Virus record (IMG/VR): IMGVR_UViG_3300037010_001860
Coordinates: 1-47,853 of that record
Reading direction: 5' to 3' (one strand)
Source of the DNA: a virus
DNA: 47,853 nucleotides
Made by a program: the position numbers and the translations under genes. The notes under the pieces are model-generated. The model ran no database searches, was not told where the DNA came from, and saw only the letters and a program-made list of their open reading frames with translations. Each line of letters begins with the position of its first letter. The stretch's first letter is position 1. Of this stretch, positions 1 to 47,853 are shown one piece after another.

Positions 1-87
1 ACTCGCAACTTCAAGGTTGGCGCGTATGAACGCTACACGTTTATCTGGGTCAATCCTCGCGGCCTGTATGGTAGCAATGCCAGCTAA
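1..87 (+). CDS. Major capsid protein, 3' fragment (haplotype A)
   Basis: This is the last 28 codons of a major capsid gene, open from the first base and ending at TAA 85-87. The peptide is identical to the C-terminus of the complete capsid gene at 41455-42369, while the DNA differs by silent changes (for example ACT/ACC Thr and TAC/TAT Tyr). The fragment is cut by the window edge and is not a pseudogene. It marks the point where the circular genome is re-entered in a second strain version. Confidence 0.9.
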   Translation, partial: TRNFKVGAYERYTFIWVNPRGLYGSNAS

Positions 88-112
88 CCAGTTTGGATGA
101 CTTGATGCAATT

Positions 113-148
113 ATTTGCGCGGATTACTCCCTTGTAATCCGCGCAAAT
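113..148. repeat. 42-base palindrome family, copy 1
   Basis: Perfect 15-base inverted repeat: ATTTGCGCGGATTAC at 113-127, six-base loop, GTAATCCGCGCAAAT at 134-148. It lies between the capsid stop and the ATG at 169, just before the Shine-Dalgarno GAGG. The other haplotype keeps both arms intact (42395-42430) and changes only one loop base. No T-run follows, so it is not an obvious terminator. Confidence 0.9.
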
Positions 149-168
149 TTCACTTTGAGGACTGACCT

Positions 169-900
169 ATGCAATCACTGACCACCCGAAGCCCCAATGG
201 CCTGACCAATGCAGCTCCTTGGCAGGCTCTTGGCAATTTTGGCGCTCCTGATCCCACTTGGGCGCAGTTGTACGCCAATGATTTTATCACTTACACAGCG
301 ACTGACTGGATAATTACTCTTGTTGGCACTACTCCCACGAACGTGCCCACTTCGGCTGATGGCGGAGCACTACTCACTACAACCAGCACAGGTGCAACGG
401 ACTCTTCCTTCCTGCAGCTTACGACGGCCTCCTTCAAGCTCACCAGCGGCAAACGCACATTCTTCAAGTTCGCTGGCGCGCTCTCTGACGCTACTGCTTC
501 TACGTTCATTGCTGGCCTGCAGGACATCGACTCCACACCTCTCGATGCTACTGATGGCATTTGGTTCCTGAAAACGACAGCGCAAACGGGCTTTGTACTG
601 AAGTCAGTTATTGGTGGGGTTATCACTAGCGTGGCTCTCCCGGCTGCCTGCGTGGCAGCCAATGGTGTGCAATTCGAACTGGGCTTTGAAGTAGACCCGC
701 AGGGGAATATCTTTGCGTTCTTCAACCCATCAACTGGTGCGAATGCTATCGCTTCCAGTCAGTTCCGCGGCCCTGTAGCCTCTATCATGGCCCCTTCGCT
801 CACCACAGCCCTTCTCACTCCCTCCTTTGGGCTGCAGAATGGCGCGGCAGCGGCCAAAACCCTCACTACCGATTACATTGTCGCAGTGCGTGAGCGCTAA
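169..900 (+). CDS. Putative virion structural protein (243 aa)
   Basis: I do not recognise a named family. The protein is soluble, rich in Thr, Ala, Ser and Phe, has no signal peptide or membrane segment, and looks like a beta-rich concanavalin/LamG-like fold of the kind found in head decoration or fibre proteins; that fold is inference. ATG 169 follows GAGG with good spacing. It lies directly after the major capsid gene and before a small structural gene, so a head decoration or fibre role fits. The counterpart at 42451 is one residue shorter, with most substitutions clustered near residues 40-65. Confidence 0.7.
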   Translation: MQSLTTRSPNGLTNAAPWQALGNFGAPDPTWAQLYANDFITYTATDWIITLVGTTPTNVPTSADGGALLTTTSTGATDSSFLQLTTASFKLTSGKRTFFKFAGALSDATASTFIAGLQDIDSTPLDATDGIWFLKTTAQTGFVLKSVIGGVITSVALPAACVAANGVQFELGFEVDPQGNIFAFFNPSTGANAIASSQFRGPVASIMAPSLTTALLTPSFGLQNGAAAAKTLTTDYIVAVRER

Positions 901-905
901 CAGTC

Positions 906-1319
906 ATGGCTAACGCTACCTCAATTCAACTGATGCTTGACGGGCCGCGCAATGCTGTCGTCAAGCTCGAAGGGGTGCTGGATACTTCTGACGTAGCACA
1001 AACTGTTGTAGTAGACCCAGCAACTCTTTGTGGCATAGATAACACTCTTGCCGTGAAAGCTGCTGGCTTTACCATCGACCGGATTGTGTATAATGTGGAG
1101 GATACTCTAGCAGTGACACTGCTCTGGGACGCTACTACTCCAGTGAATATTGAAGAACTTACTGGTCGTGGGCACATGGAGTATAGGCGCACCGGGGGAT
1201 TACCTTCCAACGCAGGCGCAGGAAAGACTGGGAAAATCCTAATGTCTACTCAAGGGTGGGCAACAGGGGCAATCCTTTCTTACTCTGTGGTGCTGGAACT
1301 TCGCAAGACACAATCGTAG
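906..1319 (+). CDS. Putative structural protein (137 aa)
   Basis: Unrecognised protein that begins five bases after the preceding stop, with only a weak ribosome binding site, which suggests translational coupling. The sequence is compact and beta-rich, with alternating hydrophobic residues and a conserved Arg-Arg-Thr-Gly-Gly-Leu-Pro near residue 95. It has no membrane segment. The homologue at 43185-43598 has the same length and differs at a handful of residues. Position between the capsid and the gp4-like tail adaptor suggests a head or neck component; no function can be assigned from sequence. Confidence 0.65.
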   Translation: MANATSIQLMLDGPRNAVVKLEGVLDTSDVAQTVVVDPATLCGIDNTLAVKAAGFTIDRIVYNVEDTLAVTLLWDATTPVNIEELTGRGHMEYRRTGGLPSNAGAGKTGKILMSTQGWATGAILSYSVVLELRKTQS

Positions 1320-1334
1320 TAAACTGGAGGCCAT

Positions 1335-1490
1335 ATGGCAGCAAAACCAAAGCGCAAAACCCCACCGAAGGCTGCTGCGGCAGCCCCATCTGGGAAAACT
1401 GTTGTAGCATCCATGCAGGCTATGGCAAAGCAGATGAACGCCAAAGTGGCTTCCAGCTCCAAAAGCGCTTCTGGGGCCAAGGGTAAGTAA
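1335..1490 (+). CDS. Small basic Lys/Ala-rich protein (51 aa)
   Basis: ATG 1335 follows a strong GGAGG at 1326-1330, and the TAA at 1488-1490 overlaps the ATG of the gp4-like gene (TAATG). The product is strongly basic with a disordered, histone-tail-like composition: Lys/Arg/Pro at the N-terminus, a short amphipathic Met/Gln/Lys helix in the middle and a Ser/Lys tail. The second haplotype keeps the same length, frame, Shine-Dalgarno and overlap (43614-43769) with conservative substitutions, which argues that it is translated. A DNA-associated virion protein is possible but unproven. Confidence 0.7.
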   Translation: MAAKPKRKTPPKAAAAAPSGKTVVASMQAMAKQMNAKVASSSKSASGAKGK

Positions 1491-2188
1491 TGGCTACCAG
1501 CGGTACTTACGGTTTCACAATGACCAGGGATGATATCATCGCAGGGGCCTTGCGGCTTGTTGGGGCATATGACCCCAGCGAAAGCATCCCTCAAGAGGAC
1601 ATTACAACTTGTGCGGTGGCCCTGAATTTGCTGGTGAAGGACTTGGCACGGAATGAACTCCCCCTGTGGTGCGTGGTGGATGTGCCAGTTCCACTCCTCA
1701 CTGGAGTTGTGGCGTATGACCTCTCCGCAGCCAGTGGTACTACCCTCCCATTGAGGGTTCTGGACTGCTACATACGGGACGCTGTAGGGAATGACACTCA
1801 GCTTACTGTTAGCTCCCGATACGACTACGACAGGCTGGGGAATAAGCTTCAACCAGGTGTGCCTAACCAGGTCTACTACGACCCGCAGCTTGGCGCTGGG
1901 ATGTTGTATGTGTATAATGTCCCTGCTGACGATATGCACACCTTGCACGTAGTGATTCAGCGGCAACTCCAAGACTTCAATCTTGCTACTGACACTCCCG
2001 ACTTCCCGCAGGAGGCTTTTCGACTGCTCAAGTGGTGTCTGGCAGATGAGGTAGCACTGGAATATCAGACTCCAGCAGGCATGAGGCAGGAGATTGCTGC
2101 ACGGGCCGCCTACCTGCGGGAGAACTATGCAGCATCGTTGCAAGAGCAGGTGTCAGTACGGTTTACTCCTGGTATGAGGGTTCGCTGA
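1490..2188 (+). CDS. P22 gp4-like tail accessory factor / head-to-tail adaptor (232 aa)
   Basis: The N-terminal pattern (ALRLVGAYDPSE, then a conserved ALNLLVKDLA helix and LPLW) is typical of the gp4 family of podovirus adaptors. These assemble under the portal after DNA packaging and close the head while forming the tail platform. Length is in the family range. Its start overlaps the stop of the 51-residue gene, and it is followed by a cargo gene and the ejection proteins, the usual place for this function. The copy at 43769-44467 has the same length and is nearly identical. Confidence 0.8.
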   Translation: MATSGTYGFTMTRDDIIAGALRLVGAYDPSESIPQEDITTCAVALNLLVKDLARNELPLWCVVDVPVPLLTGVVAYDLSAASGTTLPLRVLDCYIRDAVGNDTQLTVSSRYDYDRLGNKLQPGVPNQVYYDPQLGAGMLYVYNVPADDMHTLHVVIQRQLQDFNLATDTPDFPQEAFRLLKWCLADEVALEYQTPAGMRQEIAARAAYLRENYAASLQEQVSVRFTPGMRVR

Positions 2189-2190
2189 GA

Positions 2191-2697
2191 ATGATCGAGT
2201 TTATGCTCATCGCAGCCCCTAGAAGCGGAACAACGTGGGCAGCGAATTGGCTTACAACTGACACGACTCTGTGCCTGCATGATCCACTGTTCACGCATCA
2301 CTACAGAGATTTGGATTCCCTTACCAGCAAGAAGCGTTTGGGCGTCTCCTGCACTGGGCTATACAATTTCCCGGGGTGGGTAAATGCGCACCCAGCAAAA
2401 AAGGTAGTTCTTCACCGACCCCCTACTGAAGTGAATTCCTCACTGAAACGACTCGGACTTCCTGCGCTACCATTGTCCAGTTTCAACGCTTTGGCCAAGC
2501 TCGACGGCTTTCATTGTGATTGGCTGGAATTGTTTGAAAGTCCTGATCGTATTTGTAATGCTTTAGGCCTGGGCGAAGTCGATTTTGAACGTCATGCACA
2601 ACTTTGCCAAATGCTAATTCAACCTCAATTTGCGGCACTCAGTGTTAATTCAGCCGTAGTCCAGCAACTTGTTGCTGAAGTTGGGGGGACAGTATGA
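2191..2697 (+). CDS. Sulfotransferase-like P-loop protein (168 aa), haplotype A cargo
   Basis: Residues 9-16 (APRSGTTW) form the 5'-phosphosulfate-binding P-loop of PAPS-dependent sulfotransferases. Residues 71-88 (KVVLHRPPTEVNSSLKRL) resemble the second PAPS-binding motif with its Arg and Ser. At 168 residues it is shorter than typical cellular enzymes, so it may be a minimal fold; the acceptor is unknown. It starts two bases after the gp4-like stop. The same position in the other haplotype (44469) holds an unrelated cupin-like gene, so this is an exchangeable cargo site rather than a core virion gene. Confidence 0.75.
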   Translation: MIEFMLIAAPRSGTTWAANWLTTDTTLCLHDPLFTHHYRDLDSLTSKKRLGVSCTGLYNFPGWVNAHPAKKVVLHRPPTEVNSSLKRLGLPALPLSSFNALAKLDGFHCDWLELFESPDRICNALGLGEVDFERHAQLCQMLIQPQFAALSVNSAVVQQLVAEVGGTV

Positions 2698-2756
2698 AAA
2701 ACGTACCATCACCCATTATGCTGACTGCTCACATTTCTCTTACTGGAGGACTTTAA
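2694..2756 (+). CDS. Possible 20-residue leader ORF
   Basis: The ATG overlaps the sulfotransferase stop as ATGA, and the TAA ends one base before the ATG at 2758. It covers the short gap and includes the Shine-Dalgarno GGAGG of the next gene, so it could carry ribosomes across by coupling. There is no homologue in the other haplotype, where the gap is two bases. Evidence is positional only. Confidence 0.25.
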   Translation: MKNVPSPIMLTAHISLTGGL

Positions 2757-2757
2757 T

Positions 2758-3444
2758 ATGTTCGGTGCTATTCTTGGCGCTGTTGCAGCGCCGATTGTTA
2801 GTTCCATGCTTGCACCTGACTCCCCTAGTTCTGGGGCCGGTTCTGCAGCGGCAGCCGCCGACCCATTCGCGAGTCAGCGTGCTCAGTACCAGCCGCAGCT
2901 TGCCTCTTTGATGAACTCAGGTGATCCCTCCGCTGCGATGCTGCAACCTTGGTACAATTTCCGAACTTCTGATCCAAGTTACGCTTGGCGACTGCAACAA
3001 GGAATGGACACCCTCCAACGAGGATTGGCGCAGACAGGCCAAATTGCCAGTGGGAATGAAATGGCCCAACTGCAGCAATATGGCCAAGGGCAAGCCTCGC
3101 AGGAGTTTGCTAATGAGTTTAACCGTCAGCAATCTGCCTATGAGAATCAGTATTCCCGGTTGGCGCAGTTGTCAGGAGCCCTTTCCGGGAGTCCTGGCAT
3201 AGCCGGGCAGCTGCAGGCGAATCAAAACATGCAGCAACAGCAAGCTGCAAGTGCGCTGGGGAATGCCATTGGAGGTGCTGCTGGGAATTGGCTTGGCAAC
3301 TATAGGAACTCAAGCGACAATAGCATCACTCCAGCCTCTGGGCAAGCCTTCCCTGTAACTCCGGCCGGCTACCAGTTCAATTCTCAACCTGTGCTCTCCG
3401 GTGGCACTGATCTCAATGCCTTCGCTGGTTACACCTTCGACTGA
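2758..3444 (+). CDS. DNA ejection / internal virion protein, gp7-like (228 aa, haplotype A)
   Basis: The N-terminus is a hydrophobic glycine/alanine segment (residues 1-18), followed by a low-complexity linker, a conserved ASQRAQYQPQLASLM region, a Gln/Ala-rich helical body and a second glycine-zipper-like segment (residues 170-185). This arrangement fits the small ejection proteins that form a membrane channel during DNA entry. It has a clear GGAGG and is first of three genes in the order expected for the P22 gp7/gp20/gp16-type set. The haplotype B counterpart (45023-46321) has 432 residues because of a large internal insertion. Confidence 0.7.
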   Translation: MFGAILGAVAAPIVSSMLAPDSPSSGAGSAAAAADPFASQRAQYQPQLASLMNSGDPSAAMLQPWYNFRTSDPSYAWRLQQGMDTLQRGLAQTGQIASGNEMAQLQQYGQGQASQEFANEFNRQQSAYENQYSRLAQLSGALSGSPGIAGQLQANQNMQQQQAASALGNAIGGAAGNWLGNYRNSSDNSITPASGQAFPVTPAGYQFNSQPVLSGGTDLNAFAGYTFD

Positions 3445-3459
3445 TAGGGAGTTCTGACA

Positions 3460-4890
3460 ATGGGTGGATTCTTCCATAATCTTGGCCTGCAGGCCGGGTA
3501 TGATATGATCTACGGGCAACAGCAAGCGCGTGCTCAGGCGGAGACTGAGCTGAAGCAGCAACAAGTGCTCACGGCGAAGGCGGAGCTTGCACAGCAGGCA
3601 CAACTTGCTGATGTACGGTCGAAAGTCTCTCAGGTAGCCCAAGCGGAACTCGCTGGTATTAAGGATGACGTGGAAGCTCCAGTGCAAAAGGCAGACTTTG
3701 CCATGAAGGCTGCTGCAAGGCTGGAAGCTGCGGGGGATTTGTCAGGTGCTGCCTCATGGCGACAGCAGGCGGAGGCTTACACAAAGCAGGGGAAAGAGGC
3801 CAGGGAAGCTGCAGTGCAAAAGCAGGCGCAAACCACTGAAGATCTTGCACAGGCCGCTCTTGCGTTCAAAACTGCCCCATCCGCTGAAAACTACGGACAA
3901 CTCTCTGCAGCTATTGCCCGCAGTGGGGGGGATATTTCCAAGATGCCGCTGCCCGGTGACCCTGCACTGCCAGCGTTTGTAGAGGCGCAAACACGCAGAG
4001 GCATGAAAGCCTCTGACCAGCTTAAGCTGCTGGCGACGGAAGAGGATAAGAGGTTGCAACGTGAGGAAGCTGCAAGAAGCCATCGTGAGAATGAGGCCAT
4101 ACGACTGGAGACTGCTCGCACAAATGCCGCTTTGCGCCGGGAAGGGCTGGAACTTCATAAGATGACTAAGGGGCTTTTACCTGGTAGCAGCCCAGCATCA
4201 TCTGAATCCATCCAGGATCAAATTGCAATGTACCGCAAGGGAATTCCCCGAGCACAAATTGTCTCTGGCTATTCCGCAGCGGCTCAACAGCAATGGAATG
4301 CTGTAACCCGTGGGGCTTTTGCTCAGATCATGGAAGAGAACCCAACACTCACACGAAACGAAGCTGCACAGCTCCTTGTAGCTGGGCAACAGGGATTCAA
4401 AGCAACCTCAAATGCCCTCGGGCAGGTTACAAAAGACTTAGCAGCAATTCGTCCGTATAAGGAGATGCTGGATCAGAACGCTAACATTGCGATTTCCCTT
4501 TCCAAGCAAGCCATCAAAGGCAACAGTGCCTTGGCGAATAAACCAATCAACTGGGTCAGGCAGAACATGGGGGATAATCCTGACACGAGTGAATACTTGG
4601 CTCAGATTGCTATTGTACAAACAGAAGCCGCACGGGTTCTGAGCAATCCTAGACTAGTTGGGCAGTTATCAGACTCTGCTCGACATGAAATGCAAGAACT
4701 TGTGAACGGGAATTTGCCACTGGAGTCTACTGAGCGTGTGCTGAATCGGATCAAGCAAGATGGTACAAACAGAATTGCTGCGATGGAACGGGAACAGAAA
4801 GCTCTGCTGAAAGGTGAGAGTGCTGCAAGTCCGACGACAGCTCCAACTCCCGCAGCGGCTCCCTCAACCCTCCCCGCTGGTTGGCACTAA
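3460..4890 (+). CDS. DNA ejection protein, long coiled coil (476 aa, haplotype A)
   Basis: An almost entirely helical, Gln/Ala/Glu-rich protein with heptad-like stretches from about residue 25 to 240 and a short Pro/Ala tail ending in LPAGWH. No enzymatic motif is visible. It is the second gene of the ejection trio and starts after GGGAG. Compared with 46337-47755, the N-terminal half (to about residue 230) is highly conserved. The following region is largely replaced, and the last few residues are identical again. I infer an internal virion channel or scaffold-like ejection protein. Confidence 0.65.
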   Translation: MGGFFHNLGLQAGYDMIYGQQQARAQAETELKQQQVLTAKAELAQQAQLADVRSKVSQVAQAELAGIKDDVEAPVQKADFAMKAAARLEAAGDLSGAASWRQQAEAYTKQGKEAREAAVQKQAQTTEDLAQAALAFKTAPSAENYGQLSAAIARSGGDISKMPLPGDPALPAFVEAQTRRGMKASDQLKLLATEEDKRLQREEAARSHRENEAIRLETARTNAALRREGLELHKMTKGLLPGSSPASSESIQDQIAMYRKGIPRAQIVSGYSAAAQQQWNAVTRGAFAQIMEENPTLTRNEAAQLLVAGQQGFKATSNALGQVTKDLAAIRPYKEMLDQNANIAISLSKQAIKGNSALANKPINWVRQNMGDNPDTSEYLAQIAIVQTEAARVLSNPRLVGQLSDSARHEMQELVNGNLPLESTERVLNRIKQDGTNRIAAMEREQKALLKGESAASPTTAPTPAAAPSTLPAGWH

Positions 4891-4988
4891 GGAACTCCCA
4901 TGCCTGAATATTCTTTCACTAGCCCAGAAGGTAAGGCTTACAGTATCACTGGCCCTGAAGGCAGCACCCGCGAGCAAGCCTTTCAGCT
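4862..4988. repeat. 127-base exact repeat shared with the right end of the window
   Basis: Bases 4862-4988 are identical to 47727-47853. The base before differs (C at 4861, T at 47726), and the right copy ends with the window. The repeat covers the end of the coiled-coil ejection gene, the intergenic gap and the first codons of the next ejection gene. Confidence 0.95.
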
Positions 4989-6846
4989 GCTTCCAGTGAA
5001 GTATCCTGAGCTGAAAGGGCAGCCGGGATTTGAAGGGGCAAAGCCTTCAGCTCCCGGGGCTGCACCTGCCCCACAGCTCACTCCGCAGCAAGCTGCTAGG
5101 AAACGTGTAGAGGATATTTTCGCTAAATCTTCACCAAAACTCCCATTTCAGCCGGGTTATAGCGAAGGATTGTCAGAAATCCCTGATAAGTTCGGTGCTG
5201 CCGTTACTGATCTAGCCACAAAAACTGGAGCGAAACCTGAAATTGCCGCTGGCCTTGGTGTTGCTGCCAATCTGGGTACGCTTGCTGCACCTATTGGAGA
5301 AGGCGGGAAGTTGGCGAAAGCAGGTTTAGAGACCGTCACTGGCCTCACGGGGAAGGCTGTTGATCTCTATCGTGGGACAGCTGTTAAAGCCACTACAAAA
5401 GAGGCAGCGAATCTTGTGAAGGGAGAGGCCAACAAGCTCCTGGCTGGCGCCAAGAAATCTGGACTGGAGGAACTCGCTATTGCCCGGCACAATGAGCGCA
5501 TTGCAGCAGATGCTGAGGCAGCTCGTGCTCACCTAGAGCAGCAACTTAAAGCCGCCTCTGCTAAAGGTACACAGTCTTTTGGAGCCACTGGCGACCTCAT
5601 TCGGGATGCCGTAAAGATTCAAATGGGGCAAGCAGCGGCCTACCGCGCGCAACAGGGTGAGATGCTGTTCGGTGCGGCTAAAGAGGCTGCGCTGAAAAAA
5701 GAGGCTGCCGGCTCCTATCTCAACACTGCTGATGCCTTTAAGCCTGTGGATGAGTTGCTGGCGAACGTGAAGGGCGTGTCAGGCCTCGAAAAGAAGATTG
5801 AAGACATGGCACAGCTCCTTCGGCCTCGTGAGCAGGAGGCCGGCGAGGCGCTGTTTCTGGATGCCTCTGGTCATCCTCTTATTGTTGGGCCTGCAAAATC
5901 TACCCCCATCACCTTCGAGCAGGCAGAAGTCGCGCGTCGGTATCTGAATGATATTGCCTATGGGGCTGACTTGGAGGGGTATCCAGCTATTGCCAGGACT
6001 GCTGCGAAGGAAGCAGCAAAGAAGCTCGATGCTGCGATGGGGGAGTTTGTGCCTCAGTTTAAGTCCTATAAGCAAGGCTGGGCGGAGCTTTCCAAGCCAC
6101 TGGAAGCAAAAGGAACTAGGTTCGGGAAGGCTGTGTTTGGGGCCGAGGGCGGGGTTAAGTCTGATGCATATCAGAAAATCTCCTCTGAGCAACTCCCGGC
6201 TAAGTTTTTCTCGAACTCTGAGGGGGTTAAGGCATTGATGGACTCCCTTGCTGGGGGGAAAGGTGCCCCAGAGGAAGCGCGAACACATGCTTCAAAGCTG
6301 GTGCAGGATCTGGCGATGAAATACTTTATGGAAAAAACTCGCCCAATGGAGGGGGCTGCACTGGAGAAATTCGTGCAATCCCCAGAAGTTCGGGACACTC
6401 TGGGAGAGCTGCCAAAGGTGGGAGCGGCGCTGAAGGGGAAAGCCAGCGGAATGACGGCGCGTGAGCAGGGGATTCGAACGCTGGCTGATCAAGCAAAGAC
6501 AGCCCAAGCTCAAGCACAGGTGGCTCAAGCGCGGAGAGCTCAGGTGCTGGCACAGCGACAAGCCCTCGCAGCAGACCTTTCACGGGCTGATGTGCTCGCG
6601 GCCAGCAAAAGCCTCAAGGGGCAGTCCGAAGCTGCGACGGCCTACAAGCAGATTCTCACCAAAGCCCACAAGAATGGGACGATTCCTACTGAGAAATACC
6701 AGGCAATCATGACTGTGTTCGACCAGCTGCAGTCACAGAAGGAGGCAGCGGACTTCGTGCGAAAGGCTGCCCATGCGACAATGTGGCTGACTGGGGCAGG
6801 TGTTGTAGGTGGGGAGGCAGTTATGCACAAAATTGCAGCGCATTAG
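4900..6846 (+). CDS. Large DNA ejection / internal virion protein, gp16-like (648 aa)
   Basis: Third gene of the ejection set. Residues 1-30 form a small 'SPEGKxYxITGPEGSTREQAF' module seen at the N-terminus of other phage and bacterial proteins. Residues 80-125 are a hydrophobic Gly/Ala-rich segment that could insert in a membrane. Long alpha-helical coiled-coil stretches follow (about 170-260 and 520-600), and a C-terminal hydrophobic helix lies near residue 625. No lytic transglycosylase motif is visible. RBS GGAA precedes ATG 4900. The second haplotype supplies only its first 29 codons at the window end. Confidence 0.65.
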   Translation: MPEYSFTSPEGKAYSITGPEGSTREQAFQLLPVKYPELKGQPGFEGAKPSAPGAAPAPQLTPQQAARKRVEDIFAKSSPKLPFQPGYSEGLSEIPDKFGAAVTDLATKTGAKPEIAAGLGVAANLGTLAAPIGEGGKLAKAGLETVTGLTGKAVDLYRGTAVKATTKEAANLVKGEANKLLAGAKKSGLEELAIARHNERIAADAEAARAHLEQQLKAASAKGTQSFGATGDLIRDAVKIQMGQAAAYRAQQGEMLFGAAKEAALKKEAAGSYLNTADAFKPVDELLANVKGVSGLEKKIEDMAQLLRPREQEAGEALFLDASGHPLIVGPAKSTPITFEQAEVARRYLNDIAYGADLEGYPAIARTAAKEAAKKLDAAMGEFVPQFKSYKQGWAELSKPLEAKGTRFGKAVFGAEGGVKSDAYQKISSEQLPAKFFSNSEGVKALMDSLAGGKGAPEEARTHASKLVQDLAMKYFMEKTRPMEGAALEKFVQSPEVRDTLGELPKVGAALKGKASGMTAREQGIRTLADQAKTAQAQAQVAQARRAQVLAQRQALAADLSRADVLAASKSLKGQSEAATAYKQILTKAHKNGTIPTEKYQAIMTVFDQLQSQKEAADFVRKAAHATMWLTGAGVVGGEAVMHKIAAH

Positions 6847-6941
6847 GGGCAGTTTGCGCAAGTAGGGGTTGCACACTGCTTTCGCCAGCATTACAATTGC
6901 ATTGGGCGGTGAGGGCGGGGAATACTGAGAAGGAATTAAAG

Positions 6942-6983
6942 GTTATTGGCGCGGATTACAACAGAGTAATCCCCACGAATAAC
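6942..6983. repeat. 42-base palindrome family, copy 2
   Basis: Outer stem GTTATT (6942-6947) with AATAAC (6978-6983), inner stem GGATTAC/GTAATCC (6953-6959, 6966-6972), six-base loop. It lies in the 235-base gap between the last ejection gene and the ATP-grasp gene; the rest of that gap is pyrimidine-rich with no other feature I can support. Confidence 0.9.
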
Positions 6984-7081
6984 TCTCCCCTCCCCCTCAG
7001 CAGTGCGCGGCAGAAAGGCTCCTACCATCCCAGCGCCTCTGCCCCCTTCCCTTCTCCCTTCTTCTGCGCTACCCTCTCCCT

Positions 7082-8401
7082 ATGAAAATCCTACTGATCG
7101 ACGCAATGGCAGCCTTCCTCGACTTCGCACTCCGGGCAGAAGCCCAGGGGCATGAAGTCCGGCTCTGGCTCCCCAAGGAAAAAGACGGCTCGCACAACAC
7201 TGTCGGCGATGGGCTGGTGACAAAAGTCCCTGACTGGCGGGGGAGTATGAATTGGGCTGATCTCATTGTACTCAGCGACAACGCACGGTTCCTGGGTGAG
7301 CTCGAACCCTGGCGCCGGAAGGGTTATCCGATATTCGGGCCAGGGAAGGAAGGCGCGAGCTGGGAACTCGAACGCGGCACTGGGCAACAGGTACTGGAAG
7401 CCGCTGGTATTGCCTGCATCCCCTCTCATGTGTTCTCAGGCTACAAGGAAGCCATTGAGTTTGTAACTGGAACTGGCAAACGCTATGTTTCCAAGCCCAC
7501 AGGCGACGCGGACAAGGCCCTCAGCTACGTTTCCAAAGGCCCAGCGGATATGCTGTTCATGCTGGACTACTGGAACAGGACGCAGAAGGTGAAAGTCCCG
7601 TTCTTGCTGCAGGAGTTCATCCCAGGAATTGAGATGGCGGTCGGGGGCTGGGTCGGGCGGGATGGCTTTCTGGGGATGTTTCTGGAGAACTTCGAGTTCA
7701 AGAAGCTCATGCCAGGGGACGTAGGGGTAAATACTGGGGAAATGGGCACGGTGATGAAATACTGCCCAATCGAGGAAAGTAAGCTGGCGCAGGAAATGCT
7801 CTTGCCGCTGGAAGCTCAGCTCATCCGTCAGGGCTACACCGGCTACATCGACGTAGCAGTCATTATTGACAAGAAAGGCAAGCCCTGGCCCCTGGAATTC
7901 ACCACCCGCCCTGGCTGGCCCCTGATGCAAATTCAGCAAATCCTGCATCCAGATGTGGCAGGATGGATGTTGGATGCAGTCAACGGCAAGGATACATTTA
8001 GGCCCTCCGGGCAGATTGCGGCTGGCTTCGTGGTGGCTCACGCTGACTTTCCTTTCAACAAACTCCCCCGTGCTACCGTGAGCGGATTCCCGGTCTGGGG
8101 TATCACTGACAGCAACCGCTATTTCATTCACCCCAGTGAGATGAAACTTGGCATGGCACCAGACTTCTCCTCAGGCTCTCTCAAGCACGTTCCTTCGCTG
8201 GTGAGTGCAGGGCAGTATCTCCTTACAGTCAGCGGAAGGGGTTGGAGCGTGAGGGAGGCTGTTGCGGGGGCCTTTTCCAGGGTGAAGCAATTGGAGGTGC
8301 CAAATTCTCCAGTGTATCGGATTGATATTGGGGAAAGGCTGGAGAAGCAGTTGCCAGAATTGCAAGAGTTTGGATATGCGGTTTCGTGGGAGTGGCAATG
8401 A
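7082..8401 (+). CDS. PurD-like ATP-grasp ligase (439 aa)
   Basis: The layout matches phosphoribosylamine-glycine ligase. There is an N-terminal Rossmann-like domain (MKILLID, then ADLIVL near 59-64), PIFGP (83-87) as in PurD, an ATP-grasp domain with SKP near 137-139 and QEFIPGIE (177-184), a glycine-rich NTGEMGTV (217-224) like the PurD TGGMG loop, and LEFTTRPGWP (271-280) at the metal/ATP-binding position of PurD's LEFNxRxGDPE. ATP-grasp enzymes join a carboxylate to an amine or thiol using ATP. Whether the phage enzyme makes a purine precursor or modifies DNA or protein cannot be read. The ATG follows CCCTCTCCCT with no Shine-Dalgarno, and the gene opens a separate cassette between ejection and tail fibre genes. 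Confidence 0.8.
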   Translation: MKILLIDAMAAFLDFALRAEAQGHEVRLWLPKEKDGSHNTVGDGLVTKVPDWRGSMNWADLIVLSDNARFLGELEPWRRKGYPIFGPGKEGASWELERGTGQQVLEAAGIACIPSHVFSGYKEAIEFVTGTGKRYVSKPTGDADKALSYVSKGPADMLFMLDYWNRTQKVKVPFLLQEFIPGIEMAVGGWVGRDGFLGMFLENFEFKKLMPGDVGVNTGEMGTVMKYCPIEESKLAQEMLLPLEAQLIRQGYTGYIDVAVIIDKKGKPWPLEFTTRPGWPLMQIQQILHPDVAGWMLDAVNGKDTFRPSGQIAAGFVVAHADFPFNKLPRATVSGFPVWGITDSNRYFIHPSEMKLGMAPDFSSGSLKHVPSLVSAGQYLLTVSGRGWSVREAVAGAFSRVKQLEVPNSPVYRIDIGERLEKQLPELQEFGYAVSWEWQ

Positions 8402-8571
8402 TGAGGAAAGGGGGGAAGGAAGCGCGGAAAGGGGCCTTACGGGGGCCGGTGTACGGAATAGGCGCTTTGGTATGGATCGGGCTCGCCATCGCAAGGATGA
8501 CCTCTTATAGCTGGAGAGTTACTTCCCCCTATTACAGCCCTGTAATCCGCGCGAGTAACCCTTCCCTATGA
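8398..8571 (+). CDS. Small membrane protein carrying a palindrome-encoded tail (57 aa)
   Basis: The ATG at 8398 overlaps the ligase stop as ATGA, and the TGA at 8569-8571 overlaps the next ATG in the same way, so it is coupled on both sides. After a basic Lys/Arg/Gly start there is one hydrophobic segment (about residues 18-36). Residues 41-54 are encoded exactly by palindrome copy 3. Alternative start ATG at 8401. No family recognised; evidence is overlap, frame and the membrane segment. Confidence 0.5.
   Translation: MMRKGGKEARKGALRGPVYGIGALVWIGLAIARMTSYSWRVTSPYYSPVIRASNPSL
8518..8559. repeat. 42-base palindrome family, copy 3 (in frame in a coding sequence)
   Basis: Outer stem GTTACT/AGTAAC (8518-8523, 8554-8559) and inner stem ATTACA/TGTAAT (8531-8536, 8541-8546). 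The middle arm is inverted relative to most copies (CCCCC on the left). It occupies 14 whole codons of the 57-residue ORF and ends eight bases before the ATG at 8568. Confidence 0.9.
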
Positions 8572-8870
8572 GCCGCGCTGACTACTTCGCCCCAGGCCAA
8601 TGGAACTTCTACTGCGACCTCTGTGGCAGGAAGAACAAGTCTGGGAACGCAATGCTGACTTGGGACGGGCACTATGTCTGCAAGGAGCACAAGGAAGTTC
8701 GGAATCCCCAGGATTTCGTCCGTGGGGTGGTGGCAGAGGCTGCAATTCCTTGGCGCAGATCATACTCACAGGCGACTATCTACGGTGGATGGTTTGCTCT
8801 GGGCATACAGACAGCCTCTTTATCGGGATTCGGGACTGGCCAGTGGCCTCCGAGGGGACTGCTGCTTTAG
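8568..8870 (+). CDS. Zinc-ribbon-like small phage protein (100 aa)
   Basis: Residues 13-45 contain CDLCG...WDGHYVCKEH followed by NPQDFVRG. This is the pattern of a widespread small phage protein with a C-x2-C and C-x2-H zinc site and the ending P-Q-D-F-V-R-G. These usually lie near tail genes; function is unknown. The C-terminal half is unlike that family and may be lineage-specific. The ATG overlaps the preceding stop and follows CCCTTCCCT without a Shine-Dalgarno, like the ligase gene of the same cassette. Confidence 0.65.
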   Translation: MSRADYFAPGQWNFYCDLCGRKNKSGNAMLTWDGHYVCKEHKEVRNPQDFVRGVVAEAAIPWRRSYSQATIYGGWFALGIQTASLSGFGTGQWPPRGLLL

Positions 8871-8926
8871 CGTTTCAGTCCCCAAAAATGGCAATAGCAG
8901 CATAGGATTCACAAGGAGATTCCCGC

Positions 8927-9823
8927 ATGGCAGGTATAAATGAGTTTCAAGCCTTCGCTACAGCACCAGGGGCCAATGTGCTTGCACCAGCGACCTACGC
9001 GGCACTGCCGATTGTGGCCACAGGGTTTATGGATGGCATTGCAATAACGGAGCAACTTAATACTGTCTGGCGGCAGTCGTCGTTCATCGCAGCCGCGGTA
9101 GCGCAGATTGTTGCGAATGGGGGACTGAATGCGCTGGATGATGGGAATGTAGCTGGGTTTACGAGTAACTTTCTGATGGCTTTGGCAGCCCAATTGCCAG
9201 TTGCAGTAGACGTTACGAGTTTTAACACCCGCACAGGTGCAGTGACTCTGACTTCTGCTGACGTCACAACTGCATTGGGGTATGCACCAGCTTCCTCCAC
9301 GGCTGTTGTTAGCAGTTTCAACACCCGTACAGGTGCAGTAACGCTGACCTCTGCTGATATCACCGCGGCACTCTCTTACGTTCCAGTAGCTCCCGGGGCA
9401 TACACGTCCAGCAGCCTGACCATGAACACTGGAAGGCTACTGGGAAGATCTACTGCGGCAACAGGAGCGGCGGAGGAAATTGCAATAGGGGCTGGATTGA
9501 GTTTGTCAGCTGGAACCCTTACGGCTACTGGAGGTGGAGGTGCAACTGCGTGGGCTATAAAAACAGCAGCCTATACTGCGGTGCCAGGTGATCATCTAGC
9601 AACAGATACAAGTGGCGGGGCGTTTACCGTGACGCTTCCTGCTACGCCCACAGCTGGAAATTACGTCGAGTTCTCTGATGGCGGCGGCGCTTTCCAGACA
9701 AACAATCTGACAATCGGCCGGAATGGCAGCACCATCATGGGCCTCAGTGAGGACATGACGCTGTCCACCAACAATATCAGTGTTGGCCTTGTCTACAACG
9801 GAACCACCTGGAGAATCTACTAA
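8927..9823 (+). CDS. Tail fibre protein with repeated motif (298 aa)
   Basis: The N-terminal 90 residues look like an attachment domain. Two near-identical repeats of SFNTRTGAVTLTSAD (about residues 100 and 128) follow; such repeats are common in trimeric phage tail fibres. The C-terminal 110 residues are beta-rich with a G-G-A-F-x-V-T-L-P pattern seen in fibre tips. RBS AAGGAG precedes ATG 8927. The stop overlaps the start of the glycine-rich adhesin (TAATG), so the two are probably made together as parts of one host-recognition device. Confidence 0.75.
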   Translation: MAGINEFQAFATAPGANVLAPATYAALPIVATGFMDGIAITEQLNTVWRQSSFIAAAVAQIVANGGLNALDDGNVAGFTSNFLMALAAQLPVAVDVTSFNTRTGAVTLTSADVTTALGYAPASSTAVVSSFNTRTGAVTLTSADITAALSYVPVAPGAYTSSSLTMNTGRLLGRSTAATGAAEEIAIGAGLSLSAGTLTATGGGGATAWAIKTAAYTAVPGDHLATDTSGGAFTVTLPATPTAGNYVEFSDGGGAFQTNNLTIGRNGSTIMGLSEDMTLSTNNISVGLVYNGTTWRIY

Positions 9824-10800
9824 TGAGTGATCTGAAGCAATTCCTTAACCTCGGTTTCAGTCGCCGGGCGGTTATGTATGTACAGAGCAGCAAGACTATT
9901 ACCGCACAATTTTCTGGGATGTACCGTATTACAGCAATTGGCCCTGGAGGATCTGGTGCGGCAATATCAGCTGCCACTGCCGCGGCTTCTGGTGGCGCGG
10001 CAGGTGGCAGCTGCATCAAAGAGATGTATATTGCGGCAGGGACATCCATTGTCTGCACGATCGGAGCTGGCGGTGCGACTGCTGCTCCGGCCGCTGGTGC
10101 TGCAGCGAACGGCAACGCAGGCGGAACTACGACCGTTGCTATCGGTTCTACGACCCTGACAGCCAATGGCGGCGGGGGCGGATTGCAAGCTGCTGGTGCG
10201 GTTTCCGGTGCCTCTGGCGGCACGGCCTCTGGTGGTGACGTAAACCTGACAGGTGGAGGAAGCGGCGCAGTTACTGCATCCAACAATGGGGCAACAGGTG
10301 GCGGGGCGGTGAATATCGGGTCGGGCGCTTTTGCCAGCGGCAGTGTCGGAACCAACTTATATATGAGCGGTGGGGCAAGTGTAACTGCGACTTCGGTAGC
10401 TACTACTTATACAAGCCCTGGCGGTGGTGCTGGCGTTGGAGGGTCAAACAGTGGCACTAGCGGTGGCCCAGATGCGCTTGGCTACTCTGTTGCGGCAGGA
10501 GCTGGGAATTTTCCCATTGGGTTAGTGCTGCCCATTTTCCCTGCGCTGGGCGGCGGTGGCGCAGGTTCAACTACTACCGCAGGTGCTGGCGCTAATGGCG
10601 CGGGCGGCGGAAGCGCATCATCTACCGCCGGTGCTGGTGGATGGGGCGGGGGAGGGGGAGCATCGCTTTCAAACTCCGCTGCCGTGACAGCAGGAAAAGG
10701 CGGAGTTGGTGCGGGCGGTGGTGGTTCTGCTACTATTAGCACTTCCTACACAGCAACCTCTGGTGCTGGCGGCAATGGCATAGTGATCCTGGAGTATTAA
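9823..10800 (+). CDS. Glycine-rich tail adhesin (325 aa)
   Basis: After about 40 residues with a Y-R-I-T-A-I-G-P-G-G-S-G motif, the protein is dominated by Gly-Gly-Gly and Gly-Ala runs and ends in GNGIVILEY. This is the usual pattern of glycine-rich phage adhesins whose polyglycine helices form the receptor-binding tip, as in T-even gp38-type proteins. The DNA is therefore locally G-rich and repetitive, but the frame is intact throughout. Likely role: receptor binding together with the preceding fibre. Confidence 0.7.
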   Translation: MSDLKQFLNLGFSRRAVMYVQSSKTITAQFSGMYRITAIGPGGSGAAISAATAAASGGAAGGSCIKEMYIAAGTSIVCTIGAGGATAAPAAGAAANGNAGGTTTVAIGSTTLTANGGGGGLQAAGAVSGASGGTASGGDVNLTGGGSGAVTASNNGATGGGAVNIGSGAFASGSVGTNLYMSGGASVTATSVATTYTSPGGGAGVGGSNSGTSGGPDALGYSVAAGAGNFPIGLVLPIFPALGGGGAGSTTTAGAGANGAGGGSASSTAGAGGWGGGGGASLSNSAAVTAGKGGVGAGGGGSATISTSYTATSGAGGNGIVILEY

Positions 10801-10801
10801 A

Positions 10802-11155
10802 ATGCGATACGAAATCCTTGACGCAGTAAACGGTAATGTGGTCAATACAATTGATGCCAGCGAAGATTTCTGCGCTGCGAATTACCCATTCTATAGGTTA
10901 GCTGTAGGCACCATTGTGGCCCCTCCCAGTATTCGCACGCTAACCAAACTTGAGTACATGAATCGCTTTACAGATGCGGAACTTGCTGGAATCTACACGG
11001 CAGCTAAATCAGTAATACAGATTGAAGTTTGGCTGGATAAGTTCAAGCTCGCGGAGGAAATAAACCTTGATGATTCCGCAACAATTGCGGGAGTGCAGGC
11101 GCTGGAAGCTGCTGGACTACTCGCCACAGGAAGAGCTGCGGAAATCTTGGCATGA
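10802..11155 (+). CDS. Tail-fibre-associated protein, unknown (117 aa)
   Basis: Begins one base after the adhesin stop with GGAG upstream. The N-terminal 40 residues are beta-like, and the rest is helical with LTKLEYMNRFTDAELAGIY and an Ala/Leu-rich C-terminus. This arrangement is common in small proteins following phage fibre genes; I infer a fibre assembly or chaperone role, without a catalytic motif. The stop overlaps the next ATG (ATGA). Confidence 0.6.
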   Translation: MRYEILDAVNGNVVNTIDASEDFCAANYPFYRLAVGTIVAPPSIRTLTKLEYMNRFTDAELAGIYTAAKSVIQIEVWLDKFKLAEEINLDDSATIAGVQALEAAGLLATGRAAEILA

Positions 11156-11412
11156 AGCAGGTTCTATTCCACCTAAAGCAAATTCTAATTGCGCTGGATC
11201 AGTTTTGCAACACACTACTGTGTGGCTATGCAGATGAAGCATTTTCAGCCAGATGCTGGCGAGACGGCAAGAGGAGCAAAGTCTGGAATGCTGTTAGAAT
11301 TACTGTAGATTGTATTTTTTGGTTTGACAGACAGCACTGTTTCGCCAGCTATGTTGATGAGTTCGAGCGCAAGCAGTTGCCAAAGGAATATCGTGGAAAC
11401 AATTCGCACTGA
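11152..11412 (+). CDS. Conserved small phage protein, unknown (86 aa)
   Basis: Starts inside the preceding stop (ATGA). The pattern LDQFCNTLLCGYADEAFSARCWR, then FWFDRQHCFASY and LPKEYR, is one I associate with small conserved proteins in phage lysis/tail regions. The function is not known to me. Three cysteines and a His-Cys pair could bind metal or form disulfides. No clear membrane segment. Confidence 0.65.
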   Translation: MKQVLFHLKQILIALDQFCNTLLCGYADEAFSARCWRDGKRSKVWNAVRITVDCIFWFDRQHCFASYVDEFERKQLPKEYRGNNSH

Positions 11413-11456
11413 ACCAGCTACAAGAAGCTGCTGAGAACTAATATCCTTTCACAAAC

Positions 11457-11720
11457 ATGGAAATGCAGATGGGACAATCAATCATAAACTGGCTATTGGC
11501 CAGTTTTGGGGCGCTAATCGGGTTCCTGCTCAATGCTGTCTGGCAGGCTGTGAAAGACTTGCAAGTGGCAGACAAAGAAATGGCGGATAAGGTTGGCCAG
11601 ATCGAGGTGCTGGTGGCGGGGAACTACCTTCGGCGGGATGACTTCGAGCACACAATAGAGGCGCTTTTCAAGAAGCTGGACAAAATCGAAGACAAGCTGG
11701 ATGGGAAGGCGGACAAATAG
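11457..11720 (+). CDS. Membrane-anchored coiled-coil protein (87 aa)
   Basis: Residues 8-28 (IINWLLASFGALIGFLLNAVW) form a single N-terminal membrane helix. It is followed by a charged coiled coil ending in a Lys/Asp-rich repeat. The shape fits small holin-accessory or spanin-like proteins near lysis genes, but no family is certain. The ribosome binding site is weak; an internal ATG at 11469 (MGQS) is an alternative start. Confidence 0.55.
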   Translation: MEMQMGQSIINWLLASFGALIGFLLNAVWQAVKDLQVADKEMADKVGQIEVLVAGNYLRRDDFEHTIEALFKKLDKIEDKLDGKADK

Positions 11721-11790
11721 AGGCGGAGCTGGCAGTAAGTACCATCGTGTATTCTCTTAAAACAGGGTTTTGGACTAGGAAGTAACTATC

Positions 11791-12807
11791 ATGGGAACTG
11801 TAACGATACCACAATTGCCGGCTGCGGGGACACTGACTGGAAATGAGTTAGTAGTACTGGCGCAGGCAGGTGCGATGAAATCAGCCACTGTGGCAGCGGT
11901 ATTGGCAACTCAGGGGATTTACCTTAGCGTAGCGCAGGCACAAGCTGAATTTGCGGCACTTGGGGGTTCCCCTAGTCAAAACTTCGCTGTAAATGCGCTG
12001 ACTGCCAGTGCTGATTCTGTTATTCATGGAGTAAATATCGGCACTGGGAGCGGGGGAATAGCCTCTAATACAAGAGTAGGCTTAAATGCACTTCAGAATA
12101 ATACAACTGGCTATAATAACACAGCGAATGGCTGGGGCGCGCTCTTCAGCAACACAACTGGAGCCCAGAACACATCGCTTGGCTGGAACGCACTTTATAA
12201 TGTTACGACTACCTCTAGTAATACAGCGACTGGTGCGTATGCATTGTACAGCAATACAACTGGCTATAGCAATACAGCGAATGGTGTAAATGCGCTTTTT
12301 GGCAACACAGCTGGCAGCTACTGCGTAGCGATGGGTACGAATGCACTTCTTCATAATACAACTGGCTCTGGTAACACAGCTATAAGCCCACAGAACGCAT
12401 CAGGCGCTTATGCACCAGTATTCGACCCAACTACAGAAACCAACCGCATTTGCATGGGGTCTACGGCAGTAACTAATGCGTATATTCAAGTAGCCTGGAC
12501 AGTAGTTTCTGATGAGCGTGATAAGGCTGAGTTTGCGCCAGTACCTCATGGCTTAGACTTTGTAACCAAACTGCAGCCAATTGCCTATCGTTACAGAATA
12601 GACCGCAGCACAGCAGAATGTCATGGCCCTGTTCGCTATGGATTCAAAGCGCAGGACGTGCTGGCGCTTGAAGGGGCTTCACCAGTCATTGTTGATGCTG
12701 AGGATGCGGAAAAGTTACGTCTGAATGATCAGTCAATGCTTGCTGTTTTGGTAAAGGCAATACAAGAACTCAAGGCTGAGTTCGATGCTTATAAAGCAAC
12801 TCACTAG
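11791..12807 (+). CDS. Tail spike/fibre with C-terminal S74 intramolecular chaperone (338 aa)
   Basis: The middle (about residues 90-205) is built from degenerate NTTGxxNTAxGxxAL repeats like YadA-type or fibre head repeats. From Ser240 the sequence SDERDK begins an endosialidase-type chaperone domain (peptidase S74): the Ser and the Lys five residues later are the catalytic dyad that cuts the chaperone off after trimerisation. YGFKAQDVLALE and the C-terminal coiled coil are typical. The mature fibre would end at about residue 239. This is a second host-recognition component beside the 8927/9823 pair. Confidence 0.8.
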   Translation: MGTVTIPQLPAAGTLTGNELVVLAQAGAMKSATVAAVLATQGIYLSVAQAQAEFAALGGSPSQNFAVNALTASADSVIHGVNIGTGSGGIASNTRVGLNALQNNTTGYNNTANGWGALFSNTTGAQNTSLGWNALYNVTTTSSNTATGAYALYSNTTGYSNTANGVNALFGNTAGSYCVAMGTNALLHNTTGSGNTAISPQNASGAYAPVFDPTTETNRICMGSTAVTNAYIQVAWTVVSDERDKAEFAPVPHGLDFVTKLQPIAYRYRIDRSTAECHGPVRYGFKAQDVLALEGASPVIVDAEDAEKLRLNDQSMLAVLVKAIQELKAEFDAYKATH

Positions 12808-12816
12808 GCTACTGCT

Positions 12817-14511
12817 ATGAGACTTCCGCTGGCAATTGATATCGAGTCGAGAAATGGGCTGCCCATGTCGGATTCCTACATTCTGAATGGCTACGTGCAG
12901 ACAGTCAGTGGAGTGAAGAAGGTATCGAAGAGGCCGGGATTGTCTTTGGTACATCAGTTTTCTGCCGGCACTGGGCAGGGGGCTTTCACAATGTCAGGAA
13001 ATAGCTATGCGGTTATTGCTGACAGTATTGTGCTGCTTGCGGCCCCTTGGACTTCCTGGGCGATTCCCACTGTAACCGTAGCGGGGCTGCAATATCAATT
13101 CGTCGCTAACCCTCCTTACATCACAACGCCGTATGTGGTGCTGAAGTCCACTGCAGGTATGTGGCAGTTTGATGGGACTACCGTGTCTAAGGTGACTGAC
13201 CCTGACTACCCAGCAACTACAGTTCCCGGTGTGGCCTATCTGGATGGAGCATACTACATCAAGACTCCTACAGGTAGAATCTACGGCTCTGACTTGGCTA
13301 ACCCACTTTCGTGGACTGCGCTGAACTTTCTTACCGTCTCCGATATGACTGGAGTTTCAGTCGCAATTGGGCATTACCTTACGTATCTGGTGAGCTTTAG
13401 CCAGTACTCGACCACATTCTATTGGGACACTGGAAGTCCACCACCAGGAAGTTCTTTAGGCTATGCGCAAAATCTCACGCAGGCCATCGGATGTGCTTCT
13501 GCCGGCTCGATAGCAAAGTTGGGAGATGCAGTGTTCTTTCTTTCGCAAACTCTCACTGGCCGTTCAGTGTCGATGATCTCTGGAGCACAGATTACTCCAG
13601 TGTCTACCCCAAGCATTGACAGTATATTGGATTTGGATGACTTGTCAGGAGTGTATGGGTATTCCCTTGCAATTGGCGGGAGATTGTTTTACCTCTTGTC
13701 ACTGGTAAAAAGTGCTATCACACTGTGCTATAACCTTACTGAAAATCATTGGACATACTGGTCAAGCGGGAAGACTACAGTTGCAGCTCCAGTGAGTTTG
13801 ACGCTTGAAAGTGACCTGGCTACTGTTACAGGAACGGCGACAAGCACGCTCCCTACAGCGGGGGAATACGTAACGATTACTGGAGCAACGAATACTAGCT
13901 TTAATGGGACATTTCTGGTAGCATCAGCAACTGCAACAAACTTTACCTATACTGTTATAATTGCTGCGTATTTGCTGGACTCCTATGGGAATATCTTAGT
14001 CACTGAAAAGGGGGATGCACTACTTGAGGAGATTCCTCCAACTGCCGGAGTTATTGCAGGAAGTTGTCAAATGAGTATCAGCTTCAACTCATATTTTACT
14101 GCTGTCGCCTCTGCAGGAAATAACCTTCTGCTAGATGTTTCAAGCGGGGCGGTGGAGAAACTGGACACAGGTACTTACAGTGACCATACTGGCCCAATTG
14201 ATTTTAATATTGTAACTAAGAATCTTTCCCCAGGAGGGACTTCGACATTGACTCGGATTACTTCCGCTGAAGTAAGGGGGGATAAAGTCCTAACGACTGG
14301 ATATTTGCGATATTCAGATACAGACTATGAGACCTGGGCAAGTTTCCGCGCGCTCTCTATGCAGTCTCCCAGAGCCAGAACACTGAGACTTGGGGCAACA
14401 CGCCGCAGGGCTTTTCACTTTCGCCATGTGGATGACACGCCACTGCGCGTAGAGGAGCTCCTGATAGGAATTGGTGGAGCTGATGTCGCAGCACAGCCTA
14501 CTGGAGGTTGA
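12817..14511 (+). CDS. P22 gp10-like tail hub / DNA stabilisation protein (564 aa)
   Basis: Length and composition match packaged-DNA stabilisation proteins of P22-like phages. There is an N-terminal RPGLSLVHQF segment, a long beta-propeller-like body with repeated aromatic/Gly blades, and a conserved C-terminal region ending R-A-F-H-F-R-H-V-D-D-T-P-L-R-V-E. These proteins bind below the gp4 ring and form the hub to which spikes and needle attach. A short insertion near residues 330-390 resembles an Ig-like domain. The RBS is weak; ATG 12817 follows the fibre stop by nine bases. Confidence 0.75.
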   Translation: MRLPLAIDIESRNGLPMSDSYILNGYVQTVSGVKKVSKRPGLSLVHQFSAGTGQGAFTMSGNSYAVIADSIVLLAAPWTSWAIPTVTVAGLQYQFVANPPYITTPYVVLKSTAGMWQFDGTTVSKVTDPDYPATTVPGVAYLDGAYYIKTPTGRIYGSDLANPLSWTALNFLTVSDMTGVSVAIGHYLTYLVSFSQYSTTFYWDTGSPPPGSSLGYAQNLTQAIGCASAGSIAKLGDAVFFLSQTLTGRSVSMISGAQITPVSTPSIDSILDLDDLSGVYGYSLAIGGRLFYLLSLVKSAITLCYNLTENHWTYWSSGKTTVAAPVSLTLESDLATVTGTATSTLPTAGEYVTITGATNTSFNGTFLVASATATNFTYTVIIAAYLLDSYGNILVTEKGDALLEEIPPTAGVIAGSCQMSISFNSYFTAVASAGNNLLLDVSSGAVEKLDTGTYSDHTGPIDFNIVTKNLSPGGTSTLTRITSAEVRGDKVLTTGYLRYSDTDYETWASFRALSMQSPRARTLRLGATRRRAFHFRHVDDTPLRVEELLIGIGGADVAAQPTGG

Positions 14512-14513
14512 TG

Positions 14514-14780
14514 ATGGGATTTATTACGCTGCCTCCTGCCCCTCAAGGCGTGGAGAAGGTGACTGCAGTACCTTGGGTGACTTGGTTTACAATACTGCAG
14601 AAGGGGCTGACTTCCAATGCACCGATGCAAATGCCAGTGTATACGCTAGCAACGCTGCCTTTGGCAAGTGGGAGTATTGGAAAGTACATCGAGGTGTCAG
14701 ATGCTACTGGTGGGGCAAAGCTCTGTAGGAGCGATGGGGCGAACTGGTTGCTAGTGAATACGACTACAATTGTAAGCTAA
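14514..14780 (+). CDS. Small tail-associated protein, unknown (88 aa)
   Basis: ATG 14514 is the best start because GGAGG at 14503-14507 lies six bases upstream; ATG 14511 overlaps the preceding stop and is an alternative. The protein is hydrophobic and proline-containing, with no charged helix. The C-terminal half (G-K-Y-I-E-V-S-D-A-T-G-G, then C-R-S-D-G-A-N-W) resembles the tip repeats of phage fibre proteins. Likely a small virion component. Confidence 0.55.
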   Translation: MGFITLPPAPQGVEKVTAVPWVTWFTILQKGLTSNAPMQMPVYTLATLPLASGSIGKYIEVSDATGGAKLCRSDGANWLLVNTTTIVS

Positions 14781-14797
14781 GGCTGGAGGAGATGGAG

Positions 14798-15055
14798 ATG
14801 GGGATGGAGAAGGTACTGTTGGACGACTGGAAATGGGTAGTCAGGAACGCTTGGAGCTTCCGGTTAATGCTGCTGGCGGCAGTGCTTTCTGGGGTTGAAA
14901 TGGCATTACCGATTGTTGGGGACAGGCTGCCACAGATGCTGTTTGCAGGGCTCACCTTTGTGGTGACTGTGGCTGCTCTCATTGCGAGGCTTTTGGTGCA
15001 GCGCCGGGAAGCCGAAGAGGGCATTGCTGTGGACTCTGGAACTGAGGAACTCTGA
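14798..15055 (+). CDS. Holin-like membrane protein (85 aa)
   Basis: Two membrane segments (about residues 20-40 and 47-67 from this start) are preceded by DDWKWVVRNAW and followed by a charged C-terminus. This is a pattern I recognise in small membrane proteins just upstream of phage endolysins, and I infer a holin or pinholin. Three in-frame ATGs occur (14792, 14798, 14804); the spacing of GGAGG at 14785-14789 favours 14798. A dual start, as used by some holins, is possible. The TGA overlaps the lysozyme ATG. Confidence 0.65.
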   Translation: MGMEKVLLDDWKWVVRNAWSFRLMLLAAVLSGVEMALPIVGDRLPQMLFAGLTFVVTVAALIARLLVQRREAEEGIAVDSGTEEL

Positions 15056-15552
15056 TGGCGCCGGAGAATCGCAGGCGTGCTGCAATTGCCGGGCTGGTGC
15101 TGAGCGCCGCAGGACTTGTAGCTATTGTGGGGCAGGAGGGGTACAGTGACAAGGCAATTATTCCCGTTGCAGGAGATGTTCCGACAATAGGATTCGGGAC
15201 GACTGCTGGGGTGCGGCTGGGAGATACTACAACCCCTCAGCGGGCATTGGGGCGAGCATTGCGGGATATTAGCACCTTTGAAGGGGCACTGAAGCAGTGT
15301 GTACACGTACCGTTGGCGCAGGGGGAATATGATGCTTTTGTGGGACTGGCCTACAACATCGGGGGGAAGGCTTTTTGCGATTCGCGGCTGGTGCAGAAGG
15401 TGAACGCTGGGGACTACAAAGGGGCGTGTGGGGAGATTCTTCGCTGGACACGCTACCAAGGCAAGGACTGTGCGGATGCCAGGTATAGGCATCTGTGTGG
15501 GGGACTTGTAGTGCGTAGGCAGCAAGAATACAAACAGTGTATGGAAGGGTGA
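15055..15552 (+). CDS. GH24 lysozyme with signal-anchor, SAR endolysin (165 aa)
   Basis: Residues 9-26 are a weakly hydrophobic, Ala/Gly-rich segment after four basic residues, as in SAR endolysins that are exported and released on membrane depolarisation. Glu28 in GQEGY and the GDVPTIGFGTT block (40-50) mark the GH24 active-site region. LAQGEYDAFVGLAYNIG and the C-terminal VRRQQEYKQC are family-typical. It would cut the glycan backbone of peptidoglycan. The spacing between Glu28 and the following acidic residue is wider than in T4 lysozyme. It follows a holin-like gene with TGATG overlap. Confidence 0.88.
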   Translation: MAPENRRRAAIAGLVLSAAGLVAIVGQEGYSDKAIIPVAGDVPTIGFGTTAGVRLGDTTTPQRALGRALRDISTFEGALKQCVHVPLAQGEYDAFVGLAYNIGGKAFCDSRLVQKVNAGDYKGACGEILRWTRYQGKDCADARYRHLCGGLVVRRQQEYKQCMEG

Positions 15553-15563
15553 GGGGGTGAGGA

Positions 15564-16145
15564 ATGGACAATAGGACGAAATATTATCTGATCGGGGGAG
15601 TTGTTGTGGTTATTGCAGCCACAGTAGCGATTGTGAATTTCTCCTGGGCATTGCTGAAGCCAGTGGTGAGTGAGCCAAAGCCGGATGTTGCGGTACTGGC
15701 AGCGGCGGCCCCACAGGTGCGCAGGGATGTAACGGAAGATGTAGTGGTGCCTGCTGCAAAGGTGCGAGCGTACAGGCCGGCGGTGAAGCACAAGTTGAAA
15801 CTTCCACAGACCGTACAGGATGACGCGGCGCAGTCGGTTGTGAGTGCGAGCCAGGTGGCAGCAAATGACCATCCGCAAACTGTAACTGCGGTGTTGGACA
15901 CAACGACTGGAGTCACCACGCAGTATGTGAAGGAAGAGCCACTGCCTTGGGTGGGTGTGCAGCAGCACTCAGAGGCGGGGATGTATGCTGGGGTGCAGGG
16001 TGGGATGCCAGCAGTGAAGGCGTATGTACGGCAGGAATTACTGCAAGTGAAAGCCCTGCACTTGGGAGCTATTGCTGAAGCTACACAAGTGCAGGGGAGA
16101 AGGCTGGATACCTTTGCGGGATTTGGTGTCTGGGCTAGGTGGTAG
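15564..16145 (+). CDS. Membrane-anchored protein of the lysis region (193 aa)
   Basis: One N-terminal membrane helix (about residues 8-28) after a short charged head is followed by an Ala/Val/Lys-rich, probably periplasmic linker. The conserved C-terminal domain contains A-V-L-D-T-T-T-G-V-T-T-Q-Y, L-L-Q-V-K-A-L-H and G-F-G-V-W-A-R-W. Similar C-terminal domains occur in other phage lysis cassettes without a known role. An inner-membrane spanin-like function is possible from topology and position. It is the last plus-strand gene; its stop is eight bases from the stop of the convergent polymerase gene, with no clear terminator between them. Confidence 0.6.
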   Translation: MDNRTKYYLIGGVVVVIAATVAIVNFSWALLKPVVSEPKPDVAVLAAAAPQVRRDVTEDVVVPAAKVRAYRPAVKHKLKLPQTVQDDAAQSVVSASQVAANDHPQTVTAVLDTTTGVTTQYVKEEPLPWVGVQQHSEAGMYAGVQGGMPAVKAYVRQELLQVKALHLGAIAEATQVQGRRLDTFAGFGVWARW

Positions 16146-16153
16146 CCAGTAGC

Positions 16154-18547
16154 CTACTCACAATCCCCCCAGCTTTTCTCACTACTGACAATCCCCACCG
16201 GAATCACAAGCGGGTCACTATAGGGAATAACAATCTGCGCTTCCTCTACGATTCTCTCCAGCCAGTGCTCCTTGCCTTCTATGGGTACCTGCCCCATCAG
16301 GGAGTCATGGACTTGGAGTAGGACTTCAGCCTCCGGCAAGTTGTTGTGGATGTTGACATAGGCACGATTGATGAGACAGCCTACTGTTGACTGTGGTATC
16401 CATGCGACTGCCTGATTGAAGATAGTCCCTTCTATCTTGTCGAAGAAGTGTATGCGATAGCCAAAGGCATTTTGCACGTACCGGCGACCACTGACCTGCT
16501 TCTTGATATCCTCTTGCCAGCGTTTGATTTCCGGTGCAAGCCCGAAGTACCATTTCTGGATTCGCTCTGTTTCATGCACAAGCAGTCCGATGCGCGGGGC
16601 AATGCCATCCGCGGTTCCCAGATAGTTTGTTCCATGGCACAGTGATTTGAACATGCCATATTCCCTGGGATGTGACTTCTTTGTCATGCTGGGGTTGTGG
16701 TAATACTCCCGCATGACTTCAATGTAAGGCTTCCTGCCATTGGCGAAGTGGTCTTTCATCCACTTGCAGTCACTCTCCCATGTCACAATTCGCAAGTCGG
16801 CACTGTCTAGGTCAATGTCGAACATGGCCATGCCGGGGTCTGGGATGAAGAGTTTGCGGACATTCGGCAGGGACAGGCCGCCGCCTTCGACTTCACCGCC
16901 CTTCGGGATGTTCTGGCAATTCAGCCCGGAACCAAAAGCATTCTTGCTAGAGGCGAACCTGTAAGTTTCAGTCCCACAGATATTGAAAGTGGTGCGGATG
17001 CGGCCATCTGTGTCCAGCTGCGCCTCCACGAAAGTTGAGTTGAAAACTCCCAGAGAGCGCAGTTCAGAGATCGTGCGGGTGAGGGGCTGAAGTATCGGCT
17101 CCCGCATTGCGAGCTTGTGCAGGGCTTCATCATTGGTTGTAGGTGACATGCCGCCTTCTGCGTTCCGCTTGAGCACTTTCTTCTGCGCGAGTTCTTCATA
17201 GAAAAGTTCCTGCATCTGCTTGGGGGAACGGATGTTGACTGGATGGCCAAGAACTTCCGCCATCCAGGTTTCTCGGGCAGCCCGTGCCTGTAGAAGTTCC
17301 TGGGAAAAGGCAGCACGCCTGCGCGTATCCATACGAATCCCACGATTCATGGTCTTGAGAACACAGGGGGCGAGAGATTGCTGAAAGGCATTGACAGCTT
17401 CGAGCTTAAGGGACTTTACAACCTGTGTTAGAACTTCATGGATCGCAAGAGTGCGCAGGGAGTCTGTGCAGTTGTAAATCCAATACTTGTCCTCACCTTC
17501 TCCTTTGGGGCCGTCAGTCCAATTAGTACGGTCATCCTTCCAGTACAGGTGATCCTCCAGATACATCGAAGAGAGGAAGGCCAGATTTTTCGGAAGGTTG
17601 GAGAAGCAGGAGTGCTGCTGAATCATCGTGTCTTGCACGTCCGGACAGAGAAAGTGCCAATAGCGATAGATGTACTGCGCATCGTAGTTCCAGTTCTGCC
17701 CGATGATCTGCACCAGTGACATGAGGCGAATCATGCGGAGTACGAGCTGGGATTCTTCTTCCAGAGTCCAGTAGCCTTCATCAGAGTGTTGGCACATGAG
17801 AGGGATGCAAATGGCTTCTGAGGAACTCCATGCGAAGGCGATGCAGGCAATGTGCCCTGCACGGGTTTCAATATCAGTGCCGAGTTTGAGCTTGTGACCA
17901 GCACTGAGAGCGGCTGAGGCAGAAGTGATGAGGGAATCCAGGGTGTCGGTAGCTTGGGAATAACTTGGGCGTATTACAAGATTGTAATCCGTGCGAGAAA
18001 CCCGCGGATTGTCCTTGTGCCTGGCCACCCGCTTCAGGTCATGCAGCAGAATCGGGCGCAGATTCCATTGCATATTCAGAAGTGCCGGGGAGATTGTAGG
18101 GATGACTTTCAAACCTGGAATAAGCGTGGAGACCATCACAGACGACCTCCAGTTCATCGCACCCCACTCCCCAGTGAGTGCCCACAGCGCCAAGTCTCCA
18201 ATGGCACAGACAACATTGGGTTTGAGGGCCAGGAGTTCCTGCCGTAGCCGCTCAATCCCTTCTACTACCTGGGGTAGTACCATCCTGCCGTTGCAATAGA
18301 CATGGGCTGGGGTAATGTCTTTTTTCTTCAGCGCTACAAGTCCTCCAGTCCTGCCGGAAGGCGCCTTGGAAGTGCATACCATTGTCAGGTAACAACTCTC
18401 CCTTGGAATTCCAGCCTCCCGCATGAGTTTCGTGAGTTCTATCCCAGGCATACCCCGGAATGGTTCCCCTGTGGCGATATCCTGTTCATGCGGGAACTCT
18501 CCTACTATTGCTATGGCCGCATTATTCGGCCCGACTGCGCGTATCAT
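16154..18547 (-). CDS. UDG-like domain fused to family A DNA polymerase (797 aa)
   Basis: Residues about 10-175 resemble a uracil-DNA-glycosylase superfamily domain (VGEFPHEQDxxTGEPFRGMPG at 15-35, AIGDLALWAL, KVIPTISPALL). It lacks the N-terminal cysteines of iron-sulfur family 4 enzymes, so activity is uncertain. Then come the 3'-5' exonuclease motifs (TDIETRAG with Asp225/Glu227, NWNYDAQYI, YNCTDSLRT) and polymerase motifs A (FDIDLDSADLR), B (MFKSLCHGTNYLG) and C (LLQVHDSLMGQ). The O-helix has His where E. coli Pol I has Phe762, motif C is His-Asp-Ser instead of His-Asp-Glu, and Asp replaces the motif A Glu710. Residues 183-196, between the two domains, are encoded by palindrome copy 4. 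AGGAG precedes the start. Confidence 0.88.
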   Translation of the reverse strand: MIRAVGPNNAAIAIVGEFPHEQDIATGEPFRGMPGIELTKLMREAGIPRESCYLTMVCTSKAPSGRTGGLVALKKKDITPAHVYCNGRMVLPQVVEGIERLRQELLALKPNVVCAIGDLALWALTGEWGAMNWRSSVMVSTLIPGLKVIPTISPALLNMQWNLRPILLHDLKRVARHKDNPRVSRTDYNLVIRPSYSQATDTLDSLITSASAALSAGHKLKLGTDIETRAGHIACIAFAWSSSEAICIPLMCQHSDEGYWTLEEESQLVLRMIRLMSLVQIIGQNWNYDAQYIYRYWHFLCPDVQDTMIQQHSCFSNLPKNLAFLSSMYLEDHLYWKDDRTNWTDGPKGEGEDKYWIYNCTDSLRTLAIHEVLTQVVKSLKLEAVNAFQQSLAPCVLKTMNRGIRMDTRRRAAFSQELLQARAARETWMAEVLGHPVNIRSPKQMQELFYEELAQKKVLKRNAEGGMSPTTNDEALHKLAMREPILQPLTRTISELRSLGVFNSTFVEAQLDTDGRIRTTFNICGTETYRFASSKNAFGSGLNCQNIPKGGEVEGGGLSLPNVRKLFIPDPGMAMFDIDLDSADLRIVTWESDCKWMKDHFANGRKPYIEVMREYYHNPSMTKKSHPREYGMFKSLCHGTNYLGTADGIAPRIGLLVHETERIQKWYFGLAPEIKRWQEDIKKQVSGRRYVQNAFGYRIHFFDKIEGTIFNQAVAWIPQSTVGCLINRAYVNIHNNLPEAEVLLQVHDSLMGQVPIEGKEHWLERIVEEAQIVIPYSDPLVIPVGIVSSEKSWGDCE
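17960..18001. repeat. 42-base palindrome family, copy 4 (in frame inside the DNA polymerase gene)
   Basis: On the minus strand it reads GTTTCTCGCACGGATTAC, loop, then GTAATACGCCCAAGTTAT, a clear family member. It starts and ends on codon boundaries and encodes polymerase residues 183-196. It lies between the glycosylase-like domain and exonuclease motif I, so it is tolerated as an inter-domain linker. Confidence 0.88.
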
Positions 18548-18591
18548 ATGACTATAACTCCTGCGTGTGTGTATGAGGGGGGGGGCAGCTT

Positions 18592-19971
18592 TTACATCCT
18601 CATCAAAGCTGCCAGTTCATCTCCCAACACCTTTCCAGTGGTAACAGGAGGATTTCTGTCGGCTTCCTCCACATCTTTCAGCCGCTGCAGGCACACTCCA
18701 TAGTATTCCTTGGAGGCTTCCAGCACCGTTGCTTTGCACTTCTTGGCATGAGCGGCTGGGATGAGAGTGCCAGTGCCTCCGAAGGAATCCAACACCTCAT
18801 CCCCAGGTCGCACACTTCGCATTAGCAGATTCTCATAGAGTGCGACCGGCTTTTGCGCACCGTGCTGCAAGCCCATGTCGGCAGTTGTAGCGATAATGTC
18901 AGGGTAGATTGCTGTGGTCTTTTTATGCCCTTTGATCGCGTACAGGATGCACTCATACTGCCGGCGCGGGCCTTCTTCAGGGAGTGGGACTCTGCCACTG
19001 TTGGGCTTCGTGTGCAGGATTGGTGTGCGGAATACGTACCAGCCTGCGGCTTGCATCAGTGCCTTCAGCTCATGGAACCGGTCGAAGTCGCAGAAGACAT
19101 ATGCGTGGGCCTGGGGCTTCGTGACACGGAAACTCTCTGGGCACCACCGGCGCATTAGCTCTTGCCAGCTTTCGTGACTGTCCTCGTAGTGGTGGCTGCT
19201 ATTGGCCAGTCTTCCCTCCCCGCCATCACCGAAAGCATCAGCCCCCATTCCGTAAGGGGGATCGGTGAGGATGACATCAAAGCGCTCTGCTGGGCATACC
19301 CTAAGCCAGTCAAGGCAGTTGACATTGTGGACTTCGTGGATAGAAGCCTGGAAAGTTCTGCCGACTGCCTCCGCCAGTGCAACATTCTTTGCGCTAGTCT
19401 CCTGTCGCTTGAGAATTTTGAATGCTTCATCAGTGGTTTTGGCCTTTGCAATTTCAGGGTTATGGAGGTGGCTTGCTACTATGATATCTTTGCGCACCTG
19501 ATCTTGGAAGGAGCCGTCACTGCGGCCTTTCACCTCCATCGCTGTATCAGCCACTGTATGGAGCTTTCCAAGGGCTTGGGCTTGCTGGGAGCGGAGCTTG
19601 TGGAGCCTGGCCATAGCACTTGCACGTTCCTGCCAGCTTAAGTCTTTGCGGTGGAGGTTTTCTTCCAGCTCCGCTTCCTCCGCTTCCAGTGGGGAGAGCT
19701 GCCCCAAGGTGACATAGGGCACGAAGCCCTCCGGGACTGGTTGGCTGTTATAGTGGAACTGGCCTCCCAGCATCCACAGGTCAGTGATTGCGCGAAGCCG
19801 CCGCTCACCCGCGACCAGGACAAAGCCTTCTGGAGATTCCCGTACTACCAGTGCATGCATCAGTCCCTTACTGGCAATTGTTGTGCCAAGTTCCGCTAGT
19901 GCCTGTGGGTCAAACTCTTGCCGCTGGCGGTCTTTGGCGATGATGATTTTATCTACTGCGATTAGCTGCAT
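18592..19971 (-). CDS. ParB-like domain fused to DNA methyltransferase (459 aa)
   Basis: Residues 1-110 form a ParB/Srx-like domain with AGERRLRAI (54-62) and an acidic EAEEAELEENLHR helix. A helical linker follows. DPPYGMGADAF (237-247) and SFGGTGTLIPAAH (396-408) are the catalytic and AdoMet-binding motifs of a DNA amino-methyltransferase (N6-adenine or N4-cytosine); the order, catalytic motif before FxGxG, is that of a beta-type enzyme. The probable role is protection of phage DNA from host restriction, with the ParB-like domain giving DNA binding or nuclease activity. The polymerase gene follows after 44 bases that include a run of nine G. Confidence 0.88.
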   Translation of the reverse strand: MQLIAVDKIIIAKDRQRQEFDPQALAELGTTIASKGLMHALVVRESPEGFVLVAGERRLRAITDLWMLGGQFHYNSQPVPEGFVPYVTLGQLSPLEAEEAELEENLHRKDLSWQERASAMARLHKLRSQQAQALGKLHTVADTAMEVKGRSDGSFQDQVRKDIIVASHLHNPEIAKAKTTDEAFKILKRQETSAKNVALAEAVGRTFQASIHEVHNVNCLDWLRVCPAERFDVILTDPPYGMGADAFGDGGEGRLANSSHHYEDSHESWQELMRRWCPESFRVTKPQAHAYVFCDFDRFHELKALMQAAGWYVFRTPILHTKPNSGRVPLPEEGPRRQYECILYAIKGHKKTTAIYPDIIATTADMGLQHGAQKPVALYENLLMRSVRPGDEVLDSFGGTGTLIPAAHAKKCKATVLEASKEYYGVCLQRLKDVEEADRNPPVTTGKVLGDELAALMRM

Positions 19972-20188
19972 TGTGGCCTCACTTATGGCTAAAGGGGATG
20001 GAGAAAATGCCGTGGCTCAATGGCACGGCGCTATAGATCAAGAATGGCTTAGAACCGGCCATTTTTGAGGGATTTATACGGTAATGGGCATCGCCCCATG
20101 ATGCAATAGGCAATGCGCGGAATGAGGGCAAGTTCTGGGAAATTTGAGATATGTTACTGGTGTAAATCATGGGCAAATGCCTTTCATG

Positions 20189-20228
20189 AAAAAAGGGCCA
20201 GAGAGGGAAGGGTAACCCTAACTGGCCC
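20189..20228 (-). terminator. Intrinsic terminator after the DUF669-like gene
   Basis: Minus-strand stem GGGCCAG (20228-20222) with CTGGCCC (20201-20195), a 20-base loop containing a smaller GGGT/ACCC hairpin, followed at once by six T (20194-20189). It lies 33 bases past the stop at 20261. The remaining 217 bases up to the methyltransferase start show no gene I can support. Confidence 0.75.
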
Positions 20229-20260
20229 AAGGCGCTACAACTACGAATTACAGCAGGGGG

Positions 20261-20713
20261 TTACAGCTTGGCAACGCCTTTGACTTCAGCAAACACCTCA
20301 CCGTCATTCTGGCCCATGCGGTGCTTTACACTGACACGGGCAGAGAGGCCGGGCAACATTGCGAAGGAGAAAGGTTCGCTGGGATCGTTTTTGCCGACAG
20401 CTTCGCGCAGGCGGCCCAGGGCTACGTTCTTGCCCTTGGACATATCCAGCGTACCATTAGCATCCAAATCCAGCATAAGTCCCTGCTTGCAGATGACCTC
20501 ATCGCGGCCCAGCTCGGCTTTGACCTGCGTATCTTCGATAGACCAGAAGATGTCCAAGGCAACACCAGAGGATGTGCCGTCTTTCGATTGCCACTGGCGG
20601 GGGGCGATTTTGGAGATAATGGCCATGTATTCGCCAACGGGTACAGGGATTACCTTGGTATCGTTAGCACCAGAGACTGTGGAGTCGAGAAAAGAATTAG
20701 CATCAAAAGTCAT
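20261..20713 (-). CDS. DUF669-like replication/recombination protein (150 aa)
   Basis: The pattern FDANSFLDSTV, then IPVPVGEYMAII, WQSKDGTSSGVALDIFW, and GKNVALGRLREAVGKN matches small phage proteins of the DUF669 type found beside RecA-like ATPases, probably binding single-stranded DNA. No catalytic residues are seen. AGGAA lies upstream of the start, and the 5' leader contains a five-fold TAAGGT repeat. It is flanked by terminators on both sides, so it may form its own transcript or be differentially expressed. Confidence 0.65.
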   Translation of the reverse strand: MTFDANSFLDSTVSGANDTKVIPVPVGEYMAIISKIAPRQWQSKDGTSSGVALDIFWSIEDTQVKAELGRDEVICKQGLMLDLDANGTLDMSKGKNVALGRLREAVGKNDPSEPFSFAMLPGLSARVSVKHRMGQNDGEVFAEVKGVAKL

Positions 20714-20726
20714 GATAGAGTTCCTG

Positions 20727-20755
20727 TAAGGTTAAGGTTAAGGTTAAGGTTAAGG
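20727..20755. repeat. TAAGGT hexamer tandem repeat (about 4.8 units)
   Basis: Four complete TAAGGT units and TAAGG, with no mismatches, lie in the 5' leader of the DUF669-like gene (ACCTTA on the coding strand), 14 bases from its start codon and directly after a terminator. A slippage-prone tract here could tune leader length or folding. Confidence 0.85.
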
Positions 20756-20760
20756 CTGAG

Positions 20761-20790
20761 AAAAACCCCTCTCGATGGTGCGTGAGAGGG
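20761..20790 (-). terminator. Intrinsic terminator after the Sak4-like ATPase gene
   Basis: Minus-strand stem CCCTCTC (20790-20784) with GAGAGGG (20773-20767), ten-base loop, then one G and five T (20765-20761). It sits between the ATPase gene and the TAAGGT leader of the next gene. Confidence 0.7.
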
Positions 20791-20800
20791 TGAGGCTAGT

Positions 20801-20827
20801 CTTGCACCCCTAACGGCAGGGTGCAAG
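20801..20827. other. Nine-base-pair hairpin preceding the terminator
   Basis: CTTGCACCC (20801-20809) pairs perfectly with GGGTGCAAG (20819-20827) around a nine-base loop. It is downstream of the ATPase stop and has no T-run on the minus strand. It may stabilise the mRNA 3' end or act with the following terminator. Confidence 0.6.
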
Positions 20828-20854
20828 AGGAATTGCTACAGTTACGCGCATTGG

Positions 20855-21730
20855 CTACAGTACACCTCCCCGTGATTTCCACTTCCCTATGATAAGCCGG
20901 AAGTCCTGTGGTTGTCCCTGGGCGATGGGGAGATTGCGTGACTTGACGTCAGCGATTGCACTCCCCGTATCCCAGGAAAACTTCGTACCTTCACGGACTG
21001 TAAGGACGACGTCAGAGAACATTGCGGGGAGTTTGGGCGCCAGGGCTTTGCCAAGTGTGCTGATCATAATTTTCACCCCGCCCAGCACCGCGTCAGTCTC
21101 CCGCTCGACATGCGCAATGAGTACAAAGTGACAGCGGCAGTTGTCTGTCCACATGCGCACGATTTTCTCCACCTGGTCTTGCGCGATGCCCCAGTCTGAT
21201 TGATTCTTGACTGGCTTTCCCCCGACGACAAGTGACATTGCTGCACGGGCCAGCCCAGCCATACCGTCCACTACCAGGGCACGGGAAGGTTCCCAGGTAT
21301 CAACACATCCAAACTTCTCCCCTGTGCGGTCATCGGGAAAGTTATTCAGCGCTGCGCACAGAAGGAGGAATTGATTGTGTTTGCTGCGATTTGGGTCAGA
21401 CATTTTAGCAAGGGAATCCAGTGCCATTGTGTTGATCTTTGTCGCGTTGTCCAGAAGCTCACTGAAACTTGCTTTTGGCGCTGCTAATTGGTGCCAGTGA
21501 AGATTCGGGGGGATCTCCTTTCCACGGTCAGTAAAGTAACCGAGCAAGGACTCCAGCCCGGACTCTAAGCCCAGGTAGAATACCTCAACCCCTGCTTCTA
21601 CCAGGGAGCCGATGGAGTAGGTTTTGCCAGTACCTGCTGGCCCCATCAGGAGCACATTGACACCGGAAAGGGCGCTGGGGGCGACGGGGGCGGCAGGTAA
21701 GGTTGTTGATACTGCAACTAGTTCAGTCAT
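20855..21730 (-). CDS. RecA-like phage ATPase, Sak4-like (291 aa)
   Basis: Walker A GPAGTGKT is at residues 30-37. A Walker B-like stretch (RALVVDGMAGL) and a C-terminal RecA-like core follow. The overall pattern (LLMGPAGTGKTYSIGSLVEAG, YLGLESGLESLL) is that of phage nucleotide-binding proteins of the Sak4 group, implicated in single-strand annealing recombination. Its neighbours fit: a DUF669-like protein downstream and a PD-(D/E)XK nuclease upstream. The ATG overlaps the stop of a 52-residue membrane protein gene (ATGA), so the two are translationally coupled. Confidence 0.8.
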   Translation of the reverse strand: MTELVAVSTTLPAAPVAPSALSGVNVLLMGPAGTGKTYSIGSLVEAGVEVFYLGLESGLESLLGYFTDRGKEIPPNLHWHQLAAPKASFSELLDNATKINTMALDSLAKMSDPNRSKHNQFLLLCAALNNFPDDRTGEKFGCVDTWEPSRALVVDGMAGLARAAMSLVVGGKPVKNQSDWGIAQDQVEKIVRMWTDNCRCHFVLIAHVERETDAVLGGVKIMISTLGKALAPKLPAMFSDVVLTVREGTKFSWDTGSAIADVKSRNLPIAQGQPQDFRLIIGKWKSRGGVL

Positions 21731-21885
21731 AGTTTTTTCCTCTGTTGTAAATAGTTAAGATATTTGTGGTATCTGCGGGTTCTGTACACCTGCCAACCTA
21801 CCAGCAGTACGGCCACAACCCATAAAACACCGACCACAGCCCATAAGATTACTGCAAGTCTCAGACAAATTCCAATAGTATTCAT
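21727..21885 (-). CDS. Small membrane protein coupled to the ATPase (52 aa)
   Basis: The start has a good GGAGG in its leader, and the stop overlaps the ATPase start as ATGA. After MNTIGICLRL there is a long hydrophobic segment (about residues 9-32, rich in Val, Leu and Trp), then a basic tail (residues 35-52: R-T-R-R-Y-H-K..., Q-Q-R-K-K-L), giving a single-pass topology. The first 18 residues resemble those of the 26-residue ORF just upstream. Function unknown; a role in membrane association of replication or in host takeover would be speculation. Confidence 0.65.
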   Translation of the reverse strand: MNTIGICLRLAVILWAVVGVLWVVAVLLVGWQVYRTRRYHKYLNYLQQRKKL

Positions 21886-21921
21886 GGCCACAATCCTCCC
21901 TGTGGGGAATAGTCAAAAGGC

Positions 21922-22002
21922 TCAGCGAGATAGCACCTGCACGGCTTCTACTATAGCCCAGATGAACAACGCAAGCCTCAAGCAAATAATTACAGTAGTC
22001 AT
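21922..22002 (-). CDS. 26-residue membrane peptide, paralogue of the next gene
   Basis: It has an AAGGAAA ribosome binding site. The sequence MTTVIICLRLALFIWAIVEA shares the M-x-T-x-x-I-C-L-R-L-A-x-x-x-W-A-x-V pattern with the 52-residue neighbour, which suggests a local duplication. The product would be almost only a membrane helix with a short polar end. The pattern similarity supports translation, but the length makes the call tentative. Confidence 0.45.
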   Translation of the reverse strand: MTTVIICLRLALFIWAIVEAVQVLSR

Positions 22003-22036
22003 GGTAGTGCTTTCCTTCTGGGGGACTGTGGGCCTG

Positions 22037-22408
22037 CTAACCTGCCAGCAGGACATTTTCCGCGTAACTCAGATGACGCTCAAACTCCCATCGCACCAAC
22101 TCCTCAGGGAACAACTCTGAAAACTCTGCATCCCACAGCAACATCAAAGAGCCGGGAACTGCCCAAGGGTGCTTTGGATGTTTTCGACAGGGAGTTTCGA
22201 TGCACCGAAAAGTCCCTGCCATTGAGCCTCCCCCTTCTACCGGGCACCTGGCCCACACCTCCGCACAAATCGGACAGAAGTACGCATAGGAACGTGGAGC
22301 TGCGTATTCCTCATGGATATGGATACCACCACGTTGGCAACTGCCGAAGTAGTGGTTCTCCACAAAGAAATGCTGAGTGTAGGGGAGTGGGGATGGGAGC
22401 ACAGCCAT
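22037..22408 (-). CDS. Small zinc-binding-type protein, unknown (123 aa)
   Basis: The ATG at 22408 begins one base after the nuclease stop and is preceded by a G-rich stretch; a longer frame extends upstream into the nuclease gene but has no reason to be used. Residues 30-70 contain YFCPICAEVWARCPV and CIETPCRKH, giving at least five Cys and several His that could hold a zinc ion. The C-terminus is acidic and amphipathic. No family with a known function recognised. Confidence 0.6.
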   Translation of the reverse strand: MAVLPSPLPYTQHFFVENHYFGSCQRGGIHIHEEYAAPRSYAYFCPICAEVWARCPVEGGGSMAGTFRCIETPCRKHPKHPWAVPGSLMLLWDAEFSELFPEELVRWEFERHLSYAENVLLAG

Positions 22409-22409
22409 C

Positions 22410-23462
22410 TTAACCCCCAAGCATTCCAGAGAGTTCCTCGGAGAGGCTCGCAGCCTGTTCCGGGGAAACCCCTCCTGGAAGCTCCGGTGCTGGTGCTTCG
22501 CCTCCCCCACGCACATGCCCCCAGCTTTCTTCATACTCTTTCACACTGAGTTCCCGGCGCGCCAATGGATCCCAGACTCGCTGCTCGAAGTTCACAGGAA
22601 GCCAATCATCTGGCTGCGAGCTCTTACAGACAGCCACAAAGGGGCAGCCACCGTACTCCATACATCCTGCATCGAGAGAGAAGTCCCAATAGCCTTCCTT
22701 CCAGCATTGAATCATCCGCTCCACATCCCGAAGCACCTGCTGTTCCCATCGCTCTATCTCATACTTGCTACGATACGTGGGAACTTCCATTGTGTCGTAC
22801 TTGGTTTTCAGGATGCTCACCCCGCGAACGATGCTCCCTTTTGCCTGAATCCCATGCCTTGCAGCAGCCCACTGGTACCCGGTGAACTGTGACCGCATCT
22901 CCCACTGCCGTGCGAAGGTAGCTCCAAGGCTGGAAGTGGTTTTTTCGTCGTAGATGAAGATGCCATCCATGCGCTCAGCGATCTGGTCACTTCGGCCAGT
23001 GTAAAGGATAGGATCGCCTGTGACTGGATGCGCAATGTCGAGAGGTTCGGCGAAGCTGAACTCAATGCCTTTGTGGCCATTGGCGAAGGTGACTGGTTCC
23101 GCCCCATCAGCACCGAGAGGGTACATGGAGAAGTAATATTCCAGCGCTCCGCACATGCGCTCCAGAGATTTGGGGGAATCTGGAGGACAGGGGAAGTCGC
23201 CATAGTGCGCGATAAGAGCTGCAAGGCCGATGCCTTCGGCATCCTCTGCGCTTCGTCCTTCTATGAAAAAAGCCCTGCGAGCGGCTTCGATCCCAGATGC
23301 AAAAGCCCCGCCAGCAATAAGATGCACGGAAGGAAAGCGGGATTTCCAGTGCTGCACGTATTGTCGAAAGGCTTTTTGCGGGCAGCTGCGGAAAGCCGAC
23401 AGGATGGTGCTGTCCAGAGTGTGTGGGAACATGGGGCGGGTGCTGGTGCTTGCGCTGGTCAT
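22410..23462 (-). CDS. PD-(D/E)XK nuclease with iron-sulfur-type cysteines (350 aa)
   Basis: Asp159 in GRSDQI and the Asp-Glu-Lys at 172-174 (IYDEKTT) form the PD-(D/E)XK core of RecB/Cas4-like nucleases. Cys27 near the N-terminus together with Cys267, Cys273 and Cys279 (AGCMEYGGCPFVAVC) matches the split four-cysteine arrangement that holds a 4Fe-4S cluster in Cas4 and AddB. The likely role is end resection or processing of DNA in recombination with the downstream ATPase and DUF669-like protein. The C-terminal 40 residues are Pro/Gly/Glu-rich. The start overlaps the preceding gene's stop. Confidence 0.82.
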   Translation of the reverse strand: MTSASTSTRPMFPHTLDSTILSAFRSCPQKAFRQYVQHWKSRFPSVHLIAGGAFASGIEAARRAFFIEGRSAEDAEGIGLAALIAHYGDFPCPPDSPKSLERMCGALEYYFSMYPLGADGAEPVTFANGHKGIEFSFAEPLDIAHPVTGDPILYTGRSDQIAERMDGIFIYDEKTTSSLGATFARQWEMRSQFTGYQWAAARHGIQAKGSIVRGVSILKTKYDTMEVPTYRSKYEIERWEQQVLRDVERMIQCWKEGYWDFSLDAGCMEYGGCPFVAVCKSSQPDDWLPVNFEQRVWDPLARRELSVKEYEESWGHVRGGGEAPAPELPGGVSPEQAASLSEELSGMLGG

Positions 23463-23674
23463 AGCAGTTCTCCTAGTAGTGCCTCACTGTCAATCGGCTT
23501 TGCCTTTGCCCTGGCCACAGCCTTCCCTTCTCTTGCCGCACTGCTTCGCATACTGCCTGCGATGCGCTCCTGGCGGATAGCTGCAATAGCCTCTCGCATT
23601 TCCTCAATTGTGATTATACCGTCAGCGGCTTTCCGCCGCCATTCCTGGAGTTTGGAGGGGATGATTTCAGTCAT
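23459..23674 (-). CDS. Small conserved phage protein (71 aa)
   Basis: The ATG at 23674 is preferred over the in-frame GTG at 23683 because AGGTG is well spaced. The sequence MTEIIPSKLQEWRRKAADG, then a helical I-T-I-E-E-M-R-E-A-I-A-A-I-R-Q-E-R and a C-terminal S-E-A-L-L-G-E-L-L, matches a small family I have seen in phage replication modules; function unknown. It overlaps both neighbours by a few bases, so it is expressed from the same message. Confidence 0.6.
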   Translation of the reverse strand: MTEIIPSKLQEWRRKAADGIITIEEMREAIAAIRQERIAGSMRSSAAREGKAVARAKAKPIDSEALLGELL

Positions 23675-23972
23675 TGGAAGCACCTGCGCGGCGGATGAAG
23701 AGGGAGACCGCCCAGCTCAGGAAGCGAGCGCCAATGGGAAGGTCGCTGTATGCGCCTTCCTCCCTGCGTGGGGGAATCCCAGGCAGCACATCGAGGATGA
23801 GATGAAAGTTGTCCAATTCTGTCTTGGACTCTTGCCAGTATTTGTAATACTGATCCTTAGCGTTGTCGGAGCTGCGAAGTTTGGTTTCCAGTTCAGCTAT
23901 GGCTGCTTTGGCTTCCGCGAGTTCATGCCGCAGTGTGAGGATTTGAGCTGAAAGTGCTGGTGCTTTTGCCAT
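23667..23972 (-). CDS. Coiled-coil protein, unknown (101 aa)
   Basis: Residues 8-55 form a charged coiled coil (LRHELAEAKAAIAELETKL). The C-terminal part is more hydrophobic (ARFLSWAVSLFIRRAG). GGAGA precedes the ATG. Palindrome copy 5 lies 30 bases upstream of the start, in the leader. No domain with a known function. Confidence 0.6.
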   Translation of the reverse strand: MAKAPALSAQILTLRHELAEAKAAIAELETKLRSSDNAKDQYYKYWQESKTELDNFHLILDVLPGIPPRREEGAYSDLPIGARFLSWAVSLFIRRAGASND

Positions 23973-24001
23973 GATTTGAGTCTCCAGTTATGTGGGTAAG
24001 G

Positions 24002-24047
24002 GGATTATTTGCGCGGAGTACAATGAGGTAATCCACACAAATAATCC
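24002..24047. repeat. 42-base palindrome family, copy 5 (extended stem)
   Basis: The outer stem is longer than usual: GGATTATTTG (24002-24011) with CAAATAATCC (24038-24047). The inner arm has GAGTAC opposite GGTAATCC, with mismatches. It lies in the 131-base gap between 23972 and 24104. Confidence 0.85.
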
Positions 24048-24103
24048 TATAGTGATCTTCCTCAGCGCGCAACGTAAAGCAATGATTACTTGGATTTACC
24101 TAG

Positions 24104-24430
24104 TTAAAACACTCGCTGGTAAATAATCCCTGATGTCGTTTTCCCGACTACCATAGTCCGGTCTTGCAGCCAATCCATTACCTCATCTTCTGTAATGTCG
24201 GTTCCAGCCGCCGAAACGATTCCAAATTCAACGGCGATTTTCTCTGGGGGCTCCTCTGCAAAATCACAGCAGAGGGCTATGGCATCTAGCTCCATTTCAG
24301 TACCTGTATCTTCCTCCAGTTTTTCCAAAAAGTCAAACAAAACTTCTAGCCCTTCCCAACTGAAATGATCGCCTCGTCCAGCATCTTGGAAGGCCTGCTT
24401 GAAGCTGGATAGTGTTATGGTTGTTTTCAT
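24104..24430 (-). CDS. Acidic conserved protein, unknown (108 aa)
   Basis: The start at 24430 is chosen because AAAGGAG lies upstream, inside a seven-codon in-frame extension. The sequence FKQAFQDAGRGDHFSWEGLEVLFDFLEKLEEDTG, followed by ELDAIALCCDFAEE, is the signature of a common acidic protein found in phages and bacterial genomes. It has no assigned biochemical role that I know. Net strongly acidic, which is also seen in DNA-mimic proteins, but this is not evidence of that function. Confidence 0.65.
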   Translation of the reverse strand: MKTTITLSSFKQAFQDAGRGDHFSWEGLEVLFDFLEKLEEDTGTEMELDAIALCCDFAEEPPEKIAVEFGIVSAAGTDITEDEVMDWLQDRTMVVGKTTSGIIYQRVF

Positions 24431-24454
24431 GATTTTTAGTTCTCCTTTCATTTT

Positions 24455-24694
24455 TCACTGCTGAGGCAACTGGCTCAACCAATATCTAACAGTTGCCTCA
24501 ACGTCTTTTTTACCTTCCGCCGCTGTTGAGAATCTAGTACGCCCTGTGACTCCCGGTAGTTTACACGCAGCTACGTACCTGAGCATATCGTCTTTGGGGC
24601 AAAGGCCATCATACTCTACATAGCCGACAACCCACGGCCCAAGATACAGCGCTTCTCCGCTCAAATACTGAGCTTTGTCTTTTTTCCATTCCAT
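24455..24694 (-). CDS. Unknown small protein (79 aa)
   Basis: GGAGA precedes the ATG. The protein is mixed alpha/beta with aromatic residues (YLGPWVVGYVEYDGL) and ends in a short helix (VRYWLSQLPQQ). No known motif. It is one of a series of closely spaced early genes, each with its own ribosome binding site. Confidence 0.55.
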   Translation of the reverse strand: MEWKKDKAQYLSGEALYLGPWVVGYVEYDGLCPKDDMLRYVAACKLPGVTGRTRFSTAAEGKKDVEATVRYWLSQLPQQ

Positions 24695-24733
24695 TTCATT
24701 CTCCTGCGTGGTTTTGTCGGTTTTCTATCCCAT

Positions 24734-24973
24734 TCAGAATGCTTCTTCGATCTCGAATTTGCCACCCACAAATGTCACTACTGCTTGTAGTATTTCTGCC
24801 CCTTCAGGGCCGGGCACCCTCTTACCAACCTGCCCAGTCATTTCCTCGCCCAGTACCAATAGCGCCAATTCCGTATTGCCCCGGTTTATCTCTGCTGCAA
24901 TCTCCAGGCAGACTTCTGCTAACTCATTGCGTAACTTGCTGTACGTCTGTATCAATGCGGGTTTCTTTTTCAT
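24734..24973 (-). CDS. Unknown small helical protein (79 aa)
   Basis: AGGAGA precedes the ATG with the same leader pattern as the 24694 gene (GGAGAATGAAATG), suggesting that the two leaders are related. The N-terminal 55 residues are an amphipathic helix pair, followed by a Gly/Pro turn and a short acidic tail. No recognised family. Confidence 0.55.
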   Translation of the reverse strand: MKKKPALIQTYSKLRNELAEVCLEIAAEINRGNTELALLVLGEEMTGQVGKRVPGPEGAEILQAVVTFVGGKFEIEEAF

Positions 24974-24999
24974 TTCATTCTCCTTGTGTAATTCCAGCT

Positions 25000-25212
25000 T
25001 TAATCTTCCTGAGGGGGGTCAGGGAACTCCATCCAGTGAGTGGGCGTCAAAAAATAATCCAGGGGGAAATCTGCCAAGGCCCAGTGATTACGGTAGGCAT
25101 CCCACCATGCAGGATATACCCACGAATCTCCAACTTTGCCCACCAAAATCCTGCGATCTTTTGGGGCAGTTTCTATAGGCTGCCATTTGCTGCTCTTTGA
25201 TGTATCTGTCAT
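25000..25212 (-). CDS. DUF551-like protein (70 aa)
   Basis: The core matches DUF551: W-Q-P-I-E-T-A-P-K-D near the N-terminus and T-H-W-M-E-F-P-D-P-P at the end. These small proteins are common in phage early regions and of unknown function. The start at 25212 is chosen for GGAGAA upstream and because the match begins at this Met; an in-frame upstream extension enters the helicase gene and is not needed. A second, shorter DUF551-like ending occurs in the gene at 29051. Confidence 0.7.
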   Translation of the reverse strand: MTDTSKSSKWQPIETAPKDRRILVGKVGDSWVYPAWWDAYRNHWALADFPLDYFLTPTHWMEFPDPPQED

Positions 25213-25319
25213 CACTCTTTTCTCCTTTGCTGTAGTTGCCAGTGGCCTTGGGGAGTAAAGGATATCCAATCCACCGGCTGCCGGGTTTTGCCCCACTGAT
25301 CCGGCCTTGGGGTTTGTGC

Positions 25320-26606
25320 TTATGCCAACAACAGCTTCGTTGTTGGCCTTGAACATGCAACATACAGGCACTGAAATGCCTCCCTACGATTCCGGTTTTT
25401 CAGAATATCCTGATAATCCACCCAAACTGTTTCATACGTACTCCCCTGCGCTCGATGCACTGTCAGCGCGTATGCGTACTTCACTGCGTGGAAGAGCTCT
25501 TGGTGCTTCCAGAAAGCCTGCCAAAGCTTGGGGGAGGTACGGGCATTTGCTGCCTTCTTCTCTGCATCCTCATTGAATTGCTGCTGACTACTTGGATGCA
25601 GCACAAGCAAGCGAATGACTTTGTTCTCCTCACTCCTGCAGGTGAGTTCCTGCGCCGTGTAGCCGGGGTACAAGGGGTGCTTGCAGGTCGCTACCCCTTC
25701 CACTATCGCCTCTTCGTCAGTAGCAAGAAGCGGCATATCCCCGGCCATACAGGGAGCGGTGGCCACGATCCTATCCCCAGGCAGGTACAATCCAGGAACT
25801 GCCGCGGCCCCGAAAATCCCGCTGCGAATGAGGTTGTTGTACTCCCCTACCTGAACATTCCTCCATGCAAGTACCTTGTTGCTGGTTCCATCAGCGAACT
25901 CCCCGGCCATTGCTGCCTCATACATGGCCTTCTTGAACGCAGCGCGGGAAAGTTTCCAAACCCCAGAATCCTCGCTGTGGTCACTTTCAAGTACGATTGA
26001 TGGAAATGGCTGCTCCGCGGCTTCCCTGACCTTCGTGGCGAGTGCCAGAATCTGATTATCATGCCGCATAACAGTGGAGAGGGAAGCGCCTGCAGTTACT
26101 TCTGTCCAGACGCGAGAGGAGGCTTCCCCTACCGGCGGCAACTGTGCCTTATCCCCCAGGAACACAACTTTGACCCCATGCTGCTCGGCTTTCGCCAGCA
26201 ATAAGTCAAACAGCTGTGTTCCCACCATACTTCCTTCGTCCAAGAACACTGCGTCATATTCTGCGAAGTCTTCTGTGCTGTGCCCTCCGACAAGTTTCTT
26301 CAGCTCCCCGCTCTTGTCAATGCGAAGTCCTAGCAGGGAGTAGATAGTGCAGGCGTTTCCTGTGACTCCCCGCAGCACCTTTGCTGCCTTGTTTGTTGGG
26401 GCAGTGTAGGCGAATTTGCTATGACTGCCTGCACACCTTGCTGCCACTTCCCTCATACAGAAGGTCTTGCCAGTGCCCGCGAAGCCCGCCAAGGCAAAGA
26501 ACAGTGAGGGGGGATTGGGATCAGAGAGGAAGTCCATTAGGGCTGTTACTGCGACCTGTTGCTCTGCAGTGAGAGCAACAGGTGTGGTTTGACTTACTGG
26601 CGACAT
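25320..26606 (-). CDS. SF1B helicase, Dda/RecD-like (428 aa)
   Basis: Motif I GFAGTGKT (41-48), motif II FLDEGSMV (121-128), motif III FLGDKAQLPPV (149-159), and C-terminal motifs V/VI ALTVHRAQGSTY and YVACSRPTTKLLL identify a superfamily 1B 5'-3' DNA helicase of the Dda/RecD2 type. It would unwind DNA during replication or recombination. The length is typical of Dda. AAGGAAA precedes the ATG. It is the only helicase seen in the window, so it may serve the replication fork together with host proteins. Confidence 0.9.
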   Translation of the reverse strand: MSPVSQTTPVALTAEQQVAVTALMDFLSDPNPPSLFFALAGFAGTGKTFCMREVAARCAGSHSKFAYTAPTNKAAKVLRGVTGNACTIYSLLGLRIDKSGELKKLVGGHSTEDFAEYDAVFLDEGSMVGTQLFDLLLAKAEQHGVKVVFLGDKAQLPPVGEASSRVWTEVTAGASLSTVMRHDNQILALATKVREAAEQPFPSIVLESDHSEDSGVWKLSRAAFKKAMYEAAMAGEFADGTSNKVLAWRNVQVGEYNNLIRSGIFGAAAVPGLYLPGDRIVATAPCMAGDMPLLATDEEAIVEGVATCKHPLYPGYTAQELTCRSEENKVIRLLVLHPSSQQQFNEDAEKKAANARTSPKLWQAFWKHQELFHAVKYAYALTVHRAQGSTYETVWVDYQDILKNRNRREAFQCLYVACSRPTTKLLLA

Positions 26607-26634
26607 TTTGATTTCCTTAGAAATTGAGGGGGGG

Positions 26635-26829
26635 TTAGTTTACAGCTTTATCTGCTGCGGCAGTTTTGAAGTGCTTGCGCACAAGACTGGTGAAAAACTC
26701 CTGCAGCGTGCCGAAGGGGATTCTGCCCTCCAAGTCGCTGTACAAGTGCAGCTTCACCTTTGCTGCCAGATCTTCAGGCAGCCCCACATTGAAATATACT
26801 GTTCTGAGTGTATTCTTTGGTCGTGCCAT
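26635..26829 (-). CDS. Small DNA-binding-type protein (64 aa)
   Basis: The sequence begins MARPKNTLRTVYFNVGLPEDLAAK and continues with Y-S-D-L-E-G-R-I-P-F-G-T-L-Q-E-F. A short beta strand followed by two helices is the layout of ribbon-helix-helix regulators, and similar proteins occur in other phages. Function is inferred from this layout only. It is separated from the next gene by five bases, so it is part of one transcription unit with the 26835 gene. Confidence 0.6.
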   Translation of the reverse strand: MARPKNTLRTVYFNVGLPEDLAAKVKLHLYSDLEGRIPFGTLQEFFTSLVRKHFKTAAADKAVN

Positions 26830-26834
26830 GTCTG

Positions 26835-27044
26835 CTACTCCTTCGTGGTTTTGGCCCGGCGGGCTGCCGTCGCCTCTTTAACTACTTCATGTAACACTCT
26901 ATCCATATCTTCCAGTATCACCTCCATTGCTATTAGCTGCGTTCCTACGTGTTCCTCTGGAAAAAACCTTAGATGCCCCTTGATAGTTCCTAAACTTCTC
27001 AGGGCAAAATTCAACATCCTTGCTTCGTGCTGTGCATCAGTCAT
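26835..27044 (-). CDS. Unknown helical protein (69 aa)
   Basis: The start at 27044 has AGGAG nine bases upstream; a 15-codon in-frame extension lacks a ribosome binding site and overlaps the neighbour. The protein is helical (A-R-M-L-N-F-A-L-R-S-L-G, then an acidic and basic tail A-R-R-A-K-T-T-K-E). No family recognised. Confidence 0.55.
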   Translation of the reverse strand: MTDAQHEARMLNFALRSLGTIKGHLRFFPEEHVGTQLIAMEVILEDMDRVLHEVVKEATAARRAKTTKE

Positions 27045-27064
27045 TTCAGAATCTCCTGTTCTAG

Positions 27065-27583
27065 TTAATTTGAGTAGCAGCTTGCGCAAAGGTCTGTCAG
27101 GTGTTCATTCTCCTTCACTTCCTCCGGCAAGCCCGCCTGCATCGGGGCTTCCGACGCCCGTACCCAGCGCATTGCCGTGGAGGTTCGGTGTTCCTGACGC
27201 TGGAAACGCCCCACAAAATGACTGTGCTTCGCCCCACAGGTTGTGCAGCGTTGCACGTCAAACATCACTACAGTAGCCCTAGGCAGCCACAGCCTGCCGA
27301 TTTCCCAATTCGCCACAAGACGCTGTAGCATCGCAGTTTCTTCTGCGTTCGCCAGGCCGGTTTTCAGCGCCTTCTTGGCGGCCTTGACCTTCTGGGCCGC
27401 CGCCACTTCCTGTAGGGATTCCCGGAGAAGGGCATCCAGGGAGAACTCGCCATCTCCTGCCCCTGCCCCCAGAGCAAAATCCAGTGCTTCAATTTCCTTT
27501 TCCAGATCCTCCAGGGCCTCTGCCTCCCGTGCCCTGAATTGATCTTCTGCTTCCTGATATTCTCCTGCGTTGAACTGTTCCAT
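27065..27583 (-). CDS. Protein with C-terminal zinc ribbon (172 aa)
   Basis: The N-terminal 75 residues are an acidic coiled coil. The C-terminal half has C-T-T-C-G near residue 115 and C-A-S-C at the end, a four-cysteine zinc ribbon interrupted by about 50 residues. Such ribbons occur in phage proteins that bind DNA or RNA polymerase, but the exact role cannot be read. Palindrome copy 6 lies 108 bases upstream of the start. Confidence 0.6.
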   Translation of the reverse strand: MEQFNAGEYQEAEDQFRAREAEALEDLEKEIEALDFALGAGAGDGEFSLDALLRESLQEVAAAQKVKAAKKALKTGLANAEETAMLQRLVANWEIGRLWLPRATVVMFDVQRCTTCGAKHSHFVGRFQRQEHRTSTAMRWVRASEAPMQAGLPEEVKENEHLTDLCASCYSN

Positions 27584-27690
27584 GACTGAGCCTCTTTTGG
27601 TTAGTTATCAGTAGAGGAAATCCCTACTAACGATTAGAGGATAGCATAACTTGTGCGAGATTGCAAGTCAGTTTTTGTGTGTTTTTGTAA

Positions 27691-27732
27691 GTAATTGGCG
27701 CGGGTTACTCTGTTGTAATCCACACAAGTTAC
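27691..27732. repeat. 42-base palindrome family, copy 6
   Basis: GTAATTGG...CAAGTTAC outer arms with one mismatch, and GGTTAC/GTAATC inner arms. Intergenic, between the 27583 start and the terminator at 27760. The 287-base gap 27584-27870 holds this copy, that terminator and a further hairpin. Confidence 0.85.
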
Positions 27733-27759
27733 CACTTCATCCCCTGAACTCCAGGCAAT

Positions 27760-27784
27760 AAAAAGCCCACGTCTGAGGTGGGCT
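27760..27784 (-). terminator. Intrinsic terminator after the 27871 gene
   Basis: Minus-strand stem AGCCCAC (27784-27778) with GTGGGCT (27770-27764), seven-base loop, ending in a T-run (27764-27760). Confidence 0.75.
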
Positions 27785-27801
27785 AGTGATTGCGGTTCCG
27801 T

Positions 27802-27831
27802 AAGCCTGCGGAGGCTCAATTACGCAGGCTT
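27802..27831. other. Strong hairpin between the 27871 gene and its terminator
   Basis: AAGCCTGCG (27802-27810) pairs with CGCAGGCTT (27823-27831) over a 12-base loop, with further CCG/CGG pairing outside. No T-run follows. Probably a 3'-end stabilising structure just before the terminator. Confidence 0.6.
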
Positions 27832-27870
27832 CCGCACCGGGGGGCAATCATCCCCTGACACTTTGAATCT

Positions 27871-28440
27871 TTATACCAATTCTTCCAGCAGTGCATCGGT
27901 ATCAACAGCCGACTTAGCTTTGCCGAGCTTCTCTGCCTCCAGCTTGGCAACGATGGGGGCGATGGCAGCATTTTGACGCAGGGCGACTTTCTCCGCCTGC
28001 GTCTTGTTGGCCAGGAACGCTTTGATCTGCTCCATCGGCTTGCCAGAATGCTGGTGCAATGCACGGGCCAGGATACTGGTGCCAGCCATACCATTGGATT
28101 CACGGGCTTTGGCCCATTCACCAGCGTTCATGCGCTCCATCAGGGCATCCACGGCCATCACTGCATCTTCTACATCCGCCAGGCCAGCGATTTCGTCACC
28201 GAACTTCTGCTCGGCGCCGTGGCCAGCGAAGCGTGTCAGCAGTTTTTCAGGGATTTTGAATGTGCGGGTTTCACCATTTACGAAGTCCATGCGGATGCTG
28301 GGATAGCCGGCGTCATCCAGAATGGTTTCTTTCAGCATCCGGCGCTTGCCGCTGAACTCGACCTTGCGGCCATCATCCATCTGGACGAGGAAGTAAGAGG
28401 TTGCTGCCTTGCCGGATTCAGGTTGCGTTTCTTTCGTCAT
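27871..28440 (-). CDS. Conserved early phage protein, unknown (189 aa)
   Basis: The N-terminal half is a beta-rich domain (VQMDDGRKVEFSGKRRML, then NGETRTFKIP). The C-terminal half is helical with G-K-P-M-E-Q-I-K-A-F-L, K-T-Q-A-E-K-V-A-L-R, and a terminal D-A-L-L-E-E-L. The gene at 31860 has the same two-part layout and the same C-terminal motifs, so the two are paralogues. Function unknown to me. It has its own terminator and a long leader with a hairpin, suggesting strong separate expression. Confidence 0.65.
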   Translation of the reverse strand: MTKETQPESGKAATSYFLVQMDDGRKVEFSGKRRMLKETILDDAGYPSIRMDFVNGETRTFKIPEKLLTRFAGHGAEQKFGDEIAGLADVEDAVMAVDALMERMNAGEWAKARESNGMAGTSILARALHQHSGKPMEQIKAFLANKTQAEKVALRQNAAIAPIVAKLEAEKLGKAKSAVDTDALLEELV

Positions 28441-28510
28441 GACTGTATTCCTTTTTCTATTGCTAGTGGATTATCTGGGTTCCACCGCTACACCCTGCTG
28501 CATGCTAGGG

Positions 28511-28562
28511 CTTGCGCCGCTAGGGAAACCCCACTCTATAGGAAGTCTCCCAGCGGTGCAAG
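28511..28562. other. Leader hairpin upstream of the 27871 gene
   Basis: CTTGC/GCAAG (28511-28515, 28558-28562), CCGCT/AGCGG and GGGA/TCCC form a near-continuous stem of about 14 pairs with one bulge and one wobble position. It lies 70 bases upstream of the start at 28440 and after the 28581 stop. There is no T-run, so mRNA stability or leader control is more likely than termination. Confidence 0.55.
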
Positions 28563-28580
28563 GGGGATTTACGAGAACTG

Positions 28581-29012
28581 CTAGGAATTTTTCGCTCGGA
28601 GTTCACTCAGTTTTTGCAGCATCGCAGCCCGTGCTTCTGGGCTAACGGGGGCTGGCGGCTCCAGCTCTTGAACTGGGCCGACGGCTTCCAGTGCTTTGGT
28701 GATCGCATGGGCATCCCAGGTGCCTTCCTTCGGGACTAGCTGAAGCGTTGTGCCGTCCTGGTGCAGAGCAATGGTGTCTGCGATTGCCGCCAAGTCCTCG
28801 AATCCGCTGGTTTTGCGCAGTGCTCGGAAGTAGCTGTAGAGCCTGTGCTTCATGGCGGCGACTTCTGACGTGGACTGAAGCTGAATATCCAGTGTTCCAC
28901 CTAGCTTGTGAAAGATTTTCAGCAAGTTGGCATACGCAGATGGATAGCGCAGGGGGTCAGGGTTGGAATGGGAGGAGCGCTCGGATGCTGGGGTTGAGGT
29001 TGGAGTTGTCAT
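28581..29012 (-). CDS. Unknown early protein (143 aa)
   Basis: The N-terminal 20 residues are Ser/Thr/Pro-rich and probably disordered. Residues 22-75 form helices (YANLLKIFHKLGGTLDIQLQS, then MKHRLYSYFRALRKT), and the C-terminal helix is M-L-Q-K-L-S-E-L-R-A-K. No catalytic motif seen. The layout resembles a small DNA- or protein-binding adapter, but this is not assignable. Confidence 0.55.
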   Translation of the reverse strand: MTTPTSTPASERSSHSNPDPLRYPSAYANLLKIFHKLGGTLDIQLQSTSEVAAMKHRLYSYFRALRKTSGFEDLAAIADTIALHQDGTTLQLVPKEGTWDAHAITKALEAVGPVQELEPPAPVSPEARAAMLQKLSELRAKNS

Positions 29013-29050
29013 TGCAGTAGTCCTTTCTGGTTGTTGAGGTTGAGGTTGGG

Positions 29051-29305
29051 TTAGTGCGCCGGTCTAGCTGGCAATGGCATCCAGTGAGTAATGCCAGAGG
29101 TGTTGGCAAAGCCCAAGATGATAGTACCAGTGTTGAGGTGGAGCAGGAGAGTACAGCCGGCTGGAGGAGGGCAGTCCTGCACAGCTCGCCACTGGTGCTC
29201 CTCCAGATGGCTTCGGAGGACGGCATTTTCCCGCTGCAGTTCCCCATAAGAGGCGTAGGCGTAGGCGTAGGCGTAGGCGGCAGGTGTAATAGTAGGGGTA
29301 GGCAT
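29051..29305 (-). CDS. DUF551-like protein with Ala-Tyr repeat (84 aa)
   Basis: Residues 10-18 are an A-Y-A-Y-A-Y-A-Y repeat encoded by a tandem GTAGGC hexamer (on the plus strand, about 29254-29279). A short coiled coil (E-L-Q-R-E-N-A-V-L-R-S-H-L-E) follows. The C-terminal 45 residues have W-R-A-V-Q-D-C-P-P-P...T-H-W-M-P-L-P, the DUF551 pattern. The repeat makes the N-terminus prone to length change by slippage without a frameshift. Confidence 0.6.
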   Translation of the reverse strand: MPTPTITPAAYAYAYAYASYGELQRENAVLRSHLEEHQWRAVQDCPPPAGCTLLLHLNTGTIILGFANTSGITHWMPLPARPAH

Positions 29306-29311
29306 AGCAGG

Positions 29312-29527
29312 TTAAATCTCCCTCAGCCTGTTCTCGCGCTCGATAATCTGCGTGATTATGCGGTCTTGAGCTGGTTCAGTAAGGCCCCAGGAGACCGGTG
29401 ATCCCCACTGCCCGAAGATTTTCAGCCTGAGGCCACTGACTGGATCTTCACGGGAAGGGAAGAAGTCGTAGCTGACCTCCGCCGGGACGTCCTCCCCCAA
29501 GTCTCCAAGTTGCAGGTATGTGATCAT
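29312..29527 (-). CDS. Unknown small protein (71 aa)
   Basis: GGAGA lies six bases before the ATG. A-E-V-S-Y-D-F-F-P-S-R-E-D-P and L-K-I-F-G-Q-W-G suggest a compact beta-rich fold; the C-terminus is a helix ending R-E-N-R-L-R-E. Six bases separate it from the downstream gene. No family known to me. Confidence 0.6.
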   Translation of the reverse strand: MITYLQLGDLGEDVPAEVSYDFFPSREDPVSGLRLKIFGQWGSPVSWGLTEPAQDRIITQIIERENRLREI

Positions 29528-29655
29528 TTTTGTCTCCTTTTCGGTTGCTGGTTAGTGTGAGTAAAGCGGAAATTCCACAAGAAAGGCCATAGTGGCACGG
29601 GTGAGGCCAGCGTGCAAGGGGTGCGGGGAAGAGCTGAAGGGGCGCGGGAGCTGGC

Positions 29656-29791
29656 TGGAGCGGAGCGACCTCCCCCAAGTAGCAGCTGCAACTGCGGCAG
29701 CAGCAACGGTGGCGGCGGAGGCTCCTTGTAGCATTTGCTGGGAGAGCCGGAGGGGGCAGGGGAGGCTTGCGCGGGAGGTCGCTCCGCTCCA
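29656..29791. repeat. 19-base perfect inverted repeat with 98-base spacer
   Basis: TGGAGCGGAGCGACCTCCC at 29656-29674 is the exact reverse complement of 29773-29791. The spacer is rich in CAG/CTG and GGCGG. The segment 29528-29850 contains no gene I can support: a proline-rich minus frame is open but has low complexity and a GTG start. Unrelated to the 42-base palindrome, copy 7 of which starts 60 bases to the right. Confidence 0.85.
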
Positions 29792-29851
29792 GTGGGGCCG
29801 AATGTGGTCGGGCTGAGGTGCGGAGGAAGGCTGAGGAGGGGCACAGGAGGG

Positions 29852-29894
29852 GTTTCTTCCCCCGATTACCCCGGCGTAATCCGCGCAAATAATC
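29852..29894. repeat. 42-base palindrome family, copy 7 (inverted orientation)
   Basis: Right arm GTAATCCGCGCAAATAATC is a full match to the family; the left arm has CCCCC, as in copies 3 and 10. The outer arms no longer pair well (GTTTCTT against AAATAATC), so this copy is partly degraded or recombinant. Intergenic, 29 bases before the promoter at 29923. Confidence 0.8.
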
Positions 29895-29922
29895 CTGGAA
29901 TCCCCCCTTTTCCCCTGACCTA

Positions 29923-29951
29923 TTGACTATAACAATTCCCTACTTTATACT
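29923..29951 (+). promoter_or_regulatory. Near-consensus sigma70 promoter
   Basis: TTGACT (29923-29928), exactly 17 bases, then TATACT (29946-29951), each one mismatch from consensus. The predicted start is about 29958. It points right on the plus strand, against the direction of all flanking minus-strand genes, and is the strongest host-type promoter I could see in the window. Confidence 0.7.
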
Positions 29952-29957
29952 CTGATT

Positions 29958-30172
29958 CATCAGCCGGAGGGGGTGGGAGTCAACAGCTACAGCTGCAACA
30001 GTTAATAGTAACAGCTAATAGGGGGGCCTAGCACCGCGCGAGCGGACTGTGTGGAGTCGCCCTCGCGCGGCTGCGCCTGAACAGCCAGCAGTCAGCAACT
30101 AGTAGTAACAGTTAATAGGGGGTTTCTCGCGCGGAGTACAGGGCCGTAATGCACGTGAGAAACCCCCTTTTT
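29958..30172 (+). ncRNA. Candidate structured non-coding RNA (about 215 nt)
   Basis: Bounded by the promoter at 29923-29951 and an intrinsic terminator at 30118-30172. Inside, CCGCGCGAG (30034-30042) pairs with CTCGCGCGG (30062-30070), and GACT (30045-30048) with AGTC (30055-30058), giving a strong central hairpin. The hairpin is flanked by two copies of TAACAGYTAATAGGGGG (30009-30025 and 30106-30122, one mismatch). No plus-strand ORF with a ribosome binding site fits. It could be a regulatory RNA, an antisense or decoy RNA, or a replication primer or origin transcript. Confidence 0.5.
30118..30172 (+). terminator. Intrinsic terminator formed by palindrome family copy 8
   Basis: GGGGGTTTCTC (30118-30128) pairs perfectly with GAGAAACCCCC (30157-30167) and is followed by five T (30168-30172). 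The interior is the palindrome core (GCGCGGAGTAC, loop, GTAATGCACGT), with some mismatches. The T-run is on the plus strand only, so it stops rightward transcripts before the minus-strand gene ending at 30190. Confidence 0.72.
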
Positions 30173-30189
30173 GCCGCTGACCGCCTACT

Positions 30190-30573
30190 TCAGTCCCTGC
30201 GCAGCAGCTCCCACACGTCAGCTTTTCCCACAGCTTTCAAAAGCTGGCGCATACGTGCCAGTATCTGTTCCCGCTCCTGCACAAGTTCCTGGAGTTCTTG
30301 CTCTCGTTCCCACTCCAGCTCTTGCTCCCGCGCGTACAAGCAGCTGTGGCAGGAGCAACCGGAGTCATCAGCAGCAAGAGGCACAGGGGCAGGGAGGGGC
30401 GCGGGCACAGGCGCAGGGGGCACAGGCGCAGGGGGCACAGGGGCCGCAAGCCGCTGCACCCGTCCCCCTGCGAACACCTCTTCCCAGACATGGGGGAGTT
30501 GAAGAGCTGAGGGGGCGGTGGGCAGCAGCGACTGGGGGCTGTCGGCAGCCGGGGGGTTGTGGGGGGCGGTCAC
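30190..30573 (-). CDS. Proline-rich coiled-coil protein (127 aa)
   Basis: The GTG start overlaps the previous stop (GTGA) and is preceded by GAGGAGG. Residues 1-70 are Pro/Ala-rich with P-V-P-P-A-P-V-P-P-A-P repeats. Then come a C-x-C-x2-C cluster (G-C-S-C-H-S-C) and a highly charged coiled coil (Y-A-R-E-Q-E-L-E-W-E-R-E-Q-E-L). The cysteines suggest metal binding or a disulfide. No known family. The proline repeats arise from a C/G-rich tandem array in the DNA and may vary in number. Confidence 0.6.
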   Translation of the reverse strand: MTAPHNPPAADSPQSLLPTAPSALQLPHVWEEVFAGGRVQRLAAPVPPAPVPPAPVPAPLPAPVPLAADDSGCSCHSCLYAREQELEWEREQELQELVQEREQILARMRQLLKAVGKADVWELLRRD

Positions 30574-30767
30574 AGTGCCTCCTCGAGCATTTCAGTTGGA
30601 ATCCAGTCAGCGATCTGGATGGGATTCCGGCCATTCTTCTGCTGCCTGTATCGAGTGGTGCTGGCCAAATGGCAATAGGTCTTGCCATCTCGGCTGGTGC
30701 CTTTGGCTACAATCCACCAGGTATCCCCATCATGGGAGATTCTGGGCCTAGTTTCTTTTATTTCCAT
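30570..30767 (-). CDS. Unknown small protein (65 aa)
   Basis: The ATG at 30767 has GGAG nine bases upstream; the in-frame TTG at 30782 is less likely. The sequence has a beta-hairpin-like core D-T-W-W-I-V-A-K-G-T-S-R-D-G-K-T-Y-C-H-L and a C-terminal I-A-D-W-I-P-T-E. Looks like a small nucleic-acid-binding or adapter domain; no family known. Confidence 0.55.
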   Translation of the reverse strand: MEIKETRPRISHDGDTWWIVAKGTSRDGKTYCHLASTTRYRQQKNGRNPIQIADWIPTEMLEEAL

Positions 30768-30830
30768 TTTTGTGAACTCCAAAAGTGTATAAGACGCCGG
30801 CGTACTGAGTGGGACGCCGGCGGGGATGTT

Positions 30831-31028
30831 TTACAGTACCCCCGGCAGGTCAAAGATGTAGTCCGGTTCCAGCCCGAAGTCACACGCCAGCACTTCTTCG
30901 GGGTCGGCCCCTGTTCGAATTTCCTGGGCAGCTTCTTCCAGGGCGTCGCGGGCCTCTTCCAGGGTGAGGCCATCGCGCCTCATCAGAATGGCAATAATGG
31001 GGTTTTTTGCAGTGAGTAGGGTGGTCAT
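30831..31028 (-). CDS. Conserved small acidic phage protein (65 aa)
   Basis: L-M-R-R-D-G-L-T-L-E-E-A-R-D-A-L-E-E-A, then G-A-D-P-E-E-V-L, F-G-L-E-P-D-Y-I-F-D-L-P is a pattern I recognise in small proteins of many phages, always of unknown function. AAGGA precedes the ATG. In the leader upstream, 31057-31067 is a run of eleven G on the plus strand. Confidence 0.68.
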   Translation of the reverse strand: MTTLLTAKNPIIAILMRRDGLTLEEARDALEEAAQEIRTGADPEEVLACDFGLEPDYIFDLPGVL

Positions 31029-31103
31029 GATCAGTTCCTTTCAGTTAGTAGTAGTAGGGGGGGGGGGCGAAGAGCTGCTGCGAAGAGCCGCCGCAAGGCC
31101 CTT

Positions 31104-31379
31104 TCACTTTGCCCAGCTCACCTTCGCCCCGTCCAGTACCCAGCGGGGGTGTTGTGGATCCCTGCGCAGGTAGGCGACGGCTTCTAGCCACTTCCTGGCG
31201 AGATATGGGGAGGATGGGAAGAGCTGGGCCGCCCGAAGAGCTAGGGGGCTGGAAGCGGGGGCACAGGTGGCCTCAACCTTGGAGTCAAAAAGAAAAAAGG
31301 GCACAGGGGGAGAGCTAAGGTTCTCCGCAGGGGGAAGATCAAGAGTTGGGAAGTCTGAGAATAGGGATTGCATGGGCAT
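31104..31379 (-). CDS. Unknown protein (91 aa)
   Basis: Residues 1-45 are Pro/Ser-rich. The C-terminal 45 residues are a helical domain (Y-L-A-R-K-W-L-E-A-V-A-Y-L-R-R-D-P-Q-H-P-R-W-V-L-D). The GGAGA in the leader fits the second ATG at 31373 better than the first at 31379; both are in frame. No known family. Confidence 0.5.
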   Translation of the reverse strand: MPMQSLFSDFPTLDLPPAENLSSPPVPFFLFDSKVEATCAPASSPLALRAAQLFPSSPYLARKWLEAVAYLRRDPQHPRWVLDGAKVSWAK

Positions 31380-31416
31380 GGTCTCCAGGATGGTGATGGT
31401 TAGGATGGCATGAGGC

Positions 31417-31458
31417 GTTATTCGCTCGCATTACAACGTTGTAACCCGCGCAAATATC
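31417..31458. repeat. 42-base palindrome family, copy 9
   Basis: The core TTACAACGTTGTAA (31431-31444) is a perfect palindrome with no loop. The flanking arms are GTTATTCGCTCGCA and CCCGCGCAAATATC, with outer GTTAT/ATATC partly paired. It ends six bases before the ATG at 31464. Confidence 0.85.
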
Positions 31459-31463
31459 ACCCC

Positions 31464-31655
31464 ATGCCCGCTATTGACACTATCGCCATCCCATCCGGTA
31501 CGCAATGGCGCATTGGCCAGTTTTCTTCAAGTGATGTCATTGCCTTGTGGTGCAGTGGCGTAAGTGTGTTTATGTGTCGTTTAGGCGCGGAAATTGAGGA
31601 AAGTGGCAAAAGGGGGCGAGATGGAAGGTGCGAAAACGGCTTAAAAGGGGCCTAG
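31464..31655 (+). CDS. Possible plus-strand small protein (63 aa)
   Basis: Starts at ATG 31464 right after palindrome copy 9, without a Shine-Dalgarno (CACCCC-ATG). It runs opposite to all neighbours. The product starts MPAIDTIAIPSGTQWRIG and ends in a basic, low-complexity tail whose last codons overlap one arm of the inverted repeat at 31633. It could be chance; kept because it fills an otherwise empty 480-base gap (31380-31859) together with repeats. Confidence 0.25.
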   Translation: MPAIDTIAIPSGTQWRIGQFSSSDVIALWCSGVSVFMCRLGAEIEESGKRGRDGRCENGLKGA

Positions 31656-31736
31656 AATGCGCCGGAATAGGCCGGGATAGGCTAGGGTAGCCAAGAGGGG
31701 GCGGCGATGCAAGCAAGGGGCCTTTTAAGCCGTTTT
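31633..31736. repeat. 16-base inverted repeat with apical hairpin
   Basis: AAAACGGCTTAAAAGG (31633-31648) and CCTTTTAAGCCGTTTT (31721-31736) are exact reverse complements separated by 72 bases. Near the middle GGCTA (31680-31684) pairs with TAGCC (31688-31692). The whole can form a long cruciform or hairpin. Position: between the terminator of the 31860 gene and the 31379 start, in a stretch with no minus-strand gene. Confidence 0.85.
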
Positions 31737-31757
31737 AGGGGGTGGGGATTTTCGGCC

Positions 31758-31799
31758 ATTCTTCCCCCGTATTAGTCCGTTGTAATCCGCGTGAGGTGC
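31758..31799. repeat. 42-base palindrome family, copy 10 (inverted orientation)
   Basis: Minus-strand reading gives GCACCTCACGCGGATTAC, loop, then CTAATACGGGGGAAGAA: one full arm and one degenerate arm. It starts 11 bases beyond the T-run of the terminator at 31810. Confidence 0.75.
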
Positions 31800-31809
31800 G
31801 CCCAGGACG

Positions 31810-31833
31810 AAAAAAGCCCCCATGAAGGGGGCT
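31810..31833 (-). terminator. Intrinsic terminator after the 31860 gene
   Basis: Minus-strand stem AGCCCCC (31833-31827) with GGGGGCT (31821-31815) over a five-base loop, followed by a T-run (31815-31810). A strong, compact terminator 27 bases past the stop. Confidence 0.85.
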
Positions 31834-31859
31834 TAGGGGGCTGGCGAGCAGACTAGATG

Positions 31860-32402
31860 CTAAAGCAATTCATCCAAAAGCGCCGCGCCGTCAAGGCCTT
31901 GTTGCGCCAGCCGCTCGGCTTGCAGTTCGGCAATGATTGCCGCAACCTTGGGATTCGTGCGCAATGCCGCCTTTTCGGCTTTCGTTTTCGTCTCAAGGGC
32001 GGCTGCCATAACCGCCGGACTCTTGCCGGACATCTTGCAAAGAGCGCGCAAAAGCAGGCTATTTCCGCCGTCGCCATCGCCCGTCGATCGGCCTTTGTTC
32101 CATGCGGGGTCGGCGGGGTCAGTTATGCGGTCGAAAATTTCCTTGACCGCTTGAAACTTGTCCTCAAGCGTGGCTGAGCGCCCAGTTTCAGGATTCCGCG
32201 CAATGGCGGCTCCATCCACTAATTTTTGCTTCAATCCGTGCATTAGTGCATCCTGGCGGATGTTATCGGCCAATGCGGCGGCATCAAGGGTCAGCGATCG
32301 GCCATCGCTAAAGGTCAGGGTTAGGATATTCCCATAGATATCCGCCGCGATGGCCGGTATGCGAGCGGCGGGGGCGGTTGTGGTTGTGATAGCAGTTTTC
32401 AT
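31860..32402 (-). CDS. Conserved early phage protein, paralogue of the 27871 gene (180 aa)
   Basis: The start at 32402 follows AAAGAGG; a 15-codon upstream extension has no ribosome binding site. The N-terminal beta-rich part (ITLTFSDGRSLTLDAAAL-like) and the C-terminal helices L-L-L-R-A-L-C-K-M-S-G-K-S, K-T-K-A-E-K-A-A-L-R and D-G-A-A-L-L-D-E-L-L mirror the gene at 27871. The family is common in phage early regions but has no assigned role that I know. Two copies in one small genome suggest dosage or divergence of function. Strong terminator downstream. Confidence 0.65.
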   Translation of the reverse strand: MKTAITTTTAPAARIPAIAADIYGNILTLTFSDGRSLTLDAAALADNIRQDALMHGLKQKLVDGAAIARNPETGRSATLEDKFQAVKEIFDRITDPADPAWNKGRSTGDGDGGNSLLLRALCKMSGKSPAVMAAALETKTKAEKAALRTNPKVAAIIAELQAERLAQQGLDGAALLDELL

Positions 32403-32482
32403 AATTTGGCCTCTTTGGTTGAATGAGGAACATTCCTCGCTATGCACTCACACCTGGGGCATGAATGCATAACGTGGCCTGT

Positions 32483-32698
32483 TCAGCCTCGGGTGATGGT
32501 TGTATCCAATGCCTGTGCCCAGGGGGGATACCATTCTTTGGCGTTCGCCAGGGCAATGGCGGCTTCAGGTGTAGGTGCTTCGGGGGGATACCATACGTCA
32601 TCCCACTCCCCCGTGGGGCTGCTTTCATAAGTGGCGCAAATCCACCCATCGCTATCCCTATATGCCGCTATGATGTCCCAAAATTCCTCTTTTTCCAT
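32483..32698 (-). CDS. Acidic small protein, unknown (71 aa)
   Basis: The ATG at 32698 has GGAGAAGG upstream; the ATG at 32710, four codons earlier, is possible. W-D-I-I-A-A-Y-R-D-S-D-G-W-I-C-A-T-Y and V-W-Y-P-P-E-A-P-T-P-E-A-A, with many Trp, Tyr and acidic residues. No recognised family; the composition fits a small binding or inhibitor protein, which is speculation. Confidence 0.5.
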   Translation of the reverse strand: MEKEEFWDIIAAYRDSDGWICATYESSPTGEWDDVWYPPEAPTPEAAIALANAKEWYPPWAQALDTTITRG

Positions 32699-32711
32699 GT
32701 CCTTCTCCATG

Positions 32712-32825
32712 TCAGGCTACTTCGATTAACAGAAACTCTCCCAAGTCCCAGACTTTACAAGGCCGGGGGGCTGTGCGAAGGAAGGCCGCGGCCTCCCGAA
32801 GGTCTAAGAATGTGTAGAGTGTCAT
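32712..32825 (-). CDS. Small protein (37 aa)
   Basis: A GGAGGGGGC ribosome binding site lies ahead of the ATG at 32825. The gene begins two bases after the 32828 stop and ends one base before the next possible ATG (32710). MTLYTFLDLREAAAFLRTAP folds as one amphipathic helix, followed by a short beta-like tail. Position, ribosome binding site and tight packing support translation; family unknown. Confidence 0.5.
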   Translation of the reverse strand: MTLYTFLDLREAAAFLRTAPRPCKVWDLGEFLLIEVA

Positions 32826-32827
32826 GA

Positions 32828-33037
32828 TTATGCCCCCTCCCCTTGTAGGATTTCCTCGGCCTTTTTATCCAGGGCCTCTTTTAGCTTTACCATCATGCCC
32901 ATATGCATGATCGGCGAGCGGAGGATTATCACCTGTTCATTTTTCGGCAGCGTGTGAAATGCCGTGTTAGCCTCCGCATTCCATACGCCTATAAACAACA
33001 TCATTGCTGCATCCATTATTGCCTTTTCCGATTCCAT
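32828..33037 (-). CDS. Small helical protein, paralogue of the 33072 gene (69 aa)
   Basis: All-helical, Met-rich (A-M-M-L-F-I-G-V-W-N-A, M-H-M-G-M-M-V-K-L-K). It aligns by eye with the gene at 33072: D-A-x-x-x-L near the start, F-x-x-L-P-x-x-x-Q-x-x-I-x-x-S in the middle, A-L-x-x-x-A-E at the end. Tandem duplication at the start of the early operon is the likely origin. Function unknown. Confidence 0.55.
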   Translation of the reverse strand: MESEKAIMDAAMMLFIGVWNAEANTAFHTLPKNEQVIILRSPIMHMGMMVKLKEALDKKAEEILQGEGA

Positions 33038-33071
33038 GATATTTTCTCCTTTATGTTGTTCTCGCTGGGCC

Positions 33072-33275
33072 TTATTGCCCGGCGAGGTATTCCGCTTCAG
33101 CTTGCAGGGCGTCCCCTATAATTTCCATAAGGCGATTCCGCACTATTTGGCTGGTCATAATGTGCGCCTGTCCTGCCGGGGGCAGCTGCCGGAACTTGTC
33201 GCCACTGCCTGCGTCATCCAGCATGGCCATCAATAGCGCCCATGTTGCATCCGTCATCGCGGGGGTTATTACCAT
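33072..33275 (-). CDS. Small helical protein, first gene of the early unit (67 aa)
   Basis: The start at 33275 has GGAG about nine bases upstream; the in-frame extension to 33335 lacks one. A-T-W-A-L-L-M-A-M-L-D-D-A-G, F-R-Q-L-P-P-A-G-Q-A-H-I-M-T-S-Q-I and A-L-Q-A-E-A-E match the downstream paralogue at 32828. It is the promoter-proximal gene of the leftward unit, the usual place of host-takeover genes; no function can be assigned. Confidence 0.55.
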   Translation of the reverse strand: MVITPAMTDATWALLMAMLDDAGSGDKFRQLPPAGQAHIMTSQIVRNRLMEIIGDALQAEAEYLAGQ

Positions 33276-33357
33276 GATCCCGAGTCTCCATGTTGTCCTC
33301 GCCAGGCCGGATTGCCTAGCGAGTGGCGCAATCATTTCACACTCTGATCAGGATTGC

Positions 33358-33385
33358 AATATGTTTTTGTGCGTTGGCGTGAAAA
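33358..33385 (-). promoter_or_regulatory. Possible early promoter (leftward)
   Basis: Minus-strand TTTTCA (33385-33380), 16 bases, CATATT (33363-33358): four of six matches in each box. It would start transcripts about 75 bases before the 33275 ATG. Weak, but the best candidate in the divergent gap for the leftward module. Confidence 0.3.
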
Positions 33386-33468
33386 ATATTTTCTCATGGG
33401 GGGGCGTGTCGTCAGGCATGGTTGTTGCTACGTGCGCGCGCGGGTGCGTTAGGATGGCCGGGGGAGGG

Positions 33469-33567
33469 GAGAGGCCCAGGGGGAGGTCGATAACCGAAGG
33501 GGGCGCACCAGGTCGAGGGGAGGGGGCAGGGTGAAGTGGCCAGGCCGAAGGGGGGGGGGGGAGGGGG
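33469..33567 (+). other. G-rich, G-quadruplex-prone segment in the divergent gap
   Basis: Several GGGG/GGGGG tracts end in a run of 12 G (33550-33561) followed by A and five G. A second 11-G run lies at 33702-33712. The rest of the 620-base gap 33276-33897 has no gene I can support; besides these tracts it holds the weak promoter, an AT-rich patch at 33606-33626 and palindrome copy 11. Homopolymer lengths may be uncertain in the assembly. Confidence 0.6.
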
Positions 33568-33717
33568 AAAGCTGTTTGTTGCTGCACGTATGCAATGCAC
33601 TTTCAGAAATTTTTTATAAATTTTTCACCTCCCTCTTCAGGCCCCCTCGCACGACAGTCGCAGAGAAGCTGAGGCATGGAGGAAGAGGGGGGCAGGCTGA
33701 AGGGGGGGGGGGAGGGA

Positions 33718-33759
33718 GTTTCTTGTGGGGATTACGACAGTGTAATTCGGGTGAATAAT
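33718..33759. repeat. 42-base palindrome family, copy 11
   Basis: GTTTCTTGTGGGGATTAC, loop, GTAATTCGGGTGAATAAT; the inner ATTAC/GTAAT arms pair and the outer arms only partly. It is followed by a T-run (to about 33765). It lies 138 bases before the first late gene. Confidence 0.8.
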
Positions 33760-33897
33760 TTTTTTCAAAATTGCTTTAGCCCGTTCAACCACTGACTCCA
33801 CACGACAGTCTCCCCTCACTCTCCTCCCCTGCACCCTTGCTCATCCCCACGCCTTACGGCTACCCTCACGCTGTAGTTCCAATGAAGGAGACATAGC

Positions 33898-34260
33898 ATG
33901 GCAGCCTCACCCCAGAAATTGCAGAAGTTGAAATACACCCACGAAGGGATGATAGACCTGATCCTGCAAGACCCGACAGTCACCGCCACAGAGTTGGCCA
34001 AGCTGTTCGGGTTTTCCACTTTCTGGGTTCAGCGAGTGATTGCAAGTGACAGTTTCCAAGCCAAGCTCGCAGAGCGCAGAAGGGGTGTGATTGACCCCGT
34101 GGTCGCTGCGACAGTCAACGAGCGCCTCATGTCAGTCACCCTTCACGCACTGGCCGTGCTGGAGGAGAAGCTGGACACAGAGGCTAGTGCAGAGACCGCG
34201 CTGGAAGCGCTGGGGATAGTCGGGAAAACACTAGCGCAATTGCAAGGGAGTAGAGGGTGA
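33898..34260 (+). CDS. Small terminase-like protein 1 (120 aa)
   Basis: First gene of the late module, after AAGGAG. Residues 15-55 include a helix-turn-helix-like V-T-A-T-E-L-A-K-L-F-G-F-S-T-F-W-V-Q-R-V-I-A-S-D-S-F. The pattern fits the DNA-recognition domain of small terminase subunits, which bind packaging sites and stimulate the large subunit. The C-terminus is a helical oligomerisation-like region. The next gene has the same domain layout, and the stop overlaps its GTG start. Confidence 0.65.
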   Translation: MAASPQKLQKLKYTHEGMIDLILQDPTVTATELAKLFGFSTFWVQRVIASDSFQAKLAERRRGVIDPVVAATVNERLMSVTLHALAVLEEKLDTEASAETALEALGIVGKTLAQLQGSRG

Positions 34261-34817
34261 GTGAAGTTCTGACAGCTGAGCAGGAGCCACTGCGGCCTGT
34301 GGAAGGACTGGCAACTGTCCGAAGTGCACGGGACTGCATCCGTCCAGAGGACATTGTTGCGTACATCCTGGACAATCCGATGGCACAGCCAGAAGCAATT
34401 GCGGCGCATTTCAAGCAACGCCCTGCCTGGCTCATGATGATTCTGGCTTCAGACAAGTTCCAGCGAGCACTCGATCCCTACAGGGACTTGGTGGCGAATC
34501 CCCTTTACACTGCTACGATGGAGGAGAGGCTGCGAGCGCTGGCGCTGAAGGGCATGGACGTTATCCAAACGCGGCTGGAGTCCAAAGAAGTCAGTGACCT
34601 TCTGGTGCTGAAAGCTACGGAGATTGGGATTAAGGGCCTGGGGCTTGGCCAGCCAAAGGATGACGCAGAGAAGCCTGTAGGGAACGTGGAAAGTCTGGCC
34701 GAACGGCTGGTGAACGCCCTCAATCACCAGAGAAGCAATATTCATGTTGCTGATGGGCGCGGTAGCGCCCATGTTACAATTGAAGCTGAAGTTGTAGAGA
34801 CACGCAATGGCGGTTAA
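34257..34817 (+). CDS. Small terminase-like protein 2 (186 aa)
   Basis: Starts at GTG 34257 overlapping the previous stop (GTGA), with GGGAG upstream. Residues 25-65 repeat the layout of the first gene (D-I-V-A-Y-I-L-D-N-P, then H-F-K-Q-R-P-A-W-L-M-M-I-L-A-S-D-K-F-Q-R-A-L). An extra C-terminal part (residues 110-186) ends in a region that overlaps the large terminase start by 11 bases. Either this or the first gene may be the true small subunit; they look like diverged paralogues. Confidence 0.65.
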   Translation: MSEVLTAEQEPLRPVEGLATVRSARDCIRPEDIVAYILDNPMAQPEAIAAHFKQRPAWLMMILASDKFQRALDPYRDLVANPLYTATMEERLRALALKGMDVIQTRLESKEVSDLLVLKATEIGIKGLGLGQPKDDAEKPVGNVESLAERLVNALNHQRSNIHVADGRGSAHVTIEAEVVETRNGG

Positions 34818-36264
34818 ACTCACCGCAGACCTGATGGAGGCGTTCTCTACTGCCTTTCTCAGCCAACGGTTCGACGATGCCAAGCCCACCCCCGAGTTCC
34901 ACCGCGAGGGCTGGGAGTTGTACACCAGTGATGCCTTGCAGGCAGGGATCATAGCGCCACGGGGGCACGCAAAGAGCACAGCCTTCACCCATGTGTTCAT
35001 ACTCGCTACTGCCCTTTTCCGTGTAGAGGACTACATTGTACTGATCTCCACGAATGAGGAGTTGGCAATTGAACACTTAGGGGATATCTCCAGAGAACTC
35101 ACTGACAATGAGGATCTGATCAATGAGTTCCAGATCAAGGGTATGGCAACGAACTCCAAGACTGAAATCATTGTTGAAATGCAGGATGGGTATCAGTTCC
35201 GTATACTCGCCAGAGGTAGTGGGCAGAAGATGCGCGGCCGGAAATGGCATGGGAAGCGGCCTGGGCTGATAGTCTGCGATGACCTGGAAGATGATGAGCA
35301 GGTAGAGAACAAGGAGCGCAGGGATAAATTCCGCCGGTGGGTATTCCGGGCGGTGAAGCCTGCACTGAGACATGGGGGGAAACTACGGATTCATGGAACT
35401 GTGCTGCATGAGGACTCACTACTGGCGAGATTTGTCAAAGACCCTGAATGGAAGATGCTGTTTTATAGGGCGCACAAGTCTTTTGATGATTTCAGCGAGA
35501 TTCTTTGGCCAGAACAATTTTCTGAGGCAGATCTTCGAGCGATTCGCCAGGGATTCATCGAGCAGTTCGACAGCTCCGGGTACAGCCAAGAGTACCTGAA
35601 TGACCCGTTTGACAACGACTCTTCGTACCTGCGCAAGGAAGATTTCCTGGAGATGGGGAAAGAGGACTGGAACACACCAGTGAGAATCTGTGTCGGGATT
35701 GACTTCGCAATTTCCAAGAAGGACAAGGCCAACAGGACTTCGATGACTGTTGCTGGGCAGACGGGTGATAACATACTCCACTTTATCGACCAGCGTGTGG
35801 GGCGGTGGGATACTCCAGAAATCATGGACATGATGTTTGCGATCCAAGAGATGCATGACCCTCACACATTCTTTGTGGAAGATGGAATGATCTGGAAAGC
35901 CATCCTGCCAATGTTTGAAAAGGAAATGCAGCAACGGAAAGTGTATCTGAATATCGTGGCCGTTTCTCCCATGAAGGACAAGGCGACGAAGGGCAGGGCG
36001 TATCAGCGGCGTATGCGCAATGGAGGCTGCAAATTCGACAAGCGCGCAGAGTGGTACGCAGGGTTTGAGGCCGAGAATTTGAAGTTTACTGGCTATAGTG
36101 ATGCGGTGCTGGATGACCAGTTCGACTCCGCTGCTATTGTCTGCCGGGGGTTCGACAGTATGCCTCTGATGGAAGCTGAGGACCTCATGGATGAAGATGA
36201 GCTGTATGCAAGAGGACAGGGGCCCGAAGGCGGGCGTGGAAGAAGTAAAGTGACGGGGTATTGA
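34807..36264 (+). CDS. Large terminase subunit, packaging ATPase-nuclease (485 aa)
   Basis: Walker A APRGHAKST is at residues 50-58 and Walker B GLIVCDDLED at 153-162, followed by the coupling region I-H-G-T-V-L. The nuclease domain begins near residue 293 with I-C-V-G-I-D-F-A (Asp299), has an acidic residue cluster around F-V-E-D-G-M, and ends with L-D-D-Q-F-D-S-A. It pumps DNA into the procapsid and cuts concatemers. The genome's apparent circular permutation fits a headful-type enzyme, but the sequence alone does not prove it. Confidence 0.92.
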   Translation: MAVKLTADLMEAFSTAFLSQRFDDAKPTPEFHREGWELYTSDALQAGIIAPRGHAKSTAFTHVFILATALFRVEDYIVLISTNEELAIEHLGDISRELTDNEDLINEFQIKGMATNSKTEIIVEMQDGYQFRILARGSGQKMRGRKWHGKRPGLIVCDDLEDDEQVENKERRDKFRRWVFRAVKPALRHGGKLRIHGTVLHEDSLLARFVKDPEWKMLFYRAHKSFDDFSEILWPEQFSEADLRAIRQGFIEQFDSSGYSQEYLNDPFDNDSSYLRKEDFLEMGKEDWNTPVRICVGIDFAISKKDKANRTSMTVAGQTGDNILHFIDQRVGRWDTPEIMDMMFAIQEMHDPHTFFVEDGMIWKAILPMFEKEMQQRKVYLNIVAVSPMKDKATKGRAYQRRMRNGGCKFDKRAEWYAGFEAENLKFTGYSDAVLDDQFDSAAIVCRGFDSMPLMEAEDLMDEDELYARGQGPEGGRGRSKVTGY

Positions 36265-36284
36265 TAGAAGCAGAGGGAGCAGTG

Positions 36285-38483
36285 ATGGGTGAGGAACTCA
36301 GTAGAAGCAGGGAAAGCGGGAGAGTGACGGCGAAGCTGAAAATGGAATCGCTTGTGCAGTCTCCGAATATTGCCAAGTTGCTGTCGGAGGGGACTCTGCG
36401 GGACTTGGGGCAACAGGTGGTAGCAGGGTACAGGTTAGATTGTGACTCCAGGGCTGACTGGGAACAACGAACAAAGGCTGCAATTGAGCTGGCGCTGCAG
36501 GTGGTAGAACAAAAGAGCTTCCCCTGGGTTGGGTGCGCTAATGTGAAGTTCCCCTTGCTGACCATTGCCGCATTGCAGTTCCTTGCACGGGTCAGCCTCA
36601 TGACAAAGGGGAAGCGACTGGTGAAAGTGGAGCCAGTTGGCTCAGACCCTAAAGGGGACAAGACCGCGCAGGCCAAGCGCATCTCCCGGCATATGTCCAT
36701 GCAGCTGACAGATGAGGATGCTAACTGGCGGAATATGGATGAGCAGGCGAAGTTGGCCGCGTCTATCATTGGCAGTAGTTTCAAGAAATCCTACTATGAT
36801 GCTGTACGAGGGGTGAATCTTTCCGAACATGTCACTGCGGCGAATTTTGTCGTGGATTACTTCTGCAAGGATATTGACACAGCTCGCAGGGCCACACACC
36901 TCATCCCCATGAGCGAGAATGACCTGCATGAAAGGTATCGCAGGGGGATTTTCCTGCAACTGGAGGATGTAACTCCAGAGCAGCTTCTGGAAACGAACCT
37001 CCTGCGAGAGTCTGCTGATGACATTGAGGGTATTCACCGGTCTGTGGTGGGACCCAGCGGAATGCATGACGTGCTGGAGCAGCATTGCTGGCTGGATTTG
37101 GACGGCGATGGGTATGAGGAGCCGTATATCGTCAGTGTATATGCCACGAGTGGGCAGGTGCTGCGAGTTGTTGCTAGGTACACTGACACTGGCGATGTGC
37201 ACAGGGTGAATGATCTTGATGTTGCAAAGCTGGAGCAAGCGAGCTTTCGCACGCAGGATATGGCTGAGAAGAGTAAGCTGGAGAAGGCGGCACACAAACT
37301 TCAGCAGGCTGCAGACAACCACATCGTGAGGATTGACCCGACACTGTACTTTACACGATACTTGTTCATCCCAAGCCCTGATGGTGGGGTGTATGGATTG
37401 GGCTTGGGGTCACTGCTGGGGCCGATGAATGAGAGTGTGAACACACTGGTGAACCAGCTGTTGGATGCCGGGACGATGGCAGTAACAGCCGGTGGCTTCT
37501 TGGGCAGGGGCGTGAAGCTCAAAGGAGGGCAGACTACGTTTGACCCCTTCGAATGGAAGCCGGTGGACTCCAGTGGCAATGACCTGCGTCAAAACATCTT
37601 CCCGCTGCCCGTGCGGGAGCCATCAGCGGTACTCTTCCAGCTTCTGGGGATGCTTGTGCAATACAGCGAGAAGCTTTCTGGGGCCACAGATATCATGACA
37701 GGGGTATCACCGGGGCAGAATACTCCCGCTGAGACCTCCCGCAATACCGTGGAGCAGGGCATGATGCTGTTTAGTGGGATTTACAGCCGGATGCACCGGA
37801 GCTTCACGTCGGAGATCAGAAAGCTGTATGAGTTGAATCGGATTTACCTGCCAACTTCTGGAAGGTTTTTTGAACTGACAGAGAGTGAAAATGCCCTGCT
37901 GGCCCCAGATGACTACAACGCGAATAAGTTTCGGATTTATCCGGCGGCAGGGGCAGAGGCAGTGAGCCAAACGCAGCAACGGGCAAAGGCTGCAATGTTG
38001 TTGCAACTGGCTGACACGCATCCAGGATTCGACAAGTATCAGGTTATGGTGAACTTCCTGGAAGTGCATGACTTCGAGAATGTGGATGGGGTGTATCCTG
38101 ACCCCAACGGGCCGAAGGCAGTGCCTGCACCAGTCAATCCGAAGGTGGAACTGGAGAAAGCGAAGCAGGCGCTCGATGCGCAGAAGCATCAAGATGAGAT
38201 GCAATTGGCAATTGCCGAGATGCAGGGGGCACTGAAACTCAATGAAGCCAAGATCGCAGAGTTGCAAGCAAAGGCAACGAAGGAGTTGTCGGAGGCGAAG
38301 GGAGTTGACACAGGGCACCAGATAGCACTGATTGAGGCACAGATTGGAGCTGAAAAGGTGCATCATGATTCAATGGCCAAGGCTCTGGGGATTCTGCAAA
38401 AGCATGTGGAGATGCAGCAAAAGGCAGTAGAGCAACAGCAGCAAGAAGCACCAACAACCGCGGCACCAGCAGCAGCCGCTTAA
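36285..38483 (+). CDS. Portal protein, P22-like (732 aa)
   Basis: The ATG at 36285 with AGGGAG upstream is preferred to the in-frame TTG at 36261. The length and the arrangement of an N-terminal wing region, a central crown/stem region (L-G-S-L-L-G-P-M-N-E-S-V-N-T-L-V-N-Q, then T-G-V-S-P-G-Q-N-T-P-A-E-T-S) and a long C-terminal coiled coil rich in Lys/Glu/Gln match P22 gp1-type portals. Twelve copies form the DNA entry channel. The C-terminal coiled coil probably forms a barrel inside the head. It lies directly after the terminase, as usual. Confidence 0.85.
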   Translation: MGEELSRSRESGRVTAKLKMESLVQSPNIAKLLSEGTLRDLGQQVVAGYRLDCDSRADWEQRTKAAIELALQVVEQKSFPWVGCANVKFPLLTIAALQFLARVSLMTKGKRLVKVEPVGSDPKGDKTAQAKRISRHMSMQLTDEDANWRNMDEQAKLAASIIGSSFKKSYYDAVRGVNLSEHVTAANFVVDYFCKDIDTARRATHLIPMSENDLHERYRRGIFLQLEDVTPEQLLETNLLRESADDIEGIHRSVVGPSGMHDVLEQHCWLDLDGDGYEEPYIVSVYATSGQVLRVVARYTDTGDVHRVNDLDVAKLEQASFRTQDMAEKSKLEKAAHKLQQAADNHIVRIDPTLYFTRYLFIPSPDGGVYGLGLGSLLGPMNESVNTLVNQLLDAGTMAVTAGGFLGRGVKLKGGQTTFDPFEWKPVDSSGNDLRQNIFPLPVREPSAVLFQLLGMLVQYSEKLSGATDIMTGVSPGQNTPAETSRNTVEQGMMLFSGIYSRMHRSFTSEIRKLYELNRIYLPTSGRFFELTESENALLAPDDYNANKFRIYPAAGAEAVSQTQQRAKAAMLLQLADTHPGFDKYQVMVNFLEVHDFENVDGVYPDPNGPKAVPAPVNPKVELEKAKQALDAQKHQDEMQLAIAEMQGALKLNEAKIAELQAKATKELSEAKGVDTGHQIALIEAQIGAEKVHHDSMAKALGILQKHVEMQQKAVEQQQQEAPTTAAPAAAA

Positions 38484-38505
38484 CTAGCCAACGGAGTTAT
38501 ATCCT

Positions 38506-38751
38506 ATGCAATTGAATGACCAAGACAGGTATGAATGGGCACACCATCCAGTAACTCAAGAGTTCATGAAGAAACTCCAGGACAGTCTGGAAGAGGCGAA
38601 GGATGCCTGGGCTGCGGAGCAATTCGTAGCAGCAACCCCAGAACTCTCCATGCAGTACAATGCAACTGCGCTCGGTGGCGTGAGAGTGTTGAAGGAGCTA
38701 CTGGATCAATTTGAGACAATGAAGTTATTTCAGGGAGGGGTCGGAGAATGA
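38506..38751 (+). CDS. Unknown small protein (81 aa)
   Basis: GGAG upstream of ATG 38506; the stop overlaps the GroES-like start (ATGA). Acidic and helical (E-F-M-K-K-L-Q-D-S-L-E-E-A-K-D-A-W, then L-K-E-L-L-D-Q-F-E-T-M). Such small proteins often sit between portal and scaffold genes with unknown function. Confidence 0.55.
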   Translation: MQLNDQDRYEWAHHPVTQEFMKKLQDSLEEAKDAWAAEQFVAATPELSMQYNATALGGVRVLKELLDQFETMKLFQGGVGE

Positions 38752-39185
38752 AAACAAATGCGAACTATGCAGAACTGCTTGGGGCGAAGGTATCGGTCAC
38801 AGAGAGACCAGCGGCCTACACCCCAGGATGGCGCGCGGCGAAGGGCCCTGCGGAAGGCAATACGTCAGGCTTCAGCGCGACTGGCCACCGTGTGCTTCTC
38901 CTTGGCCCACAGGCAGAAGAGGTTACAGCAAGTGGCCTTATCCTGTCGAGAAAAACTGTCGATGAAAATAAAGCGACTGCGGTTCTGGCAAGGGTGGTAG
39001 AAATCGGGCCTGATGCCTGGAGTGATAAGAGTACGGACTTTGCCCAGGTGGGAGACGTGGTGCTCATTGGGCAGTATGTTGGAAAGTTCCACAAGAGTGA
39101 ACTGGATGGCCTGGAATATCGCTTCGTGAGTGATTTGGATATAATCTCCAGAGTGAATTGGCCAAAGGAACTGACTGGGCTGTAG
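38748..39185 (+). CDS. GroES-like co-chaperonin (145 aa)
   Basis: Residues 46-136 align with GroES: G-H-R-V-L-L-L-G-P at the first strand, a mobile-loop-like E-E-V-T-A-S-G-L-I-L (57-66, compare the GroES G-I-V-L contact), A-R-V-V-E-I-G-P-D, V-G-D-V-V-L-I-G-Q-Y and a final D-L-D-I-I-S-R-V. The N-terminal 45 residues are an extra extension. Phage co-chaperonins pair with host GroEL to fold the capsid protein, and the location among head genes, just before the scaffold, agrees. No GroEL-like gene is present. Confidence 0.75.
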   Translation: MKTNANYAELLGAKVSVTERPAAYTPGWRAAKGPAEGNTSGFSATGHRVLLLGPQAEEVTASGLILSRKTVDENKATAVLARVVEIGPDAWSDKSTDFAQVGDVVLIGQYVGKFHKSELDGLEYRFVSDLDIISRVNWPKELTGL

Positions 39186-39191
39186 CAAGGG

Positions 39192-39233
39192 GTTTCTCAC
39201 GCGGATTACAACAGAGTAATCCCCACAAGAAAC
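39192..39233. repeat. 42-base palindrome family, copy 12
   Basis: Outer stem GTTTCT/AGAAAC (39192-39197, 39228-39233), inner stem GGATTAC/GTAATCC (39203-39209, 39216-39222), loop AACAGA identical to copy 2. Intergenic, 30 bases before the scaffold start. Confidence 0.9.
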
Positions 39234-39263
39234 TCAAATTATACTGAATAAGAGGATACAATC

Positions 39264-40181
39264 ATGCCAGGTGAACAAAACGTAGCGGGTGCAGCAAGTG
39301 CGCCAGATGCAGTAAGCATTGAAGCGGAACTGGAAAGTCTTATTGCCCAGAAGGAACTGGGGGAGGGGGAAGAAACAGGCGGTGATGCCACTGCTAGTGC
39401 CCCTGATCCTGTTGAAGCGGCTGAAATCGCCGAAGCCTCTCGCAAAGGCTGGGTGCCCAAGGACAAGTACAAAGGCGATCCCAGTAGTTGGGTAGATGCA
39501 AAGACCTTCAATGAGCGTGGGGAACGGTTTGTTAAGACTCTGCAAGCAGACATTGCAGCCCTAAAGGCCCAGCTCGCTTCTTTCGAAGGCACAAAGGCAG
39601 CGTTTGTCAAGTTTCATGAAGAGGCGCTCGCTGCGAAGGACGCAGAGATCAAGGCCACTATTGCTGCAATGCGTGTGCAACGGTCGCAGGCAGTTCGAGA
39701 AGGAGACGATGATCTTGCGGTACAGCTGGAAGATCGGATTGATGCGCTCAAGGCGCAGCAGCAGGAAGCTAGGGCGATTCCAGCAACGGCTCCTGTTGCT
39801 CCCCCAGCCCCCACGCCCAGCCCTGTCCTCACTGAATGGATTGCAGATGGAAATCAGTGGTTTGAAGATGAGCCAACCCTGCGCGCCTATGCTATTGCAC
39901 TTGGCGACGACATGGTAAAAAATGGCGAAACAGCTAAAGGTCGTAAGTTTTTAGACATGGTCACAGCGAGAATGGCTGAGGAGTTCCCCAGACGCTTCGC
40001 CGCAAAGGCAGCTCCCAATCCTCACACAGTTGAAGGCGCTGCAAATGCCTCCAGCTCAAGCAATAGCAAGACAGAACGTGATCTGCCCCTTGCAGACCTG
40101 AAATTGATGAAGCAATTTGTCAAAGAAGGCTGGATGACCAAGGAGAAATTTCTCCAAAGTTACTGGGCACGGAACAAGTAA
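39264..40181 (+). CDS. Scaffold-like protein (305 aa)
   Basis: Acidic N-terminus, then G-W-V-P-K-D-K-Y-K-G-D-P-S-S-W-V-D-A, a long central coiled coil (about residues 90-170) and a basic C-terminal helix. This composition and the position just upstream of head proteins are typical of internal scaffolding proteins of P22-like and other short-tailed phages, which direct procapsid assembly and leave afterwards. No protease motif. GAGG upstream of the ATG. Confidence 0.72.
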   Translation: MPGEQNVAGAASAPDAVSIEAELESLIAQKELGEGEETGGDATASAPDPVEAAEIAEASRKGWVPKDKYKGDPSSWVDAKTFNERGERFVKTLQADIAALKAQLASFEGTKAAFVKFHEEALAAKDAEIKATIAAMRVQRSQAVREGDDDLAVQLEDRIDALKAQQQEARAIPATAPVAPPAPTPSPVLTEWIADGNQWFEDEPTLRAYAIALGDDMVKNGETAKGRKFLDMVTARMAEEFPRRFAAKAAPNPHTVEGAANASSSSNSKTERDLPLADLKLMKQFVKEGWMTKEKFLQSYWARNK

Positions 40182-40245
40182 GTCCAACAAGCAATAGTCA
40201 CCGCAGGCAGCGTCTGCATCCACATAACACAAGCAGGAGATTCAC

Positions 40246-40764
40246 ATGGCAGAAGTAACAGGGACAGTGCAAAGGGGAGTTGGAGTAGAAAGTGCCGCAA
40301 CGCGGGATGCAGCGCGTGTGCAGGCTGCCCGTGAGCGTGCTGGAAACTTTGGCGGCCCCCAACTCAAACTCGCAGTCAACGGCTCTATAGCAGGTCATCA
40401 CTTGTTCTGGGTCAATGACGACGAAGGTTCGCTGGAAACCCACTTGTACCAGGGATTCAGTTTTGTGGAGCCGGATGAAGTTGGCATGGCGTCCCTGGGA
40501 ATTGTAGCCGACAGTGATCTTTCTAATCGGCTGAGCCGCTATGTGGGCAAACGTGCTGATGGCAGTCCGATGCGGGCGTATCTGCTGAAATGCCCAGATG
40601 ATCTCTGGGAACTTCGGGAAACCTCTAGGCACAAGCAAGCAGATGCATGGGAAGCTGACATCCTCCGTGGGCATAAAACTCCTGGAATGGGGCGTTATAC
40701 TCCGAAGGGCACCAGTACCTCCATCAATCCTCATTATGAGCAGCAGGTTGGCGACGACCAGTAA
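40246..40764 (+). CDS. Head-region protein, unknown (172 aa)
   Basis: GGAG precedes the ATG. Residues 45-125 form a compact domain (N-G-S-I-A-G-H-H-L-F-W-V-N-D-D-E-G-S, then L-S-R-Y-V-G-K-R-A-D-G-S-P). The N- and C-terminal parts are disordered (ending in H-Y-E-Q-Q-V). I know similar proteins between scaffold and capsid in other podoviruses; the role is unassigned, perhaps capsid decoration or a scaffold partner. Confidence 0.55.
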   Translation: MAEVTGTVQRGVGVESAATRDAARVQAARERAGNFGGPQLKLAVNGSIAGHHLFWVNDDEGSLETHLYQGFSFVEPDEVGMASLGIVADSDLSNRLSRYVGKRADGSPMRAYLLKCPDDLWELRETSRHKQADAWEADILRGHKTPGMGRYTPKGTSTSINPHYEQQVGDDQ

Positions 40765-40796
40765 GCTCTACCAATCACACTTCAGGAGATTCTTAA

Positions 40797-41405
40797 ATGG
40801 CAAACGTAAACAGCCCTCGCGGCTTTGTTCCAGTCCGTTACCTCGATGGGTCGGCATGGAATGGTGCTACGAATATATACTACATTCCGGCCACTGACAA
40901 TACGAACCAGTACAACGTTGGTGACCCTGTTAAATCTGCGGCAGGCGCTGACGCAAATGGTATCTCGCAGGTGACGAAGGCGCTCGGTACCGACACTGTT
41001 CGCGGTGTTATTGTCGGGGTGCTGGCATCGACTCCGAATGGCCAGAGTCTGGTGGGTACGACTTTGGACTTGGCTACGCAGAACATCCCAGTTGCAAAAG
41101 CCCGCGACTACTATGTGCTGGTAGCTGATGACTCTTCCATCGTGTTTGAACTCCAGGACGATGGCCTGAACACACTCACCGCCACCAGTGCCAACAAGAA
41201 CGCCAGCTTTACTGTGGCGAATCCTACGGCGCCTCAGCAAAACTCCGCAAGTGTGCTGAATACCGCCAGCGTAGCTACTACCAGTACGTTGAACTTGAAA
41301 CTGTTTGGCCTAGCCCAGAAGCCTAATAACGCCTTTGGCGCATATGCTGTCTGGAATGTTGTGTTCAACATGCATGAACTGCGTGGTGCCGTTGCTGGCG
41401 TGTAA
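40797..41405 (+). CDS. Head decoration/stabilisation-type protein (202 aa)
   Basis: The start MANVNSPRGFVPVRYLDG and a beta-rich body with G-D-P-V-K-S and R-G-V-I-V-G-V-L are typical of small structural proteins encoded next to the major capsid gene in many short-tailed phages. No enzymatic motif is present. GGAG precedes the ATG. I infer capsid stabilisation on the outer surface; a minor capsid role is also possible. Confidence 0.65.
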   Translation: MANVNSPRGFVPVRYLDGSAWNGATNIYYIPATDNTNQYNVGDPVKSAAGADANGISQVTKALGTDTVRGVIVGVLASTPNGQSLVGTTLDLATQNIPVAKARDYYVLVADDSSIVFELQDDGLNTLTATSANKNASFTVANPTAPQQNSASVLNTASVATTSTLNLKLFGLAQKPNNAFGAYAVWNVVFNMHELRGAVAGV

Positions 41406-41454
41406 TCGCCTCCCAGCGCGCTTCTGCCTCTCAATTCATTAAAAGGAAATCAAA

Positions 41455-42369
41455 ATGGCTGGAATTATCAACACGGGTAGCTACCCGAAGGCACTCTGGG
41501 AAGGCGTAAAAGCCTGGTGGGACAGTGCTGCTGCCGGCACACCTCAGTATGCTCCGCTGCTGTTCAAGAAGGAAACCAGTACCAAGAACTACGAAGAATA
41601 TGTGCAGTCTGTCGGCCTCGGTCTGGCGACTGTCAAGCCAGAAGGCGCCCCAATCTCCTTCGATGGGATGCAGCAAGGCTTTGTGGTTCGCGGCACTAAC
41701 GTGGCATTTGGCCTGGGCATCATCGTCACTTACGAGGAACTGCAGGATAACCTCTATGTGAAGCTGACCAAAGGCCGTGTTGAGGCCCTGCGCCGTGCAT
41801 TTGCAGAGACCAAAAACATTAATGCGACCAACATCTTCAATCGCGCGTTCAATGCCAGTTACAAAGGCGGCGATGGTGTGAGCTTGCTGAACACCGCTCA
41901 CCCGAATTTCTCCTCTGGTACTTGGGCTAACAAGTTGTCTGTGGACTCGCAATTGTCGCAGGCGGCCATCGAGGACATGCTGATCCTCATGATGCAGGCC
42001 AAGAATGACCGTGGATACATCGAGCCGCTGATGGGGGATAAACTGGTTGTTCATCCGAACAACTACTTCAACGCTGAACGCATCCTCGGTACTCCGAAGC
42101 AGGTTGGCAGCAATAACAACGACATCAACCCCATCAACACCCAGGGGCTGTTGCGCGGTGGTATTGTCAGCAACCCGTACCTCACCGGCACTGGCCCGTG
42201 GTTCATCACCACCAACGCGGCGGAAGGCCTGATCCATCAGGAACGTGAAGCTCTCAGCATCTGGGAAGATAACGATGCTGACACCCGCAACTTCAAGGTT
42301 GGCGCGTATGAACGCTATACGTTTATCTGGGTCAATCCTCGCGGCCTGTATGGCAGCAATGCCAGCTAA
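41455..42369 (+). CDS. Major capsid protein (304 aa)
   Basis: Sequence features such as Y-E-E-Y-V-Q-S-V-G-L-G, V-K-P-E-G-A-P-I-S-F-D, Q-Q-G-F-V-V-R-G-T-N and E-E-L-Q-D-N-L-Y recall the Mu gpT-type/HK97-fold capsid group. The size fits and the position is right for the main shell protein. AAGGAA precedes the ATG. The last 28 codons are repeated at 1-87 with silent differences only. Palindrome copy 13 follows at 26 bases. Confidence 0.82.
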   Translation: MAGIINTGSYPKALWEGVKAWWDSAAAGTPQYAPLLFKKETSTKNYEEYVQSVGLGLATVKPEGAPISFDGMQQGFVVRGTNVAFGLGIIVTYEELQDNLYVKLTKGRVEALRRAFAETKNINATNIFNRAFNASYKGGDGVSLLNTAHPNFSSGTWANKLSVDSQLSQAAIEDMLILMMQAKNDRGYIEPLMGDKLVVHPNNYFNAERILGTPKQVGSNNNDINPINTQGLLRGGIVSNPYLTGTGPWFITTNAAEGLIHQEREALSIWEDNDADTRNFKVGAYERYTFIWVNPRGLYGSNAS

Positions 42370-42394
42370 CCAGTTTGGATGACTTGATGCAATT

Positions 42395-42430
42395 ATTTGC
42401 GCGGATTACTCCATTGTAATCCGCGCAAAT
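42395..42430. repeat. 42-base palindrome family, copy 13 (haplotype B equivalent of copy 1)
   Basis: Same arms as copy 1; only one loop base differs. Not an independent site. Confidence 0.9.
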
Positions 42431-42450
42431 TTCACCTTGAGGACTGACCT

Positions 42451-43179
42451 ATGCAATCACTGACCACCCGAAGCCCCAATGGCCTGACCAATGCAGCTCC
42501 TTGGCAGGCCCTTGGCAATTTTGGCGCTCCTGACCCCACTTGGGCGCAGCTGTATGCCAATGATTTTATCACTTACGCAGCGGCTGACTGGATAATCACT
42601 CTTGTCGGCGCTCCCACAAATGCGCTTACTTCGGCTGATGGTGGAGCACTGCTCACCACAACCAGCACTGGCGCGACTGACTCCTCCTTCCTGCAGCTCA
42701 CGACGGCCTCCTTCAAGCTCACCAGTGGCAAACGCACATTCTTCAAGTTCGCTGGCGCACTCTCTGACGCTACTGCTTCTACGTTCATTGCCGGCCTGCA
42801 GGACATCGACTCCACTCCTCTCGATGCTACTGATGGCATTTGGTTTCTGAAAACGGCGGCGCAAACGGGCTTTGTGTTGAAGTCAGTTGTGGGCGGGGTT
42901 ATCACTAGCGTGGCTCTCCCAGCTTCCTGCGTGGCAGTCAATAATGTGCAATTCGAACTGGGCTTTGAAGTAGACCCGCAGGGGAATATCTTTGCGTTCT
43001 TCAACCCATCGACTGGCGCAAATGCTATCGCTTCCGGCCAGTTTCGCGGCCCTGTAGCCTCTATCATGGCCCCTTCCCTCACCACAGCCCTTCTCACTCC
43101 CTCCTTTGGGCTGCAGAATGGTGCGGCAGCGGCCAAAACCCTCACTACCGACTACATTGTCGCAGTGCGTGAGCGCTAA
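42451..43179 (+). CDS. Putative virion structural protein, haplotype B (242 aa)
   Basis: Counterpart of 169-900, one codon shorter (Thr-Pro region near residue 55). Differences are mostly conservative and clustered around residues 43-65, while the C-terminal 40 residues are identical. The clustering suggests a surface-exposed loop under selection. Start and ribosome binding site are as in the other copy. Confidence 0.7.
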   Translation: MQSLTTRSPNGLTNAAPWQALGNFGAPDPTWAQLYANDFITYAAADWIITLVGAPTNALTSADGGALLTTTSTGATDSSFLQLTTASFKLTSGKRTFFKFAGALSDATASTFIAGLQDIDSTPLDATDGIWFLKTAAQTGFVLKSVVGGVITSVALPASCVAVNNVQFELGFEVDPQGNIFAFFNPSTGANAIASGQFRGPVASIMAPSLTTALLTPSFGLQNGAAAAKTLTTDYIVAVRER

Positions 43180-43184
43180 CAGTC

Positions 43185-43598
43185 ATGGCTAACGCTACCT
43201 CAATTCAACTGATGCTTGATGGGCCGCGCAATGCTGTCATCAAGCTCGAAGGGGTGCTGGATACTTCTGACGTAGCACAAACTGTTGTGGTAGACCCAGC
43301 AACTCTTTGCGGCATAGATAACACTCTTACCGTGAAAGCTGCTGGCTTTACCATCGACCGGATTGTGTATAACGTGGAGGATACTCTAGCAGTGCTACTG
43401 TTCTGGGACGCTACGGTTCCAGTGAGTATTGAAGAACTTACTGGTCGTGGGCATATGGAGTATAGGCGCACTGGAGGATTACCCTCCAACGCAGGTGCAG
43501 GGAAGACTGGGAAAATCCTAATGGCTACCCAAGGGTGGACAACAGGGGCAATCCTTTCCTACTCTGTGGTGCTGGAACTTCACAAGACGCAATCGTAG
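43185..43598 (+). CDS. Putative structural protein, haplotype B (137 aa)
   Basis: Counterpart of 906-1319, of identical length with about ten substitutions, several of them conservative (Val/Ile, Thr/Val). Same five-base gap to the gene before and the same weak ribosome binding site. Confidence 0.65.
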   Translation: MANATSIQLMLDGPRNAVIKLEGVLDTSDVAQTVVVDPATLCGIDNTLTVKAAGFTIDRIVYNVEDTLAVLLFWDATVPVSIEELTGRGHMEYRRTGGLPSNAGAGKTGKILMATQGWTTGAILSYSVVLELHKTQS

Positions 43599-43613
43599 TA
43601 AACTGGAGGCCAT

Positions 43614-43769
43614 ATGGCAGCAAAACCGAAGCACAAAACCCCATCGAAGACTGCTGTGGCAGCTCCATCGGGGAAAACTGTCGTAGCATCCATGCAGGCT
43701 ATGGCAAAGCAGATGAACGCCAAGGTGGCTTCCAGCTCCAAAAGCTCCTCTGGGGCCAAGGGTAAGTAA
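43614..43769 (+). CDS. Small basic Lys/Ala-rich protein, haplotype B (51 aa)
   Basis: Counterpart of 1335-1490 with the same length, GGAGG and TAATG overlap. It differs at a few positions in the N-terminal basic region (for example Arg to His, Pro to Ser) and once in the tail; the central helix is unchanged. Confidence 0.7.
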   Translation: MAAKPKHKTPSKTAVAAPSGKTVVASMQAMAKQMNAKVASSSKSSSGAKGK

Positions 43770-44467
43770 TGGCTACCAGCGGCACTTACGGTTTCACAAT
43801 GACCAGGGATGATGTTATCGCAGGGGCCTTGCGGCTTGTCGGAGCGTATGATCCCAGCGAAAGCATCCCTCAAGAGGACATTACGACTTGTGCGGTGGCC
43901 CTGAACCTGCTGGTGAAGGACTTAGCACGGAATGAACTCCCACTGTGGTGCGTGGTGGATGTGCCAGTTCCGCTTCTTGCCGGAGTCATCGCGTATGACC
44001 TCTCCGCAGCTAGTGGTACTACCCTCCCATTGAGGGTTCTGGACTGCTACATACGGGATGCTGTAGGGAATGATACTCAGCTTACTATTAGCTCCCGGTA
44101 TGACTACGACAGACTGGGAAATAAACTCCAACCAGGCGTGCCTAACCAGGTCTACTACGACCCGCAACTTGGGGCAGGGATGTTATATGTGTATAATGCC
44201 CCCGCTGACAGTACGCACACCTTGCACGTAGTGATTCAGCGGCAACTCCAAGACTTCAATCTTGCTACTGACACTCCAGACTTCCCTCAAGAAGCTTTCC
44301 GACTGCTCAAGTGGTGCCTGGCAGATGAGGTAGCACTGGAGTACCAGACCCCGGCAAGTATGCGGCAGGAAATTGCGGCACGAGCGCTGGCTTTGCGGGA
44401 GAACTACGCGGCATCGCTGCAGGAGCAGGTGTCAGTGAGGTTTACTCCTGGTATGAGGGTTCGCTGA
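43769..44467 (+). CDS. P22 gp4-like tail accessory factor, haplotype B (232 aa)
   Basis: Counterpart of 1490-2188. Same length, few substitutions, all motifs kept. Its stop is the left edge of the exchanged cargo segment: the sequence diverges completely within five bases after it. Confidence 0.8.
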   Translation: MATSGTYGFTMTRDDVIAGALRLVGAYDPSESIPQEDITTCAVALNLLVKDLARNELPLWCVVDVPVPLLAGVIAYDLSAASGTTLPLRVLDCYIRDAVGNDTQLTISSRYDYDRLGNKLQPGVPNQVYYDPQLGAGMLYVYNAPADSTHTLHVVIQRQLQDFNLATDTPDFPQEAFRLLKWCLADEVALEYQTPASMRQEIAARALALRENYAASLQEQVSVRFTPGMRVR

Positions 44468-44468
44468 A

Positions 44469-45020
44469 ATGTTGCCAGTTTTGTCAGCTCCAGCTCCAGC
44501 AACTTCCTACTTCTTGCGGTTGGTGGCTGAAAAAACTGGAGTAGACCTAACTCAATCCCCCTCAGAGGAACTCATCCGCTCCCTGATCGTTGACTTTGAG
44601 ACTCAGATGACTCAGGCTGTTGTCGATGGTCAGCTGGTGGATGACTCTCCTACCTATCCACTGTTCCATCATTTTACTGATGGGGCATATGCAAGGGAGA
44701 TACACATCCCAGCAGGACACGTAGTAGTAGGAAAAATTCACAGACATAACCACTTCCACTTCCTCTCGAAGGGCAGGGTGACTGTTCTCACAGAAAAAGG
44801 TGGGTTGGAGGAATATACTGCTGGAGGAATTATGATCTCTCCTGCTGGTGTTAAACGCCTCCTTGTGACACATGAGGACACAGTGTGGACGGTGATACAC
44901 GTGACCAAGGAAACTGATTTGGACAAAATTGAAGAAGCTGTAATCGCAAAAGATTTTGAAGAGCTGGGGCTTATAGCAGCTCCATTACAACTCTTACTAA
45001 CTAACACTGAAGAGGTATAA
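44469..45020 (+). CDS. Cupin-like protein (183 aa), haplotype B cargo
   Basis: Residues 76-135 are a single cupin domain: R-E-I-H-I-P-A-G-H-V-V-V-G-K, a metal-binding-like cluster H-R-H-N-H-F-H (91-97), L-S-K-G-R-V-T-V, and a second strand I-M-I-S-P-A-G-V-K-R-L-L-V-T-H-E-D-T-V-W-T-V. Cupin proteins of this kind are found in other phages; the substrate is unknown. It replaces the sulfotransferase-like gene at the same position in haplotype A. It starts one base after the gp4-like stop and ends two bases before the ejection gene. Confidence 0.75.
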   Translation: MLPVLSAPAPATSYFLRLVAEKTGVDLTQSPSEELIRSLIVDFETQMTQAVVDGQLVDDSPTYPLFHHFTDGAYAREIHIPAGHVVVGKIHRHNHFHFLSKGRVTVLTEKGGLEEYTAGGIMISPAGVKRLLVTHEDTVWTVIHVTKETDLDKIEEAVIAKDFEELGLIAAPLQLLLTNTEEV

Positions 45021-45022
45021 TT

Positions 45023-46321
45023 ATGGCTTGGGCTGCTATTGGAGGTGCTGTTGCGGGAGCAGCTGTATCTGGTATATTTTCCTCTGGTTCTTCTGGTTCC
45101 TCTGGTTCAGGCTCGGGCTCTGCGCCAGCGATGGCAGACCCATTCGCAAGCCAGCGTGCTCAATATCAGCCGCAACTTGCCGCTCTGATGAACACAGGTG
45201 ACCCTTCCGCTGCCATGCTGCAGCCTGGGTATCATTTTCAAAATCCTGCAGGCCCGTCCTGGTGGGAGCAGTCCCAGCCCGGCTACCGGGCTCCAGTGGC
45301 AAGTCAGCCGCAACCACAACCGCAACCGCAAGCTCCGCAGCAGCCGCAGCCATCTCCGCAGCAACAGAAGCAACCTGCCGACTTGCAGGAATTGCTGCAA
45401 ATTCAACATGATCAGCGAGGGATGGGCCCAGATATGGCTGGGTTTAACCCGAATTTCCTCATTAACTGGTTACAGTCTCAGGGGATTACTCCCACAGCTT
45501 CCACAGCCCCCACGACAAGTCAACAGCAACCTGTAGCTACCCATCAAACTCCAGTGGCAGGCCAGCCACAACAGACACAACCTGCTACACGTTCACCGTT
45601 TCAGAATGAAGTTGGCCCGCTCCCGCTCTCACAGTCTCTGCCTGACTCCCCCAGTGGGCAGTCTACGACTAGCTACCCCAGTGGGCAGTCTGTGGCTGGC
45701 GGCAACACCCAAGCTATGCTACAACCTGGGTATAACTTCCAAACCTCCGATCCAAGTTATGCCTGGCGATTGCAGCAAGGGCTGAGTACTCTTCAGCGAG
45801 GGCTGGCACAAACAGGTCAGACTGCCAGTGGAAATGAAATGGCTCAGTTGCAACAATACGGCCAGGGGATGGCTTCACAAGAATTTTCCAACGAGTTCAA
45901 TCGACAGCACTCCTCCCAGGCTCTCACTGATCAGGAGGCTGCAACTACCTTTAACCAACATCAAGCTGCGCAGGCGCTGACAGATCAAGAATTTTCCAAT
46001 CTGTTTAACATGCAGCAAACTGAATACGCGAATCAGTTTTCCAGATTGGCTCAACTATCTGGAGCAAATGTTGGGAGCCCTGGCGCCGCTGGGCAATTGC
46101 AGGCAATGCAAAATATGCAGCAACAGCAAGCAGCAAGTGCTGTTGGAAATGCTGTTGGAAATGCTGCTGGGAATTGGCTTGGTAACTACATGGGCGACAA
46201 CAGCACAACTCCTGCTTCTGGGCCTGCTTTCCCGGTAACCCAAGCTGGCTATCAATTCAATTCCCAGCCAATTCTTTCTGGTGGGACTGACCTCAATGCC
46301 TTCGCTGGTTATAATTTTTAA
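45023..46321 (+). CDS. DNA ejection / internal virion protein, gp7-like, haplotype B (432 aa)
   Basis: Counterpart of 2758-3444 but with a different N-terminal hydrophobic Gly/Ala segment and Ser/Gly linker. An insertion of about 167 residues, Pro/Gln-rich, is bounded by two copies of A-M-L-Q-P-G-Y-x-F-Q (45212-45241 and 45713-45742). A second addition carries a duplicated Q-A-L-T-D-Q-E motif (about residues 300-325). The C-terminal third is conserved, including the glycine-zipper-like segment and the last 30 residues. Role as for the haplotype A gene. Confidence 0.68.
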   Translation: MAWAAIGGAVAGAAVSGIFSSGSSGSSGSGSGSAPAMADPFASQRAQYQPQLAALMNTGDPSAAMLQPGYHFQNPAGPSWWEQSQPGYRAPVASQPQPQPQPQAPQQPQPSPQQQKQPADLQELLQIQHDQRGMGPDMAGFNPNFLINWLQSQGITPTASTAPTTSQQQPVATHQTPVAGQPQQTQPATRSPFQNEVGPLPLSQSLPDSPSGQSTTSYPSGQSVAGGNTQAMLQPGYNFQTSDPSYAWRLQQGLSTLQRGLAQTGQTASGNEMAQLQQYGQGMASQEFSNEFNRQHSSQALTDQEAATTFNQHQAAQALTDQEFSNLFNMQQTEYANQFSRLAQLSGANVGSPGAAGQLQAMQNMQQQQAASAVGNAVGNAAGNWLGNYMGDNSTTPASGPAFPVTQAGYQFNSQPILSGGTDLNAFAGYNF

Positions 46322-46336
46322 TAGGGGGTTCAGACA

Positions 46337-47755
46337 ATGGGCGGATTCTTCCAAAATCTCGGTCTGCAAGCCGGGTATAATATGATCTATGGGCAGCAGC
46401 AAGCGCAAACCCAAGCGGATACGGAGCTGAAGCAACAGCAAGTGGTCGCGGCAAAGGCGCAGCTTGCACAGCAGGCGCAACTCACTGACGTGCAAGCGAA
46501 AGTTGGCCAGTTGGCGCAGATGGAACTCGCTGGTATTAAGGATGACGTGGAAGCTCCAGTGCAAAAGGCAGACTTTGCCATGAAGGCTGCTACAAAGCTG
46601 GCAGCCGCAGGGGACTTGCAAGGTGCTTCCGCATGGCGACAGCAGGCGGAAGCCTACACGAAGCAAGGGAAAGAGGTCAGAGAAGAGGCCGTACAAAAGC
46701 AAACAAAAGCCACGGAAGACCTTTCGCAGGCGGCTCTTGCCTTCAAAACTACCCCATCTGCGCAGAACTATGCCCAACTCTCCACAGCTCTTGCTCGCAG
46801 TGGAGAGGATATTTCCAAGATGCCACCGCCCGGTGACCCAGCGCTGCTCCCGTTTGTAAATACACAGATAAACAAGGGCATGAAAGTCTCAGAACAACTT
46901 AAGTTCGCCGCTGGAGAAGCTGATAAAAAAGACCAGCGAGATGAAACTGCAAGAAGTCATCGTGAGAACGAAGCCATACGGCTGGAGACTGCTCGTAACA
47001 ATGCTGCTTTGCGCCGGGAAAGGCTGGAACTTCATAAGATGACTATGGGGCTTTTAACTGGTGGCGCGACCTCTAAGACTGAGAAAGACTCTGCAGCAGC
47101 TATGGTAGCCCAAGGTGCGCCGCTGACGCAGGTTGTTCCCGGCTTTGGCCGCTCTGCAGTTATGAAGCGCATAGAAGCCCGGAATGATGGGATTGCGCAG
47201 ATTATGAAGGAGACCGGGATGAACGCTGCTGAAGCCGGAACGGAACTAGCCAATCGCCAGATTAACTATCGTGCAAAATCTTCCAGTTCTACCGCAGGTG
47301 CTCGTACAGCCGCAACTGTCGTAGCTAATCTGGAGATTGCCTCGAATGAAGCAAAGCAGATGATTCAAGTCGCTCGTGATCTGGCCTCAAAAGTAAATGT
47401 TGGGCAGTTCAAATCCCTCAATGCCATCGAGAATGCTGTGAAGCGTGGGACTGGTGATGCCAATATTGTGAAACTTGATACTGCACTGAATTCATTAGTA
47501 AACTCTTATGCCAGGGCTATTAACCCTAAAGGCATCCCAACAGTAAGTGATAAGGAGCATGCTCGTGCAACTGTGGACGCGGCACTTTCCAGTGGCCAAT
47601 TGAGTGGAATTTTTGATGTAATGGACACGGAAATGACAGTCGCGCTTGGGGCAGCGAAGCATGTATCAACTGGTGCGACTACACAGGAGCATTCAGCTCC
47701 GACTCCTGCTGCCGCTTCTGCAACTTCCTCAACCCTCCCCGCTGGTTGGCACTAA
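46337..47755 (+). CDS. DNA ejection protein, long coiled coil, haplotype B (472 aa)
   Basis: Counterpart of 3460-4890. Residues 1-230 are strongly conserved; one stretch, G-I-K-D-D-V-E-A-P-V-Q-K-A-D-F-A-M-K-A-A, is identical. After the L-E-L-H-K-M-T motif the sequence is unrelated to haplotype A over about 215 residues, and only the terminal S-T-L-P-A-G-W-H is again identical. The divergent part is the domain most likely to contact the host envelope or partner proteins; this is inference. Confidence 0.65.
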   Translation: MGGFFQNLGLQAGYNMIYGQQQAQTQADTELKQQQVVAAKAQLAQQAQLTDVQAKVGQLAQMELAGIKDDVEAPVQKADFAMKAATKLAAAGDLQGASAWRQQAEAYTKQGKEVREEAVQKQTKATEDLSQAALAFKTTPSAQNYAQLSTALARSGEDISKMPPPGDPALLPFVNTQINKGMKVSEQLKFAAGEADKKDQRDETARSHRENEAIRLETARNNAALRRERLELHKMTMGLLTGGATSKTEKDSAAAMVAQGAPLTQVVPGFGRSAVMKRIEARNDGIAQIMKETGMNAAEAGTELANRQINYRAKSSSSTAGARTAATVVANLEIASNEAKQMIQVARDLASKVNVGQFKSLNAIENAVKRGTGDANIVKLDTALNSLVNSYARAINPKGIPTVSDKEHARATVDAALSSGQLSGIFDVMDTEMTVALGAAKHVSTGATTQEHSAPTPAAASATSSTLPAGWH

Positions 47756-47764
47756 GGAACTCCC

Positions 47765-47853
47765 ATGCCTGAATATTCTTTCACTAGCCCAGAAGGTAAG
47801 GCTTACAGTATCACTGGCCCTGAAGGCAGCACCCGCGAGCAAGCCTTTCAGCT
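47765..47853 (+). CDS. Large ejection protein, 5' fragment (haplotype B)
   Basis: The first 29 codons of the gp16-like gene, identical in DNA to 4900-4988 and cut by the window end. Confidence 0.9.
   Translation, partial: MPEYSFTSPEGKAYSITGPEGSTREQAFQ

Follow-up and report, generated by a model that had tools for sequence, protein, structure and literature searches.

A family of 42-bp near-palindromes

The window, i.e. the whole stretch of 47 853 nt of viral DNA analysed here, contains 12 distinct 42-bp near-palindromes, each made up of two 18-bp arms around a 6-bp centre (Table 1). A thirteenth copy is site 1 repeated in the overlap of the contig ends, and it was excluded from the arm re-dealing test and from later counts. 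The 13 places listed in a preliminary description of this DNA all carry the element, but four of the 13 starts given there were displaced by 2–4 bases. Copy-to-copy identity in the window is low. The motif GGATTAC-N6-GTAATCC, with up to three mismatches allowed, was matched 14 times in the window against 1.04 expected, a number reached by none of 100 shuffles; 13 of these matches are family members, the one at 27787 being a non-member. A scan by palindromy alone returned six centres in the window, all of them members, and none in either of two shuffled sequences. Gene positions were taken from our own simple gene caller, and on this basis 10 of the 12 distinct copies fall outside any gene, in keeping with the earlier claim that most occupy leaders or gaps. 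Only site 4 is inside a gene, and site 5 overlaps a doubtful 44-codon ORF in a gap that is otherwise empty.

Table 1. Positions of the near-palindromes in the window and of genes encoding candidate binding proteins
Feature	Position	Strand	Surroundings or basis
Site 1	110..151		Gap from major capsid gene (end 42369 = 87 in the circle) to gene 169-900
Site 2	6942..6983		Gap 6847-7081, ahead of ATP-grasp-like gene 7082-8401
Site 3	8518..8559		Gap past gene 7082-8401
Site 4	17960..18001		Within DNA polymerase gene 16154-18547 (-)
Site 5	24004..24045		Between 23667-23972 (-) and 24104-24430 (-)
Site 6	27691..27732		Gap between 27065-27583 (-) and 27871-28440 (-)
Site 7	29852..29893		Early module
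Site 8	30122..30163		Early module; 228 bp past site 7
Site 9	31417..31458		Early module
Site 10	31758..31799		Most degenerate (score 30.8, threshold 6.6); 60 bp beyond 3' end of 31860-32402 (-)
Site 11	33718..33759		Where early (-) and late (+) modules diverge; 138 bp ahead of gene 33898-34260
Site 12	39192..39233		Gap from GroES-like gene 38748-39185 to gene 39264-40181
Duplicate of site 1	42392..42433		Contig end overlap; arms identical, one centre base different
Candidate binder: ParB N-terminal (CTPase-fold) domain + N6/N4 DNA methyltransferase	18592..19971	-	Pfam ParB_N, N6_N4_Mtase
Candidate binder or small terminase: HTH-like protein	33898..34260	+	Weak matches
Candidate binder, no assigned function	31860..32402	-	Paralogue of 27871-28440

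Placement and spelling in related phages

Across 20 related records we found 230 sites, 6–16 per record and 12–16 in each core genome, with a constant 18–6–18 geometry and a consensus that is specific to the lineage; the sites of any one genome share one spelling. A stands at arm position 17 in both arms of all 133 sites that were oriented, from 15 genomes, and T stands at arm position 16 in 132 of the 133 for each arm. Hits set aside were one overlapping hit in MW202489, two in G041, G031 21667 and G035 40000 (a repeat of 477); the sites of G038 were re-registered by hand, and G028 was perhaps counted once too often, its sites 130 and 45462 having the same arms at opposite contig ends. The near-duplicates G003, G019 and G035 were retained in the 14-genome arm re-dealing and in the placement count, and excluded from the comparisons of motif distance with proteins and with regions of the ParB-domain methyltransferase, from the pooled outer stems and from the position and polarity tests. 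No convincing dyad set was found in five records (G037, G042, PP438425, MW202796 and OK172329), which is weak evidence of absence, odd-length palindromes having been sought in the first three only. A four-member palindrome candidate of different sequence was seen in G037. A megablast search of window positions 30000-42300 against named phages gave no match.

Many of the gaps occupied are the same from genome to genome. The gap 50/51 (site 12 of the window) is occupied in all 12 core genomes, as is the gap 54/0, in 11 of them directly and in the window by its own copy at the contig end (site 1); 10 of the 14 genomes compared have a site in the gap of site 6, and 5 of 14 have one within the DNA polymerase gene. 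The scheme is kept in records in which no window-type head genes were detected, e.g. MW202489 and G031. In the one pair of close relatives compared site by site, the window and a genome 91.5% identical to it (G003), all 12 sites occur in the same gene intervals and in the same order. The mobile palindrome (REP/MITE-like, spread with trans-acting help) that had been offered as one reading of these copies would account for their dispersal and low mutual identity, but this single pair reveals no insertion polymorphism and on that ground makes the idea unlikely; with the gaps shared across the core genomes and the single spelling per genome also against it, we regard mobility as extremely improbable. 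No transposase was recognized in the part of the window protein set that was scanned.

We placed 222 sites against genes, from 19 of the 20 records (G032 being without gene calls); this count is preferred to an earlier 14-genome placement of 180 rows, which includes the duplicate of site 1 and unregistered rows of G038. Between co-directional genes lie 162 sites, between divergent genes 20, between convergent genes 13, inside genes 18 and at contig ends nine, in genomes with a mean coding fraction of 0.87. Of the co-directional-gap sites, 86 have their end no more than 40 bp from the following start codon and 76 end further away (median over the 162, 33 bp), and 88 begin within 30 bp of the preceding stop. 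Where the gap is short, a promoter would have to overlap either the dyad or the preceding gene. The arms show weak polarity with respect to transcription (z 2.05, p 0.03, 15 genomes); taken singly, G018 and its near relative G019 are the only genomes below p 0.005.

Pairing between the arms

The outer stems had been described as changing in pairs, and this was taken to indicate that folding is selected. Paired changes do exist: in the outer-stem segment test, for which we give the results for the window and for a pool of 17 genomes, the outer six bases are identical in both arms in five of the 12 window copies against 1.5 expected on re-dealing of arms (p=0.004), the full match being absent from the other seven. 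The step from pairing to selection of a fold is not upheld by the wider data. In 14 genomes, 2339 pairs between the two arms of a site were counted against 2405 expected when arms were re-dealt inside each genome (z -3.6), and in 13 of these genomes the two arms of a site matched each other no better, at a significant level, than they matched arms taken from elsewhere in the genome's set; the exception is G043, in which arms were matched above chance (p=0.025, six sites). In the pool of 17 genomes, 23 of 198 sites had fully matched outer six bases against 19.5 expected, which is no excess. The covariation score of the 12 window copies was reached by 90 of 500 shuffles and their percentage of paired positions by 161 of 500, so that covariation is within the range of shuffled copies. 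Comparison of the window with G003 at 11 of the 12 sites showed 10 substitutions in left arms and nine in right arms, none at matching positions, although the test is weak because the changes are so few (19 in all); at the degenerate site 10, three matching positions were seen.

RNA hairpins in mRNA leaders, acting in processing, stability or attenuation, are therefore very unlikely to be what these copies encode. The copies could fold as RNA, at least 13 of 18 pairs being present in eight of the 12 distinct window copies, many sites precede start codons, and arm matching exceeds chance in the window outer stems and in G043. Against this stand the covariation result, the re-dealing of arms, the lack of matching changes at 11 sites since the split from the close relative, the presence of sites inside genes and between convergent genes, and the failure of the window to match any Rfam family at gathering scores. 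Selection of a hairpin was accordingly rejected as a general explanation, on the combined outcome of re-dealing, shuffles, pooled outer stems and the G003 comparison. Template-switch correction of quasi-palindromes, a mutational mechanism, could alternatively cause an excess of matched outer stems.

Predicted promoters, candidate regulators and known systems

With the requirement of TTGACA (at least 5 of 6), N17 and TATAAT (at least 5 of 6), 12 places were found genome-wide in the four relatives G032, G033, G035 and G041, eight of them inside family sites. These eight, TTGAC(A/G)-N17-(T/C/G)ATAAT, share one register and each faces a start codon 28–136 bp away; because G033 and G035 are near-duplicates, no more than six of the eight sites are distinct. 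Five sites of G043 have TATAAT in the half that looks towards the nearest gene, and the sixth lies between convergent genes. By the same requirement the window has two such places, neither of them in any of its 12 sites. Promoter-like scores in 12 core-type genomes, obtained with a sigma-70 frequency table, showed no clear forward bias, the top offsets occurring 14, 12, 9 and 9 times forward and 14, 12, 6 and 5 times in reverse, and the hexamer in the -10 register of the core genomes is mostly (A/T)GTAAT, not TATAAT.

What can be read from the DNA itself is the dyad geometry, the placement mainly in gaps and often shortly ahead of genes, the shared intervals, the spelling common to each genome, the lack in most genomes of any better arm matching within sites than between them and, in eight sites of four relatives, a predicted near-consensus sigma-70 promoter. 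Placement in gaps and at matching positions in relatives, each with its own spelling, argues for docking sites of a regulator and not for folded RNA or a jumping sequence; of the three options in the preliminary description, the regulator site is thus retained and RNA processing and the mobile palindrome are not. We consider it probable that the sites are a genome-wide promoter–operator set for a dimeric DNA-binding regulator, most likely phage-encoded. The two 18-bp half-sites around the 6-bp centre would form a dyad-symmetric DNA site, each half bound by the dimer, and the bound regulator may switch the genes just downstream by either repression or activation. Our inferences are a single regulator for every copy, its phage origin and dimeric state, and a promoter within the window copies too. 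The promoter–operator reading is less well fitted by the lack of promoter hexamers in the window sites and of forward bias in core-type genomes, the weak polarity, the 18 of 222 sites inside genes and 13 of 222 between convergent genes, the 76 of 162 sites that end more than 40 bp from a start codon, the failure of any one protein to stand out as binder, and the above-chance arm matching in G043 and in the outer six bases of the window copies.

The search for the binding protein gave several candidates (Table 1). All 12 members of the ParB-domain methyltransferase alignment have ParB_N and N6_N4_Mtase by Pfam, and residues 4–147 of the protein align to Spo0J/Noc/ParB chains; these chain alignments end by residue 147, and no ParB HTH domain was listed by Pfam at E<=0.1. 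The HTH-like protein has weak matches only (HTH_13, E 0.094; terminase small subunit, E 0.066) and is a paralogue of 34257-34817 by blastp. The model of 27871-28440 (pLDDT 79.9, pTM 0.46, from a 13-row alignment) had no PDB match and one nameless viral match with E<=0.001. Searches of protein alignments A4, A5, A6 and A7 against solved structures gave nothing convincing. When motif distance was compared with protein distance for 20 genes, many conserved genes tracked it (r 0.34–0.76) and none was singled out; the regions of the ParB-domain methyltransferase likewise singled out no binder, and records with sites could not be told from records without by whether they have the 35/41 paralogues.

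Since no phage binder emerged, and the core -10 register departs from TATAAT, the sites could serve a regulator or alternative sigma factor of the host, as operators or promoters whose lineage spelling the host determines. We give this only a small chance: the G003 and G018 records come from one metagenome (3300035180) and differ in spelling, so that different hosts would be needed there. A capsid profile search of genome contigs found no relative; the polymerase profile found two MAG contigs, assigned to Planctomycetota and Dokdonella, with no dyad set in the parts examined.

Alternatively, the sites might organize the genome or silence it over long range, a clamp-type protein such as the ParB-domain methyltransferase loading at the dyads and then spreading or looping, comparable to KorB on RK2, with transcription control secondary. 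About a dozen dispersed dyads in both modules would be fitting, and HMM searches found the methyltransferase in 19 of the 20 site-bearing records, the exception (G040) being a contig that ends inside the polymerase gene; the ParB_N domain and the alignment to Spo0J/Noc also suit such a role. This reading is nonetheless unlikely, as the protein is also present in G037, G042 and PP438425, in which no convincing dyad set was found, the sites vary between genomes but the central part of the protein is fairly conserved, and the promoters embedded in the sites of four relatives favour transcription. parS, moreover, is shorter than the 42-bp site. It is a conjecture of quite low probability that this methyltransferase regulates the genome globally in the manner of KorB, loading as a clamp gated by nucleotide at as many as 16 dyads of the two modules and silencing or timing whole transcription units, with its specificity and full site set rewritten together in each lineage.

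Stoperators of cluster A mycobacteriophages are regulator sites dispersed over the genome, asymmetric, 13 bp long and oriented with transcription. The present sites are similarly scattered across a phage genome but are 42-bp dyads of weak polarity. A closer resemblance of the proposed promoter–operator set is to the ESAS elements of cluster K mycobacteriophages, described in the accounts considered here as imperfect inverted repeats of 15–17 bp that are separated by a spacer and occupy gaps ahead of genes, associated with the same gene families in relatives and varying in consensus by subcluster; those of Adephagia are 46–47 bp with SigA-like -35/-10 hexamers 17–18 bp apart (PMC3203893, PMC11373665). 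As far as those accounts go, the likeness lies in the imperfect inverted repeat, in the recurrence at matching genes of relatives, in a consensus that varies with lineage and in the upstream-gap location, which many but not all of our sites share. The present sites have a constant 6-bp spacer and lie in structural as well as early modules, promoter hexamers are seen in some relatives only, and lineage spelling differs at most half-site positions as against three between ESAS of K1 and K2/K3. The 13-bp SAS that adjoins ESAS had three matches with two mismatches in the window (1.32 expected), none beside a site. Cluster O mycobacteriophages are described as having dispersed 17-bp palindromes, many intergenic, and a protein with a ParB-like domain (PMC4351075); dispersed dyads, often intergenic, and a protein with a ParB domain occur in our phages too. 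Intergenic repeats of halovirus HF2 hold conserved positions in the genus, and nine cloned repeats all had promoter activity (PMC8707807); intergenic location and conserved position are common to both, although HF2 is an archaeal virus. On plasmid RK2, dispersed dyads are bound by KorB, one ParB-family global repressor (PMC11790492). Dispersal and dyad form are again shared, the ParB-domain protein here being a candidate binder only. KorB operators are much shorter than the 42-bp sites.

In our searches of the open-access literature we recognized no description of these sites. The 20 related records constitute a natural series in which a whole set of 6–16 putative regulatory sites has been respelled together, many sites holding the same gene boundaries despite the respelling, even in records in which no window-type head genes were detected. 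The series makes it possible to test directly how a regulator and all of its targets co-evolve, and a little-understood type of element, ESAS, would be extended beyond the mycobacteriophages.

The palindrome family in the window and its relatives

The window, a single virus record of 47,853 bases, is judged from its repeats to be a circle of approximately 42.3 kb whose ends overlap as a divergent haplotype. The overlap (1-4988 against 42283-47853) falls into three pieces of 92.5% (1-2202 against 42283-44481), 79% and 99% identity, and the record is therefore a mix of at least two strains. As stated in the preliminary description, 12 distinct 42-bp near-palindromes are scattered across the early and late modules, and a thirteenth copy sits in the end overlap. 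The arms of this copy are unchanged and one centre base is different. The set is far above chance: a pattern scan that should match 1.04 times by chance hit 14 places, 13 of which are members, and none of 100 shuffles gave as many as 14. Runs of 12 (33550-33561) and 11 (33702-33712) G residues were seen in the divergent region between the two modules, the second immediately preceding the site at 33718-33759. Gene 11791-12807, which encodes a Peptidase_S74 chaperone domain, contains four copies of a 46-nt repeat (12086-12386) spaced 51 or 102 nt apart.

Relatives were gathered from IMG/VR through terminase, polymerase and pattern searches, and a half-site model was built for each genome from its own palindromes. 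These models gave 12-16 sites per genome in the 12 core-type genomes (window included), 13 in G031 and six in G043; a de novo search brought in MW202489, G033, G035, G040 and G041, and then G032. After removal of duplicate or overlapping rows the family comprises 230 sites in 20 records, among which G000/G003, G018/G019, G024/G025 and G033/G035 are pairs of close relatives. Geometry is fixed across the family and spelling is variable (GTTAcTtGCGCGGATTAC in the window, ATTAaTnCCtCACATTAC in G028, aTTtcACACCCGCATTAT in G027); for most conserved genes, the more the proteins of two genomes differ, the more their motifs do. The same site scheme is kept in MW202489, G031, G032, G033, G035 and G041, records in which HMM searches picked up none of the window's head genes. 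One MW202489 site, at 10278, comes directly after gene 9273-10256, whose annotation is major virion structural protein.

Arm matching within and between copies

Paired changes in the outer stem had been taken to indicate that folding is selected, in which case arms of the same copy should match better than arms of different copies. When arms were re-dealt inside each genome, this was not borne out: over 14 genomes, 2339 arm pairs matched against 2405 expected. Three genomes exceeded expectation, slightly in the case of the window (z 0.52) and of its relative at 91.5% DNA identity, G003 (z 0.63), and significantly in that of G043 with its six sites (p=0.025); the remaining 11 of the 14 genomes fell below it. 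The covariance check proposed for the 12 window copies gave a score that 90 of 500 shuffles also reached. Comparison of 11 of the 12 window sites with G003 revealed 10 left-arm and nine right-arm changes, none at matching positions, a weak test as few would be expected by chance; the degenerate site at 31758 differed by 12 changes, three pairs of which were at matching positions. The outer-stem observation itself holds in the window, where the outer six bases are fully matched in five of 12 copies (1.5 expected, p=0.004), but not in the pool of 17 genomes (23 against 19.5 expected), in which the inner six bases match below expectation (z -4.4). On balance, each arm behaves as a half-site that tracks a single consensus, in the manner of a DNA dyad bound by a protein.

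Placement and embedded promoters

Among 222 sites in the 19 records that had gene calls, whose DNA is approximately 87% coding, 162 lie between co-directional genes, 20 between divergent and 13 between convergent genes, 18 inside genes and nine at contig ends, although individual placements may be wrong as they rest on a simple in-house gene caller. Particular gene boundaries carry a site again and again: the gap at window 39186-39263 is occupied in all 12 core genomes, as is that holding site 110-151 once the window's copy at the contig end is added. The comparison of presence and absence with G003 recovered all 12 sites in the window's gene intervals and in the same order, although ungapped flank identity is low at several: with both sides counted, five sites have one or both flanks at 0.15-0.50. 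Both gaps flanking a late-module ATP-grasp (GARS_A-like) protein (7082-8401; 58-69% identity to eight more distant relatives) hold one site each.

In more than half of the co-directional-gap sites (86/162), no more than 40 bp separate the site from the start codon that follows, and in such short gaps a promoter would fit only within the dyad or the preceding gene. In G032, G033, G035 and G041, eight of the 12 near-consensus TTGACA-N17-TATAAT sequences found genome-wide lie within family sites, where they share one register and all point towards a start codon, at distances of 28-136 bp; the other 25 sites of these genomes are without one. In G043 the gene-facing half is TATAAT in five of six sites, the sixth lying between convergent genes. 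No near-consensus TTGACA-N17-TATAAT was present in any window site and the promoter scan of core-type genomes gave no clear forward bias, so that a promoter at the window sites is one we infer.

Candidate regulators and the nearest described element

Candidate regulators and modules of the window
Position	Strand	Feature	Role
18592-19971		ParB-domain methyltransferase	candidate regulator
33898-34260, 34257-34817		HTH-like paralogues	candidate regulators
27871-28440, 31860-32402		paralogues	candidate regulators
26635-26829, 27065-27583		small proteins	candidate regulators
	minus	DNA polymerase, ParB-domain methyltransferase, Sak4-like annealing protein, Dda-like helicase	early module
	plus	terminase, portal, capsid	late module

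Motif-protein co-variation tests did not tell the candidate regulators apart. The first joins a ParB N-terminal domain to an N6/N4 DNA methyltransferase (45-71% identity across 11 aligned relatives), a type of fusion reported to be common in phages (PMC12704722). The tandem HTH-like pair precedes the large terminase in the 12 core genomes; one of the two is probably the small terminase, and its paralogue may have a different role. Three conserved early proteins of the window (23459-23674, 27871-28440 and 31860-32402) have similar C-terminal ends, with the peptide ALL.EL(L/V), which could be a docking tail common to them. Polymerase relatives were found on MAG contigs assigned to Planctomycetota (L143, 42%) and Dokdonella (L144, 33%), possibly hosts or misbinned phages.

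By analogy, the nearest described element is the extended start-associated sequence (ESAS) of cluster K mycobacteriophages, which published accounts (PMC3203893, PMC11373665) describe as 15-17 bp inverted repeats before genes, with a consensus per subcluster, a SigA-like promoter inside and a regulator not known. The family sites resemble ESAS in anatomy; we do not class them as members because, unlike ESAS, they are without the adjacent 13-bp SAS (searched in the window) and an internal promoter is seen in some relatives only. Of the options in the preliminary description, a regulator site is the best-supported, the arms behaving as consensus half-sites: a putative dimer would bind the dyad, and the sites would be the promoter-operators of one regulon.
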